Below, in pieces: positions 1-53,416 of a stretch of DNA of 53,416 bases; the stretch's first letter is position 1, and each line of letters begins with the position of its first letter. The DNA lies in assembly GCA_017483665.1 (NCBI GenBank), contig JAFUVM010000035.1, positions 1-53,416 of the forward strand, given 5' to 3'. The notes under the pieces are model-generated. The model made no database searches. It was not told the origin of the DNA and saw only the letters and a program-made list of their open reading frames with translations. A program made the position numbers and the translations under genes. The DNA is from Bacteroidaceae bacterium (GTDB lineage: Bacteria; Bacteroidota; Bacteroidia; Bacteroidales; Bacteroidaceae).

Positions 1-122
1 AAATGAAAAATGAAAAATTAAAAGTGAAACTATCTTTTTTAGCTGAAAAGTGAAGAACGGGAGTTGCCTCTTGCCTTCTTGTGTAACTTTTATTCTTCAC
101 TCTTCACTCTTCGTTCTTCACT
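1..122. repeat. Paired inverted arrays of GAAGAGT-like 7-nt units
   Basis: The left part (about 1-60) is purine-rich, with runs such as aaatgaaaaatg and gaaaagtgaagaacgg. The right part (about 86-122) is its pyrimidine-rich counterpart, with ttcactcttcactcttcg. The two are roughly reverse complements around a 25-nt centre, so a long imperfect hairpin is possible. The TGA stop of the GH97 gene at 118-120 lies inside the first unit of the right arm. The same 7-nt family recurs upstream of infB and inside the GH95 gene. Confidence 0.75.
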
Positions 123-2055
123 CGATTACTCCGGCCCAGCCGCCGTTGCGGACGAGGTGGAGGCGGAGCTTTGTCTGCGGGGTGACATCCTGCTGCTCGC
201 GCCTGTAGTCGAGGGCGATGCGGTGGGCGTTGCGTCCGTCGCGGAAGTAGGTGAGGCGGCCGCCTTTCCCGAGGAAGTCGAGGCTGATGTCGATGTCCTG
301 CGCCTTGTCGCCCGTCATGGCTCCGATGAACCAACGACTGCCCTTGCGCTTAGCCACGACGTAGTAGTCGCCTGCACGGGCTGCCAGGACGCGCGTCTCG
401 TCCCACGTCGTGGGCACCGATGCGATGAACTCCGTACACTCGGCTTCGCGGAGGTAGCGCGTGGGGCTGTCGGCCAGCATCTGCAGTCCGCTCTCGAAGC
501 AGACGTACAGAGCCATCTGGTATGCCCTGGTGCCGCCGCCCATCGGCAGCGAGCCGGAGCCGCGGTTGTCCTCGGGCTGGGCGTTGTGCATAGCACCCGG
601 CGTGAAGTCCATCGGGCCTACGGCGTTACGCATGAAGGGCAACCAGATGCTGTTCTCGGGCTTGCAGCCGCCGCCTTGTTCCAAACCGCGCACGCCTTCG
701 TAGCTGATGAGGTTGGGCAGACGCTGCTCCATTCCTGACGGCTTGAACGAGCCGTGGTAATCGACCAGCAGCTTGTTCTTGGCGCACTCGCGAGCCACGC
801 GTTCGTAGAAGTTCACCATCCACTGGTCGCTATGGTCCATGAAGTCTATCTTCAGTCCCTTCACGCCCATCTTGGCATAGAAGGGGATGAGGTCCATGTG
901 CTGCTCCACGGTGAGCCAGGAGAGCCACAGCACGATGCCGACGTTCTTCTGCCGTCCGTACTCCACGAGCTCCTTGACGTTGATTTCGTCGCGCGTCGTG
1001 AAGGGGTCCTGCACACGCTTGTTCCAGCCCTCGTCCAGCAGGATGTACTCCACGCCGAACTTCGAGGCGCAGTCGATGATGTACTTGTAGGTGTCGTTGT
1101 TGATGCCGGTCTCGAAGTCGACGTCCCAGACGGTCCAATGGTTCCACCAGTCCCAGTTCACTTTGCCCGGCTTGATCCACGACGTATCGTCCAGCTCGCA
1201 CTTGCCGCCCAGCACGACTTCCATCTGGTTCTCGGCGATGTCCTTGTCCGTGCCGATGACGGCGAAGCGCCAGGGCAGCGTGCGCTGTGCGTCGGTACGG
1301 GCTATGCAGTCGCGCTCCTTGGTGATGGTCCAGCTGCGGTCGCCACGCGGTTCCCACGTCTCGGGCGAGCGGGGGAAAGTGGCGGTGAAGCCATTGCCGT
1401 CGGTCGGCATGAGGAAGAGATGCGGATAGTCGCGCACGTCGCTCTCGGAGAAGAGCACCTTCGTTCCCTGCGGGCTCTCGAGCAGGATGGGCAGGTAGGT
1501 CATTTCGTCGCCTGCATTGTAGTCGGCCGTAGAGATGTGCGTGTAGGGGTTCTCGTAGGAAGTGTTGAAGCTGCGCGTCTTCGAGACGTGTGCCATGAAG
1601 CTCTCCGGCAGGTTCAGCCCGAGACCCTCGTCCACGACATCCACCTGTCCCTTACCCCTATTGATGGCAAAACGGTAGGCAATGCCGTTGTCGTAGGCGC
1701 GGAAGTCGACCGAGATGCCGCCCCGGAACGAGAGCGTCAGCTGGTTGGCCCGGTTCGCGACCTCGGCATATTTCAATGGCACGACGGGGCGGATGACCTC
1801 GTCCACCTTTGTGCGCTTCGTGCCGCTCAGCTTCGGGTTCGTGCCGAAAGCGTCCTTCCCGACCTGCAGGCTCAGGGGGCAGTCCTTCAGAATCTGCTCG
1901 CTGCCGCGGAAGGCGCTGTAGGTGAGCCGTTCGCCCACCGTGACTTCCAGCCGGATGTTACCACTCGGAGACGTCAGCGCCTCCATTTTGTCTGCTGCAA
2001 AGGAGCCGCATGCAAGGCTCAGCAGTGCAAGGCTCAGTAAGAGAAACCTTTTCAT
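118..2055 (-). CDS. GH97 family glycoside hydrolase (alpha-galactosidase/alpha-glucosidase type)
   Basis: Exported glycosidase of family GH97 (SusB-like fold: N-terminal beta-sandwich, catalytic TIM barrel, C-terminal beta domain). Its length, 645 residues, is normal. A signal peptide covers residues 1-20 (MKRFLLLSLALLSLACGSFA), suggesting periplasmic location. The barrel contains LKIDFMD with Asp404, and SYEGVRGLE with Glu453. An Asp at the first position is the nucleophile of the retaining (alpha-galactosidase-like) GH97 branch, whereas SusB-type inverting enzymes use glutamates. From this I infer a retaining enzyme, but the substrate is not proven. It has its own -7 element at 2109-2116 and so need not depend on the operon upstream. 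The stop codon lies in a short repeat array. Confidence 0.93.
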   Translation of the reverse strand: MKRFLLLSLALLSLACGSFAADKMEALTSPSGNIRLEVTVGERLTYSAFRGSEQILKDCPLSLQVGKDAFGTNPKLSGTKRTKVDEVIRPVVPLKYAEVANRANQLTLSFRGGISVDFRAYDNGIAYRFAINRGKGQVDVVDEGLGLNLPESFMAHVSKTRSFNTSYENPYTHISTADYNAGDEMTYLPILLESPQGTKVLFSESDVRDYPHLFLMPTDGNGFTATFPRSPETWEPRGDRSWTITKERDCIARTDAQRTLPWRFAVIGTDKDIAENQMEVVLGGKCELDDTSWIKPGKVNWDWWNHWTVWDVDFETGINNDTYKYIIDCASKFGVEYILLDEGWNKRVQDPFTTRDEINVKELVEYGRQKNVGIVLWLSWLTVEQHMDLIPFYAKMGVKGLKIDFMDHSDQWMVNFYERVARECAKNKLLVDYHGSFKPSGMEQRLPNLISYEGVRGLEQGGGCKPENSIWLPFMRNAVGPMDFTPGAMHNAQPEDNRGSGSLPMGGGTRAYQMALYVCFESGLQMLADSPTRYLREAECTEFIASVPTTWDETRVLAARAGDYYVVAKRKGSRWFIGAMTGDKAQDIDISLDFLGKGGRLTYFRDGRNAHRIALDYRREQQDVTPQTKLRLHLVRNGGWAGVIE

Positions 2056-2100
2056 GATTTACTATTTAATGATTTACGATTTACAGATTTACGATTTATT
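2055..2100. repeat. GATTTAC-type 7-8 nt array in the GH97 leader
   Basis: Units gatttac, tatttaat, gatttac, gatttaca, gatttac and gattta follow each other directly, between the GH97 start codon and its promoter. They will be transcribed as the 5' untranslated region. Confidence 0.7.
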
Positions 2101-2108
2101 CTCGGAGA

Positions 2109-2116
2109 CAAAGTTA
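2109..2116 (-). promoter_or_regulatory. -7 element TAACTTTG for the GH97 gene
   Basis: Read on the minus strand this is TAACTTTG, matching the Bacteroidetes -7 consensus TAnnTTTG. It lies about 54 nt before the GH97 start codon, and the leader between them is the GATTTAC array. Confidence 0.7.
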
Positions 2117-2158
2117 CTCATTTCTTTTCACATAAAGCACAGTTTGAGGCAGAAAAAC

Positions 2159-2966
2159 TCACTTAAAGTCGCCGAAGAAGAGTTTCCGGCGGTCCACAGG
2201 CTCGGAGAGGAGCTGTATCGTGGTGCTTGGGCCGAGGTTTGCCGGCTCGTTCCACGACTTGAGCTGCCACTCCACTTTGCCCGCAGGGTCGACCTCGATG
2301 GCTTGCACGGCAGGCTGCAACGGGTCGCTCGTCTCGCGGCTCCAGGGGTTGAGCCAGTTCGTTATCATCGTGTTGCCGTTAGGCAAGCGGTGAGCCTTCT
2401 GGCCGCTGATGCTCTCGCGGAGCCTGTCGCCCACGCGAACCACGGAGAGCGGACTGCGCTCCTTCCAGTTCCATTCCCAGACGGCGCCGCCCTCGCGGTC
2501 GAATTCGCGCACATAGTTCTGGTTGGTCGCCACGAGGATGTTGCCGTTCTCCAGTTCCTCTACGCCCCATGCACCCGGGCATTCCCACCGTTGCAGCTCT
2601 TTGCCGTGGGCATCGAACTCAATGACGGCACCGTATTCGAAGGAGGCCAAGAGCATCGTCCCGCGTTTCGTAAGCCGCATGTTGCGCATCTGTCCGTGCG
2701 AACCGCCGCTGCTGAAAGGTAACGGGAAGCGGCGCAGTTCCTTTTTCGACGGTATCTGCATGACGTCAGCCTCGAAGGGATTGCCGCACTGGACGTAGAG
2801 CACCTTGTCCCGTCCGATGGGCTGGATGCTGTGTATCTCGTAGCCCTGCGGCGTATCCATCTGCCAGAGCGTCTTGTAGCCTGTTTGCGTCTTGCGGTCG
2901 GGCACAATCTCGCGGATGCCATGCTGGTGGGCCATCAGGATATGGCCGTCGCTCAGGAGGACGGCA
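2159..2966 (-). pseudogene. 3' part of a beta-propeller-like gene, 5' end missing
   Basis: The frame is open from the stop at 2159 back through 2935 (first ATG) to the poly-A tract near 2970. It reads ...ISDAVLLSDGHILMAHQHG, then repeats such as LTKRGTMLLASFEYGAVIEF and LENGNILVATNQNYVREF. Such G-N-x-L-V/I-A strands recur in secreted Bacteroidales beta-propeller (six-bladed, NHL/PQQ-like) proteins. No signal peptide is present, and the upstream frame runs straight into the end of a GH2 gene in another frame, so the N-terminal blades are missing. If translated from 2935 it would give 258 residues. Exact family and ligand are unknown. Confidence 0.7.
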
Positions 2967-4298
2967 TCACTGATTTTTTTTCTTTCTGGTGCGCACGGTG
3001 TTGATGTTGGCCTGCTTCATCAGAGTGACGTCGCGAAGCATGGTGGGCACATCGACATAACGGCCATAGAGCGGATGGGCATCGTGGATATTCGTCCCTT
3101 TGAAGAAGATGCGCTTGCCGTTGACGGTCACATATTTGTCTGTCTCTGTGTTGACGAGTTGGATGTTGCGGAAGCCGTATTTAGTGCAGAAGACCATTTC
3201 CTCCTGCTTGCCATTGAGCTGGCTGATGATGACATCGTAGAGATATGGTTCCTCTGTATTCCAGGCATGGAGGCCTTTCAGCAATTCGGTGGTCAGGTTG
3301 ATGTTGGTGCTTGTGCCAGTGAGCTTCACCTTCTGTTCCTTTTGGGCAACAACCTTACCGTCGGCATCAAGGAGTTCGAGTCGATAGGTGCGGCTACCGT
3401 TCAGGCCTGCACGATTGTCGATGTCGAGTGCCACATTGAGACGGCCGTTCTTGCCATCGGCACTCTGATTAAGGACGGTAATGACATGGTCGCGGACGAA
3501 CGTCTGAGGCTTGGCTACGAGACAGACATCGCGATGGATACCGCTCAGTCGCCACATATCCTGCCCTTCGAGGTATGACCCGTCGCACCAACGATAGACG
3601 CGTACGGAGAGTTGGTTCCTGCCGGGACGCACGGCTGAGGTGATGTCGTATTCCGCATCGTTGTTTGCACCCTGCCCATAGCCAACGAACTTGCCATTGA
3701 CCCATACGGCGGCACAACTATAGACTCCGTCGAAGTGGATGAACACCCGTTTGTCTGTCCAATCGGAAGGCAGGTCGAAAGTGCGTCGGTAGAATCCCGT
3801 AGCGTTGTTGCCCACTACGCCGTGCTCCTCGTAGCCGTCCATGGCGCGTGGAGGTTCGTTCTTGAAGGGATAGCCCGTGTTGTTGTAGGTGGGTTTGCTG
3901 TAGCCAGCCATTTCCCAGCTTATGGGCACGGTGATGAGAGGCCAGCGCTCGTCGTTGTAGTCCTCAGCCTGGAACTCACTGGCACCGGGACCTTGGTTAG
4001 AGCCGGGCACGTAGCGGAACCGCCACTTGCCGTTCAGGTTGAGCGTCATGGCCTTCGTGGGCATCACCCACGGTCGTTTGTGATACTCGTCGGCCAGCAG
4101 AGCGGCTTTGGAAGGATAGGGGATGAGTGTGGCATGACCCGCCTCACGGTTCACGCTGAGCACGTGCTGGTCTTGAATCCAATGGATGTCAAACTCGGCG
4201 GCAGCGCGCCATCCTTGTTGTTGCTTTTCGGCATTAGCAGAAGAAACGACAAACGTTGAGGTAACAAAACTGGAAAGAAGAATTGTCCTAAGGTTCAT
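2967..4298 (-). pseudogene. GH2 beta-galactosidase-like gene, truncated before the catalytic barrel
   Basis: Signal peptide, then the jelly-roll sugar-binding domain (LNLNGKWRFRYVPGS..., FIHFDGVYSCAAVWVNGKFVGYGQ) and the Ig-like GH2 domain follow in normal order. The barrel begins with KRIFFKGTNIHDAHPLYG and breaks off at NINTVRT, where family members normally read on into a HYP motif. After that come six codons from an A-rich run and a stop. Both catalytic glutamates are therefore missing, and the 443-residue product should be inactive as a glycosidase. Its start is 33 nt after the stop of the intact GH2 upstream, so it sits in the same operon. Confidence 0.9.
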
Positions 4299-4331
4299 AA
4301 GCAGTTCGTGTGTTTTATGAGGTTCTGTTGA

Positions 4332-6950
4332 TTATTGAAATGCTTTTTGCTGGCGCTCCACCTCGTCGAGATGTTCGCGAGTGACCTGCGTCGCAGAAGA
4401 CACGTGAGGGTTGATGTGGCGCACGGTGGTCTGAGGCGCATCGGTATTGGGAGTGGCTCGCACATCATAAAGCAAAGGGAAGGTTGGAGCTACGGAGGCG
4501 AGGGTAATCTCAGCGGGGGCTACGCTGGCGTTGCCCTCATAGACGAGCTGTGCTCTCACGCGGATAGTGCCGGGTGTCGTGGTGGCACGAAGCAGAATAG
4601 GAGCGGTGCCGAAGCTGACGCTGACGGGGTTGCCGCCATTCTGCTCGTTGCCAAGAAGTTGACCTTCACCTTCTACGGTGAAGAGGATGCGTTCGTTATT
4701 GAGCCGACGCACGTTGCCGTAAGCATCCTCGACAGAACAAATGATGGTGACAAGGTCGCTGCCGTCGGCTTGCAGTGGCTCACCGCCATCATCAACATGG
4801 AGTTGCAGACGTGCGGGGCGGCGGGCGGGAAAACGTTTGTGGGTCGCCACGACCTCACCTCCCATGAAGCCTTCGGCCAGATAGTAGTCGTCAGTACCAC
4901 GGTTACGGCTGTGGTTCATATCGTCGATGTAGCTCCATACACCTGCGAAGGTGAGGATTGGGCTGGGCATGGACAGATGCTCGCGGTCGGGACACAGGGT
5001 CATCACTTGCCCGCCCTTGCGGATGGTCAGGCGTACAGAATCGCAATTGCTATACACGGTGACGTCTGCGGGCGAGAAGGGAGTGAGTTCGTTGGCGATG
5101 AACACCATGGGGCGTTCCCGCTGCTGCGAGGCGAAGAGGTGGTAGGCGTATTTCTCCTGACGAAAGGCATCGAAGAGTCCGCAATAAAGCGGATCGGGAT
5201 GGTAGCCGCGCTGGTATTCGAAGGGATGCCAGAGGCAGCCGCCAAGGTGTTTCCGTGACATCTGCCAAATGGTCTCAATGGAGGTGTACTGGTAGGGCGG
5301 ATTGCCGTAGTGAAGTGCTTGTAGCAGTTGCGGCACCTCGCCCCAGGCCCGTGCGGCACGGCCGATGGAGTTCTGGGAATTCCAGTCATCGACGATGTCG
5401 CCGAACTCGCGGGTGAAATAGGTTTTGGTGGTGTCCTCCTCCTTGTCGGACCAGCCGGGGTTGCCCGTAGGCGGATGACAGTACCAGACGTCGAAGTGCT
5501 CCCGCCCGCTCTGTCGGCTATCGCAGGCACAGGCTATGGGTGCCCATGGATATTCCTCATGCACTGTACGTACAGCACTGACGGCAAAGGTGTCGGGAAA
5601 GTTGGTCTCGTTCAGAATAGGCTCGAACATGAGCAGGCAAGGGTGGTTACGGTCACGCCGCATAATCTGGCGGATGTCGTCATAGACGTGGGCGGCAAAA
5701 GCCGGGGCGCCGTTCCAGTACTGCCAGCCTGGCGTAGCCTCGATGACGAAGAGGCCGAGCTCGTCGCAGGCATCCATGAAGGCCGGATCCTGCGGGTAGT
5801 GGGCGTTGCGGACGATGGTCATGCCGGCGGAACGCAGCTTCTGAGCATCGCGGCGGTGCTGGCTGTTGGTCATGGCATTGCCCACGACGGCAAAGTCCTG
5901 ATGGCGGTTGCCGCCAATGAGCTTAGGCTCGTAGGGCTTGCCATTCAGCCAGAGGCCGTCATTACCACGAAACTCGACGTTGCGGATGCCGATGCGCTGA
6001 CGGTAGCCGTCGACGATGCGTCCTTTCGAATCTTTCAGACGCACGTATATATGATAAAGGTGTGGGGCCTCGGGAGTCCAGAGAGCGGGCTGCCGGACGG
6101 TCATCGCACCGCAGATGGTTTGCGCGCTGTCCTGAGGGATCGAGAGCGACGTGCTCAGTCGGGCTGCAATGTGTCCGTCGGGCGACTGAAGCCATAGCTC
6201 AGCTTTGCCATGGAAGCGGTTTGACAGGTCGTTGCGCACGTGCAGGGAAATGTTGACATCAGCCTGCTTGTCGGACACGTTGGCGCAGCTCACCGTCAGT
6301 CCTCCGCCCGCCGTGATGTGCTCCACATTGGGGTCGGTGATGTAGGTCTTGGAGGTGGCTATGAGCCAGCAGTCGCGGTAGATGCCACCGAAGTAGGCGA
6401 AGTCGAGCTGCGACTGAGGCTTGCCAGGCGGATAGCTGCCATCATCGCTGTTGTCGGCACGCACGGCCAGCAGATTCTCGCCATCGGTGCGCAGACGGTC
6501 TGTCACATCAACGATGACTGGCAGATAGCCGCCCGTGTGCTCCACGAGGCGTTCGCCATTGAGCCACACCTCAGAGCGGCCCATGATAGCCTCGAAGTGG
6601 ATGAAGAGTTTCTTTCCATGAGCATCCTTTGGAGCCTCGAAATGCTTGCGATACCAGACAGGACCTTGGTAGTTCTTTCCGCCGCTGGCATCCTGTGGCA
6701 GCAGTTCAATGCCGTTGGGCAGACTCACCCGCGTCCAGTCGCTATCGTCGAGCGACATGGAAGCCCCGTCGGCCACATCGCCGCAATGCAACAGCCAGCC
6801 GGGATTCATCGACCACACGCTGCGCCCCATGCCTTCCACGACAAAGAAACCTGCGACACTCGTGGCGGTGGGAATGTTTGAGGACATTGCCCACACCGGC
6901 ATATGCAGGAATGAACACAACAGCAGTGCAAAGACAATAGTTTGTTTCAT
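4332..6950 (-). CDS. GH2 family glycoside hydrolase (beta-galactosidase-like)
   Basis: Exported GH2 enzyme of 872 residues with a signal peptide (MKQTIVFALLLCSFLHMPVWA). The N-terminal jelly-roll domain contains FIHFEAIMGRSEVWLNGE and FAYFGGIYRDCWL. The Ig-like domain follows, then a TIM barrel from about residue 335. The acid/base is Glu448 in ILNE and the nucleophile is Glu515 in FTREFGD, both in GH2 positions. After the barrel are extra beta domains (about 640-840) of the DUF4982/Big type seen in Bacteroidales GH2 enzymes. It starts 6 nt after the upstream mini-protein gene, so it is cotranscribed. Substrate (galactoside, glucuronide or mannoside) cannot be decided from these motifs. Confidence 0.92.
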   Translation of the reverse strand: MKQTIVFALLLCSFLHMPVWAMSSNIPTATSVAGFFVVEGMGRSVWSMNPGWLLHCGDVADGASMSLDDSDWTRVSLPNGIELLPQDASGGKNYQGPVWYRKHFEAPKDAHGKKLFIHFEAIMGRSEVWLNGERLVEHTGGYLPVIVDVTDRLRTDGENLLAVRADNSDDGSYPPGKPQSQLDFAYFGGIYRDCWLIATSKTYITDPNVEHITAGGGLTVSCANVSDKQADVNISLHVRNDLSNRFHGKAELWLQSPDGHIAARLSTSLSIPQDSAQTICGAMTVRQPALWTPEAPHLYHIYVRLKDSKGRIVDGYRQRIGIRNVEFRGNDGLWLNGKPYEPKLIGGNRHQDFAVVGNAMTNSQHRRDAQKLRSAGMTIVRNAHYPQDPAFMDACDELGLFVIEATPGWQYWNGAPAFAAHVYDDIRQIMRRDRNHPCLLMFEPILNETNFPDTFAVSAVRTVHEEYPWAPIACACDSRQSGREHFDVWYCHPPTGNPGWSDKEEDTTKTYFTREFGDIVDDWNSQNSIGRAARAWGEVPQLLQALHYGNPPYQYTSIETIWQMSRKHLGGCLWHPFEYQRGYHPDPLYCGLFDAFRQEKYAYHLFASQQRERPMVFIANELTPFSPADVTVYSNCDSVRLTIRKGGQVMTLCPDREHLSMPSPILTFAGVWSYIDDMNHSRNRGTDDYYLAEGFMGGEVVATHKRFPARRPARLQLHVDDGGEPLQADGSDLVTIICSVEDAYGNVRRLNNERILFTVEGEGQLLGNEQNGGNPVSVSFGTAPILLRATTTPGTIRVRAQLVYEGNASVAPAEITLASVAPTFPLLYDVRATPNTDAPQTTVRHINPHVSSATQVTREHLDEVERQQKAFQ

Positions 6951-6956
6951 CGGTCT

Positions 6957-7388
6957 TCAAGGTTTGACTGCAAACTTCTTCTTATTCGTCACATAGATGC
7001 CCCGAAATAGTTTCTTGGACGAGCCAAGCACTTCGCGAGTCCCCTTTGCCATTTCCCGCCCATTGAGGTCGTAACATTTACCATTTGACAATTTACCATT
7101 TACCATTTCGGCCGCTTGGACACCCGTCACTGGGTTGTCGAGCGTGGCGAGGTCGATGAGCAGTTGTTTGTTCTCAGACACATAGGCCGTGTTGGCCTTG
7201 ATGGTGGTCGTGGTGGTGACTGGATAGAAACCGAGGCCGTCTGTTCCCGCTTTCAGCACGGCGGCTGTTCTGGCGGTGGCGCGCTGGTTGAGGTTGGTGC
7301 CGACGAGCAGACCTCCATCCGACTTCTCCTGTGCACTTGCATGGGCAAAGGCAAAGCAGGCAATGAGCATAATGATTACTTTTCTCAT
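6957..7388 (-). CDS. Secreted mini-protein: signal peptide plus surface-protein C-terminal tail
   Basis: The 143-residue product has a clear signal peptide (MRKVIIMLIACFAFAHASAQ) and ends in CYDLNGREM...FRGIYVTNKKKFAVKP. That is the C-terminal tail shared with three large secreted proteins in this window. The middle (LGFYPVTTTTTIKANTAYV) resembles the segment just before the tail of the BspA-like protein (PGFYPIDGTATLLAQTAYM). It therefore looks like a long surface protein with its body removed. It lies 10 nt after the GH76/SGNH gene and 6 nt before GH2. A short ACCATTT repeat sits inside the coding sequence. Function unknown. Confidence 0.75.
   Translation of the reverse strand: MRKVIIMLIACFAFAHASAQEKSDGGLLVGTNLNQRATARTAAVLKAGTDGLGFYPVTTTTTIKANTAYVSENKQLLIDLATLDNPVTGVQAAEMVNGKLSNGKCYDLNGREMAKGTREVLGSSKKLFRGIYVTNKKKFAVKP
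7074..7110. repeat. ACCATTT-type 7-nt repeat inside the mini-protein gene
   Basis: Units acattt, accatttg, acaattt, accattt and accatttc lie in the coding strand of the mini-protein and encode the MVNGKLSNGKC stretch in frame. Confidence 0.6.
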
Positions 7389-7398
7389 AATTCAAAAA

Positions 7399-10300
7399 CT
7401 ATTTGAGGGTGAGTGTAAATACAATTTGGTCGTAGCAGCCGGCCTCGGTAGTGCGTGTGGCCACGTACTCACCTGCCTTGGAGGCATTGAAGCCATTGAC
7501 TCGTGCCTCGCGTCCCGTGTAGGTGAAGCCATTGGGGCCTGTCCACGTCCATTCGCCATCGGTGGGCTGAGGGCCGAAGGTGACGTTGGCACCCGCACTG
7601 ACGGCGGCAGTGGTGGTTTGCTGCCAACCTCCGTTGTTGATATAGGGAATGAGTTCGTCGCAGTCAAGTTCTCCTTCCACGTGAATGGTCCAGGTGGCGG
7701 TTGACTGGCGCCCCTGTGCATCGGTGACGGTGACACCATAGATGCCCGCTTTGGCTTTATTCATGGCCGAGATGGTGGTCTCACGCCCCGTGGCAACGAA
7801 ACCGTTAGGGCCGCGCCACTGCCAGGTCAGCGTGCCCGAAGCCGAACATTGCGGACCGAAGTTGAGCGTCTGTCCCGGATGCACGGTCAGCTCGTTCGCC
7901 TGCTGCCAGTCGCCGCCCAGCACCTGCACGTAGGGAGTGACGGTTCCAGCCTTCTGACCCTTCACGCTGACCAAGAAAGTGAGCACAGAGCGATGACCTT
8001 CGGCATCGGTGAACTGCACCGTATAAGTACCTCCCGTGCGGACGTTGGAGAGCGTCACCACGCGTTCAGTGGATGTAAAGTTTGAAGGACCTGACCATTT
8101 CCATGTGCCATCAATTCCAGAGATGGGAGCAAGCACGACTTGTGAACCAGAAGCGACTACGGCGTGTGTGCCTTCAGCTGTCGCTCCGCCATCAACAGCC
8201 ACGGTTCCTTGCAAAGTCTGTGCTCCACGAATGACACCGGCGGCTATCTCGGCCAGCAGGATGGCTCCGGCATCGTTGGGATGAACATTGTCGGGGAAGG
8301 CTTCCTTGTGAGACATCATGGGGGTATGGTAGTCAAGGATATAGGCATTCTGCTCAGCGGCGATTTCCTTGACGATGGGGATGAGTTTCTGCTCGATGTA
8401 TTTGTTTTGGTTGCTGGTGGCCGTGGGGAAGATGGGGGGAGCCAGCGTGCAGTAGAGTATCGGGTTACGTCCATTGGCACGGAACGCTTCTATCATATCC
8501 AGATAGTCCTGCTTGAACTCTCCGCCGGTAACGTCCCAGCGCCGTGGGTCGGCATCGTTGGTGCCGAGGGCGATGATGAGGATGTCGGGGTTCATATTCT
8601 TGGCATTGGTGAAGTTGGAGGTCGTCCAATAGGAGTAGTCCGTCTTCTTCCCCATGCAGTAGCCGCTCTTGCCGAAGTTGCCGACCTGATAGCCATCGCC
8701 CAGCAGACGCTCCAACTGTGCAGGCCAGGCGGCGCGCTGCGAGCTGTTGCCGTAGCCCTCGGTGATGCTATTGCCCACGCAGGCTATCTTGATGGGAGCA
8801 GAGACGCGCATGATGCCGTCCTCATCCACGACGAAAGTCGGCTCGAATACCTCCGGCTCCTCTTCCTCCTCAGGCACGTAGGCAAACTCCGCGCTGCGGT
8901 CGTCGATGTCCACATAGACCTCATCGGCAGAACCAGGCAGCACCTCGGGCGTCACGTTCATCATCACCACGGCACTGGCCATCACGTCACACTCCCAGGT
9001 CTTGCCCTCAGACGGGTACATGGCCGTCTGCTTGTTCCATTCGCAGTCGGAGAGGTTCGTCGTCTTCTCGCGCGTCTGCCAAGCGGCATCGGCGTTCAGG
9101 CGCATCCAGTCGTAGTAGGTGATGCGGGCACGTGACGTCTTATAATACCCTCTGAAAGTCCAGTCATCGGGCACGGCACGCAGGTAGGCCGCCATACCGC
9201 GGGCGAACTCCGACTGCCAAGTGCCATCCGTTTTGCGGCGTGACATGATACCGTTGCCGTCCACATGATTGACCATGACATATTCTATCGTCTTTCGGGC
9301 ATCGGCTCGGTAGCTGGCGGTACCCGTCAGTCGGAACAGGTTGGCAGCCCCTTCCACAAAGGTCCCCTGGTTATAGACATTATAGCCATTGGCACGACTG
9401 CCGTTGGCGTTTATCTTCTCATCGATGCTGCCGTCGGTGTTGCGCAGTCTTCTACGCACCCAAGTATAAATTTCTTTGGCGCGCTCCAGATATTGCTCAT
9501 CGCCCGTGGCATCGTAGAGGTAGCAGGCCATGCAAACGGCGGGGTTGTTGGAGAGGCCGGACTTCTCCTCCTTGTCCGTGCTCCACCAGATGCCGCCGCC
9601 AAGCTGGTCGTCCCAACCTCGGTTGTACATATAATCCCATGTCCACTTGGCCTGTTCGAGGAAGCGCTCCTCGTGAGTGATGAGATAGCCTCGGACGTAG
9701 GCCAGTCCGGCCCACAGGAGGTCGTCGTTGAACTTGTTCCAGGTCCAGTCGGAGAGCTTTCGCTGCTGAGCATCACGGCTCTCGGCAGAGCCGTCGCCTG
9801 AGCCCATATTCTGCACCGTGAAGGCATCGAGCAAGTCGGTGATGAGCGATGCCGTGGCGAGGTCGCCGCGGAAGTCGTGGCGGTCTTCCACCATCAGGAT
9901 GACCAGCGCCTGCTGCCAAAAATAGAGTTTGTCTTTCGTTGATAGAGTCTCTCGGTAATAGGTATAGTTGTCCTTACCGTCGCCGCTGTAGAGCAGGTAG
10001 GCCTTATTAAAATAATAATAGGAGAGGTCGGCCAGTTCGTTGCGCAGCCCTTGGTTGCCAGACACTACGGCGTGGTCGTCGTCGGCAATGCTCATGCTCA
10101 CGCTTTTTTCATTGCTGCGAAGCAGCACTGGAGTAGAATCGGGGATGAGGGTCAGTTCCTGAGTGGCTACGGCCCTACCCTCGTGTTCTGCCATCAGGAA
10201 CGCCTGCGCGCCGTCATTTACACTGGTGGCAAAGGGAGCATAGAAAGTCTGATAGTAGCGCCCATCGTGAGCAATGCCACCCGCGACCGTGAAATCCGTG

Positions 10301-10917
10301 GCCTCGGTGACATCCCAGTAGGACGCGTTGTCGGCAAGCTTCCAGCCGATGACCGAGTTGTAGCCACAGTGCAGGGCGGAGTATGTGCCTTTCATCGCCG
10401 TGAATGCCACTTTGCCGCCCGGCGTTTTCACCACAGGGTAGAACTTCTCTGGCACCATCGAGAGCATGACGGTCTGATCCTTCAGCGGTGTGCGGACATA
10501 CAGTCCTTGCATCTTCAGGTAGCACCCTCCGTCGGCTGTCCGCTCAATTTTCACCATGGATGAGAGCGCCGTTGCACGCGCCGCGGCATTCTGCGTCTGT
10601 GGGTTGGCAGCTTCGAGGAAGAGGTAACCGCCTCGGTCGCTGTGCAGACGGTAATACCCCGTCTGGTAATTGTAGAATGCCGGGGTGTTCACTACGGCCT
10701 GCATTCTCAGAAACTCGGCACGAGGACATTCCGTGAGGAAAGTTTCGTTCCACTGCAAGCTATCTAATCCGTCAGAAGTGAGGCCAAAGAGTTTGTCTAC
10801 ACTCCCCACCCACGGCAGAATCTGTGTGCGCACCTCGGCGCTGTAGTCCTTTTCCTGAGCTCCTGCTGCAAGCCAGCAACAGCTTGCAAGAAGTAATAAT
10901 AAATGCTTTTTCATCAT
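7399..10917 (-). CDS. Multidomain GH76 alpha-mannanase plus SGNH esterase
   Basis: Large secreted enzyme of about 1172 residues. I place the start at 10917 (MMKKHLLLLLASCCWLAAGAQ), because the 24 codons before it do not fit a signal peptide. After an N-terminal beta region, a GH76-type (alpha/alpha)6 domain spans about 330-610. It has the paired aspartates of GH76 in WNKFNDDLLWAGLAYVRGY (about residue 397), plus WDDQLGGGIWW and NQGTFVEGAANLF. An SGNH hydrolase follows, with block I GNSITEGYG (about 712), GTND (about 782) and catalytic HPND (about 878). Three Ig-like repeats with WSGPSNF, WRGPNGF and WTGPNGF finish the protein. I infer coupled mannan hydrolysis and ester removal. It is the first intact gene of the operon, divergent from the AraC regulator. 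Confidence 0.9.
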   Translation of the reverse strand: MMKKHLLLLLASCCWLAAGAQEKDYSAEVRTQILPWVGSVDKLFGLTSDGLDSLQWNETFLTECPRAEFLRMQAVVNTPAFYNYQTGYYRLHSDRGGYLFLEAANPQTQNAAARATALSSMVKIERTADGGCYLKMQGLYVRTPLKDQTVMLSMVPEKFYPVVKTPGGKVAFTAMKGTYSALHCGYNSVIGWKLADNASYWDVTEATDFTVAGGIAHDGRYYQTFYAPFATSVNDGAQAFLMAEHEGRAVATQELTLIPDSTPVLLRSNEKSVSMSIADDDHAVVSGNQGLRNELADLSYYYFNKAYLLYSGDGKDNYTYYRETLSTKDKLYFWQQALVILMVEDRHDFRGDLATASLITDLLDAFTVQNMGSGDGSAESRDAQQRKLSDWTWNKFNDDLLWAGLAYVRGYLITHEERFLEQAKWTWDYMYNRGWDDQLGGGIWWSTDKEEKSGLSNNPAVCMACYLYDATGDEQYLERAKEIYTWVRRRLRNTDGSIDEKINANGSRANGYNVYNQGTFVEGAANLFRLTGTASYRADARKTIEYVMVNHVDGNGIMSRRKTDGTWQSEFARGMAAYLRAVPDDWTFRGYYKTSRARITYYDWMRLNADAAWQTREKTTNLSDCEWNKQTAMYPSEGKTWECDVMASAVVMMNVTPEVLPGSADEVYVDIDDRSAEFAYVPEEEEEPEVFEPTFVVDEDGIMRVSAPIKIACVGNSITEGYGNSSQRAAWPAQLERLLGDGYQVGNFGKSGYCMGKKTDYSYWTTSNFTNAKNMNPDILIIALGTNDADPRRWDVTGGEFKQDYLDMIEAFRANGRNPILYCTLAPPIFPTATSNQNKYIEQKLIPIVKEIAAEQNAYILDYHTPMMSHKEAFPDNVHPNDAGAILLAEIAAGVIRGAQTLQGTVAVDGGATAEGTHAVVASGSQVVLAPISGIDGTWKWSGPSNFTSTERVVTLSNVRTGGTYTVQFTDAEGHRSVLTFLVSVKGQKAGTVTPYVQVLGGDWQQANELTVHPGQTLNFGPQCSASGTLTWQWRGPNGFVATGRETTISAMNKAKAGIYGVTVTDAQGRQSTATWTIHVEGELDCDELIPYINNGGWQQTTTAAVSAGANVTFGPQPTDGEWTWTGPNGFTYTGREARVNGFNASKAGEYVATRTTEAGCYDQIVFTLTLK

Positions 10918-10940
10918 TGTCGGTAAGTTTATTTCATGAA

Positions 10941-11200
10941 CTATTGTCTCTTTCTTTTCATCCATCTGCCCTGCTTCAGGGTCTTGCAAACAGCCTCAAG
11001 CAACATGCACGCAGTGAAATCGGGGTGAGGGCGCACGGCTCTGAAGCTGGGAGCGGCTTGTGCCATTGGACTCCATAGAGATTCCTCTTGGTGTTGATGC
11101 CCTCCTGGGGCATCACGGCAGCATTATGTTGCCGGTAGGCAGCCTGCTCCGCCCTGACCTCACCACGGAGGTCTGGAAGAAGGATGAAATCCAACTTTAA
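10941..11200 (-). pseudogene. Remnant of an unidentified gene with a frameshift
   Basis: Between the GH76 gene and its promoter, the minus strand reads DFILLPDLRGEVRAEQAAYR and then MPQEGINTKRNLYGVQWHKP. A shift of frame near 11030 is needed to continue as FTACMLLEAVCKTLKQGRW, ending at the TAG at 10941. The composition looks coding, but there is no start codon context and no complete domain. I do not recognise the family. It may be the C-terminal end of the gene that originally stood first behind the promoter at 11224. Confidence 0.4.
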
Positions 11201-11223
11201 TAATTCATCAAGTTTTCATGCTA

Positions 11224-11231
11224 CAAAAATA
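11224..11231 (-). promoter_or_regulatory. Probable -7 element TATTTTTG for the GH76/GH2 operon
   Basis: Minus-strand TATTTTTG fits TAnnTTTG and is the best match upstream of the operon in the AT-rich 11200-11466 region. It faces away from the AraC-type gene. The leader would pass through the gene remnant at 10941-11200. Nothing else was recognised in 11232-11520, which should also hold the regulator's own promoter. Confidence 0.45.
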
Positions 11232-11520
11232 CAAAGATTATTCAACATTTATGTTGTCTGTTAAACGACAAAAATGTCCTGATTCAACGAAATGATATGT
11301 AAAGGCATCGCGTCAGACCATCGTTCGTTGTAATGTCACCCCTTAAATGCCAACGAGACAGCCAAATTAAAACAAGTCAAACACTTCAGAATGGATTATA
11401 GAATGGATTCGGCCATGTCCCTGTATTATGTCTATTGCTTTCTGCTGCATAACACAATAAAAACCGATGGATGCACGTTATCTAATAAAAAGCCAAAATA
11501 TTCTGATTCTATTAAATAGG

Positions 11521-12369
11521 ATGAAACATACCGATGTACTCAACTTGAATATGGTCAATTTGTTGGCAGAAAGTCCCGAGAGTTTTTATGTCGACAACGA
11601 TATTTACGTAGTTCTCAGAGCCCGCGCCTTCGTGCAGAAGAACATGCGCATCGGCCAGCCGTATCGCGTAGAAGAGGGGCGGCTGGTAATTGTGACATCA
11701 GGTTGGTCGAAGATCATTGCCAATCTAGAGGAGTATGAACTGCACATCGGCATGGCTTTCGTACTCCCTCCAGACTCTATCCTCGAAATCGTGGAGTACA
11801 GCGACGACCTTGACATGCGGGCCGTCATTTTCAAGGACTTGCTCCCGTCTGCCGGGTTCAGCCACGCTGTCTGCCTGCAACTGACAGAGCAGGATGTGGT
11901 CGACATCGACAATCTGCTGATGCTGCTCTGGAAGGAGGTGCACCGTTCCCCAAAGCACCGCGAAATCATCCATCACTTAGAGGCCGCCCTTTTTCTCAGC
12001 TTAAAACGCTTAGAGCAGCAAAAGAAGGCTTCATCCAAAGTCACAGCCTCCCATCAGGAGCAGTTGCGCCACCGCTTCGTGACCCTCGTCAAGCAACATG
12101 GCCTGACGGAGCATAAGGTGGAGTTCTATGCCGACCGTCTTTGCATCACGCCCAACTATCTCTCATCCATCATCCGCCGATACAGCGGTCTGACCGTGAT
12201 GCAGTGGATCAACCGCCACGTCATCCAGCAGGCCAAGCTGCAACTGAAATACAGCGACCAGCCAATATGGCAAATTACCGAGAATCTGAACTTCCCCAAT
12301 CCCTCGTTCTTCTCAAAGTTCTTCAAGCGCGAGACGGGGATGACACCAGCCGAATATCGAAACCGATAA
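11521..12369 (+). CDS. AraC-family transcriptional regulator
   Basis: Cytoplasmic regulator of about 282 residues, starting at 11521 (MKHTDVLNLNMVNLL). The longer frame from 11467 lacks a good start. Its N-terminal cupin-like part contains VTSGWSKIIANLEEYELHIGMAFVLPP. The C-terminal AraC/XylS double HTH spans about 185-282: FYADRLCITPNYLSSIIRRY for the first helix pair, and IWQITENLNFPNPSFFSKFF...KRETGMTPAEYR for the second, with the family signature. It is divergent from the glycosidase operon, so I infer that it controls it. The N-terminal domain does not reveal the inducer. Confidence 0.9.
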   Translation: MKHTDVLNLNMVNLLAESPESFYVDNDIYVVLRARAFVQKNMRIGQPYRVEEGRLVIVTSGWSKIIANLEEYELHIGMAFVLPPDSILEIVEYSDDLDMRAVIFKDLLPSAGFSHAVCLQLTEQDVVDIDNLLMLLWKEVHRSPKHREIIHHLEAALFLSLKRLEQQKKASSKVTASHQEQLRHRFVTLVKQHGLTEHKVEFYADRLCITPNYLSSIIRRYSGLTVMQWINRHVIQQAKLQLKYSDQPIWQITENLNFPNPSFFSKFFKRETGMTPAEYRNR

Positions 12370-12428
12370 CTTACGTCCTATTCTCTTATATTGCTGTCCT
12401 CTAAAACTTTTTATGCCACATAAAAATT

Positions 12429-12463
12429 AAGGTCGGTATCCTCGCTTGGATTCCGACCTTTTT
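12429..12463 (+). terminator. Rho-independent terminator after the AraC-type gene
   Basis: An 8-bp perfect stem AAGGTCGG / CCGACCTT encloses a 16-nt loop and is followed by three more T residues (tttgtt). It lies 60 nt after the regulator stop and just before the transposase promoter. Confidence 0.75.
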
Positions 12464-12465
12464 GT

Positions 12466-12473
12466 TATCTTTG
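12466..12473 (+). promoter_or_regulatory. -7 element TATCTTTG upstream of the transposase remnant
   Basis: TATCTTTG matches TAnnTTTG and lies 25 nt before the transposase ATG at 12498. Confidence 0.55.
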
Positions 12474-12497
12474 TTTTTGCGAAAAAACATCAATAAC

Positions 12498-13210
12498 ATG
12501 AATAAAGGTACACATTTTATCGGACAGTCGATGTATGGTCAGCTGATTTCTTTGCTTGACAGGTCAAAAATCATCAAATTCAGCCGTGAAAACGGTGGCG
12601 AAAGGTATGTGAAGCACTTTGATGCCTGGCTGGGCATCTGGTCATCATGCTCTATGCCGTGATCAAGCGTTTCGATTCCCTGCGTGAGTTTACTGAATCC
12701 ATGTTTCCCGAAGCTCGCAAGTTTGCCCACTTGGGTATTAACATGATGCCCCGTCGCAGTACGCTCTCCGATGCTAACGCAAGAAGACCTGAATGTGTTT
12801 TCGAGACGGCCTACAGGGATTTGTATGCTGCCTACAGGGATGAACTTTCCTCGGACAGCCGGAAACGGCAGACTCCCAAATGGCTGTCTCGGCTTCAGAT
12901 TATTGATTCCACGACCATAACGCTTTTCTCAAACCTTATCTTCAAGGGTGTAGGACGTCATCCCAAGACGGGCAAGAAGAAGGGTGGAATCAAGGTGCAT
13001 GCCAACATACACGCAAATGAGGGAGTCCCCTCTGACATCAGGTACACTTTCGCAGCCACAAACGACAGTTTCATGCTCAAGCCGTCCAATTACTCTTCCG
13101 GAGACATCCAGGCTATCGACAGGGCTTACATTGACTATGCCAAGTTCGAAGAGCTCACGGCACGTGGAGTGACCTATATTCCCAACGTGCGGATTCTTGC
13201 GCTCCTGTAA
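12498..13210 (+). pseudogene. IS4-type (DUF4372 N-terminus) transposase, frameshifted and 3'-truncated
   Basis: The 5' part reads MNKGTHFIGQSMYGQLISLLDRSK and stays in frame to DAWLG (about 12635). A one-base loss then forces a frame change, after which LVIMLYAVIKRFDSLREF continues to 13180. The DDE core is present only in part: the first Asp in LQIIDSTTITLFS and the second in IQAIDRAYIDYAKF. The region with the catalytic Glu is missing, because the gene runs into a palindromic element at 13174. Inactive. The original insertion-sequence ends could not be located. Confidence 0.85.
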
Positions 13211-13256
13211 AACAGGTGCTCAGGCGGCAAAGCCGGAGGGCAAAATCCGCACGAAC
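13174..13256. repeat. Palindromic extragenic element interrupting the transposase
   Basis: The outer arms GTGCGGATT and AATCCGCAC form a 9-bp stem, followed by GAACGG. Inside are small hairpins (cctgtaaaacagg; ggcggcaaagcc). The left flank ctatattcccaacgtgcgg matches 19999-20018 with one difference, so both sites carry the same element. The element begins exactly where the transposase reading frame degenerates. Confidence 0.65.
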
Positions 13257-13263
13257 GGTAAAC

Positions 13264-13297
13264 AAATGCCCCGAGCTGCAGCAGCCCGGGGCATTTT
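13264..13297 (-). terminator. Terminator after the BspA-like gene
   Basis: AAATGCCCCG pairs with CGGGGCATTT around a short GC-rich loop. The hairpin is symmetric and lies about 40 nt past the stop of the BspA-like gene, with T-rich sequence on the minus-strand side. Confidence 0.6.
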
Positions 13298-13335
13298 GTG
13301 TTCTCCCCATAAAGGGGGAGTCAGAGGGGGTCTTT
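13298..13335. repeat. Short G/C-run palindrome (cccc...gggg) between terminator and BspA-like gene
   Basis: ctccccataaagggggag and the following gggggtcttttt form a small imperfect palindrome. It resembles the C-run/G-run elements near sufS and in the MG2-type gene. Confidence 0.5.
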
Positions 13336-16300
13336 TTACTTCATCAAGACCTTCTTGCCGTTCACGATATTGATGCCGCGCTGGGTCTTGCCGAGACGAC
13401 GGCCTGCCAGGTCGTAGATGGTGGCGTCGCTCTCGCTGATGCGGAACTCCTCAATGCCGTCGATGATGTCTTCCTCGAAGATGACGCTCACCTTCACTCC
13501 TGCCTGTACGAAGCCTGCGGGCAGCTGCATGTAGGCGGTCTGTGCGAGGAGGGTAGCCGTGCCGTCGATGGGATAGAAGCCCGGCTCGCCGTCCTGCACG
13601 TCGTATGTAAAGTTAACCTTGTCGCCTTCGGTGGCCTGGATGGTGCTCTTCGTGAGGTTGGCCTTGAAGAGGTTCACGTAGTAGGAAGACGTCTCGCTGT
13701 AGGCAATCTTGTAGGTCGTGCCGGGCTGGCCGACGAGGAAGATGCCGGTGCCTGCCGGTACGTCGTAGACGCGGGTCAGCAGGGCCTGGCCTGTAGCCTT
13801 GTTGAAGCCCGATGCGATGTAGGCACGCAGGTCGCTGCCGGTGAAGTTGAGGTCCTGCGGACAGCTGAAGGTAGCGTACTCGCCCGTCATGGTGATGAAC
13901 TCCTTGGTCGACTTGAAGGTGGCCTCCACGGTGACGTTGCCGGACACATTATTTATAATATACTGTCCGTTCTTGACCTTGGCTGTCACGTCCTCGCCGT
14001 TGACGATGAGGCTGACGAGCGTGCGGTCCGGGTCATCCTCGATGGTGACGGTCACGTCCTCGCCATACTGCGGGTTCAGGTTGCTGACGGTCACGCCGCC
14101 GCCACTGATAGTGACGGCATAGGTCTGCTTCTGGAAGGTGGCGCCTACGGTCACGTTCACGCGTACATCGCTCACGGTGAGCACATTGTTCTCCACATCG
14201 GCTGTTACGTCCTCACCGTTGACGGTGGCCGTCAGCAGTTCATAGCCTGTGGCGGGCTTGAACGTGGCGGTGAAGCTGTCGCCCCATTCCACGGTGGTTG
14301 CACTCAGCTCGATGCTGCCGTTCTGGGTCTGCTCGGCGGCAATCTGGAACGTCAGCTTCTTGAACGTAGCGCCCACGGTCGTAGCCTCCTTGACGTCGGA
14401 GACGGTGAGCACACCATCCTTCACTGCGGCTGTCACATCCTTGCCGTTGACGGTGGCTGTGGCCAGCTCGTAGCCTGTAGCGGGACGGAAGGTGGCGGTG
14501 AAGCTGTCGCCCCACTCCACGGTCTGCTTGCTCAGTTCGATGCTGCCGTTCTGCGTCTGCTCGGTGGTAATCGCGAACTGCAGCTTGGCGAAGGTCACGA
14601 CGATGGTCTTTGCCTCCTGGATGTTCTCTATCTTCAGGGTGCCCTCCTGCAGCTGAGCGGTTACGTCTGTGCCGTTGACGGTGACAACGGGCTTCTCGTA
14701 GCCTTCGTTGGCGGCAATGGCGAGGGTGACGTCCGTGTCGCGATAGACCTTGATGCTCTGCGAAGCGGAGAAGTTAGCGCCGTTCAGCGATACGGTGCCG
14801 CCCGTGGCGGTTGCCTGAATGTCGAACTTAGGCTTCTCGGTGAAGATGGCCTTCACGTCGATGTCCTGATACAAGCCATAATAGGTGTAGGCATTCTCCT
14901 CCATCTCCACAGCCTCGCCGTTGACGGTCAGACTGGTGAAGTCGTAGTTCTGCTCGGGCTTCACGCTGAAGGTGACGTCGTTTCCGCGGTCGATGAGTGT
15001 CTGAGCCTTCTGTTCGCCGGAAACGGTGATGTCGCCCGTGGTGAGCGAGCCGCCCTTCGTGGCCTCGAGGGAAACGACGTAGGATGCAAACTCAACGTTC
15101 ACGAAGTTCTTCCAGCCCTCGGCCTCTGCATAAGCCTGCTTCGTGCCGCCCGGCAGCCACAGGGTTGCGTTGCTGTAGGTACTGCCGCTGAAGACATTCT
15201 CTTGGATGGCAATAGGTGTCGGCCAAGGCACTTTCACTGACAGAAGCTTTTGGTTGTTTAGCATATTCGGGGCAAGCGAAGTCACTTTCGACCCGATGGT
15301 CACAGCGGTGGCATTGGGGAAGGGACAACTGTTGCCCTCATACACGAGGTTGCGGCCCAGGTAAAGAGAATAGTCTGCCTGTGGGTTACGGAAAGTAGCG
15401 TCGTAGCCAAGCACGATGCTGCAAGGCTCGTCGCCATCCTCGAAGGTAATGCTCGACAGAGGAGTGTTGCCGAAGCCTCCCTTGCCGATGCTGGTCACAG
15501 AGCCAGGAATCTTGATAGAGCCCAGGCTGCTGCACATGCTGAATGCCCATTCGCCAATGGTCTTCAGGGTGGCAGGGAGGCTGATGTTGGTCATCTTTAC
15601 GCAATAGTCGAAAGCAGAAACGCCAATCGTCTCAACGTTCTCGCCCATCGTCACACTTAACTCTCCTACGGTGTCTGCATCGTCGCCACTGCCATAGAAG
15701 GCCTGGGCACCAATCGTCTTCACACCGTTGCCGATGACGAGGCTGGACAGTTTGTCTGATTCCTTGAACAGATAGGGGTTGATGTTTGTCACCAGGTCAC
15801 CGAATTCCAGCGTGGTTACGCTTCCGGTGCCATTGGAGAAGAGTCTGTCGTCTGCGTCGAGTTTCAGGTCGCGTCCGATGTACATGCTCTTGTCTGCATT
15901 GCTGTAGTTGAACGTACCGTCATAGCCTCTCCACAGCTTCAGGGGTTCTGTGCTGTCCTCGATGCGGATGCTTGTCAGATTGCCGCAAGAGCCAAAGGCA
16001 CGTTTGCCGATGCTATCCACCGAGGCGGGGATGGTGATGCTCCCGAGACCCGTACTCGAGAAGGCATAGCCCTCGATGGTCTTCAAAGTGGCAGGCAGGT
16101 TGATGCTGTACAACTTCGGGCAAACGTCGAAGGCATTAGCGCCGATGGTCTCGACGTTCTCGCCCATCGTCACACTCAACTCTCCTACTGTGTCTGCATC
16201 ATCGCCACTGCTATAGAAGGCTTGGGCACCAATCGTCTTCACACCTTTGCCGATGGTGAGGCTGTACAGTTTGTCTGATTCCTTGAACAGGTAGGGATTG

Positions 16301-18348
16301 ATGGTTGTTACCAAGTCGCCGAATTCCAGCGTGGTTACGCTTCCGGTGCCATTGGAGAAGAGTCTATCGTCTGCGTCGAGTTTCAGGTCGCGCCCGATGT
16401 ACATGCTCTTGTCTGCATTGCTGTAGTTGAACGTACCTTCATAGCCTCTCCACAGTTTCAGGGGTTCTGTGCTGTCCTCGATGCTGATGCTTGCCAGATT
16501 GCCGCAAGAGCCAAAGGCACGATAACCGAGGCTATCCACCGAGGCAGGGATGCTGATGCTACCAAGACCAGAGCCCGAGAAAGCATAGCCCTCGATTAAC
16601 TTCAAGGTGGAGGGCAGGGTGATGCTGTACAACTTTGTGCAAACGTCGAAGGCATAAGAGCCGATGGTCTCAACGTTCTCGCCCATCGTCACACTCAACT
16701 CTCCTACAGTGTCTTCGTCGTCGCCAGCGCCTCGGAAGGCTTCGGAACCAATCGTCTTCACACCTTTGCCAATGGTGAGGCTGTTCAACTTGTTAGCATC
16801 ATAGAACAACTGAGGATTGATGTTAGTCACCTTATCGCCAAACTCCACGCTCGTTATATTGGCAGAGCCTACACTGATGAGGCTACCTTTTGCCTGGAAC
16901 GTCAAGTCTCGACCTACATAGACGGACTTATCTGCCTGGCTATAATTGAATGAACCTTCATAGCCATTAATCAGCTTCAAGGGTTTGTCGCTGTCCTCGA
17001 AGCGGATGCTTGTCAGATTGCCGCAAGAGCCAAAGGCGCGATTGCCGAGGCTATCCACCGAGGCGGGGATGGTGATGCTCCCGAGACCCGTACCCGAGAA
17101 AGCATAGCCCTCGATTAACTTCAAGGTGGAGGGCAGGCTGATGCTTAGCAACTTTGGGCAACTGTTGAAGGCTTCAGAGCAGATGGTCTCTACGTTCTCG
17201 CCCATCGTCACACTCAACTCTCCTACAGTGTATTCGTCGTTGCCAGCGCCTCGGAAGGCTGCGGAACCAATCGTCTTCACGCCATTGCCGATGGTGACGC
17301 TTGTCAGTTTGCTGTTACCCCAGAACATACTCGGATTGATGGTAGTCACTTTGTCGCCAATCTCTACACTGGTGACAGCAGTTTCAAAGGGAGTTCCATC
17401 CTCGGACTGTATCAGGTTACGACCGAGATAGACGGTCTTGGGAGCGTCGCAGTAGTGGAATGGGCGGTTGTATCCTTCCCTCATCCTCAGCGGTTTGTCG
17501 CTGTCTTCGATGCGGATGCTGGTCAGCTTTTTGCAATTCTCGAAGGCATGTTCTCCGATGCTGTCAACCGATTCGGGAATGACAAGGCTGGCGATGTTTG
17601 CGTAAGAGAATGCCTCGCCTCCGATAAGCTTCAATGTAGAGGGGAGGGCGAGAGACTTCAATGCCGGGCAGTTGAAGAAGGCTTTTTCGCCGATGGTGGT
17701 AATGTTTTCACTTAAGGTGAGCGTCATTTCAACCTCGCCGTTCCCGTCGCCGCAACCAGCGAAGGCACCGTTTCCGATGCTGGTCACGCTGTTGCCGATG
17801 CTGATGCTGGTCATCTTCCTCTGACCATAGAACAAAGAGTTGGCGACAGTCGTTGCCTTTCCGCCGATTACTGCGCTGGTGACATTATCATAAAAAGGAC
17901 AACCCTCAGAAGGAGTCAGGTTACGGTTGACAATGACCTCCTTGTCAGCATCGCAGTACTGGAACGAACCGTAGTAGCCGTAAACAAGTGTAAGCGGCTG
18001 CGTGCTCTCTTCGAAGGTAATCTTTGCCAGCTTATGGCAGTCGCCAAAAGCCCTCTCGCCGAGGTTCGTCACCGTACCGGGGATGCTGACACTGGTAATG
18101 GGCAGGTTTTCGAAAGCATACTCAGAGATGGTGGTCACGGTATAGGCCACGTTCCCGTTGGTGACAGTCGAGGGAATCACGATGTCGCCCGCGATGTCGT
18201 TGTTTGCCTTTGCCACAGACACAGTCTTGGCATCTGCATCGAGCACAGTGTACTTCATATCGCCTTGAATGAAGGTCTGCGCCCATGCGCTGCTGCTGCT
18301 CAACAGGGCTGCAAGCATCATGATGAATAATGTAAACTTCTTCTTCAT
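13336..18348 (-). CDS. BspA-like LRR surface protein with Ig-like repeats and C-terminal tail
   Basis: Secreted protein of 1670 residues with a signal peptide (MKKKFTLFIMMLAALLSSSSAWA). Residues of about 45-1080 are LRR_5 (BspA/TpLRR) repeats with the typical I-P-x-S-V-x-x-I-G-x-x-A-F pattern. Four successive modules are 173 residues (519 bp) apart and nearly identical (phrases GELSVTMGENVETIG and IPASVDSLG). From about 1090 to 1500, beta modules follow, two of them 76 residues apart (TEQTQNGSIELS). The tail YDLAGRRLGKTQRGINIVNG...KKVLMK is the presumed sorting signal. Family members act in adhesion and host or glycan binding; the ligand here is unknown. Its own promoter is at 18399. Confidence 0.92.
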   Translation of the reverse strand: MKKKFTLFIMMLAALLSSSSAWAQTFIQGDMKYTVLDADAKTVSVAKANNDIAGDIVIPSTVTNGNVAYTVTTISEYAFENLPITSVSIPGTVTNLGERAFGDCHKLAKITFEESTQPLTLVYGYYGSFQYCDADKEVIVNRNLTPSEGCPFYDNVTSAVIGGKATTVANSLFYGQRKMTSISIGNSVTSIGNGAFAGCGDGNGEVEMTLTLSENITTIGEKAFFNCPALKSLALPSTLKLIGGEAFSYANIASLVIPESVDSIGEHAFENCKKLTSIRIEDSDKPLRMREGYNRPFHYCDAPKTVYLGRNLIQSEDGTPFETAVTSVEIGDKVTTINPSMFWGNSKLTSVTIGNGVKTIGSAAFRGAGNDEYTVGELSVTMGENVETICSEAFNSCPKLLSISLPSTLKLIEGYAFSGTGLGSITIPASVDSLGNRAFGSCGNLTSIRFEDSDKPLKLINGYEGSFNYSQADKSVYVGRDLTFQAKGSLISVGSANITSVEFGDKVTNINPQLFYDANKLNSLTIGKGVKTIGSEAFRGAGDDEDTVGELSVTMGENVETIGSYAFDVCTKLYSITLPSTLKLIEGYAFSGSGLGSISIPASVDSLGYRAFGSCGNLASISIEDSTEPLKLWRGYEGTFNYSNADKSMYIGRDLKLDADDRLFSNGTGSVTTLEFGDLVTTINPYLFKESDKLYSLTIGKGVKTIGAQAFYSSGDDADTVGELSVTMGENVETIGANAFDVCPKLYSINLPATLKTIEGYAFSSTGLGSITIPASVDSIGKRAFGSCGNLTSIRIEDSTEPLKLWRGYDGTFNYSNADKSMYIGRDLKLDADDRLFSNGTGSVTTLEFGDLVTNINPYLFKESDKLSSLVIGNGVKTIGAQAFYGSGDDADTVGELSVTMGENVETIGVSAFDYCVKMTNISLPATLKTIGEWAFSMCSSLGSIKIPGSVTSIGKGGFGNTPLSSITFEDGDEPCSIVLGYDATFRNPQADYSLYLGRNLVYEGNSCPFPNATAVTIGSKVTSLAPNMLNNQKLLSVKVPWPTPIAIQENVFSGSTYSNATLWLPGGTKQAYAEAEGWKNFVNVEFASYVVSLEATKGGSLTTGDITVSGEQKAQTLIDRGNDVTFSVKPEQNYDFTSLTVNGEAVEMEENAYTYYGLYQDIDVKAIFTEKPKFDIQATATGGTVSLNGANFSASQSIKVYRDTDVTLAIAANEGYEKPVVTVNGTDVTAQLQEGTLKIENIQEAKTIVVTFAKLQFAITTEQTQNGSIELSKQTVEWGDSFTATFRPATGYELATATVNGKDVTAAVKDGVLTVSDVKEATTVGATFKKLTFQIAAEQTQNGSIELSATTVEWGDSFTATFKPATGYELLTATVNGEDVTADVENNVLTVSDVRVNVTVGATFQKQTYAVTISGGGVTVSNLNPQYGEDVTVTIEDDPDRTLVSLIVNGEDVTAKVKNGQYIINNVSGNVTVEATFKSTKEFITMTGEYATFSCPQDLNFTGSDLRAYIASGFNKATGQALLTRVYDVPAGTGIFLVGQPGTTYKIAYSETSSYYVNLFKANLTKSTIQATEGDKVNFTYDVQDGEPGFYPIDGTATLLAQTAYMQLPAGFVQAGVKVSVIFEEDIIDGIEEFRISESDATIYDLAGRRLGKTQRGINIVNGKKVLMK
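14180..14560. repeat. 228-bp direct repeat (two copies) in the BspA-like gene
   Basis: The phrase gaagctgtcgcccca occurs at 14272 and 14500, 228 bp apart, with similar surroundings. This corresponds to two 76-residue modules with TEQTQNGSIELS and EWGDSFTATF. Confidence 0.7.
15640..17720. repeat. 519-bp tandem repeat, four copies, in the BspA-like gene
   Basis: The marker tcgcccatcgtcacact starts at 15641, 16160, 16679 and 17198: exactly 519 bp each time, 173 codons. Sequence between markers is highly similar, with blocks of near identity. A fifth, diverged module lies about 506 bp further on. Confidence 0.9.
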
Positions 18349-18398
18349 AGTATTTGTTGTTTAGTTAATAATATGTTCACATTTTTATATTTACACCG

Positions 18399-18406
18399 CA
18401 AAGTTA
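18399..18406 (-). promoter_or_regulatory. -7 element TAACTTTG for the BspA-like gene
   Basis: Minus-strand TAACTTTG lies about 50 nt before the BspA-like start codon in an AT-rich leader. The region 18349-18601 between the divergent genes holds only this and the opposing promoter. Confidence 0.7.
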
Positions 18407-18547
18407 GGCTTTTCGACAATAGACGATGTGTAAATGCGTCCATTTCACGCTGTCATATCGTACAAAAAGACTAACATATCATACAACTACCTGATTCTCC
18501 GTCCGTCTCTTTGTGGAGAAAATAGGCAAAGTGTCGCAAAAAATGTG

Positions 18548-18555
18548 TACCTTTG
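18548..18555 (+). promoter_or_regulatory. -7 element TACCTTTG for the membrane AraC-type regulator
   Basis: TACCTTTG lies 46 nt before the ATG at 18602. It is the only consensus match on this strand in the gap. Confidence 0.7.
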
Positions 18556-18601
18556 CACTCGGAAACGACAATTCCGACACGCGTCGGGCTAAACAGGAAA
18601 G

Positions 18602-19702
18602 ATGCAAATGGGCTTACTCTTCAGCGTGCTGCCGCTTCTGGCGTGCACGTTTTGGTTCGTCCGCCTGAGTCTCAGGTACGGGCGCAACGATGCCGCGCAG
18701 CGGATGCTGACGCTTTTCTTCGGCATCTGCACCGTGCTGTACTCCTGCCATGCCCTGTTATATAATGTATATGCTGCGGAGGGATTGCCGCGCCCGCTCG
18801 AGGCAGTCTGGGCGGCATGCTCCCTGTCGGTATACCCCGTCTACTACCTCTACATCTGCCGCCTCACGGCCCGTCCGCTCCGGCCCCAAGCCGCCTGGCT
18901 CATCCTGGCCCCGGGGCTGCTGGTCGCACTGGCTATCCTGGTCGCTCCGGGCAAGGGGACGGACACGGTGCGTGCCGTGCTCAACTGCATACAGGTGCTC
19001 TGCGTGGCCGGCTTCGGCTACCGGCGGCTGATGGCATTCGACCGCGAGCTGCAGGAGTTCTATGCCGAGACGGAAGGCAAGAGCGTGCGCACCGTGCGCT
19101 GGCTGCTCGTGGCCATCCTGCTGACGTCGGTCAACACCGTCATGCTCAACCTGCTGGGGCGCGAGCAGGTCATCCACAGCGACTGGCTCATCCTGGCAGC
19201 CCTCGACCCTATCGCCATCCTGCTCTTCGTGCTGGGACACGTGGGCTACACCCGCACGTTCCACGCCGAACAATACATATCCGACAACAAACCAGAGACC
19301 GACGACATGCCATCCTCCCCTACCCCCAACGAACAAGCCAACGCCCTGGGCTTGCGCATAGAGCAACTCATGGTGAAGGAAGCCTACTACCTGCACCCGA
19401 ACATCACCATCTCCGACGTGGCACGCGAGGTGGGGTCCTGCCGCACATACGTCTCGAACTACATCAATCAGCAGCTTGGCTGTTCGTTCTCCGACTACGT
19501 GAACCAGCTCCGTATCTCGCACGCCAAGATGCTCATCATGCAGCACGACAGGCACGGCTCCTCCGGCAAGCTCTCGACGATAGCTACCGACGCGGGCTTC
19601 TCGGGCGAACAGTCCTTCTACCGCAACTTCCGCAAGTTCACCGGCATGACGCCCGCCGCATGGCTCGAGACGAACCGCGAAACGAGGCGCCAACCGAAGT
19701 GA
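18602..19702 (+). CDS. Membrane-anchored AraC-type transcriptional regulator
   Basis: The 366-residue protein has an N-terminal membrane domain of about six or seven hydrophobic segments (LLFSVLPLLACTFWFV; WLILAPGLLVALAILV; WLLVAILLTSVNTVML; PIAILLFVLGHVGY). The C-terminal AraC HTH domain spans about 255-360: ITISDVAREVGSCRTYVSNYI for the first HTH, LSTIATDAGFSGEQSFYRNF for the second, and the FTGMTPAAW signature. Bacteroidales encode many such integral-membrane AraC-type proteins. The signal is unknown. It is divergent from the BspA-like gene, which makes that gene a plausible target. An alternative start is Met3 at 18608. The stop lies 17 nt before a 22-nt repeat array. Confidence 0.88.
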   Translation: MQMGLLFSVLPLLACTFWFVRLSLRYGRNDAAQRMLTLFFGICTVLYSCHALLYNVYAAEGLPRPLEAVWAACSLSVYPVYYLYICRLTARPLRPQAAWLILAPGLLVALAILVAPGKGTDTVRAVLNCIQVLCVAGFGYRRLMAFDRELQEFYAETEGKSVRTVRWLLVAILLTSVNTVMLNLLGREQVIHSDWLILAALDPIAILLFVLGHVGYTRTFHAEQYISDNKPETDDMPSSPTPNEQANALGLRIEQLMVKEAYYLHPNITISDVAREVGSCRTYVSNYINQQLGCSFSDYVNQLRISHAKMLIMQHDRHGSSGKLSTIATDAGFSGEQSFYRNFRKFTGMTPAAWLETNRETRRQPK

Positions 19703-19718
19703 CACACCCCGCCTCCCG

Positions 19719-19894
19719 GAAGAGCGTGGCGCTTATTTCGGAAGAGCGTGGCGCTTATTTCGGAAGCACGAGGCGCTTATTTTGGAAGCACGAGGCGCTT
19801 ATTTCGGAAGCACGAGGCGCTTATTTCGGAAGCGCAGGGCGCTTATTTCGGAAGCGCGTGCCGTGTCGGGTGGAAGCGCGTGCCGTGTTGATGA
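19719..19894. repeat. 22-nt tandem array, eight units (13+9 structure), locus 1
   Basis: Eight consecutive units of exactly 22 nt start at 19719, 19741, 19763 and so on to 19873. Each unit begins gaag. The first six combine a 9-nt part (agcgtggcg, cacgaggcg or cgcagggcg) with cttatttcg or cttattttg. The last two carry cgcgtgccg followed by tgtcgggtg or tgttgatg. It lies 3' of the membrane AraC-type gene. Related arrays are at 29253, 33853 and 39391. Confidence 0.9.
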
Positions 19895-19921
19895 CCGGGG
19901 AACGGTCATCCACTCGCCGCC

Positions 19922-20040
19922 CTGTCGGATTTGCAATCCGACAGCAGGGAATATAAGCATTTGAAATGCGATAAAATGACTTTCGGGATTGCAAATCCCT
20001 ATATTCCCCACGTGCGGATTGCAAATCCGCACGAACGGGT
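19922..20040. repeat. Cluster of nested palindromes with a GATTGCAAATC core
   Basis: Hairpin 1 is CTGTCGGATT / AATCCGACAG (19922-19944). Hairpin 2 is GGGATT / AATCCC (19985-19999), inside a wider pair GGGAATATA (19947-19955) and TATATTCCC (20000-20008). Hairpin 3 is GTGCGGATT / AATCCGCAC (20012-20032), followed by GAACGGG. They resemble REP-type extragenic palindromes. The third is the element that interrupts the transposase at 13174. Confidence 0.75.
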
Positions 20041-20131
20041 GTCGGTAACCGCGAAATGCCCTTTGCACGCATCCTCAACGGCGAAACGTAAATAATTGCC
20101 GCTTTTGTTTGGCTATATCCCCAAATTATCG

Positions 20132-20139
20132 TAACTTTG
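20132..20139 (+). promoter_or_regulatory. -7 element TAACTTTG for the small membrane-protein pair
   Basis: TAACTTTG matches the consensus. It rules out a TTG start at 20137 and makes the ATG at 20149 almost leaderless, so the ATG at 20170 is preferred. Confidence 0.65.
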
Positions 20140-20169
20140 CGACAGACAATGAAGCCAATAACAACGAAA

Positions 20170-20445
20170 ATGACAACCAGACGCGAAAGGTCGAAGCCAC
20201 AAAAGACGCTGGAAGAGAAGCTGTCAGACAAGAGCGGAGGACAAGACCCGAAGGTTAACCTGCGGAAAGAGAAACTCGCTAACTATCTGATTGACGTATC
20301 GAAGTACGTCCTTACGGGTGTTGTCATTACGTCGCTATTCAACGATGTCACGGACAAAACTGTCATCTACCTTATCGGGCTGAGCATTGTTTGTCTGACA
20401 TTATGGTCTGGAATTATATTAACTAATAAAAGAAAGGGCAGTTAA
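20170..20445 (+). CDS. Small membrane protein (DUF6722-like)
   Basis: The product is about 91 residues from Met at 20170; an ATG at 20149 is possible. It has a very basic N-terminus (TTRRERSKPQKTLEEKLSDK), then LRKEKLANYLIDVSKYVLTGVVITSLF and a second hydrophobic segment, VIYLIGLSIVCLTLWSGIIL. This gives a two-helix membrane protein with a positive cytoplasmic tail. The arrangement resembles Bacteroidales proteins I know as DUF6722; that match is from memory. Function unknown. A 36-codon membrane peptide gene follows after one base. Confidence 0.6.
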   Translation: MTTRRERSKPQKTLEEKLSDKSGGQDPKVNLRKEKLANYLIDVSKYVLTGVVITSLFNDVTDKTVIYLIGLSIVCLTLWSGIILTNKRKGS

Positions 20446-20446
20446 T

Positions 20447-20557
20447 ATGGGAATGTATTTAGTTGGACTCTTTGTTGGTCTGCCGTGCTTGGTGTTCCTT
20501 ATCTTCTGCTACACCCCAAAGGGAAAGAAGTGGAGAGAAGCGAACGGATTGCTTTAG
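20447..20557 (+). CDS. 36-residue single-helix membrane peptide
   Basis: A short frame begins one base after the stop of the preceding small membrane-protein gene: MGMYLVGLFVGLPCLVFLIF, then CYTPKGKKWREANGLL. One transmembrane helix is followed by a basic tail, which would remain in the cytoplasm. Tight coupling and plausible codon use suggest a real partner of the upstream gene. There is no family assignment. A hairpin follows 14 nt downstream. Confidence 0.5.
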   Translation: MGMYLVGLFVGLPCLVFLIFCYTPKGKKWREANGLL

Positions 20558-20571
20558 CAGGGCTCTAAGAC

Positions 20572-20608
20572 AACGCACCCCGAGGCTCGGATGGCTTCGG
20601 GGTGCGTT
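20572..20608. terminator. Bidirectional hairpin between convergent genes
   Basis: A perfect 12-bp stem AACGCACCCCGA / TCGGGGTGCGTT encloses a 13-nt loop. It lies between the membrane peptide gene (+) and sufS (-), with no clear T-tract on either side. Confidence 0.6.
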
Positions 20609-20624
20609 GCGCTTGGGCGGATGG

Positions 20625-21914
20625 CTAAAACATCTGACTGACGCGGCGGATGCCTGCGACCAGGGCATCGACGTCGTCCCTTGTGTTGTAGAGGGCGAAG
20701 CTGGCACGGCAAGTGCCTTCGATGCCAAGGCGATGCATCAGGGGCTCGGCACAATGATGCCCGGTGCGGACGGCGATGCCGAGGCGGTCGAGCAGCGTAC
20801 CCATGTCGAGATGGTGGATATTGCCGACTTGGAAAGAAATGACCGCATCGTGCTGTTCCACATCCCTCGGGCCGAAGATGTGCATGCCCTCCACTTCGTT
20901 CAGGCGCTGCATGGCGTAGGCCGTCAGGTCGCGCTCGTGGGCTTCGATGGCATCGAAACCAAGGGTTGAGACATAGTCCAGCGCTCGGGCCAGACCGGTG
21001 GAGGCCACGTAGTCGGGCGTTCCGGCCTCGAACTTATAGGGAAGGTCGTTGAAGGTTGTGCGCTCGAAGCTGACCGTCTTTATCATCTCGCCGCCTCCCA
21101 TGTAGGGCGGAAGGCGGTCCAGCCACTGCTCCTTGCCGTAGAGCACGCCGATACCCGTCGGGCCATATATCTTGTGACCGCTGAAGGCGAAGAAATCGCA
21201 GCCGAGCTCCTGCACGTCGACCTTCATGTGGGGTGTGCTCTGTGCGCCGTCGATGAGGACCGGCACGCCGTGCTCGTGGGCGATGCGGACGATGTCGCGG
21301 ACGGGATTGACCGTGCCCAGCACGTTGCTGACGTGCGTCAGGCTGACAATTCGGGTGCGGTCGTTGAAGAGCTTCTCGTACTCGTCCATGCGGAGAAGGC
21401 CGTCGTCGGTGATGGGCACGACACGGAGCCGGATGCCCAGCCTCTGCTGCACGAGCTGCCACGAGACGATGTTGCTGTGGTGCTCCATCTCGCTGATAAT
21501 GACCTCGTCGCCTTCCTTCATGCAGGCCTGGCTGAAGCACGACGCCACGAGGTTGATGCTCTCCGTGGTGCCGCGGGTGAAGACGATCTCCGACGTGCTG
21601 CGGGCTCCGAGGAAACGGCGCACGGTCTCGCGGGACGCTTCGTGCAGCTCGGTGGCCTGCTGCGAGAGGAAGTGTACACCGCGGTGCACGTTGGCATTCA
21701 CGTTGTAGTACTCGTCCGTCATGGCCTCGACGACGCTCCGGGGCTTCTGCGTCGTGGCGGCATTGTCGAGATAGACCAGCGGGTACTTGCCGTATATCTT
21801 CCGCCCCAGGATGGGGAACAGACCCTCACTAACCATCGGACCCTCCCCCTGCCCCTCCCTTGTAGGGAGGGGAGAAGTTACCTTATTTGACTGAATATCT
21901 TTGTTCTTTTCCAT
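20625..21914 (-). CDS. sufS: Cysteine desulfurase SufS (group II)
   Basis: PLP enzyme that removes sulfur from cysteine and supplies it to the SUF Fe-S cluster scaffold. PLP-binding Lys248 lies in FSGHKIYGPTG, the catalytic persulfide Cys388 in RTGHHCAEP. YLDNAATTQKP and EMEHHSNIVSW are family motifs. The enzyme body begins near residue 31 (GLFPILGRKIYGK). The preceding stretch (SPLPTREGQGEGP) is encoded by a G/C-run palindrome and is not part of the family. An alternative start at Met27 (21836) would leave that palindrome untranslated, with its GGAGGG close to the ATG. It is the last gene of sufBCDS; no sufE/sufU homolog lies beside it. Confidence 0.95.
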   Translation of the reverse strand: MEKNKDIQSNKVTSPLPTREGQGEGPMVSEGLFPILGRKIYGKYPLVYLDNAATTQKPRSVVEAMTDEYYNVNANVHRGVHFLSQQATELHEASRETVRRFLGARSTSEIVFTRGTTESINLVASCFSQACMKEGDEVIISEMEHHSNIVSWQLVQQRLGIRLRVVPITDDGLLRMDEYEKLFNDRTRIVSLTHVSNVLGTVNPVRDIVRIAHEHGVPVLIDGAQSTPHMKVDVQELGCDFFAFSGHKIYGPTGIGVLYGKEQWLDRLPPYMGGGEMIKTVSFERTTFNDLPYKFEAGTPDYVASTGLARALDYVSTLGFDAIEAHERDLTAYAMQRLNEVEGMHIFGPRDVEQHDAVISFQVGNIHHLDMGTLLDRLGIAVRTGHHCAEPLMHRLGIEGTCRASFALYNTRDDVDALVAGIRRVSQMF

Positions 21915-21966
21915 CTTCTATTACTATTTTCTCCCCTCCCTACAAGGGAGGGGTTGGGGGTGGGTC
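21837..21966. repeat. Inverted pair of G/C-run palindromes around the sufS start
   Basis: Copy A (about 21837-21876) reads ctgcccctcccttgtaggga... on the plus strand. Copy B (about 21929-21966) is nearly its reverse complement (ctacaagggaggggttgg...). Each copy is itself a palindrome (CCCTCCCT / AGGGAGGG). Together they flank the annotated N-terminus of SufS, and copy B touches the sufD stop codon. Confidence 0.85.
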
Positions 21967-23183
21967 TATCCGCACAGCTTGCACCCCTCGCACTTGCTGA
22001 GTTCGCCCCGGAGCCGCTTGTCCACCAGCACATGCAGGCGGTCGCGGAGGGATTCGAGGGGAATGGTCTCGATGACCTCGGTGATGAACGCGGCCTTGAG
22101 CAGCAGGCGGGCCTCCCGCTCGTCGATGCCCCTCTGGCGCATATAGAAGAGGGCCGACTCGTCCATCTGCCCGACGGTGCTGCCGTGACTGCACCGCACG
22201 TCGTCGGCATATATCTCGAGCATCGGCTGTGTGTACATGCGTGCCGAGCGTGTGGCAAGCAGGTTGGCGTTCGTCTCGTTGCTCGACGTCTTCTGTGCCC
22301 CCTCGCGCACCAGCACCCTGCCGGCAAAGGCTCCGACGGCACTGTCGTCGAGGACGTACTTGTAGAGCTCGCTGCTTTGGCAACCGGGCACGGCGTGGTC
22401 GATGAGCGTATTGTTGTCCACGTGCTGCATCTTGTCGGCGATGACACAGCCGCCCAGCGTCACTTCGCTCCCCTCGCCCTGCAGCAGGACGTCGAGGCGG
22501 TTGCGTGTGTGGCCGTTGAAGAGCGTCAAAGAGGTGTGATGCAAGCTGCTGTCGCGTCCCTGCCGCACGAAGACGCTGTTGTAGCGGGTGCAGAGCAGGT
22601 GCGTCTCCTCGATGTCGTAGAGGCTGAGGTGCGAGCCGTTGCCCATCACGACCTCCACGACCTGGTTCGTCAGGAAGCGGCTCTGCGAGGCAGCACGGTC
22701 GGTGATGATGATGTCGGCCTCGGAGAGTTCGTCCATCACGACGAGGATGCGGCGGCAGACCATCGTGTCCTGTTCGCCCTTGAGGATGTTGCTTATCTGT
22801 ATCGGATGCTCCACCTTGACGCCCCGCGGCACGTGCACGACCAGCGTATCGACGCTGAGCATCGTGCTTAGGGCAACGATGCTGTCGGTCGCATCCGCTA
22901 CATTATTATATAATACGCGCACGCGCGGGTCGGCCTCCGCAAGGCGGAAGCAGTAGGGCGGAAGCTTTCCGCCGAGCGGTGCGAGCGCGATGCCGTAGTT
23001 GGGCGAGAAGTCGGCTTCGACCTTCGCATAGCGGTAGCGCTCTACTTTCGGCGAGGGGAAGCCCTGCTCGGAGAACGTCCGCAGGGCAGCCTCGCGGCAG
23101 GCATTCATCTCGCTGCAGCTGCGGGAGGCAAGCACGTCGCGCACTTCGCCGTAGAAATCTATGTGTTGCTTTGTTGCTTCCAT
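21966..23183 (-). CDS. sufD: Fe-S assembly scaffold protein SufD
   Basis: Member of the SufB/SufD family, 405 residues, cytoplasmic. It forms the SufBC2D complex that builds and transfers Fe-S clusters. The right-handed beta-helix core includes VHVPRGVKVEHPIQISNIL, GCVIADKMQHVDNNTLIDHA and ADDVRCSHGSTVGQMDESALFYM. That last block holds the conserved His of SufD, with RGI...EARLLLKAAFITEVI behind it. The C-terminus CEGCKLCG has three cysteines, as in other Bacteroidales SufD (recalled, not checked). It is third in the operon, and a GGGATTA repeat separates it from sufC. Confidence 0.95.
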   Translation of the reverse strand: MEATKQHIDFYGEVRDVLASRSCSEMNACREAALRTFSEQGFPSPKVERYRYAKVEADFSPNYGIALAPLGGKLPPYCFRLAEADPRVRVLYNNVADATDSIVALSTMLSVDTLVVHVPRGVKVEHPIQISNILKGEQDTMVCRRILVVMDELSEADIIITDRAASQSRFLTNQVVEVVMGNGSHLSLYDIEETHLLCTRYNSVFVRQGRDSSLHHTSLTLFNGHTRNRLDVLLQGEGSEVTLGGCVIADKMQHVDNNTLIDHAVPGCQSSELYKYVLDDSAVGAFAGRVLVREGAQKTSSNETNANLLATRSARMYTQPMLEIYADDVRCSHGSTVGQMDESALFYMRQRGIDEREARLLLKAAFITEVIETIPLESLRDRLHVLVDKRLRGELSKCEGCKLCG

Positions 23184-23211
23184 TGCTTCTCGTCTCTTCC
23201 CTGTCTTTCTT

Positions 23212-23300
23212 TTTCGTTATAACGTTATAACGTCATTTCGTCATAACGAAAGATTCCCTATTCCCTAATCTCTAATCCCTAATCCCTAATCCTTAATCCC
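23212..23300. repeat. CGTTATAACG inverted array plus CCCTAAT 7-nt array between sufD and sufC
   Basis: First, TTTCGTTATAACG and CGTCATAACGAAA form an inverted pair (about 23212-23252). Then cccta-type units of 7 nt follow (ccctatt, ccctaat, ctctaat, ccctaat, ccctaat, ccttaat; about 23256-23297). The sufC stop codon and its last residues (GIKD) fall inside the second array. Confidence 0.85.
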
Positions 23301-24038
23301 TTTTATTATCCAGTCGAAGCCTCGGCTTTCTATCTCTGCGGCAAGCTCGGGGCCGCCGGTCCGAACGATGCGACCGTCGATGAGGACGTGCACGACGTCC
23401 GGCTTCAAGTAGTCGAGCAGGCGCTGGTAATGGGTGATGACGATGGCACTCGTCTCTGCTGTGCGCAGTTTGTTGAAGCCTTCGGCCACAATGCGCAGGG
23501 CGTCCACGTCGAGACCGCTGTCCGTCTCGTCGAGTATGGCAAGCTTCGGTTCGAGCATCGCCATCTGGAAGATTTCGTTGCGCTTCTTCTCTCCGCCCGA
23601 GAAGCCCTCGTTCACGCTTCGGCTCGCCAGCTTGCTGTCCAGCTCCACGATGGCGCGTTTCTCCCTCATGAGCTTGAGGAAGTCGCCGGCCGGCATGGGG
23701 TCGAGGCCCTGATACTTGCGCTTGGCGTTGAGAGCGGCACGCATGAAGTTGACCATCGACACGCCGGGAATCTCGATGGGTTGCTGGAAACTGAGGAAGA
23801 TGCCTTCGTGGGCACGCTCTTCGGGCTTGAGGGCGAGCAGATCCTTGCCGTTCCATGTGATGCTGCCCTGCGTCACCTCGAAGGCCGGATGCCCGACGAT
23901 GACGTTGGAGAGCGTACTCTTTCCGGCCCCGTTGAGGCCCATCACTGCGTGTATCTCACCGTCGCGGACGGTCAGGTTCACGCCCTTCAGTATTTCTTTG
24001 CCGCCTGTGCTGGCATGCAGGTTCTTTACTTCTAACAC
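23286..24038 (-). CDS. sufC: Fe-S assembly ATPase SufC
   Basis: ABC-type ATPase of 250 residues that drives the SufBCD scaffold; cytoplasmic, not a transporter. Walker A is GLNGAGKST (34-42), the Q-loop is in FLSFQQP, the signature is FSGGEKKR (146-153), Walker B is LAILDETDSGLD with Glu171, and the H-loop is ITHYQRL with His203. The SufC-specific DSGLD in place of SALD is present. The last residues come from a short repeat array, which changes only the extreme C-terminus. It lies between sufB and sufD in the operon. Confidence 0.97.
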   Translation of the reverse strand: MLEVKNLHASTGGKEILKGVNLTVRDGEIHAVMGLNGAGKSTLSNVIVGHPAFEVTQGSITWNGKDLLALKPEERAHEGIFLSFQQPIEIPGVSMVNFMRAALNAKRKYQGLDPMPAGDFLKLMREKRAIVELDSKLASRSVNEGFSGGEKKRNEIFQMAMLEPKLAILDETDSGLDVDALRIVAEGFNKLRTAETSAIVITHYQRLLDYLKPDVVHVLIDGRIVRTGGPELAAEIESRGFDWIIKGIKD

Positions 24039-24041
24039 CTT

Positions 24042-24080
24042 TTCGATATTTCGTTATGTCGTTATGACGTTGTTTCGATG
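24042..24080. repeat. CGTTATGACG-type repeat between sufC and sufB
   Basis: cgatatttcgttatgtcgt and the following tatgacgttgtttcgatg contain the same cgttat/tgacg words as the sufD-sufC gap, partly palindromic (TTTCGTTATG...). Confidence 0.6.
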
Positions 24081-24099
24081 ATTCGCCGGGCAGGGCTGT

Positions 24100-25542
<1,443 letters not shown>

Positions 25543-25562
25543 GCTTCTGTTCTTAGTGGCTG

Positions 25563-25570
25563 CAAAGGTA
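25563..25570 (-). promoter_or_regulatory. sufBCDS: -7 element TACCTTTG for the suf operon
   Basis: Minus-strand TACCTTTG lies 20 nt before the sufB ATG. No obvious iron-regulatory palindrome was recognised next to it. Confidence 0.75.
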
Positions 25571-25788
25571 CGAAATTTAATTCACAATTCATAATTCGCA
25601 AAAGACAAATTCGCAGTTCGACACTTTTTACACGTTATTATAAATCATAAAGCCACGGACAGGACGGACTCTCCAAACGGGGATTTATATTTTTTACAAC
25701 GGATTAGACGGATTGGAGATTGAGTTTCATTTTGGCAATTCGTGGTAAGAACAGTCGGAAGAAATTTTGTATAGTTGGTAATTTGTCG

Positions 25789-25796
25789 TACCTTTG
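25789..25796 (+). promoter_or_regulatory. -7 element TACCTTTG for the radical SAM gene
   Basis: TACCTTTG lies 8 nt before the ATG at 25805, with TTGG near 25776 as a possible -33 element. The leader would be very short. Confidence 0.65.
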
Positions 25797-25804
25797 TAGG
25801 CGAT

Positions 25805-26581
25805 ATGAGTACAGTTATCTACGATTCCCCCGTGTTCGGGCCCGTGCACAGTCGCAGGCTCGGCGTGTCGCTCGGCATCAATCTGTTGCCTCGGGGCGGC
25901 AAGGTGTGCAGTTTCGACTGCATCTATTGCGAGTGCGGACTGAACAGTGAACGTCGCACGAAGAACCCTCTGCCCACTGCCGACGAGGTGGAGAGCCGTC
26001 TGCGCACGAAGCTGCAGGAGATGCGGCAGGAGGGACTGGTGCCCGACGTGCTGACCTTTGCCGGAAACGGTGAGCCGACGCTCCATCCCTGCTTCCCCGA
26101 AGTCGTCGACAGGGTGCGCCGCGTCAGGGACGAGCTCTGTCCGTCGGCCAAGATGAGCATCCTCTCGAACGCCACACAGATACGCCGTCCCGAGATACGC
26201 GAGGCGCTGTTGCACTTCGACAACAACATCCTGAAGCTCGACACCGTCTGTCCGGAGTATATCAACACCGTGGACCGTCCGCAGGGACACTACGACGTGG
26301 AGGAACAGATCCGATGCCTCGCGCTCTTCCAGGGGCAGTGCATCATTCAGACGATGCTCATGCGGGGCGAATACGAGGGCCGCGACCTCGACAACACCAC
26401 CGAGGCGTACGTCGGACCGTACCTCGAGGCGCTCCGGCGCATCAAACCGCGGGCGGTGATGCTCTACACGCTGGACCGCGAGACACCCGTCAGCGGACTG
26501 CTGAAAGCCGACCGCGACAGGATGCAGGACATCGCGGACCGCATACGGCAGCTCGGCATCGAAGTCAGCGTCAGCTACTGA
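25805..26581 (+). CDS. Radical SAM protein
   Basis: The 258-residue cytoplasmic protein begins MSTVIYDSPVFGPVHSRRLG. The [4Fe-4S] cluster motif is CSFDCIYCEC (C-x3-C-x2-C), and the SAM-binding GNGEPTLHP follows as in the GGE motif. The architecture is a compact radical SAM domain with no SPASM extension. The opening SRRLGVSLGINLLP resembles a widespread group of small radical SAM proteins of unknown substrate. The neighbouring suf operon, which supplies Fe-S clusters, may be coincidence. A later ORF start at 25775 would precede the promoter and is rejected. Confidence 0.88.
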   Translation: MSTVIYDSPVFGPVHSRRLGVSLGINLLPRGGKVCSFDCIYCECGLNSERRTKNPLPTADEVESRLRTKLQEMRQEGLVPDVLTFAGNGEPTLHPCFPEVVDRVRRVRDELCPSAKMSILSNATQIRRPEIREALLHFDNNILKLDTVCPEYINTVDRPQGHYDVEEQIRCLALFQGQCIIQTMLMRGEYEGRDLDNTTEAYVGPYLEALRRIKPRAVMLYTLDRETPVSGLLKADRDRMQDIADRIRQLGIEVSVSY

Positions 26582-26595
26582 ACGTCGAAGTTGAT

Positions 26596-26672
26596 TTAAC
26601 CACGAATTACACGAATTGCACGAATTGAGACTTTGATTTTTAACAACGAATTACACGAATTGCACGAATTGA
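26596..26672. repeat. CACGAATTA/CACGAATTG 9-nt repeats, two blocks, upstream of GH95
   Basis: Two copies of a block built from cgaattaca, cgaattgca and cgaattga lie at about 26596-26630 and 26641-26672. The second ends 6 nt before the GH95 start codon at 26678. Confidence 0.8.
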
Positions 26673-26677
26673 TATCT

Positions 26678-29302
26678 ATGAAGAACATGCGATTACTGCT
26701 GATTGTCTTGACGCTTGCCTTGGGCGGAGGGGCGGCTTACGGCGAACAGGAACTACGGCTGTGGTACACGCGGCCGGCTGACGGATGGCTCGAGGCTCTG
26801 CCCATCGGCAACAGCCACCTGGGAGGCATGGTCTACGGAGGCACCGAGACGGAGGAAATATGCCTGAACGAGGAGACGTTCTGGAGCGGACGACCCTACG
26901 AGAACAACAGCCGGGAGTCGCTCGCAGCACTGCCCGAGGTGCGCCGACTCATCTTCGAGGGCAAGGAACAGGAGGCCGACCGACTCATAAGCCAACACAT
27001 CGTCAAGGGTCCGCACGGCATGCGATACCTGCCGCTGGGCAGCGTGCGGCTCTCCCTGGGGCACCGCGACGTCAGTCACTACGTGCGCGACCTGGACCTG
27101 ACGAACGCCACAGCCTCCACAAGCTACATATATAATAATGTAAAGTACGAGCGGACGGTTTTCGCATCGCTTGCCGACGACGTCATCGTCTGCCACATGA
27201 AGGCCGGGCGGCGCGGGGCCCTATCGGTGGGCATCGACTTCGCAAGTCCGATGCAGGCGGAGGTTGTCAGCTCACTCGAAGCGGACAGTGACGGTCTGCC
27301 CTGCATGTTGTCCGCCACCGTGGCAGGCGTTGCTCAGGAAGGCATCGAGGCCGGACTGAAGGCGAACTGCAGCGTGACGGTCCGGACGGACGGTCGTGTC
27401 AGCCAGCACGAAGGAGGGCTCGACGTGACAGACGCCACGACTGCCACTATCTTCATCGCAGCGGCCACCAACTTTGTCAACTATCATGACATCAGCGGCA
27501 ACGCCTCTGCGAAGAGCCGCCACGCGCTGGAGGCCCTGCAGGGCAAGTCGTACCGGCAGCTTCTGAAGCGCCATACAAAGAAATATCAAAAGCAATTTGA
27601 CCGGGTCTCACTAGTTCTGACTAGAGAGACTAGAGGGACTCGTGAGACTAGAGAGACTAGTGAGACTAGTAAGACTAGTGAGCCTAGTAAAACCAGCCTG
27701 CCCACCGACGAGCGCCTCGCTGCCTTCGAGAAGGATGCAAGCGACTTGGCTCTGGTCTCCCTCATGATGCAGTACGGGCGCTACCTGCTCATCGCGTCGA
27801 GTCAGCCGGGCGGTCAGCCGGCCACGTTGCAAGGCATCTGGAACAACAAAGTCGATGCGCCGTGGGACTCGAAGTACACCATCAACATCAACACCGAAAT
27901 GAACTACTGGCCGGCGCTGGTCGGCAATCTTGCCGAGACGCAGCAGCCTCTCGCCAGTATGCTCGAGGACCTCAGCACGACGGGGGCCGAGACTGCGCGG
28001 ACGATGTACGGCTGCCGCGGATGGGTGGCGCACCACAATACGGACCTCTGGCGCATCGCCGGGCCGGTGGACGGCACGCCCTGGGGCATGTTCCCGACGG
28101 GCGGAGCATGGCTCGCCACGCACCTCTGGCAGCAATACCTCTTCACGGGCGACAAGACGTTCCTGGCCCGTTGCTACCCCATCATACGCGGTGCGGCCGA
28201 CTTCCTGGCGGACTACATGCAGACGTACCCCGAATGGGGCGAGGTGAAGCAGGCCGCAGGCTGGCTGATGACCGTGCCCACCGTTTCGCCCGAGCACGGT
28301 CCGACGGGCAAAGGCACCAACGTCACCGCCGGTTCCACCATGGACAACCAGATAGCCTTCGACATCCTTTCCGCCGCAGTCAAGGCCGCCAAGATTCTCT
28401 GCAAGGAAGATTCTTCATTCTTCACTCTTCATTCTTCACTCAAAAAGCTCCCGCCCATGCAGATAGGACGGCACGGGCAGCTGCAGGAATGGCTCATCGA
28501 TGCCGACGACCCGCGCGATGAACATCGCCACATCTCGCACCTCTACGGGCTCTACCCCTCCAACCAGATTTCGCCTTACAGCCATCCGGAGCTCTTCGCG
28601 GCGGCTGCCAATACATTGCGTCAACGCGGCGACATGGCAACGGGCTGGAGCCTGGGATGGAAGACGAACTTCTGGGCGCGGATGCTCGACGGAGGCCACG
28701 CCTTCCGCATCATCAAGAACATGCTGCACCTGCTGCCCGACGATTCCCGGACACGCGAGTTCCCCTTGGGCCGCACCTACCCGAACCTCTTCGACGCACA
28801 CCCGCCCTTCCAGATTGACGGCAACTTCGGCGTGTCGGCAGGCATCATGGAGATGCTTCTCCAGAGCCACGACGGAGCTGTCCATCTGCTGCCCGCCTTG
28901 CCCGACGAGTGGCAGAGCGGCCGTGTCAAAGGGCTCAGGGCACGCGGCGGATTCGTGGTCAGCGAGGAATGGAACGGCGGTGAGCTGACCCGTGCCGAAG
29001 TGACCTCCACCATAGGCGGCACCTTGCGTCTGCGTTCCTACGTCCCGCTCCGCGGCAAGGGTCTCCGGGCGGCTTCCGGTCCTTGTCCCAACGAACTCTT
29101 CGCCCCCGCCGCCATCCGCCAGCCCCTCCGCTCGCCCGAGCAGAAGGACCTCCAGCCGTTGCCCCTCCGCAAGGTCTACGAGTACGACCTCCAGACAGAG
29201 CCGGGCCGCACCTATCGCTTCGCCAGGAGCAAGGCCGCGCCGAGTATTGATTCCCGACACGGCACGCGCTTCCAAAATAAGCACGAGGCGCTTCCAAAAT
29301 AA
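26678..29302 (+). CDS. GH95 alpha-L-fucosidase-like enzyme
   Basis: Exported inverting fucosidase-family enzyme of 874 residues. It starts at 26678 with a signal peptide ([22 protein letters not shown]). The N-terminal domain has [16 protein letters not shown] and [13 protein letters not shown]. The (alpha/alpha)6 barrel carries the substrate/base asparagines in [11 protein letters not shown] and the conserved Asp in [14 protein letters not shown] is the probable region of the general acid. Two repeat-derived insertions lie in frame: nine T-R/S-E-type tripeptides at about residues 315-338, and [10 protein letters not shown] at about 580. The last 14 or so residues ([16 protein letters not shown]) come from a 22-nt repeat array. 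The catalytic core appears intact. Confidence 0.93.
27609..27691. repeat. In-frame ACTAG+4 nine-nt array inside GH95
   Basis: Units of exactly 9 nt start at 27620: actagagag, actagaggg, actcgtgag, actagagag, actagtgag, actagtaag, actagtgag and cctagtaaa. Each encodes one tripeptide (TRE, TRG, TSE, TSK). The unit architecture (CTAG core plus variable four) is the same as in the rimP-nusA gap. Confidence 0.9.
28406..28446. repeat. In-frame TTCACTC/TTCATTC 7-nt array inside GH95
   Basis: Five 7-nt units (ttcattc, ttcactc and so on) lie between SFDIL-barrel codons and LPPMQIG. They encode a serine/phenylalanine-rich loop. Same family as 1-122 and 43657-43719. Confidence 0.85.
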
Positions 29303-29385
29303 GCACGAGGCGCTTCCAAAATAAGCACGAGGCGCTTCCGGAATAAGCACGAGGTGCTTCCGAAATAAGCGCGTGCCGTGTCGGG
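29253..29385. repeat. 22-nt tandem array, five units, with 19-bp terminal inverted repeats, locus 2
   Basis: CCCGACACGGCACGCGCTT (29253-29271) and AAGCGCGTGCCGTGTCGGG (29367-29385) are perfect inverted repeats. Between them, units of 22 nt start at 29269, 29291, 29313, 29335 and 29357, each cttccaaaataag (or a variant) plus cacgaggcg. The array fills the gap between the converging GH95 and HExxH genes and provides the GH95 stop codon. Confidence 0.92.
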
Positions 29386-29390
29386 AGACT

Positions 29391-32378
29391 TTACTTGATG
29401 ATTATCTTGCGGCGGCCGTGGATGTAGATGCCCTTGCGGGTGGGCGTGCCGCTGAGCTTCGTGCCGCTCAGGTCGTACCAGTTGGCCGGTTCGGTTTCCG
29501 TGCTGCGTGCTTCCGTCCCAATGTCGGTGATGCCTGTGGCGGAGTCGTACGGGCCGTAGTAGAGCAGGCCGAAATTGTCGAAGCAGGTCCACCACGAGGC
29601 GTCGCTCTTCGTGGAGCGGATGCCAATCCTGAGCGTCGTGGCGGAGGGCACGCTGAAGGGCAGAAGGTTCCGGTAGAGGCCGGCGGCGAACCAGGAACTT
29701 GCCGCCTGCATGTTGTCGGGGACAAACTTGTCTGCCATCTGTGCGCAACGCCCTTCCTTCTGAGCATCCGCGGCATCGTCCCAAATGTTCTTCACGTTTT
29801 GGCTGAAGGTGTTGCCCCCTGCCGTGACGTACAGCTGCGAGGTGACGGTTTCGCCCCCTGCCTGCCATTCGGCATAGGTGTTCTTGTAGGTACCCGGACG
29901 CTGGAAGGCATTCAGAGTGAGCACGTAGTTGCCGGCCGGAAGGGCTGGCGAAAGGACCTGATAGGTGTTAAAGGTTGTCTCGAAGAACTCGGCCACGCCG
30001 TACTTGACGTTTTCCGGTCCGCGGGTCCAGCCCTCGGCGTTCTCGTCGAAACCGGCGTTCTCTATGAGCCACGAGGCAGGGATGGGATGGTCGGGCGAAG
30101 CGGGCTGGACGTTCGCGAGGTATGCGATGAAGGTCGTGCGCAGACTGCCGATGGCGGTCTCGATGTCGTCCGCATTGTACCCTTCCTTCTCGGCTTCGAC
30201 GGTCTGCAGCAGGTTCAGCATCGGCCCGGCGGCTTCCTCTTGGCTCATCTCTTCGGTAGAAGGCTTGCTCTCGGTCTGCATCGATGCCTTTGCCGCAGCC
30301 AGGATTTCGTCCAGCCGGGGCATGGCCTGGTCGGTGCAGAAGCGGTCGAAGGCCTGCATCTCGTCGGCCTTCATCAGCAGCCAGTGCTGCTTGGCGTTGC
30401 TGTCGCTGGCGTCGAATGCGGCACCTGCCACAGCGGTCTTGGTGTTGGCCTTCAGTGCCACTTTCCCTATCGTTATCCAGTACGACGGCGTGTCGAGCCC
30501 GCCCTTCTTGTAGTTCGACCTGGAGGGTAGCAGCTGCACCTGCTCCCTTGCCGTGGGCGACGTGCGGAGCTGTGTGCGGAACTGCTGTCCGGAGGCGGAC
30601 AAGAGCCGTCCCGTCCCCACGTTGCGCAGCATGTAGTAGGCAGTCTTGGGGTCGTAGATGATGTTCCACGCGAAGTTGTCGTCGGCCTGGGCCTGTGCGG
30701 CGGTCGTGGACCTCTGCATCAGGGTTCCCGTCTCCGTGGCGTAGAGTAGCGTCGACGCATTGCCGCTGGCCTCGTCGGTTGTCTTGATGTAATACTTCTC
30801 TTCGTCGTCCTGCGGGAAGGTGTAGGCCGGTGATGCAAAGCCCACAGCCGAGGAGCAGACCAGTCCGTCCTGGTGCAAGGCATGTGTAAGGAGCACGTTG
30901 CCATAGTATAATAATGTGTTCTCCGGGTTGTAACTGTCCTCCCATGAGCCGTTGATGCCGTAGTTCGGTCCGCTGAACGACGAGATGGGCCACATGTGAG
31001 TGTTGTCGCCGGTCATGTAGGCACCGTTGTCCTTGTTCAGGAACCGAATCATCTGTGTGGCCCTGGGCCCCAGCCATCGGCCGCGGTCGCCGTCCTGACG
31101 ATAGTTGCCATTCCACCAGATGTCGCTCGTTCCGACGCCGACGCCGTGGTTCGTCTCGTGCAGGATGGTGCCCGTCTGCTGGTAGGCTTCGTTGGGTCCC
31201 ACCCGCATCCATCCGCCGTAGGAGCAGTCGGCTGTGGGTGTATCGGCGCCGTAGTGTACGCTCAGGTTAATGCCGCGTACGGACGAGAGGTTGTTGTAGA
31301 GCCACTTTATCTCCTCTACGGCCGAGGCGATGCGGTAGTTCTGTTCGGTGGCTCCGCCGTTGTCGTAGTCGGCGGTCACCGTGCCTCGTGGCAATGTGGG
31401 CACCTTGATGATGTCGCCATAGGCCAGCATGTACTTGTTGGTCAGAATGTAGGGTCGGACGTAGTACATCGTGCCGGGCTGCAGTCGTTCCATGCGATAG
31501 ATTTCGCCGTTCGCAGAGAAATGGCTTGTGGAGCGGTTGTCGAAGATGGTCGGCTCGGGGTCGGTGCTCCAGCAGAAGCCTTTCTCCAGGTAGCCTGTCG
31601 ACGGAGTGGCCGTCATGCGTCCCAGCAGGATGGTGGCTCCCGCCGCAACGAACTGGTTGGTGGAGGTCACGCGTGGAGTCGTTCCGGTGGCGTTGAGGAT
31701 GCGATAGTTCAGGGTGGCATTGCTCAGACGCTTTGCCAGGGGGCCGATTCCCGCGTTGCTTCCGGAGCTGATCAGGCTTTTGGCCTCGTCGATGGCGGCG
31801 GCCAGTTCCTCGGCTCCGCTGCCCTCGCCCAGCACTTCCGACGCGGTGTCGACGAGCTTCTGCAGTGCGGCATGCTCTGCCCCGATGTTGGTGTCGAGCT
31901 GCTTCAGCCGTACGTTGTCGATGGAGGCCCAGTTGGCGTTCGTCGATGCCACCTTGAAGCCGATGCGCGTCTTGCCTTCGAGCACGGTGAAGGTCAGGCT
32001 GTAGTCGCCCGAAGCCGTCACCGTCGTGTCAGCCCCCGCCGCATAGAGCACGGCTCCGCGGCATGCGGCAATCTTCCCCGACTGCTGCACGTTCTGGCAG
32101 GCAGCCGTCAGCGTGTAGGTGCCCGCCGGCAGGTAGAGGTCCTGACAGATCTCGACGTTCGGAATCTTGCCGCCCGATGCGACCCATCGTTCCATGTATA
32201 TCTTGCCGTGCTTACCGCTGAAGTTGGGGTTGGTGACGAAGTAGAAGCCGTTGTTGTTCCAACCGGCAAAGCGGGCTTCGAAGTCGGCGTTGTCGATGTA
32301 AGTGCTTGTCACGTCCGTTTCCGCTGCCAGGCCGTTGATGGCTGTCAGCAGCAGGAGGGCTAGTAGGGTCTGTTTCAT
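29391..32378 (-). CDS. Secreted HExxH-motif protein with carbohydrate-binding-like domains and C-terminal tail
   Basis: The 995-residue product has a signal peptide (MKQTLLALLLLTAINGLAA). A jelly-roll-like domain follows (IDNADFEARFAGWNNNGFY...; SIDNVRLKQ). A central region carries GTILHETNHGVGVGTSDIWW, with HExxH at about residue 407. A second jelly-roll spans about 780-940 (ENAGFDENAEGWTRG...; FDNFGLLYYG), and the tail is YDLSGTKL...RKGIYIHGRRKIIIK. HExxH suggests a zinc metallopeptidase, but the third ligand of metzincins or M60 is not obvious. Function as a glycoprotein- or mucin-acting protease is inference. It starts 12 nt after the metal permease and shows no promoter of its own. Confidence 0.7.
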   Translation of the reverse strand: MKQTLLALLLLTAINGLAAETDVTSTYIDNADFEARFAGWNNNGFYFVTNPNFSGKHGKIYMERWVASGGKIPNVEICQDLYLPAGTYTLTAACQNVQQSGKIAACRGAVLYAAGADTTVTASGDYSLTFTVLEGKTRIGFKVASTNANWASIDNVRLKQLDTNIGAEHAALQKLVDTASEVLGEGSGAEELAAAIDEAKSLISSGSNAGIGPLAKRLSNATLNYRILNATGTTPRVTSTNQFVAAGATILLGRMTATPSTGYLEKGFCWSTDPEPTIFDNRSTSHFSANGEIYRMERLQPGTMYYVRPYILTNKYMLAYGDIIKVPTLPRGTVTADYDNGGATEQNYRIASAVEEIKWLYNNLSSVRGINLSVHYGADTPTADCSYGGWMRVGPNEAYQQTGTILHETNHGVGVGTSDIWWNGNYRQDGDRGRWLGPRATQMIRFLNKDNGAYMTGDNTHMWPISSFSGPNYGINGSWEDSYNPENTLLYYGNVLLTHALHQDGLVCSSAVGFASPAYTFPQDDEEKYYIKTTDEASGNASTLLYATETGTLMQRSTTAAQAQADDNFAWNIIYDPKTAYYMLRNVGTGRLLSASGQQFRTQLRTSPTAREQVQLLPSRSNYKKGGLDTPSYWITIGKVALKANTKTAVAGAAFDASDSNAKQHWLLMKADEMQAFDRFCTDQAMPRLDEILAAAKASMQTESKPSTEEMSQEEAAGPMLNLLQTVEAEKEGYNADDIETAIGSLRTTFIAYLANVQPASPDHPIPASWLIENAGFDENAEGWTRGPENVKYGVAEFFETTFNTYQVLSPALPAGNYVLTLNAFQRPGTYKNTYAEWQAGGETVTSQLYVTAGGNTFSQNVKNIWDDAADAQKEGRCAQMADKFVPDNMQAASSWFAAGLYRNLLPFSVPSATTLRIGIRSTKSDASWWTCFDNFGLLYYGPYDSATGITDIGTEARSTETEPANWYDLSGTKLSGTPTRKGIYIHGRRKIIIK

Positions 32379-32390
32379 ATGATATTATTT

Positions 32391-33707
32391 TCAATTGGTT
32401 TTAGCGGCTTTGAAGCCGATGCTTTCTACGGCACGGAGCACCTCGGCCTCGTCGGGCGAACCGGCAACGAGGGCCTTGCCTTCGCGGAGCGACACCTCGA
32501 CGTTCTCCACGCCCGGGAGCGATGCGATGGCCTTCCTGACGTTCTCGGCGCAGTGGTTGCAGTTCATGCCTTCGATGTTGTAAGTGACTCCCTCTGCTTC
32601 CGAGTGGGAGAGTGCTTCGTGGTGGTGATGATGGTGGTGACCGAAAGGCCAGAGGGCACGGACCAGAAGGACGAGCAGCAGGCCGGTGCAGATGTAGGAG
32701 AAGAGGCCGATGCCGTCCTCGTGACAGGCTGCGTGCTGCATGACGGGGACGGTGAACCACTCGCGGGGCAGCAAGTAGTCGATGCCGACGCCGAAGACGA
32801 TGGCTCCGGCAATGATGGAAGCGAGATAGATGAGCATCGAGCGCTTGCCCAGCACCTTGCCCACGACGAGGATGCTGGCGGCGTTGCTGGCCGGACCGGC
32901 CATCAGGAGCACCAGAGCGGCACCGGGCGTCAGCCCCTTCATCATGAGGGCCAGGGCGATGGGGATGCTTCCGGTGGCGCAAAGATACATGGGAATGCTG
33001 AAGGCGAGCACGAAGAGGATGCTGTAGAGGGTGTTGCCTTGGAAGACCGTGAACCAGGAGTCGGGCACGGCCGCCGTGATGATGCCGGCCACAATCAGTC
33101 CGATGGCGAGCCACTTGCCGATGTCCTCCATCATCTCGCCAAAGGCGTAGGAGAGGGCAGCCAGAAGCCTTGTCCCGAATCCTCGGCGGGTAGAGGGGTT
33201 TTTGTGTGCATGGCATTCCCCCTCCTCGCAGTGAGAATATGTATTTGCACTTCCCTTCTCCCCTCTCTTCGGAGTGGAGTCGGAGGTGATTCTTCCCTGG
33301 GATTCTGCGTCAAGCGCGTTGCACATGGCGCCTCCGAAGACGGCCGTCAGCAGGGCCACGACGGGGCGGATGACGGCGAAGGGCAGTCCCATCAAGCTGT
33401 AGGTGGCGATGATGCTGTCCACACCCGTCTGCGGTGTGGCGATGAGGAACGAGATGGTGGCACCCTTGCTGGCGCCCTCGCGACGGATTCCCATAGCCGT
33501 TGGGATGACGCCGCACGAGCAGAGCGGCAGGGGGACGCCGAAGAGTGCTGCCAGCACGACGCTCCGCAGCGAGCGGTCGCCAAGGTATCGCGTATAGAGG
33601 GTGCTCGGCACGAACTCATGCATCAGCCCGGCCAACAGGAATCCCAGCAGCAGGTAGGGCGACATCTCGCAGAGCAGCGCCCATATTTCCGACAGTATGT
33701 TAATCAT
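32391..33707 (-). CDS. SO_0444-type Cu/Zn efflux permease with fused HMA domain
   Basis: Inner-membrane permease (438 residues, about eight helices) of the DUF318/ArsP-like family. LCSCGVIPTAMG (about 62) and AGPASNAASILVVG are the family's twin motifs. A Cys/His-rich loop (SHCEEGECHAHK, about 160) and a run of seven histidines before EALSHSE probably bind metal. A C-terminal HMA domain (about 365-438) has GMNCNHCAENV with the CxxC pair. It probably exports or detoxifies heavy metals, with Cu(I)/Zn likely. The loop at about 143-175 (TPKRGEKG...NPSTRRGF) looks repeat-derived at the DNA level. The HExxH gene follows in the same transcript. Confidence 0.87.
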   Translation of the reverse strand: MINILSEIWALLCEMSPYLLLGFLLAGLMHEFVPSTLYTRYLGDRSLRSVVLAALFGVPLPLCSCGVIPTAMGIRREGASKGATISFLIATPQTGVDSIIATYSLMGLPFAVIRPVVALLTAVFGGAMCNALDAESQGRITSDSTPKRGEKGSANTYSHCEEGECHAHKNPSTRRGFGTRLLAALSYAFGEMMEDIGKWLAIGLIVAGIITAAVPDSWFTVFQGNTLYSILFVLAFSIPMYLCATGSIPIALALMMKGLTPGAALVLLMAGPASNAASILVVGKVLGKRSMLIYLASIIAGAIVFGVGIDYLLPREWFTVPVMQHAACHEDGIGLFSYICTGLLLVLLVRALWPFGHHHHHHHEALSHSEAEGVTYNIEGMNCNHCAENVRKAIASLPGVENVEVSLREGKALVAGSPDEAEVLRAVESIGFKAAKTN

Positions 33708-33750
33708 AGAACATTGAGCTTTAATGGTTGATTCTTTCCTTTTTGCCCTG

Positions 33751-33758
33751 CAAAATTA
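33751..33758 (-). promoter_or_regulatory. -7 element TAATTTTG for the permease gene
   Basis: Minus-strand TAATTTTG fits TAnnTTTG, 43 nt before the permease ATG. It lies between the start codon and the 22-nt array at 33853. Confidence 0.6.
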
Positions 33759-33852
33759 CGAAATAATAACGAACATTAAGTATGAAGTCCGAATGAAAAG
33801 TCCCTTCTCCTGTCAAAATCATCAAAAGTAGGTACATGGACAGCGCCACGCG

Positions 33853-33975
33853 CTTCCAAAATAAGCGCCAGGCGTTTCTGAAATAAGCGCGAGGCGCTTA
33901 TTTCAGAAGCGCACGCCGTGTTGGGCATAAGAGCGTGCCGTGTTGGGCATAAGCGCACGCCGTGTTGAAGAACGC
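33853..33975. repeat. 22-nt tandem array with an orientation switch, locus 3
   Basis: Units start every 22 nt at 33853, 33875, 33897, 33919 and 33941. The first two have the 13-mer as cttccaaaataag or tttctgaaataag, the third as cttatttcagaag (opposite orientation), the last two as tgttgggcataag. The 9-mers are cgccaggcg, cgcgaggcg, cgcacgccg, agcgtgccg and cgcacgccg. The array lies 3' of the DUF4294 gene, in the 324-nt gap before the permease promoter. A small cggatttgaatccg palindrome follows near 34006. Confidence 0.88.
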
Positions 33976-34031
33976 CGAACTGCCTTGTGTCCGCCGTTCT
34001 GTCGGATTTGAATCCGTACCGTCCGTGCGTC

Positions 34032-34667
34032 TCACAGTTGCCCTGTCTCCACTTGGCGGACGACGCGTTCGATGAGTTTGTCCTCCTCTTCGGGGTGGTA
34101 CTCCTTCTTCAGGCTGGCACGGAAGGTCCAGGCAAAGACCTGGTAGAAAGCGGCTCGCGCCGGGCCGAGGAAGGCCTGCACGATTTCGTACGACGACTGG
34201 TTGCATTCCCTGTCCACAAGCTTGATGAGGAGCTTGCCCTGACTGTAGGTGAGCTTCTTCATCTGCGGCGTGTACATCTCTTTTATCTCCTTTTCCACCG
34301 CACTGATATGGGCCTGTTTCTCCTTTTTGGTGGGGATAGCTTCCAACGCCTCGTAGGTCTCCTCGATGAGGGCATTGGCCTGCTGGGCGATGGGCAACAC
34401 CTTCTTCACGTTGTAGACAAGGCGGTTGTAGGCGCGGCGCTGCTTCTCGCTCTTGAACTTCAGGGGCGGATAGACCCACAGCTCGGGCAGGAGGTAGCAC
34501 CACATCGTGTCGCCATTCTCCACGACGGGCTTCGCGTAGCGGTACACCTGCAGCTTGAGCTTGTAGTTGACCGGCTCCTGGGGCAGCAGCTCGTCGTCCT
34601 CCTCCTGGGCGCAGACAAAGCCGCTCAGGAGCAAGGCAAAGGCCATTATCGACAGTTCCCTTATCAT
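34032..34667 (-). CDS. DUF4294 domain protein, exported
   Basis: About 211 residues, starting at Met on 34667; a start at 34679 would fall in the promoter. Signal peptide MIRELSIMAFALLLSGFVCAQ. The body contains LPELWVYPPLKFKSEKQRRAYNRLVYNVKKVLPIAQQA, typical of DUF4294, and a long basic/helical C-terminal half. It is probably periplasmic. The family is common in Bacteroidetes with no known activity. Single gene with its own promoter. Confidence 0.8.
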   Translation of the reverse strand: MIRELSIMAFALLLSGFVCAQEEDDELLPQEPVNYKLKLQVYRYAKPVVENGDTMWCYLLPELWVYPPLKFKSEKQRRAYNRLVYNVKKVLPIAQQANALIEETYEALEAIPTKKEKQAHISAVEKEIKEMYTPQMKKLTYSQGKLLIKLVDRECNQSSYEIVQAFLGPARAAFYQVFAWTFRASLKKEYHPEEEDKLIERVVRQVETGQL

Positions 34668-34676
34668 ATTGCGCTG

Positions 34677-34684
34677 CAAAAGTA
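34677..34684 (-). promoter_or_regulatory. -7 element TACTTTTG for the DUF4294 gene
   Basis: Minus-strand TACTTTTG, 10 nt before the ATG at 34667, decides against the upstream start. Confidence 0.6.
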
Positions 34685-34783
34685 CGAAGAATTCGTGAAG
34701 TATGCAGTATGCAATATGAAGAATTAAAGGTTTCAGGCTCAGAATTATGTTTTTTTAATTCTTCGTCCGGCGTTCCCTTCGTT

Positions 34784-36376
34784 TCACTCCTCGACGGGTG
34801 CCAGCAGTTCGCCGCAGATTTCTTCGGCCCGACGGATGCGGTTCCACACCGTCTGCCGCTTGGCGTCCATGATGGCGGCTATCTGCGAGGGCGTCATGCC
34901 CGTCTTGAGCAGACATATCGTGCGCAGCAGCGGTTCGTGCAGATTGCCTTGCATCTTCTCCTGCACCGCCTGCAGGAAGCCCGGGTACATGGCTTCCGTG
35001 GCGGCCATCAGGTCCTTCCAGGCATCGTCCTCCACCCGCTCCATGCCGGCGGCGGCACTGCGGAAACGCTCGATGACGCCTTCCGCACCGCCCTTCACGT
35101 CGCCCATCAGGGCTATCTGCGTCAGCTTCCTGTTTATCTTGTCCTTCTGCGTCAGCTCGCGGTCCTTGCTGACGATGGCTTCCCGGAAACGTCTCTTCCG
35201 GTAGACATGGAGCGCGAGCAGTCCCATGACGACGCTCAGCAGCGACAGTCCTACAATGGCGGAGAGGAGTATGATGCGTTCGTCGCGCTGCATGAGGGCA
35301 CGTTCGCGGTCCTTGTCGCGGTAATAGATATAGGTATCGCGGGCGCGTTGTGTCTCCTCGAAGGCACGCCGGGCGATGATGGAGTCGTTGGTCTCGTACT
35401 GCCGGCATCCCCACCAGGCCGCCTGCCGGAAGTCGCCCTTACGGTAGTGGCAGCGCTGCAGTCCGGCCGACGCCTCGTAGCGTCCCGCAAGGCTCTGCTC
35501 GCCGTCGTAGTATGTACGGTAGTGGACGATGGCCGAATCCGTGCGGCCTGCGTGCTCGTGGACCAGGGCCAGACTCAGCTCGTAGTTGTGCGGTCGCTGC
35601 TCTGCGGGCAGTTGTTGCAGCAGACTGATCAGGGTGTCCACCTTGTCGTAGCACTCGTACTTGGCATACGTCGCCAGCATGCCGGAGAGCACCTTGCCGT
35701 ACTTTGTCGGGAAATGCTCGCGGCGGATGACTTCGTAGGCACGGTCGCAGTACGCGATGCAGCGCAGGGTGTCGCCCAGATGCCTGTACGCCGTCGCCGC
35801 ATCCATCAAGTACCATCCCATGTTACGGCCGCCCTCGCGGGCAATATCCACGGCCTGCAGCGCCGCATCCAGCTCTTCCTCGTAGTTGAGCAACAGCATG
35901 TAGAGGTACCGTAGCTGCGACAGCGCGTTCTGCCATATCAGGGTGTCGGCCTCCGTGCTCTGTGCGGCGATGTCGACAGCCCTCTGGAAGTGCTTCATGG
36001 CCTGTGGGTAGTCCTTCAGGTCGCGGTAGGCGCTGCCCACGTAGAAGCAAGCCCGCTCGCAGCTGACAGCATCCGTCGCGCCGTCGAAATACGCCAGCAC
36101 CTGCCGGGCCGAGTCCGGCGACGACGGCATCGCGTAGCACTTGTCGCGCAGACGGATCGTCAGCAGATCGTACTGCTGCCGCACCCGCTCAGACGCCCCG
36201 CCGACCGAGTCGCGCAGCCCCTCGGCACGCGCCAAGGCCTCCGGCAAAGCGTCCTCCGCCAGCTGCCACGTCTGTTCGATACTGTCCGCCAAACGCCTGT
36301 CCGCATCATTCTCCCCGCAAGCGCAGAGCATGAGCAGCAGACACAGAGAGAAAAAGAAATGTCTCGACCTTCCCAT
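34784..36376 (-). CDS. TPR-containing membrane/lipoprotein with C-terminal HTH-like domain
   Basis: The 530-residue protein starts at 36376 (MGRSRHFFFSLCLLLMLCAC) with a lipobox-like L-C-A-C20. TPR-like repeats run through about residues 60-340 (YFVGSAYRDLKDYPQAMKHFQRAVDIA and others). A transmembrane helix (IILLSAIVGLSLLSVVMGLLAL) at about 365-388 is followed by a coiled linker. The C-terminal helical domain, LLRTICLLKTGMTPSQIAAIM followed by DAKRQTVWNRIRRAEE, resembles a LuxR/DNA-binding HTH. Similar Bacteroidales proteins link periplasmic TPRs to cytoplasmic signalling. Target unknown. Upstream ORF extensions to 36589 are noncoding, because a promoter lies at 36402. Confidence 0.78.
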   Translation of the reverse strand: MGRSRHFFFSLCLLLMLCACGENDADRRLADSIEQTWQLAEDALPEALARAEGLRDSVGGASERVRQQYDLLTIRLRDKCYAMPSSPDSARQVLAYFDGATDAVSCERACFYVGSAYRDLKDYPQAMKHFQRAVDIAAQSTEADTLIWQNALSQLRYLYMLLLNYEEELDAALQAVDIAREGGRNMGWYLMDAATAYRHLGDTLRCIAYCDRAYEVIRREHFPTKYGKVLSGMLATYAKYECYDKVDTLISLLQQLPAEQRPHNYELSLALVHEHAGRTDSAIVHYRTYYDGEQSLAGRYEASAGLQRCHYRKGDFRQAAWWGCRQYETNDSIIARRAFEETQRARDTYIYYRDKDRERALMQRDERIILLSAIVGLSLLSVVMGLLALHVYRKRRFREAIVSKDRELTQKDKINRKLTQIALMGDVKGGAEGVIERFRSAAAGMERVEDDAWKDLMAATEAMYPGFLQAVQEKMQGNLHEPLLRTICLLKTGMTPSQIAAIMDAKRQTVWNRIRRAEEICGELLAPVEE

Positions 36377-36401
36377 GTAAGTAGTGTTTTGTTTAGATGC
36401 G

Positions 36402-36409
36402 CAAATATA
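36402..36409 (-). promoter_or_regulatory. -7 element TATATTTG for the TPR/HTH gene
   Basis: Minus-strand TATATTTG, with TTTG near 36430-36433 as a possible -33 element. A 48-bp element shared with the LRR gene promoter starts 20 nt further upstream. Confidence 0.7.
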
Positions 36410-36452
36410 TAGCTTTTCTTCATTGTGTGCAAACGGTTTCTCTCCCTCGCGG

Positions 36453-36500
36453 CGAAATTTCGGTACAAATTGCTCGAGATTTGACAACTTGGGACATTTT
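36453..36500. promoter_or_regulatory. Shared upstream element, copy 1
   Basis: gaaatttcggtacaaatt followed by ...atttgacaacttgggacat is repeated at 36918-36970 with about 41 of 49 identities. Copy 1 lies just above the -33 region of the TPR/HTH gene, in reverse orientation to it. Candidate operator. Confidence 0.55.
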
Positions 36501-36590
36501 TCCCCCTCCCTCCCGCCCCGTACACCGCCATTCCGCCCCGAAAACACTGCCCCCGCACGGATGACACGAAACGAAACTGAGAATTTCAAC

Positions 36591-36745
36591 CGCGGATTAA
36601 ACGGATTAAACGGATTTTCGCAGCGAGAGATTACGACGGATTGAACGGATTGAACGGATTATCGCAGCGAGAGATTATGACGGATTGAACGGATTGAACG
36701 GATTATCGCAGCGAGAGATTATGACGGATTGAACGGATTACGACT
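36591..36745. repeat. ACGGATTGA 9-nt units inside a 44-bp tandem repeat
   Basis: The marker cgcagcgagagatta occurs at 36619, 36663 and 36707, exactly 44 bp apart. Each block holds acggattga or acggattaa units of 9 nt. It fills part of the 700-nt gap 36377-37076 between divergent genes. The rest of that gap holds the two promoters, the shared element and a further repeat at 36765-36830. Confidence 0.9.
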
Positions 36746-36764
36746 GCGGAGGATTTTTTCTTTA

Positions 36765-36830
36765 ACCACGAATTGCACGGATTACACGTGTTTTTCGTGT
36801 TTTTCGATGTTCTCTTTTTAACGCGTAATA
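36765..36830. repeat. CACGAATTG / ATGTTCTCTTTTTAA repeat
   Basis: ttaaccacgaattgcacgga is followed by cgtgtttttcgatgttctc and then tttttaacgcg. The reverse complement (gttaaaaagagaacatcg) matches the core of the repeats at 53061 and 53174. Confidence 0.6.
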
Positions 36831-36917
36831 TCGTGAGTCGTCCGCGAATTGCCATAAACATTTCATGCCGGACATGCCGTTTTGCCTTGCCCTGCGACCC
36901 GAATTCCGGTCCCCGAG

Positions 36918-36970
36918 CGGAAATTTCGGTACAAATTTACCGGAATTTGACAACTTGGGACATAATTTTC
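36918..36970. promoter_or_regulatory. Shared upstream element, copy 2
   Basis: gaaatttcggtacaaatt followed by taccggaatttgacaacttg and then ggacataattttc. It ends directly at a possible -33 TTG (36971) of the LRR gene promoter. It is the counterpart of copy 1 at 36453 and is oriented with the gene. Confidence 0.55.
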
Positions 36971-36993
36971 TTGCTCCGCCTGCAGAAAAGACC

Positions 36994-37001
36994 TAACTTT
37001 G
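36994..37001 (+). promoter_or_regulatory. -7 element TAACTTTG for the LRR surface protein gene
   Basis: TAACTTTG, with TTG at 36971 as a possible -33 element, 76 nt before the ATG at 37077. Confidence 0.7.
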
Positions 37002-37076
37002 CCACCGAATTGCATAAAACAACACAAAAACGTGCAACATCGAAAATTCAGAACTCAACCCCAATTCATTATAGCT

Positions 37077-39335
37077 ATGAAAAAAGGATTATTATTCATT
37101 ACGACGATGCTGCTTACTGCAGCAGGGAACATGCTCGAAGCACAAGACCTGACGTTATCCGACATACAGAAAAGTGGATGCCAAAGGGTTAATCAAGATG
37201 ATGAAGAAGATGATGATGAAGGTCTGAAACAGACACAGACAATTATCTTGCAAAAAGAAGGAGACATACTCTCAGTGCAACTGCAAGGGTTTGTCAGCAA
37301 CTGTGCCACGGAGGGGTTCGACGTTACGCCAAGTATAAACGGCGGAAACGACGGAACGCCCTATTCTGTGTCCTTACAGGTAGTGCCCATTTTTGGTGAT
37401 TTAGTGGCGGATTGTGAATGTCCCTTCAACGTCTCTTTCACCTTGCATGGCCTCGAGGCAAACAGCTTCCGCTTTTCGTGCTGGTGGTATTATGGTCAGG
37501 TCAGCCTGACGGAAGGCGAGCCGTTGACGCTGGAGAGTGTCACGGAATATGCCTCAAAAGATGACTGGTTTTATATTTTAAATAAAGTGACTATCGCTGG
37601 TGAGGTGAATTACACTGCTGCTATCGAAGGTCAATTCGGAAAGGATGGGGATATAATCATTCCTGATATGTTATACCACGAGGGACAGATGTACACAGTA
37701 ACCGAAATTATGGAAGGTGTATTCTTCAATTCCAAGTCGCTGACCTCCATTACCCTTCCTCCTACCATAACCCGTATCTGTGAAAATGCTTTTGCCTATT
37801 GCAGCAGCCTGAAGGATGTTTACTGCTACTTCGAGGACGACCTGCCCGCCGTAGAAGCATCTGTCTTCGCAAACACACCCATCGCCGATGCCACGCTCCA
37901 TGTGCCGGCTGCATCAATAAACATGTACAAGGCGACATCGCCCTGGAACAAATTCGGAAGCATCAAGGGCACAGGCTCTGTGACCATCGACGGCTTGAAT
38001 TACTACCTGTTCACAGGAGGCAACGAGGCAGCACTGTACAAGGGGAATGAATGGACAGGCGAGCTGGACATCCCGTCTGAAGTGAAGTTCCAGGAGCAGA
38101 CATACACTATAACGGGTACGACGAGGGGCGCGTTTGCAGACTGCCCCGAGCTGACAAAGGTGAGGATACCTAAGACTCTTGCGAAGATATGGGACAGCTA
38201 TACATTCTTCTACAATCCTTACGAGGATGTGCCTACAGGTTTGATTAATCCCATTTACATGAATATTTTCACGGAATGTACTGCTCTTGAGTCAATAGAG
38301 GTGGAGGAAGGGAATCCTGGCCTGAAGTCCGTCGATGGCGTCCTCTTCAGCCAAGACGGTATCGGACAATACTATTATCGGACAAACAAATACTACGGGA
38401 CAGGACTATATTGCTATCCAATGGGGAAACAGCAAAAGACGTATGCCATACCCGAGGGCGTGGAGTGGATTGGCGGAGCAGCTTTTTATGACAATCAACA
38501 CCTTGCTTCGCTGACGATACCACGCAGCATGAAGCATATTTGTTATAACGCGTTCAGTGGCTGCAGCAATCTGATGGATGTCTATTGCGAGGCAGAAGAT
38601 GTCCCCATCGCATGGGATGTTGTATTCAACGACATCCCCAACTCTGCCACGCTCCACGTGCCGGCAGGCTCTATAGATAAGTACAAGGCAACATCACCCT
38701 GGAGCCATTTCGGGAATATCGTGGCATTGAACGACCCCGTCACCTTTACCGCGGGGCAGATGGCAACGATTGTCCTGCCGACGGAACCGGATGCGAGCAA
38801 AGGGAAATACTACGGCTTGGCGGGATGCGAGGGGAACGAGATTGTCTTCGGGCAGGAGCTTCACCCGCAGGCGCACGTACCTTATATTATTGTGCCGTAC
38901 GAGGACTTCAGCATCGACCCGGCGGAGCTGGACCTGGCGGGACTGACGGGCGACACCGTCTCCGTGGACGGCATCTCCTTCATCGGGGCGTACCGACAGA
39001 CTGAGCTGAAAGTACAGAAGGACCACGAATACGTCTTCATCGACACGACCCCCGACTGCCAGTACGGAGACAGCGTCAGAGAAGTAGTCGGTGCCCTGCG
39101 TGCCTATCTGACGGTCAACTGGGATGACCCCATCGACCACGGCGGCGCAAGGAGTCCCCTGCAGAAGATGGAGATTGTCCTGCGCGACCACGGCACCGGA
39201 CTGGAAACGGCCGGACACTCGCCCCAGAGCTTCGACTGCCAGGTCTACGACCTCAGCGGAAGACAAGTCCGCACCATGCGCCCCGGGCATCAACCGGGCA
39301 TCTACATCGTCGACGGGAAGAAAACCGCCTACTGA
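37077..39335 (+). CDS. BspA-like LRR surface protein with C-terminal tail
   Basis: 752 residues, starting at 37077 with a signal peptide (MKKGLLFITTMLLTAAGNMLEA). The opening part (about 25-165) is a Bacteroidales module with LQGFVSNCATEGFDVTPSI and ECPFNVSFTLHGL; I know it only as a domain of unknown function. LRR_5 repeats follow from about 210 to 560 (LTSITLPPTITRICENAFAYCSSL; LASLTIPRSMKHICYNAFSGCSNL), separated by ATLHVPAASINMYKATSPW-type sequences. The tail QVYDLSGRQV...PGIYIVDGKKTAY matches the other secreted proteins. It is the divergent partner of the TPR/HTH gene, with a shared upstream element. Probable surface adhesin or binding protein. Confidence 0.9.
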   Translation: MKKGLLFITTMLLTAAGNMLEAQDLTLSDIQKSGCQRVNQDDEEDDDEGLKQTQTIILQKEGDILSVQLQGFVSNCATEGFDVTPSINGGNDGTPYSVSLQVVPIFGDLVADCECPFNVSFTLHGLEANSFRFSCWWYYGQVSLTEGEPLTLESVTEYASKDDWFYILNKVTIAGEVNYTAAIEGQFGKDGDIIIPDMLYHEGQMYTVTEIMEGVFFNSKSLTSITLPPTITRICENAFAYCSSLKDVYCYFEDDLPAVEASVFANTPIADATLHVPAASINMYKATSPWNKFGSIKGTGSVTIDGLNYYLFTGGNEAALYKGNEWTGELDIPSEVKFQEQTYTITGTTRGAFADCPELTKVRIPKTLAKIWDSYTFFYNPYEDVPTGLINPIYMNIFTECTALESIEVEEGNPGLKSVDGVLFSQDGIGQYYYRTNKYYGTGLYCYPMGKQQKTYAIPEGVEWIGGAAFYDNQHLASLTIPRSMKHICYNAFSGCSNLMDVYCEAEDVPIAWDVVFNDIPNSATLHVPAGSIDKYKATSPWSHFGNIVALNDPVTFTAGQMATIVLPTEPDASKGKYYGLAGCEGNEIVFGQELHPQAHVPYIIVPYEDFSIDPAELDLAGLTGDTVSVDGISFIGAYRQTELKVQKDHEYVFIDTTPDCQYGDSVREVVGALRAYLTVNWDDPIDHGGARSPLQKMEIVLRDHGTGLETAGHSPQSFDCQVYDLSGRQVRTMRPGHQPGIYIVDGKKTAY

Positions 39336-39390
39336 CCCCGCAAATAATCAGGGATTACACGGATTGAAGGCTGACTTTAAACCACAAATT

Positions 39391-39460
39391 ACGAATAAGC
39401 GCCTCGCGCTTCCAAAATAAACGCCTCGCGCTTTCGGAAGAAGCACGTGCCGTGTCGCAG
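39391..39460. repeat. 22-nt tandem array, about three units, locus 4
   Basis: Units cttccaaaataaa plus cgcctcgcg (39409) and ctttcggaagaag plus cacgtgccg (39431) are 22 nt each, preceded by a partial unit. The array ends in tgtcg like the other loci. It lies 3' of the LRR surface protein gene. Confidence 0.8.
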
Positions 39461-39567
39461 GGAGGGGAACTCTGCGCTGCCGTGCCCTCACTGCCGCAAA
39501 CGTACGGAATCTGCGTCCTGTCCACAATAAAACCGGGCTTCCTCGCACATCATTCCGCTTTTTTTCG

Positions 39568-39575
39568 TACCTTTG
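39568..39575 (+). promoter_or_regulatory. -7 element TACCTTTG for the YhcH-like gene
   Basis: TACCTTTG lies 30 nt before the ATG at 39606, downstream of the 22-nt array. Confidence 0.7.
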
Positions 39576-39605
39576 CAGCGTCTAATATAATGAACACCGC
39601 TTGAC

Positions 39606-40070
39606 ATGATTATCGACGACCTTCAGGAGTTCGACCGCTATGCCGGACTGAACCCGCTCTTTCCTGCCGTGGCAGAATTCCTGCGCACGACGGACCTGAA
39701 CTCGCTCCCCACTGGCATCACGAAGATTCAGGGTGACGACCTCTACATCAACGTGCAAGACGCTCCGGCCAAGACACGGCGGCAAGCCCGCTTCGAGTCG
39801 CACCGACGCATGCTCGACATACAGATTCCGCTCACTGACAGCGAGGAATACGGCTGGACACCCGTCGGACAGCTACCCCAAGGCGCTTACGACGAGGCTG
39901 GCGACATGACGATGCACGACCCCGCCGCACCGCAGACTTCGGAGGACGTGACGCAGACCTACTTCAAGCTGCACCCGGGGCAGTTCGCCATCTTCTTCCC
40001 CGCCGACGGACACGCTCCGGCCATCTCGTCCACGGGACTGCACAAGGCCATCATCAAGGTGAAAGCCTGA
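39606..40070 (+). CDS. YhcH/YjgK/YiaL family protein
   Basis: Cytoplasmic cupin-type protein of 154 residues. Family marks are MIIDDLQEFDRYAGLNPLF, QARFESHRRMLDIQIPLTDSEEYGW and FFPADGHAPAI..., with the conserved His/Asp/Glu metal ligands in HRRMLDIQ and FPADGHAP. Members work as sugar mutarotases or sialic-acid pathway accessory proteins (NanQ is one). The exact sugar here is not known, and no sialic acid genes are adjacent. Single gene, convergent with cvpA with a 6-nt gap. Confidence 0.88.
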   Translation: MIIDDLQEFDRYAGLNPLFPAVAEFLRTTDLNSLPTGITKIQGDDLYINVQDAPAKTRRQARFESHRRMLDIQIPLTDSEEYGWTPVGQLPQGAYDEAGDMTMHDPAAPQTSEDVTQTYFKLHPGQFAIFFPADGHAPAISSTGLHKAIIKVKA

Positions 40071-40076
40071 GAGAGC

Positions 40077-40619
40077 CTACCGCAGAAGGCATTCCCTCAT
40101 CTCCGCGCCGTCCTGCTCCCCCGAAGGAGCCGCCTTCGGCGAGGAAGGGCTTGTCGTTGCCTTGTTGAATAAATGATTGTAGATGAACTCCGGCACTGCC
40201 TTGAGCGGCCGGCAGAGGCGCGACTGCTGCATCGTCTCGTCGCTGATGACCTGCATGGACGAGAAGAGCCAGATGAATGCACCCAGCACGAGTCCGTACT
40301 TCGCGATGCCGAGGATACCGCCCAGCAGACGGTTGACAAAGCCCACAGCAAACAGTCCGTCGAGCAACGACGTGAGCATCGCACTGACTATCCGCGCCAC
40401 GATGGGCACTACGACCCACAGCAGGACGAACGCCACGACATTGCAAAAGGCCGGCAGGGGCAGAACGCCGCCCAGCACAGCGCCGAGCGGCTGGTGGTAG
40501 AGACAAGCTATGACAAAGCCCAACACAAAAGCCGCCAGCGAGATAAGCTGCCTGACAGCACCCGAAACAAGGCCGCTGACGAAACCGACAGCCAACAGGA
40601 TGAGCAGAAGAATATCCAT
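40077..40619 (-). CDS. CvpA family membrane protein
   Basis: 180 residues with four hydrophobic segments: DILLLILLAVGFVSGLVSGA, QLISLAAFVLGFVIACLY, FCNVVAFVLLWVVVPIVARI and GILGIAKYGLVLGAFIWL. The layout and the GFVSGLVSGAVRQLISL start are typical of CvpA (colicin V production). The C-terminal third is a variable, Ser/Pro-rich tail. It follows infB on the same strand, but a paired AATTCAT array lies in between. Function in Bacteroidetes is not established. Confidence 0.85.
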   Translation of the reverse strand: MDILLLILLAVGFVSGLVSGAVRQLISLAAFVLGFVIACLYHQPLGAVLGGVLPLPAFCNVVAFVLLWVVVPIVARIVSAMLTSLLDGLFAVGFVNRLLGGILGIAKYGLVLGAFIWLFSSMQVISDETMQQSRLCRPLKAVPEFIYNHLFNKATTSPSSPKAAPSGEQDGAEMRECLLR

Positions 40620-40625
40620 TGCTAT

Positions 40626-40730
40626 TAATTCATAATTCGTAATTCATAATTCATAATTAGGCTACGCCATGAGAAAGACAAGCCGCTGCCCCGAAATTAT
40701 GAATTATGAATTGTGAATTATGAATTGTGC
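40626..40730. repeat. TAATTCA 7-nt units, two arms in inverted orientation
   Basis: Left arm units taattca, taattcg, taattca, taattca and taattag start at 40626 and every 7 nt after. The right arm (about 40694-40729) has tgaatta, tgaattg, tgaatta and tgaattg, the reverse complement. A 33-nt centre separates them. The array fills the gap between cvpA and the infB stop codon. Confidence 0.92.
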
Positions 40731-40731
40731 T

Positions 40732-43656
40732 TTAGAGCGTTGCCTTGATTTCAATCTCCTGGAAGGTCTCGATCATGTCGCCCTCGCGCAGGTCGTTGTA
40801 GTTCACCAGCGAGATGCCGCACTCGAAGTTCGTGCTGACCTCCTTCACGTCGTCCTTGAAACGCTTCAGGGCATTGATGGCACCGGTGAAGATGACGATG
40901 CCGTCGCGGATGACACGCGCCTTGTTCGAGCGGCTGACCTTGCCGTCCATCACGTAGGCGCCGGCCACAGTGCCCACTTTCGTGATGTGGTACACCTGGC
41001 GCACCTCCAGCTGAGCCGTCACCTCTTCCTTGATTTCGGGCGAAAGCATGCCCTCCATGGCATCCTTCACCTCCTCGATGGCATCGTAGATGACGCTGTA
41101 GAGGCGGATGTCGACGTCCATCTGGTCGGCCAGACGACGCGCTGCCGCCGAGGGACGCACCTGGAAGCCGACGATGAAGCAGTTGCTGGCTGCAGCCGCC
41201 ATGTTGACGTCGCTCTCGCTGATCTGGCCGACGGCCTTGTAGATGACGTTGACCTGAATCTTCTCCGTCGAGAGCTTGATGAGGGAGTCGCTGAGGGCTT
41301 CGATGGAGCCGTCCACGTCGCCCTTGACAATCAGGTTGAGCTCCTGCACGCCGCCCAGGGCGATGTTGTGCGCAAGCTCTTCCAGTCCACGGCGCTTCAT
41401 GGTGCGCAAGCCCTGCTCGCGTGCCAGCTGTTCGCGCTTGCTGGCTATCTCGCGGGCCTCCTGGTCGGACTCCATGACGTGGAACGTGTCGCCGGCCTGC
41501 GGAGCACCGTTCAGGCCCAGCACGGTAGCAGCCTGTGCCGGACCGATGGTCTGCACGCGCTGTCCGCGTTCGTTCAGCATGGCCTTGACGCGACCGTAGT
41601 TCGTTCCGGCCAGCAGGATGTCGCCCACATGCAGCGTACCGTTGCTGACGAGCACCGTAGCCACGTAGCCGCGACCCTTGTCCAGGCTGGACTCGATGAT
41701 GGAGCCCGTAGCCTTGCGGTTGGGGTTGGCCTTGAGGTCAAGCATCTCGGCTTCGAGGAGCACCTTCTCCAGCAGTTCGCTCACGCCGATGCCCTTCTTC
41801 GCGCTGATGTCCTGGCTCTGGTACTTGCCGCCCCACTCCTCGACGAGGAAGTTCATGGCAGCCAGGCCTTCCTTAATCTTGTCGGGGTTGGCAGCAGGTT
41901 TGTCTATCTTGTTGATGGCAAAGACGATGGGCACGCCCGCAGCCGTGGCATGCGCAATGGCCTCCTTCGTCTGCGGCATGATGTCGTCGTCGGCAGCCAC
42001 AATGATGATAGCGATGTCCGTCACCTGTGCACCGCGGGCACGCATGGCGGTGAAGGCCTCATGACCTGGCGTATCGAGGAAAGTGACGTGTCGTCCGTCG
42101 TCGAGCGTCACGTTGTAGGCACCGATGTGCTGCGTGATGCCGCCTGCCTCGCCCGCGATGACGTTCGTCTGGCGGATGTAGTCGGGCAGCGACGTCTTGC
42201 CGTGGTCGACATGGCCCATGACGGTGACGATGGGAGCACGTGGCACGAGGTCGGCCTCATCGTCCTCCTCCTCGCTGACGGCAGCGCTGACTTCCGCACT
42301 GACGTACTCTGTGGTAAAGCCGAACTCTTCGGCAATGAGGTTGATGGTCTCGGCGTCCATGCGCTGATTGATGCTGACCATGATGCCGATGCTCATGCAA
42401 GTGGCGATAATCTTCGTGACCGGCACGTTCATCATCGTAGCGAGCTCGTTGGCAGTGACGAACTCTGTCAGCTTGAGCACCTTGCTCTCTGCTGCCTCGT
42501 TTGCCAGCTCTTCCTCCATTCCCTGCCGGATGGCTTCGCGCTTCTCGCGGCGGTACTTGGCGCCCTTGCCCATCTTGCCCGACTTGCCCGAGGTGAGGCG
42601 TGCCAGGGTCTCGCGTACCTGCTTTGCCACTTCCTCGTCGCTTACTTCGGGCTGCACGGGTGTCTGCTTGGGGCGGTTCTTCTGCTTCTTGCTCTTGCCG
42701 CTGCCCTGCTGGTTCTGCGGCTGGTTGCCGCCGCCGTTCTTCTTCTGTCCGCCGTTGCCTTGCGGCTGGTTGGCTACGGCATTGACGTCGACGCGCTCCT
42801 TGCCGACGCGGACGCGCTTCTTGCGGTCGCCGCCCTGTCCGTCCTGTCCCATGCGTTCGCGGCGACGTTCCTCGTGCGACTTCTTCTTGGGTCTCGTGGT
42901 CTGGTTCAGGCTGCTCAGGTCAATCTTGCCCTTGATGGTCAGGCCCGGGGCAACGCTTGTGGCGGGGGTGAGGCGGAACACCTCGTCTTCTTTCTTCTTT
43001 TCGGGAGCAGGTGCTGCAGGTGCCTCCTCCTTCTTTTCTGCCTTCTTCTCTTCTACGGGTGCCGGAGCGGGCTCAGCCTTCGGAGCAGGCGCGGGCGTCG
43101 GCTCGGGCTTCTTCTCCTTGGCGGGAGCGGGTGCGGGACGCTCGGGCTGCACAGGAGCGGCGGGAGCGGGCTCCGGCTTCGGAGCGGATGCCGCGGTCTC
43201 AGCCTTCGGAGCGGGTGCAGGCTCGGGAGTCTGCACTTTCTTCTCCACGGGCTTCGGCTCGGGTTTCTTCTTCTCCACTTTCGGCTCAGGCTTTGCCACA
43301 GGGACTTTGGCAGGCTTGGGCGCCTCGGAGCGGTCGCCGCCCAGGTCGATGCGGCCCAATATCTTCGGTCCGGCCACCTTCGGCGCTTCCACCTTCACCT
43401 CTTCCACCACCTTTGCCTTGGTCGTTTCCTTGCGTTCCTTGGCCTGGTCGATGTGCTGCTGGATGAGCTGCGAAGCTTCCTTGCGCAGTCCCTTGTCGGA
43501 ACTGAACGCGCCCTGCAGCAGCGCATACTGCTCTTCGGTAATCTTGTAGTTGGGATTGGCCTCAACCTCGCTGAAGCCTTTCTTCTGGAGATATTCAACA
43601 GCCGTCTGCAGTCCGATGTTGAACTCCTTGGTGACTTTGTTTAATCTGATGCTCAT
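40732..43656 (-). CDS. infB: Translation initiation factor IF-2
   Basis: GTPase that brings initiator tRNA to the 30S subunit. The 974-residue form is long because of a Pro/Ala/Glu/Lys-rich linker (about 75-320), which is common in Bacteroidetes. The N-terminal IF2-N motif is at the start ([21 protein letters not shown]), and G-domain motifs lie at about 479 (GHVDHGKT), then DTPGHE and NKID. In the canonical GKTSLLDYIR stretch this protein has [12 protein letters not shown]-Tu-like domain 2 and C-terminal domains follow. It is the last gene of rimP-nusA-infB. Its leader is a GAAGAGT 7-nt array. Confidence 0.97.
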
Positions 43657-43719
43657 GTAGAATGAAGAATGTAGAGTGAAGAGTGAAGAATGAAGAGTGA
43701 AGAATGAAGAGTGAAGAAT
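43657..43719. repeat. GAAGAAT/GAAGAGT 7-nt array in the infB leader
   Basis: Nine units of exactly 7 nt on the plus strand: gtagaat, gaagaat, gtagagt, gaagagt, gaagaat, gaagagt, gaagaat, gaagagt and gaagaat. It begins at the base following the infB start codon and spans most of the infB-nusA gap. Confidence 0.93.
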
Positions 43720-43734
43720 TATAGGTTTTACTTT

Positions 43735-44997
43735 TTATTCGAATTCGGCTTGCAGGATGCGCAGCACTTCGTCGACGGTTTCTTCCTCGAGGTCGGCGTT
43801 CTGCACGATCATGTCGCGCTGTGCTCCGAGCACGTCCTTTGCTGTCTCGAAGCCGATCTTCTTGAGCTCGTCGATAATCCAGGGCTCGATGGCATCGGTG
43901 AACTCGTCCAGGCTCACGTCGTCGTCGTCGGCCTCGCCCGTCACTTCGCGGAAGACGTCGATGGTGTAGCCCACGAGCATGCTGGCGAGCTTGACGTTGA
44001 GTCCGCTCTTACCGATGGCGAGCGATACCTGGTCGGGGTCGAGGAAGACTTCGGCCTTGTGCTCCTCTTCGTGGAGTACGACGCTGTTGACGCGTGCAGG
44101 ACTGAGGGCACGTGTTATCATGAGCTGTGTGTTGGACGTCCATGTGATGACGTCGATGTTCTCGCCGCGCAGTTCGTGCACGATGCCGCGCAGTCGGCTA
44201 CCCTTGACGCCCACGCAGGCTCCTACGGGGTCGATGCGGTCGTCGTAGCTCTCGACGGCTATCTTGGCGCGTTCGCCCGGGATGCGTGCTATCTTGTGGA
44301 TGGTGATGAGTCCGTCCTGAATCTCCGGCACTTCCGCCTCGAGCATGCGCTGCAGGAAGACGGGCGACGTGCGGCTCAGGATGATGCGGGGCTTGCCGCC
44401 GGTGCTCTCCACGTTGGAGATGACGGCACGTGCGTTGTCGCCCTTGCGGAAGAAGTCGCCGGGAATCATCTCCTGCCGCGGCAGGAGCAGCTCGTTGCCG
44501 TCCTCGTCCATGAGGAGGGTCTCGCGCTTCCACGTCTGATAGACCTCGGCACTGATGACCTCGCCCACGCGGTCCTTATACTGATTGTAGAGCGAGTCGT
44601 ACTCCAGCTCCATGATGCGTCCGGAGAGGGTCTGGCGCAGTGTGAGGATGGCGCGGCGCCCGAAGTCGGACATATTGACGCGCTGGCTCACCTCCTCGCC
44701 TATCTCGTAGTCGTCCTCTATCTGCTGTGCCTCGCTCAGCGAGATTTCCTTGTTGGGGTCGCTGACCTCTCCGTCGGGCACAACGACGCGGTTGTGATAG
44801 ATTTCAAAGTCGCCCTTGTCGGGATTGACGATGATGTCGTAGTTCTCGTCGGAGCCATAGAGTTTGGCGAGCACCCCGCGGAAACACTCCTCGAGCACGC
44901 TCACCAGCGTAGCGCGGTCGATGTTGTTCTTCTCCTTGAAGTCGGCGAAAACCTCAATCATGTTTATCGCCTCTTTTGATTTAGTTGTCTTAGCCAT
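43735..44997 (-). CDS. nusA: Transcription elongation/termination factor NusA
   Basis: Cytoplasmic RNA polymerase-binding factor, 420 residues. The N-terminal domain (MIEVFADFKEKNNIDRATLVSVLEECF) is followed by an S1-type domain (IMELEYDSLYNQYKDRVGEVISAEV...), then two KH domains (GGKPRIILSRTSPVFLQRML...; YDDRIDPVGACVGVKGSRLRGIV; LAIGKSGLNVKLASML). A short acidic C-terminus ends the protein; the extra AR repeats of E. coli are absent, as usual in Bacteroidetes. Second gene of the operon. A 9-nt TCTAG array occupies the gap to rimP. Confidence 0.96.
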   Translation of the reverse strand: MAKTTKSKEAINMIEVFADFKEKNNIDRATLVSVLEECFRGVLAKLYGSDENYDIIVNPDKGDFEIYHNRVVVPDGEVSDPNKEISLSEAQQIEDDYEIGEEVSQRVNMSDFGRRAILTLRQTLSGRIMELEYDSLYNQYKDRVGEVISAEVYQTWKRETLLMDEDGNELLLPRQEMIPGDFFRKGDNARAVISNVESTGGKPRIILSRTSPVFLQRMLEAEVPEIQDGLITIHKIARIPGERAKIAVESYDDRIDPVGACVGVKGSRLRGIVHELRGENIDVITWTSNTQLMITRALSPARVNSVVLHEEEHKAEVFLDPDQVSLAIGKSGLNVKLASMLVGYTIDVFREVTGEADDDDVSLDEFTDAIEPWIIDELKKIGFETAKDVLGAQRDMIVQNADLEEETVDEVLRILQAEFE

Positions 44998-45035
44998 TAT
45001 ATTGTTTGTTTTTGTTTTCGTCTTTCCTGGGATTG

Positions 45036-45143
45036 TCTAGATTTTCTAGAGTGTCTAGATTTTCTAGATTGTCTAGACTTTCTAGATTGTCTAGAACTTC
45101 TAGATTGTCTAGGGCTTCTAGATTTCCTGGATTTCCCGGGGTT
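45036..45143. repeat. TCTAG+4 nine-nt array between nusA and rimP
   Basis: Twelve units of exactly 9 nt starting at 45036: tctagattt, tctagagtg, tctagattt, tctagattg, tctagactt, tctagattg, tctagaact, tctagattg, tctagggct, tctagattt, cctggattt and cccggggtt. Five bases are fixed and four vary, and the unit decays at the rimP end. The rimP stop codon is in the last unit. Confidence 0.95.
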
Positions 45144-45609
45144 ATTTCACCTTGATCAGGTACTTCGTGTATGCGACGTCCTCGAAGCTCAGGTCAGTGG
45201 GAATCTCCTTCGTGACGGGGCGCTTCTTGCCTTCCTCCTTCACCTTCTGCACGACGCCGAGCTGGAAGCCGTCCTGACCCACGCTGAGCAGCGTGCCGCG
45301 CAGCTTGCGCCCGTCGTGCAGCTGTGTCTCCACTTCCTTGCCTACGTGTATCTCGTACTGCCGGTGCACACGGAAGGGCTGGCCCAGGCCGGCACTGCCC
45401 ACTTCGAGCTCGTAGTCCTCGTCGTCGCGGCTCAGTCGCGACTCGATGTGGCGGCTCAGGTCGGCACAGTCCTCTATCCAGACGCCGTCCTGATGGTCAA
45501 TCTCCACCACGATGCGGTCGTCAGGGCTGACATTGATGTCCACCAGGAAATACTCTTTGCCCTGGAGCCACTCTTCCACGGCCTGCTGCACTGCGCTTTT
45601 GCTAATCAT
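45142..45609 (-). CDS. rimP: Ribosome maturation factor RimP
   Basis: 155 residues of the normal size. N-terminal alpha/beta domain (SKSAVQQAVEEWLQGKEYFLVDINVS...IVVEIDHQDGVWIEDCADLSRHIESRL) with family motifs YELEVGSAGLGQPF and an SH3-like C-terminal domain (RKLRGTLLSVGQDGFQLGV). It assists 30S subunit maturation. First gene of rimP-nusA-infB, with a promoter and a hairpin-containing leader. Confidence 0.94.
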   Translation of the reverse strand: MISKSAVQQAVEEWLQGKEYFLVDINVSPDDRIVVEIDHQDGVWIEDCADLSRHIESRLSRDDEDYELEVGSAGLGQPFRVHRQYEIHVGKEVETQLHDGRKLRGTLLSVGQDGFQLGVVQKVKEEGKKRPVTKEIPTDLSFEDVAYTKYLIKVK

Positions 45610-45642
45610 GTGTTTTAGTTTTTTAGTGGTTTATAACGAAAA

Positions 45643-45667
45643 GTGAGGAACCTTCCGAGCTCCTCAC
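45643..45667 (-). promoter_or_regulatory. Leader hairpin of the rimP operon
   Basis: GTGAGGA and TCCTCAC form a 7-bp stem with an 11-nt loop in the rimP 5' untranslated region. The word CTTCCGAG occurs twice around it. Possible attenuator or mRNA-stability element; there is no T-tract. Confidence 0.5.
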
Positions 45668-45683
45668 CTTCATCTTCCGAGTG

Positions 45684-45691
45684 CAAAGGTA
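45684..45691 (-). promoter_or_regulatory. -7 element TACCTTTG for rimP-nusA-infB
   Basis: Minus-strand TACCTTTG, about 75 nt before the rimP start. Confidence 0.7.
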
Positions 45692-45770
45692 CGCCTTTTC
45701 TGCAAAACCTGCAAGAAAATGCGCCGAAAAATGAGCTATACGCCGGATTTTCATTGGAAGAGAGAGGACG

Positions 45771-46505
45771 TTACCTTATGCCCTGGTATTCCCTTTGCAC
45801 CTGCTCATAGCTCTGCAGGTTGCCGATGTCATAGCGGCGTCCGGGCATTTCCATGGCATGGACGGGGGTCTGCGTGCAGAGCCAGGCGATGTAGCTGCCG
45901 GGAGCGTCCACGCCGCAGCCTTCGGCAATGCCTTTGGCGACGAGCCGTGCATCCTCGCGCGTATAATAATAGAAAGGTGGGCAGCACCAATGCGTCTCGG
46001 GCGTAGGCGACTTCTCGGTCATGCGCAGGATGCGGTCCTGGTCATCGACCGTCACGACGCCGCACTTCAGGAGCCGCTGTTCGTCCTTCTCCCAGAAGCG
46101 CATGATGCAGGAGGTCTGCTTCTCGCGGGCATAGCGAACGAAGCGTGTCAGGCTGAAGTCCAAAAGATTATCGCCGGCAATGACCAGCATGTCGTCGTCG
46201 AGGCGGAGCAGGTCGATGGCGAACTGTATGTCGCGGACGGCTCCGAGGCGCGTCTCGTTGCTCTCCGTGCCGTCGTCAACGACAGTCACCTTTTGAGCCT
46301 TAGTGGCTGCCCAGTCTTGGAAGTGGCGGGCGAACTTGTGGTTGGAGATGACGATATATTCGTCCACCAGCCTGGCGCCGTCGATGTCGTCGATGAGCCA
46401 GTCGAGGATGGCTTTATTGCCTACCTTGAGCAGGGGCTTGGGGAAGTTCTCGGTGAGGGGGTAAAGGCGGGTAGCATAGCCCGCGGCAAGGATTAAACAC
46501 TTCAT
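45771..46505 (-). CDS. Sugar-1-phosphate nucleotidyltransferase
   Basis: 244 residues of the NTP_transferase fold. The nucleotide-binding signature is LILAAGYATRLYPLTENFPKPLL (G-x-x-T-R-L form), with ILDWLID and the metal-binding VIAGDNLLDF. It would form an NDP-sugar from a sugar-1-phosphate in the cytoplasm. It lies downstream of a GHMP sugar kinase on the same strand, so I infer a kinase/uridylyl- or guanylyltransferase salvage pair. The sugar is not certain; see the kinase. The gap between them is a paired AAAAGGTG array. Confidence 0.85.
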   Translation of the reverse strand: MKCLILAAGYATRLYPLTENFPKPLLKVGNKAILDWLIDDIDGARLVDEYIVISNHKFARHFQDWAATKAQKVTVVDDGTESNETRLGAVRDIQFAIDLLRLDDDMLVIAGDNLLDFSLTRFVRYAREKQTSCIMRFWEKDEQRLLKCGVVTVDDQDRILRMTEKSPTPETHWCCPPFYYYTREDARLVAKGIAEGCGVDAPGSYIAWLCTQTPVHAMEMPGRRYDIGNLQSYEQVQREYQGIR

Positions 46506-46652
46506 AAAAAGGTGAAAGGTTAAAAAGTGAAAAAATTAAAAAGGTAAAGAGGTGAAAAGGTGAAAAGGTGAAAAGGTAAAAAGGTGAGAGGCGGATTGCT
46601 TCCGTTTTTCTTTTCCTTTTTTAATTTTTTACTTTTTTACCTTTTCACCTTT
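46506..46652. repeat. AAAAGGTG 8-nt units, two arms in inverted orientation
   Basis: The left arm (46506-46592) is A/G-rich: aaaaggtg, aaaaggta, aaaaagtg and similar. The right arm (about 46603-46652) is ttttccttttt, tttttac and cttttcacc, the reverse complement. A short centre (about 46593-46602) separates them. It fills the gap between the kinase and nucleotidyltransferase genes. Confidence 0.9.
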
Positions 46653-47821
46653 TATATCAGTCCGTCGGCGCTCTGGCAGATGTGTACGCTGTACTTGCCT
46701 TTGAGCTGCGGGAAGGCGGCGAGGTATTCGCTGGTAACCTGCCGCGTGACGGATGCTTCGTAGGCGGGGTCGATGAGGGCCATGCAGCAGCCTTTGAAGC
46801 CTGCGCCGCTGAAACGTCCGCCGTAGATGCCGTCGGTGTGGCGCATGATGTCGTAGAGCGTCTTCAGCTCGGGCGAGCCGGTCTCCCAGTTGACGATGCT
46901 GCTCAGTCCGCTCTCGAAGCTGAGGCGGCCGTAGGTCTCCAGGTCGCCCCGGCGCCATGCCTCGGCACCCTGCTCCACGCGGTCGAACTCGGTGTACCAA
47001 TGCTCGGCACGTCGGCGCCACGTCTCGGGCAAACGCTCCTTGTACTGCTCGTACACCTCGCGCGGCACGGCCCGGAGGTTGGCTTCGCGGAACTTGCCGT
47101 ACTCCATGCCGGAGTAGGCCAGCAGGGCATAGGCGGCGCTGCGGGCTTCGTCGACGCGCATGTTGAACTTGCTGCCTGCCAACGTCCTTTCGATGCCGCT
47201 GAAGAAGATGGCGATGCGGTAGGGCTTCATCTTGGGGTTGGTGGGGATGAGCTCGTACCGGTCGGTCAGGGTGTCGAGGTAAAGCAGGTGGTCCTTCTTG
47301 GAATAGACTTCGCAGCTCTGGTCGAGCTTGCCGCTGCTGACGCCCACGTAGTCGTTCTCGGCTGCCACGGAGATCTGTATCAGCTCCAGGGGCTCGGGGT
47401 GAATGAGGTTGACGTGACAGAGGGCTTTGAGGTAGACGAGCGCCACAGCTGCCGATGAGGAGAGTCCGCCGATGGGGAGGCTGCCCTCGATGACGCCGCT
47501 CAGTCCGTAGGTGAGGGGGTAGCGTTCGCCGAGCTTGAGCGTAGCGCCGCGCAGATAGTCGGCCCAGTCGTCCTGTTTGTGGCGGGGCACGTCGCGGACG
47601 TGGAACTGAGCGCGTTTGTCGAACTGCAGCGAGCAGAGCTCCACCACGCCGTTCAGCTTGGGGCTGTAGGCAATGTGGATGCCTTTGTCGATAGCCAGGC
47701 CTGTTATCTTGCCGAGATTGGCGTCGCTATGCGCCCCGATGGGGCAGACGCGGTAGGGACAAAAGGCAAGCGCTTCCGGCTCGCGTTTGTATATCTCATG
47801 GAACTTCTCTTGACACTTCAT
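46652..47821 (-). CDS. GHMP sugar kinase (galactokinase/galacturonokinase-like)
   Basis: 389 residues, cytoplasmic. The N-terminal substrate motif CPYRVCPIGAHSDANLG (21-37) replaces the RVNLIGEHTDYNGG of galactokinase. A PYR-x-CPxGAH form is known to me from galacturonokinase-type proteins, so galacturonate or a related sugar is possible. The ATP motif is GSLPIGGLSSSAA (113-125), the probable catalytic Asp is 167 in VSSGKLDQSCE, and the third GHMP motif is GRFSGAGFKGCC (about 343). Coupled to a nucleotidyltransferase gene downstream. No promoter is seen directly upstream; expression probably comes from 48261. Confidence 0.8.
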   Translation of the reverse strand: MKCQEKFHEIYKREPEALAFCPYRVCPIGAHSDANLGKITGLAIDKGIHIAYSPKLNGVVELCSLQFDKRAQFHVRDVPRHKQDDWADYLRGATLKLGERYPLTYGLSGVIEGSLPIGGLSSSAAVALVYLKALCHVNLIHPEPLELIQISVAAENDYVGVSSGKLDQSCEVYSKKDHLLYLDTLTDRYELIPTNPKMKPYRIAIFFSGIERTLAGSKFNMRVDEARSAAYALLAYSGMEYGKFREANLRAVPREVYEQYKERLPETWRRRAEHWYTEFDRVEQGAEAWRRGDLETYGRLSFESGLSSIVNWETGSPELKTLYDIMRHTDGIYGGRFSGAGFKGCCMALIDPAYEASVTRQVTSEYLAAFPQLKGKYSVHICQSADGLI

Positions 47822-47823
47822 GG

Positions 47824-47880
47824 GGAGTTAGGGGTTAGAGGTTAGGGGTTAGGGGTTAGAGGTTAGGGGTTAGGGGTTAG
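47824..47880. repeat. GGGTTAG 7-nt array at the break of a GH2 gene
   Basis: Eight units of exactly 7 nt from 47825: gagttag, gggttag, aggttag, gggttag, gggttag, aggttag, gggttag and gggttag. It separates the kinase start codon from the end of a truncated GH2 gene, and the GH2 stop codon is inside it. Confidence 0.92.
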
Positions 47881-48235
47881 AGAATTCCGTACGGAACCAA
47901 TAGGTATAGAACTCGCGCCCGACCTTCGCGATGTCGGGGATAAGGTTGTTCGCCAGCTTGTTCGTCTGTCCGAAGTACGGTTCGGGGTAGACTTTCTGTT
48001 CCACGAGGTTCGTCAGCACCGTAGCCGGCACGATGGCTTCCGCCCAGCCCTCGGGCTTGAAGCCTGGCATGGAAATCTCGCGGCCGGTGGCTTTCGTCTC
48101 TCCGTCGCGCAGCATGTGCCACGTCAAACCTCCGCCATGCCCCAGGCGCGAGTCGAGGCTGATGTATTCGCGCCCCTCTGCCGAGGCACAGAGCACGGCC
48201 AAAAGGGCCAGCAGGGTGAAGATGAAGCGTTTCAT
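47870..48235 (-). pseudogene. 5' fragment of a GH2 glycosidase gene
   Basis: Begins with a signal peptide (MKRFIFTLLALLAVLCASA) and a normal GH2 jelly-roll start: HGGGLTWHMLRDGE, EGWAEAIVPATVLTNLVEQ and NLIPDIAKVGREFYTYWFRTEF. This matches exo-beta-glucosaminidase/mannosidase-type GH2 enzymes. After about 118 residues it ends at SNP-stop, which is encoded by the GGGTTAG array. Most of the sugar-binding domain and the barrel are missing. The promoter at 48261 is intact and now drives the downstream kinase. Upstream codons to 48295 precede the promoter. Confidence 0.88.
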
Positions 48236-48260
48236 ATAGACTTCTTGACATATTTCCCCG

Positions 48261-48268
48261 CAAAGATA
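48261..48268 (-). promoter_or_regulatory. -7 element TATCTTTG for the GH2 fragment and sugar kinase genes
   Basis: Minus-strand TATCTTTG, 26 nt before the GH2 fragment start. It is the only consensus promoter found for the kinase and nucleotidyltransferase. Confidence 0.65.
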
Positions 48269-48363
48269 AAGAAAAGTTTGCACTTTATAGCACATCGTCC
48301 CGAAAAACTTGCCCTATCCTGCTCTTTTTCCTTCTCTTTCGCTTCCGTAAAGGAAAAGTTTGC

Positions 48364-48371
48364 TAACTTTG
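48364..48371 (+). promoter_or_regulatory. -7 element TAACTTTG for birA-pyrH
   Basis: TAACTTTG, 62 nt before the birA start codon at 48433. Confidence 0.7.
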
Positions 48372-48432
48372 CACCCGCAGGATGTCCCGCCAAAGCACAG
48401 GGCACTCCTGCACACACAGAGAGAAGAAGACA

Positions 48433-49182
48433 ATGGAAAGACCATACAGCCTGATAGCGCTCGACGAGGTGGACTCCACCAACAACTACCTGCGCCGCCT
48501 CGACGCACCAGACTCCCCTTGCCCCCTGCTCGTGACGGCCGAGTACCAGACAGCCGGACGCGGCGCCGACACGAACCGCTGGGAATCGGCACGCGGCGAG
48601 AACTTGCTTTTCAGCCTGCGCGTCCAGCCCCAAGCCCTGCCTGCCCGCCACATGTTCGCCATCTCGGAAGTGGCGGCACTGGCGCTGGTCACAGCTCTGA
48701 CAAGCTTTTCGGAGGCTCCCTTCACAATCAAATGGCCCAACGACATCTACTACGGCGACAGCAAAGTGGCAGGCATCCTCATCGAGAACGACCTGCAGGG
48801 CGCGTTCGTCCGGCGCTCTGTCGTCGGCATCGGCATCAACGTCAACCAGCGACGCTTCCTGAGCGACGCTCCCAACCCGCGCTCCCTCGCCGACATCGTG
48901 GGGCACGACCTGGAGCGCCGTACCGTGCTGGAGCGCATCATGGAAAGCTTCCTGCACTTCTTCGGACAGATAACCGACGGAACCCCCGACGCCCTCGACG
49001 CGCTGCACCAGCACTACAAAGGCCACCTCTACCGAATGGGCGAAGAGCATAAATTCATCGACGACACAGGGATGTTTTGCGCCACGATTGTCGATGTTGA
49101 ACAGTCGGGGCACCTCATCCTTCAGGACACGGAATGCGACCGACGACGCTATGAATTCAAACAACTAAAATATATAATATGA
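48433..49182 (+). CDS. birA: Biotin--[acetyl-CoA-carboxylase] ligase
   Basis: 249 residues; ATG at 48433 is preferred over 48382. Cytoplasmic ligase that forms biotinyl-AMP and attaches biotin to carrier proteins. ALDEVDSTNNYLRRLD, the biotin loop TAGRGADTNRWESARGENL and KWPNDIYYGDSKVAGILIEN are the hallmark motifs. VVGIGINVNQ follows. There is no N-terminal HTH, so it is the monofunctional type without repressor role. Its stop TGA overlaps the pyrH start (ATGA), indicating cotranslation. Confidence 0.94.
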   Translation: MERPYSLIALDEVDSTNNYLRRLDAPDSPCPLLVTAEYQTAGRGADTNRWESARGENLLFSLRVQPQALPARHMFAISEVAALALVTALTSFSEAPFTIKWPNDIYYGDSKVAGILIENDLQGAFVRRSVVGIGINVNQRRFLSDAPNPRSLADIVGHDLERRTVLERIMESFLHFFGQITDGTPDALDALHQHYKGHLYRMGEEHKFIDDTGMFCATIVDVEQSGHLILQDTECDRRRYEFKQLKYII

Positions 49183-49886
49183 AATTCAAACGCATTCTTC
49201 TCAAGCTGTCGGGCGAGAGCCTGATGGGACAGCAAGGCTACGGCATCGACCCCGAGCGCCTCGGCCAGTACGCACAGCAAATCAAGGAAGCCGCCGACAT
49301 GGGCATAGAGATAGGCATCGTCATCGGCGGCGGCAACATCTTCCGCGGACTCAGCGGAGCAGGCAAAGGCTTCGACCGCGTCAAAGGCGACCAGATGGGC
49401 ATGTGCGCCACCGTCATCAACTCGCTCGCACTGAGCAGCGCCCTCGACGCCGTGGGCCAGCCGAACTGCGTCCTCACAGCCATCCGCATGGAGCCCATCG
49501 GCGAGTTCTACAGCAAATGGAAAGCCATCCGCGCCATGCAGCAAGGCCAGGTCGCCATCTTCAGCGCAGGCACCGGCAGCCCCTACTTCACCACCGACAC
49601 TGGCTCCTCGCTGCGCGGCATCGAGATAGAGGCCGACGTCATGCTCAAGGGCACACGCGTGGACGGCATCTACACCGCCGACCCCGAGAAGGACCCGACG
49701 GCCACCAAGTTCCACGACATCACCTACAGCGAAGTCATCGCCCGCGGCCTCAAGGTCATGGACATCACCGCCACAGCCATGTGCATGCAGAACAACCTGC
49801 CCATCTACGTCTTCAACATGGACATCCCGGGCAACCTCATGCGCGTCCTCAGCGGCGAAGACATCGGCACCCTCGTGCATAACTGA
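49179..49886 (+). CDS. pyrH: UMP kinase PyrH
   Basis: 235 residues, the standard length. The amino-acid kinase fold phosphorylates UMP to UDP for nucleotide and NDP-sugar supply. MKFKRILLKLSGESLMG and GIEIGIVIGGGNIFRG are family motifs, with MGMCATVINSLAL, SAGTGSPYFTTDTG and LKGTRVDGIYTADPEKD behind them. It begins in the 4-nt overlap with birA. The usual frr neighbour is absent here. Confidence 0.97.
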   Translation: MKFKRILLKLSGESLMGQQGYGIDPERLGQYAQQIKEAADMGIEIGIVIGGGNIFRGLSGAGKGFDRVKGDQMGMCATVINSLALSSALDAVGQPNCVLTAIRMEPIGEFYSKWKAIRAMQQGQVAIFSAGTGSPYFTTDTGSSLRGIEIEADVMLKGTRVDGIYTADPEKDPTATKFHDITYSEVIARGLKVMDITATAMCMQNNLPIYVFNMDIPGNLMRVLSGEDIGTLVHN

Positions 49887-50019
49887 AGCCCCTTGCTCCT
49901 TGCGGAAGAGACGTAAACACCGTAATGTATTTTGCTACTTTTTAGGAAAAATATGTTCTCCTGGTGTTACATTTTGCCTGTTCGTGCGTTTATATAACAA
50001 AACACACAGATAAACTGAC

Positions 50020-52803
50020 ATGAAACAGGCCTTTACTACCATTCTGCTTGCTCTCTGCCTGCCGGCTCTCTCTCTTGCCCAAGAGTCGGGGCTGAGCAAC
50101 CTTGCCAAGAGGCGGACGGCCTTCATTAAGACAATTCCCCAAGAGATGGTGTTCGTCCACATGGACAACACCTGCTACTTCCTGGGCGACACGCTCTTCT
50201 ACAAAGCCTACGTGCAGCGGAGCGACACAGGCAGGCCGACCGACCTGAGCGAGGTGCTCTACGTCGAACTGCTGGGTCAGGACGGCTATCTGGCGGAGAG
50301 GCAGGTGCTGCGACTGAAGGGCGGACAGGCCAGCGGCAGCTTCTGTCTGGAGGACTCGCTCTATGCCGGCTTCTATGAGCTCAGGGCCTACACCCGCTGG
50401 CAGCTCAACTTCGGCAGGAAAGAGCACCCGCACGACCCATACATCAACCGCTGGTTCCTCAAGAAGGAATATGCGCAGGAGTTCTTCGTCGACTACGACA
50501 AGCTCTACAGTCGCGTGTTCCCCGTCTACGACAAGCCGCAGCAGCCCGGCGAATACTACAGGGACATGACGGTGCGGCCGCTGCGCAGGGACTACAAGGA
50601 CGAGAAGATTCCGGAGAAGCCCGCCGTTTCGCTGTTCCCCGAGGGCGGCAATCTGATAGGCGGCATCAGGCAGCGCGTGGCGTTCGAGGCCCGGGACGGC
50701 GAAGGGCGGCACGCAGAAGGCAGGCTCTTTATGGTGGGCGAAAACGGCGACACACTTTGCTCTGCCCGGACGGAGAACAGAGGCAGGGGATGTATGGATT
50801 TATGCATCGAATACGGGAAAAAGGTGTCTGGCATCTTTGAGGACGAGGAAGGCAGGCAGACGAAAGTCAGCCTTCCCGACATCCTCCCCTCCGGAGCGGC
50901 AATGAGAGTGGAGCAGGACTCCGAAAGCATCAAGGCAGACATCGGCATACAGGGAACAGAGAAAGACTCCGTCCTGCTTCTCGTCACGACATGCGGAAGG
51001 CCGCGAATGCACATACCCTATATGGGAGAACCGCTGACGGTCGGCAAGGACTCCCTGCCTGCAGGGGTGGCACAGCTGACGCTCCTAAGGAACGGGAACA
51101 TCCTGGCAGACAGGCTTGTCTTTGTCCACAAGCCGGGGCTGCAGGAAGCGCCTTTGCAGATACTCGGCATGAAGGAGGGCTACGAGCCGCTGGAACGGGT
51201 ATCGCTGAAAGTGCAGGGCAAGGCCGGCGCTACCTTTTCCCTCTCCGTCAGGGACAAAGCCTCCGGCGACCCCATCTTCGACAACGGCAGCATCATGACC
51301 GAGATGCTGCTGAGCAGCCACATCAAAGGCTTCGTGGAGAACCCCGGCTATTACTTCGAGAAGGACGATGCCGAGCGCCGTCGTCACCTCGACCTCCTGC
51401 TCATGGTGCAGGGCTGGCGCAGGTTCGGCATCAGGCAGCCGGAGATAGTGGAGCCCTACGAGAAGTCGCAGATGATAGTGGGCGAGGTCAACAAATACAC
51501 GCCACTCGACCAGGAGGACGGCTTTATTCTTGTAGCAGCGCAGCAGCAGATGCAGCAGGAAGACACTTATATGCGTCATGGGTATGGCGGACCGATTCCT
51601 GTTCGAGGTACAGGTGCGGGAAATGTGCAAGGTTTTTTGTTTGTTCCTACAGACGAATCCCCCTTGCCCCTCTGGTACACGGAAGATTCAACCTCTGTAA
51701 TAGACAAACCCCTCCGGACATATGACTATGAGACTCTGAGCAGTCCAATGAGGAAAACGCATCTCCATGCAGAATATGTTCAACCGGGGGCGACTCCTGT
51801 TTATGGGGATTTGACTGTCGGGGAAGATGGCAAGTTCACCATTCAGGCTCCGCACTTCGGAGGCTACTGCCTCATGCACCTTGCAGCAGCGAATCCCGAC
51901 GAAATAAAGAAGAACGACAAGGACGGGAAGAAGAAAAAAGCAAAAGCCGTGGCTCACCAGTGGCTCATGCCAAATGCGGATGAATACACCGCCTACAGCA
52001 TCAGGATTCGTACTTGCCACCCTCGCTTTGTCAAGCCATACGAATACTATCAGTTGCAAATCCGGGAAGCTGAAGATTCGGGGAACACTGGCAGCAAGAA
52101 AGTAGGCGACATCACGTCCCTCCAAGAGGTGAGGGTGAAAGGCAGAAGAAGGATTCTCCGCAAGCTGGACCTGGATAAGCCGGCTCTTGTGATGGATGTC
52201 TACGAAGCTTTCAATCAGACGGTAGATGCGGGGGTGACGTGCGCCTTCTATGCCGGCTCCATGTCGTTCTCGAACAACCTTGCCCGCCTACTCGTCGGAG
52301 ACATGGGCATCCGGAGGACATATCCCATGGAAAGGAGATGGGATGGCAGGAACATTTCTGTCGGTAGCATAGGCGTAAAGGAAGAACAGCTGAAGTACAA
52401 CCACTTGGAGAACCTCGACAACGTATATCTCTATACAGACTATTCTCCCCGCATGGAGGGTGACACGAAGTTCAATGGCTCAGACCAGCCCTCGGTGACC
52501 ATTGACCTGCATCGCTTCCTGGACGACTCGAAGCGCACCGCCTACCGCGACCGCTTCATCGTCCTCGACGGCTACTCCACCTCTGCCGAGTTCTACAGCC
52601 CCGACTACAGCAAGCAAGAGCTCCCCCAAAAGGGGGTCGGGGGGTCCGACTTCCGCCGCACACTTTACTGGAACCCCGATGTACAGTTGGACGAGAACGG
52701 TGAGGCCGTCGTGACCTTCTACAACAATTCCCGCCAGACAAGTCTCTCCGTCGAAGCCGAGGGCCAGGCCCCCGACGGCACACTGCTCTGGGGCGAAAGG
52801 TAA
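50020..52803 (+). CDS. MG2-domain exported protein, Bacteroidales
   Basis: 927 residues with a signal peptide (MKQAFTTILLALCLPALSLA). It opens with the macroglobulin MG2-type domain VFVHMDNTCYFLGDTLFYKAYV. Further MG/Ig-like beta domains follow: SLFPEGGNLIGGIRQRVAFEA, LERVSLKVQGKAGATFSLSVRD, and others to residue 900. A central segment near 700-800 (TSLQEVRVKGRRRILRKL) resembles a TonB plug-like domain. The gene carries an in-frame G/C-run insertion near 52617 (QELPQKGVGGSD). Bacteroidales often carry such proteins with outer-membrane roles; the specific function is unknown. No clear TAnnTTTG lies upstream. Confidence 0.75.
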   Translation: MKQAFTTILLALCLPALSLAQESGLSNLAKRRTAFIKTIPQEMVFVHMDNTCYFLGDTLFYKAYVQRSDTGRPTDLSEVLYVELLGQDGYLAERQVLRLKGGQASGSFCLEDSLYAGFYELRAYTRWQLNFGRKEHPHDPYINRWFLKKEYAQEFFVDYDKLYSRVFPVYDKPQQPGEYYRDMTVRPLRRDYKDEKIPEKPAVSLFPEGGNLIGGIRQRVAFEARDGEGRHAEGRLFMVGENGDTLCSARTENRGRGCMDLCIEYGKKVSGIFEDEEGRQTKVSLPDILPSGAAMRVEQDSESIKADIGIQGTEKDSVLLLVTTCGRPRMHIPYMGEPLTVGKDSLPAGVAQLTLLRNGNILADRLVFVHKPGLQEAPLQILGMKEGYEPLERVSLKVQGKAGATFSLSVRDKASGDPIFDNGSIMTEMLLSSHIKGFVENPGYYFEKDDAERRRHLDLLLMVQGWRRFGIRQPEIVEPYEKSQMIVGEVNKYTPLDQEDGFILVAAQQQMQQEDTYMRHGYGGPIPVRGTGAGNVQGFLFVPTDESPLPLWYTEDSTSVIDKPLRTYDYETLSSPMRKTHLHAEYVQPGATPVYGDLTVGEDGKFTIQAPHFGGYCLMHLAAANPDEIKKNDKDGKKKKAKAVAHQWLMPNADEYTAYSIRIRTCHPRFVKPYEYYQLQIREAEDSGNTGSKKVGDITSLQEVRVKGRRRILRKLDLDKPALVMDVYEAFNQTVDAGVTCAFYAGSMSFSNNLARLLVGDMGIRRTYPMERRWDGRNISVGSIGVKEEQLKYNHLENLDNVYLYTDYSPRMEGDTKFNGSDQPSVTIDLHRFLDDSKRTAYRDRFIVLDGYSTSAEFYSPDYSKQELPQKGVGGSDFRRTLYWNPDVQLDENGEAVVTFYNNSRQTSLSVEAEGQAPDGTLLWGER
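52617..52650. repeat. G/C-run palindrome inside the MG2-type gene
   Basis: gctcccccaaaagggggtcg with ggggtcc directly behind. CCCCC and GGGGG pair around four bases. Encodes ELPQKGVGGSD in frame. Related to 13298 and 21837. Confidence 0.6.
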
Positions 52804-52949
52804 AACACCTAATATATGCTTCGCGCGTACAGCGAGTTTTCCCAAAATTATCTGCAAGTCTGCCACTGGGGTCGCAGCAAACTGAGTGTTAACTTGTTAC
52901 TCTATGGCAGATAGTATGACAGATGCGACAGAGGAAATAAAAATGAAAG

Positions 52950-53260
52950 TAACTGTTCAGTTCACATCGAAAAGCACTAAAGAAACTAAAACACGAATTA
53001 CCAAGAATACCCACGAATTACCATAAATATAATTACATGGGAAATTCATGAACAACTACATGGCAATTACATGTTAAAGAGAGAACATCTAAAAACACTA
53101 AAAACATGAACATTAGTTTCTTTCGTATCTTTCGATGTAAACAATAATTCATGAATCATTCATGTCCAATTCGTGGCAATTACATGTTAAAGAGTTAACA
53201 TCTAAAAACACGAATTTCGTTCATTTCGTATCTTTCGATGTTAAAATCAAATCCGTGTAA
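52950..53260. repeat. Direct repeats with ATGTTAAAGAG core in the 3' intergenic region
   Basis: Two copies starting tggcaattacatgttaaaga at 53061 and 53174 (period 113) each continue to tatctttcgatgt (to about 53141 and 53246). Shorter cgaattacc and attcatgaa words fill the space. The gap 52804-53405 has no convincing gene. Confidence 0.75.
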
Positions 53261-53325
53261 TCTGTTGTTAACATGTAACTCAACTTCAGCATTTGATTCA
53301 AAAGCTTAGTTTCAGACACGAAAAA

Positions 53326-53405
53326 AGCTAAGGAATATTTGGGTAAGTCCCCAAAAATCAGTACCTTTGTAATAGCAAAAAAACAAGATACTTCATTCCT
53401 TAGCT
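53326..53405. promoter_or_regulatory. 11-bp inverted repeat flanking a -7 element
   Basis: AGCTAAGGAAT (53326-53336) and ATTCCTTAGCT (53395-53405) are perfect inverted repeats. Between them lies TACCTTTG at 53362-53369. The right arm ends directly at an ATG. This may be an operator for autoregulation, or one end of a mobile element cut by the window edge. Confidence 0.5.
53362..53369 (+). promoter_or_regulatory. -7 element TACCTTTG before the last gene
   Basis: TACCTTTG with the start codon ATG 37 nt further on. Confidence 0.6.
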
Positions 53406-53416
53406 ATGTGCAAAGA
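53406..53416 (+). CDS. First codons of an unidentified gene, cut by the window edge
   Basis: ATGTGCAAAGA follows the promoter and the right arm of the inverted repeat. Only three codons (MCK) are visible, so no product can be named. The terminal inverted repeat makes an insertion-sequence gene possible. Confidence 0.3.

What the first reader, a model, noticed from the sequence alone, without database searches (positions are those of the whole stretch)
19719..39460. A 22-nt repeat family with a 13+9 architecture at four loci
The arrays at 19719, 29253, 33853 and 39391 keep a strict 22-nt period. Each unit has a 13-mer (cttccaaaataag, or cttatttyggaag in the other orientation) and a 9-mer rich in G and C. 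The 13-mer may flip between loci and even within locus 3, and the 9-mer may be flipped too (cacgaggcg versus cgcctcgtg), yet the period stays constant. Most loci end in a CGTGCCGTG(T)YG word. All four lie at gene 3' ends. A fixed period across orientation changes is hard to explain by simple replication slippage, so an enzymatic or template-based origin is possible. I do not know a described family of this form.
Basis: partly seen in the sequence, partly recalled or inferred. Interest (0 to 1): 0.85.

Follow-up and report, generated by a model that had tools for sequence, protein, structure and literature searches.

The report
Species-specific 22-bp intergenic repeat arrays
A gut bacterium carries many short arrays of a 22-base DNA unit, mostly just behind its genes, and several related species carry different sequences in arrays with the same 22-base step, which suggests that something measures the DNA in steps of two helical turns.

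Summary
The arrays are real: loci 1-3 are clear, locus 4 is degenerate. They belong to a genome-wide family with 207 exact 13-mers in the 3.06-Mb genome against 1 for the reversed pattern. Distances between neighbouring 13-mers are multiples of 22 in 145 of 145 cases in the sampled part of this genome and in 167 of 169 in the sister species. Two conserved half-sites alternate on an 11-bp grid. Spacers change letters but almost never length: about 34 indels expected, 1 seen. Arrays favour gene 3' ends and are found in both genomes at 9 of 10 orthologous sites. Several relatives lack this sequence but have their own high-copy families with a 22-bp step. The apparent flips follow from the near-symmetry of the unit; true flips are rare. 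Best reading (0.45): phased sites for an unidentified dimeric DNA-binding protein, one half-site per turn. Against a single explanation, arrays of two relatives pair as whole-array hairpins. They are not the REPs of the genome's Y1 transposase and, in this genome, not pieces of one longer element. New variant of a known kind; mechanism unproven.

The parts
19714..19890 (-). Locus 1: six core 13-mers (19732-19854) reading CTTATTTYGGAAG on the + strand, flanked in phase by GTGCCGTG-type units
   Evidence: lies behind an AraC-type regulator gene (18608-19702, +) in a convergent gap with an aminotransferase gene (20625-21836, -)
29253..29385 (+). Locus 2: five core 13-mers (29269-29369) between perfect 16-bp inverted flanks (29253-29268 and 29370-29385)
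   Evidence: convergent gap, the stop codon of the GH95 gene (26678-29302, +) lies inside the array
33844..33967 (.). Locus 3: 13-mers ++- at 33853, 33875, 33897, followed in phase by GTGTTGGGCATAAG-type units
   Evidence: between the 3' end of a DUF4294 gene (34032-34646, -) and the start of an ArsP-type permease gene (32391-33707, -)
39391..39456 (+). Locus 4: two degenerate units and a CGTGCCGTG word
   Evidence: not found by TRF or by the cluster scan; between a BspA-type LRR gene (37275-39335, +) and a YhcH gene (39606-40070, +); the sister has an array on the same side of YhcH
19918..20040 (.). Separate REP-like element (GGATTTGCAATCC type) beside locus 1; the same kind flanks the Y1 transposase gene of the genome

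Best explanation
The arrays are phased binding sites, kept at intergenic places mostly behind genes, for an unidentified dimeric DNA-binding protein. Shown: each 22-bp unit holds two inverted half-sites, GCKCTTC and AATAAGCRC, with variable 3-bp stretches between them, so that half-site centres recur every 11 bp, about one helical turn, in alternating orientation; spacing is kept while spacer letters change; arrays are found at the same sites in the sister genome with changed copy number. Inferred: one protomer binds per turn, side by side along one face of the DNA, so that an indel breaks the assembly and is removed by selection; arrays grow and shrink by tandem duplication, which homogenises the 9-mer within an array. 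Inferred with less confidence: the bound array is a barrier behind genes (transcription roadblock, insulator or nucleoid anchor). Relatives have other site sequences at the same step, so partner and sites would change together between species while the two-turn spacing stays.
For: Neighbouring 13-mers at multiples of 22 in 145 of 145 (own) and 167 of 169 (sister) cases. Half-site centres 11.0 bp apart in 568 neighbour pairs; the next commonest distances were 22 with a half-site missing (99). Non-repeat intergenic DNA shows 1527 substitutions to 214 gap openings; spacers need at least 244 substitutions, so about 34 indels are expected, and 1 of 353 spacers has another length. Half-sites nearly invariant (0.93 or more at most positions), centres variable. 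At the pair next to the AAG/CTT ends, 70 of 141 own spacers carry an uncompensated C.T or A.G, only 3 an A.T, so an RNA stem of the unit is not what is kept. 9 of 10 orthologous sites hold arrays in both genomes. One half-site variant is the majority form in 22 of 47 own arrays and in none of 58 sister arrays, a change spread over loci.
Against: No binding protein is known or was found. In G067 and G027 the halves match across the whole array, and symmetry within units is worse than in any of 5000 shuffles, which speaks for hairpins there. The sister shows a weak nested signal too (3 of 2000 shuffles), the own genome none (273 of 2000). Locus 2 and 3 RNAs fold better than shuffled ones (z -4.0 to -5.4). 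The spacing statistic assumes that copying of units and in-register repair do not remove indels by themselves. 13-mers were anchored by sequence, so indels inside them would be missed.
Confidence: 0.45

Rival explanations
1. The arrays act as RNA or single-stranded-DNA hairpin elements behind genes (terminators, 3'-end stabilisers or RNase III substrates; REPIN- or MITE-like), the 22-nt step being two turns of an A-form stem.
For: 3'-end bias: nearer the upstream gene's end in 66 of 87 tandem gaps; convergent excess in own, sister and near sets (Fisher p 0.026, 3e-5, 2e-4). Arrays of near and far species fold strongly (mean z -4.8; 28 of 34 and 10 of 14 below -2), own ones less (mean -1.9; 29 of 65). 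Nested whole-array pairing in G067 (29 of 34 pairs perfect, 0 of 49 within units) and G027.
Against: A hairpin needs no exact 11-bp grid. Unit stems in this genome carry uncompensated mismatches. Among 22 own gaps with a long inverted repeat only 1 has a 22-type array. Orientation relative to the upstream gene is not clearly biased (15:8 and 17:10, p 0.21 and 0.25; pooled 32:18, p 0.065, orthologues not removed). Other-period repeats also often fold (9 of 22, 7 of 24, 6 of 11 below -2). No Rfam family in the window. No convergent excess in the far set.
Confidence: 0.28
2. Neutral minisatellites: replication slippage and unequal exchange made them, and their period is a historical accident or a by-product of how duplications start.
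For: 9-mers homogenised within arrays, copy number differs at orthologous sites, the clade is rich in other tandem repeats of 7, 14, 15 and 21 bases.
Against: About 30-fold lack of length changes in spacers; near-invariant half-sites beside variable centres; the same step of 22 in different sequences of several species; 3'-end bias.
Confidence: 0.17
3. Parts of a mobile element family (BrickBuilt-like MITEs or RAYT-driven REPs), spread by a transposase.
For: Dispersed, intergenic, lineage-specific. BrickBuilt of P. gingivalis is a 23-nt minisatellite with leader and tail (PMC4596501). Locus 2 has perfect inverted flanks. About half of the G067 arrays share flanking DNA, and 19 of 61 sister arrays have a flank matching another array's flank over 60 bp or more. 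REP-like elements sit beside 4 of 51 own arrays.
Against: The own genome's single Y1 transposase gene is flanked by seven REP-like sites and no core 13-mer. G016, G070 and G071 have no Y1_Tnp match, G070 and G071 despite 93 and 80 sites of their family (the assemblies may be incomplete). Own flanks match each other only at the REP-like element, at other 22-mer unit types, in two long pairs (L043/L045, L048/L050) and a few short stretches. Paired flanks stood out in 1 of 47 own arrays, mean 6.3 matches against 6.5 for mismatched pairs.
Confidence: 0.1

Closest known systems
BrickBuilt, a MITE with a 23-nt minisatellite in Porphyromonas gingivalis (PMC4596501: outline, abstract, part 1 of section 7 seen)
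   Same: Intergenic tandem repeat without spacers between units, many copies in one Bacteroidales genome, limited to one species and its kin; the paper also mentions 22-nt direct repeats in strain W83
   Different: BrickBuilt has leader and tail segments with terminal inverted repeats like those of IS5-family elements and a 23-nt unit; the own-genome arrays lack shared leaders and tails. The G067 arrays, partly inside longer shared elements, come nearer to it
REP/BIME/REPIN palindromes and RAYT transposases (PMC3733652 passages; PMC3116915 listing only)
   Same: Short intergenic palindromic repeats, high copy, lineage-specific
   Different: No link to the Y1 transposase of this genome; fixed 22-bp direct period. 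That REP spacing is usually not fixed is recalled
Iterons of plasmid origins (recalled, not from a call)
   Same: Direct repeats of about two helical turns read by a Rep protein
   Different: Sit at replication origins; here the units lie at many chromosomal intergenic sites, with no Rep link tested
Heptamer repeats such as TAACTGA in Beggiatoaceae and some Bacteroidetes (PMC4679880, abstract seen)
   Same: Genome-wide intergenic direct repeats of fixed period, proposed sites for a regulator
   Different: Period 7, mostly just upstream of start codons; here 22 bp and mostly behind genes

Membership tests
RAYT-associated REP elements | The repeats flank, and are moved by, a Y1 (RAYT) transposase gene | tested here: not met
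   Own genome: one Y1_Tnp gene, flanked by seven GGATTTGCAATCC-type sites and no core 13-mer within the stretch tested. G070 and G071: high-copy 22-bp family, no Y1_Tnp match
RAYT-associated REP elements | GTAG or CGTC tag at one end of the palindrome | not tested
   No scan made; the consensus unit CTTCCGAAATAAGCRCNNNGCK as read shows no fixed GTAG
BrickBuilt-like MITE | Shared leader and tail with terminal inverted repeats around the tandem array | tested here: not met
   Own arrays: flanks mostly unshared; flank pairing stood out in 1 of 47. The sister (19 of 61 with long flank matches) and G067 are less clear
BrickBuilt-like MITE | Tandem unit of 23 nt | tested here: not met
   Period 22; neighbouring 13-mers at multiples of 22 in 145 of 145 cases
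CRISPR array | Repeats separated by unique spacers of constant length | tested here: not met
   9-mers repeat within arrays and recur between arrays
CRISPR array | Linked cas genes | not tested
   No cas search was made
Intrinsic terminator | Stable stem followed by a U tract in a consistent orientation to the upstream gene | tested here: inconclusive
   Orientation 15:8 and 17:10, pooled p 0.065; the terminator scan failed on its length limit and was not repeated
Arrayed protein-binding sites (iteron-like) | Half-sites at helical spacing with indels excluded | tested here: met
Arrayed protein-binding sites (iteron-like) | A protein that binds the site | not testable with these tools
   Needs experiment
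Curated RNA family (Rfam 15) | Match at the gathering score | tested here: not met
   0 matches in the window

The most novel reading that the evidence does not exclude
Bacteroidaceae chromosomes carry an unrecognised, fast-evolving system of two-turn-phased DNA sites: on the order of one to several hundred units per genome, with its own site sequence in each species or pair of sister species and presumably its own co-evolving partner, marking the ends of genes or organising the chromosome. The ruler (22 bp) is conserved while the word changes.
Probability: 0.25. Interest if true: 0.9.

Novelty: new variant of a known kind. Interest (0 to 1): 0.7.

Why it matters
Dispersed bacterial palindromes are usually explained by transposases or by RNA hairpins. 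Here the step, not the sequence, is what several related species share, which points to a geometric constraint and makes a hidden DNA-binding or hairpin-reading system testable. Cultured relatives carry similar arrays, for example Phocaeicola coprophilus DSM 18228 (four units in L143). Replacement of the site sequence between close species would be a natural experiment in how a regulator and its many sites change together.

Tried and rejected
Conservation of position between more distant species: five loci carry a 22-nt array in the same gap (gene clusters 11 and 8) with mostly different units. It looked striking, but a permutation test gave 7 shared lineage pairs against 10.4 expected over all gaps and 6.2 over gaps of 60 bp or more (3953 and 2054 of 5000 reached it), so I dropped the claim. 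Notebook entry 2 still calls it a key result; overrides that.

Compensatory change within units: near and far sets 25 double against 341 single-side changes, p 0.068 and 0.081; the own set reached 0 of 1000, but repeats of other periods did too (0.028 and 0.004), and the axis was chosen on the same data, so I use none of it. Palindromes in units: enriched in near and far period-22 arrays (39% and 38% with p 0.05 or less) but only 20% in the own set. Terminal inverted repeats as a rule of own arrays: 1 of 47. RAYT origin. Rfam: none. TRF on two single-match loci of relatives: no 22-bp array.

Branches that did not work: the N4-dyad part and the own and sister part found zero elements because of faulty patterns; answer the flank question. 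Searches counted L100 together with L276, which is the same array; one search repeats the nested test without L100, one search was not repeated (10 of 17 becomes 9 of 16 by reading its rows).

Literature: eight searches of open-licence PMC papers, read as listings only apart from the papers named; one search matched 1,023 papers and showed 12. I saw no description of such 22-bp families there beyond the P. gingivalis work, but subscription papers and preprints are not held.
Full report
What was checked. Loci 1-3 are 22-bp arrays; locus 4 is two degenerate units. Exact CTTCCRAAATAAG occurs 207 times in the genome against 1 for the reversed pattern. In 36 same-genus genomes it occurs 0-2 times each; 19 of all 61 genomes searched, the own included, have a match. 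Genome G061, of the named relative with the closest IF-2 (94% identity; MAG RUG14526, locus L087), has 233; nine other named relatives have 0-1. I call G061 the sister.

Sampling. I fetched 586 kb around listed matches and analysed it with the window (639 kb, 51 clusters). This sample is chosen for arrays and gives no density. The 80 loci around IF-2 were not chosen for arrays; a few of the stretches pooled with them in the 'near' set were taken at single 13-mer matches. Genes were called with a home-made codon-pair caller (coding fraction 0.86).

Anatomy. Distances between neighbouring 13-mers are 22 (142) or 44 (3) in the own sample. In 722 kb of the sister they are 22 (148), 44 (16), 66 (2) and 110 (1), with two exceptions (57 and 24). 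13-mer positions 1-4 and 9-13 and spacer positions 3, 7 and 8 are nearly invariant in both species (0.93 or more), position 8 of the 13-mer slightly less so; 13-mer positions 5-7 and spacer positions 4-6 vary, and so do spacer positions 1, 2 and 9 between two letters. Read this way, the unit is two inverted half-sites, GCKCTTC (7 bp) and AATAAGCRC (9 bp), with 3-bp variable stretches between them, and their centres are 11.0 bp apart in 568 neighbour pairs. True orientation changes inside a cluster are rare: 1 of 145 own and 2 of 169 sister pairs. Other unit types adjoin the arrays in preferred 22-bp phases: GTGCCGTG-type words at two neighbouring registers plus one (32 of 37 own words at phases 15 and 11), CACGTGTCG-type words at phase 13 (22 of 23 in the sister, 12 of 23 own).

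How arrays evolve. In 38 arrays of three or more units, the 9-mer is strongly homogenised within arrays (within/between diversity 0.12-0.49 at variable positions, 0.84 at position 8), while the variable centre of the 13-mer is nearly as diverse within as between arrays (0.77-0.83, still below shuffled). Of 51 own clusters, 10 had both flanks and 15 one flank matched in the sister stretches; 9 of the 10 have arrays in both genomes, with different copy numbers. The sister stretches had been chosen around hits, but about 65 arrays lie in 454 gaps there, so 9 of 10 is far above background. T at unit position 22 is the majority form in 22 of 47 own arrays and absent from the 147 spacers of 58 sister arrays: change has been concerted over loci.

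Constraint on spacing. Aligned non-repeat intergenic DNA of the two species has 1527 substitutions and 214 gap openings, 7.1 to 1. Parsimony needs at least 244 substitutions in the spacers of 99 arrays, so about 34 indels are expected; 1 of 353 spacers differs in length (Poisson 4e-14). Copying of units after mutation, or in-register repair, could inflate this, but hardly 30-fold.

Where they sit. In tandem gaps arrays are nearer the upstream gene's 3' end in 17 of 23 (own), 20 of 27 (sister), 20 of 25 (near) and 9 of 12 (far). Convergent gaps hold 10 of 38, 21 of 59, 12 of 39 and 2 of 18 classified arrays, against 13%, 13%, 9% and 8% of gaps; 10, 2, 6 and 2 further arrays were at edges or in genes and were left out. 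Fisher p for convergent against all other gaps is 0.026, 3e-5, 2e-4 and 0.66; convergent against divergent alone it is 0.28, 0.16, 0.009 and 0.68. G027 (12 of 18 nearer the 3' end, p 0.24) and G067 (5 of 10) show no clear bias on their own.

Relatives. Intergenic TRF arrays with period 22, against 20 and 23, number 71, 2 and 1 (own), 41, 2 and 4 (near, 1.07 Mb), 16, 0 and 4 (far: Bacteroides, Phocaeicola and kin, 0.86 Mb); period-22 arrays in genes number 0, 1 and 0. Period 21 is also common (16, 23, 12), largely from heptamers and other units. In 305 kb from 20 other families of the order there was none with period 22 among 16 intergenic arrays. Not every genus member showed them: G018 had none in 62 kb. 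The units are different sequences, often dyadic. Whole-genome counts show families bound to a species or a sister pair: AATGSTTAASCATT, 93 sites in G070 and 80 in G071, none in four others; TGCATSTACATGTA, 213 matches in G067, 0-3 in five others; CGCCGCRCGCGGNNNTK, 449 in G027, 100 in G063, 13 in G064, 0 in three others. Dyad spacings below 120 bp are multiples of 22 in 72 of 73 (G027) and 33 of 33 (G067) cases.

Results that complicate the picture. In G067 (16 elements) and G027 (30) the halves match across the whole array better than in any of 5000 shuffles, and within units worse than in any: G067 29 of 34 nested pairs perfect, 0 of 49 within units; G027 8 of 112 and 0 of 117. Their size is nearly fixed, three units in 15 of 16 and four in 18 of 27, and about half of the G067 arrays share flanking DNA. 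They look like long-hairpin elements. The window's family does not: nested pairing is not significant in the own genome and weak in the sister, stem mismatches go uncompensated, and only 1 of 22 own gaps with a long inverted repeat holds a 22-type array. Either two functions share one ruler, or one system is read differently in different species.

Mechanism. I rate phased protein sites first (0.45), hairpin elements second (0.28), neutral minisatellites third (0.17) and mobile-element repeats fourth (0.10). No step of binding has been shown, and function at 3' ends is inferred from position only.

Known relatives. BrickBuilt (PMC4596501; outline, abstract and part 1 of section 7 seen) is the nearest described thing; the paper also mentions 22-nt direct repeats in P. 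gingivalis W83. The own-genome arrays fail its leader-and-tail test. REP/RAYT membership fails on the transposase link. Other papers were seen as passages (PMC5771137, PMC3733652, PMC7366714), abstract and outline (PMC4679880) or listing (PMC3116915). Iterons are recalled.

Noticed in passing
window 46505-46653; the same gene gap in L087, L094, L096, L100: The gap holds inverted arms of 7- or 8-base tandem repeats, with a different repeat in different species, so long hairpins are built from species-specific microsatellites. Long inverted repeats occur in 22 of 201 own gaps, none in shuffled ones; 12 of the 22 contain short-period repeats.
   Followed up: partly
window 19918-20040; L030:2993-4092; L036, L063, L066: REP-like GGATTTGCAATCC elements: all 22 sites in the sample lie around the Y1 transposase gene (7) or near 22-bp arrays at four loci (15 in those loci, 13 within 300 bp). 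A RAYT-REP pair seems to live beside some arrays.
   Followed up: partly
own genome C104:670-721 and sister C43:5366-5401: A few matches 22 bp apart to the G067 family word TGCATSTACATGTA: a stray array of another species' family in each of the two genomes.
   Followed up: no
own arrays, 13-mer positions 5-6: The variable centre CCGA often reads CTGA or CCAA, the two products expected from deamination of a methylated CpG; methylation would explain its fast drift (inference).
   Followed up: no
window 36593-36740: A 44-bp tandem repeat (3.4 copies, 95% match) built of CGGATTRAA nonamers; twice the 22-bp step but a different kind of sequence.
   Followed up: no
window 14174-14683: A 228-bp repeat inside the 1670-residue reading frame 13336-18348, probably a repeated protein domain.
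   Followed up: no
L048 and L050: 140 bp beside two arrays on different contigs are 99% identical, a recent duplication or an assembly artefact.
   Followed up: no
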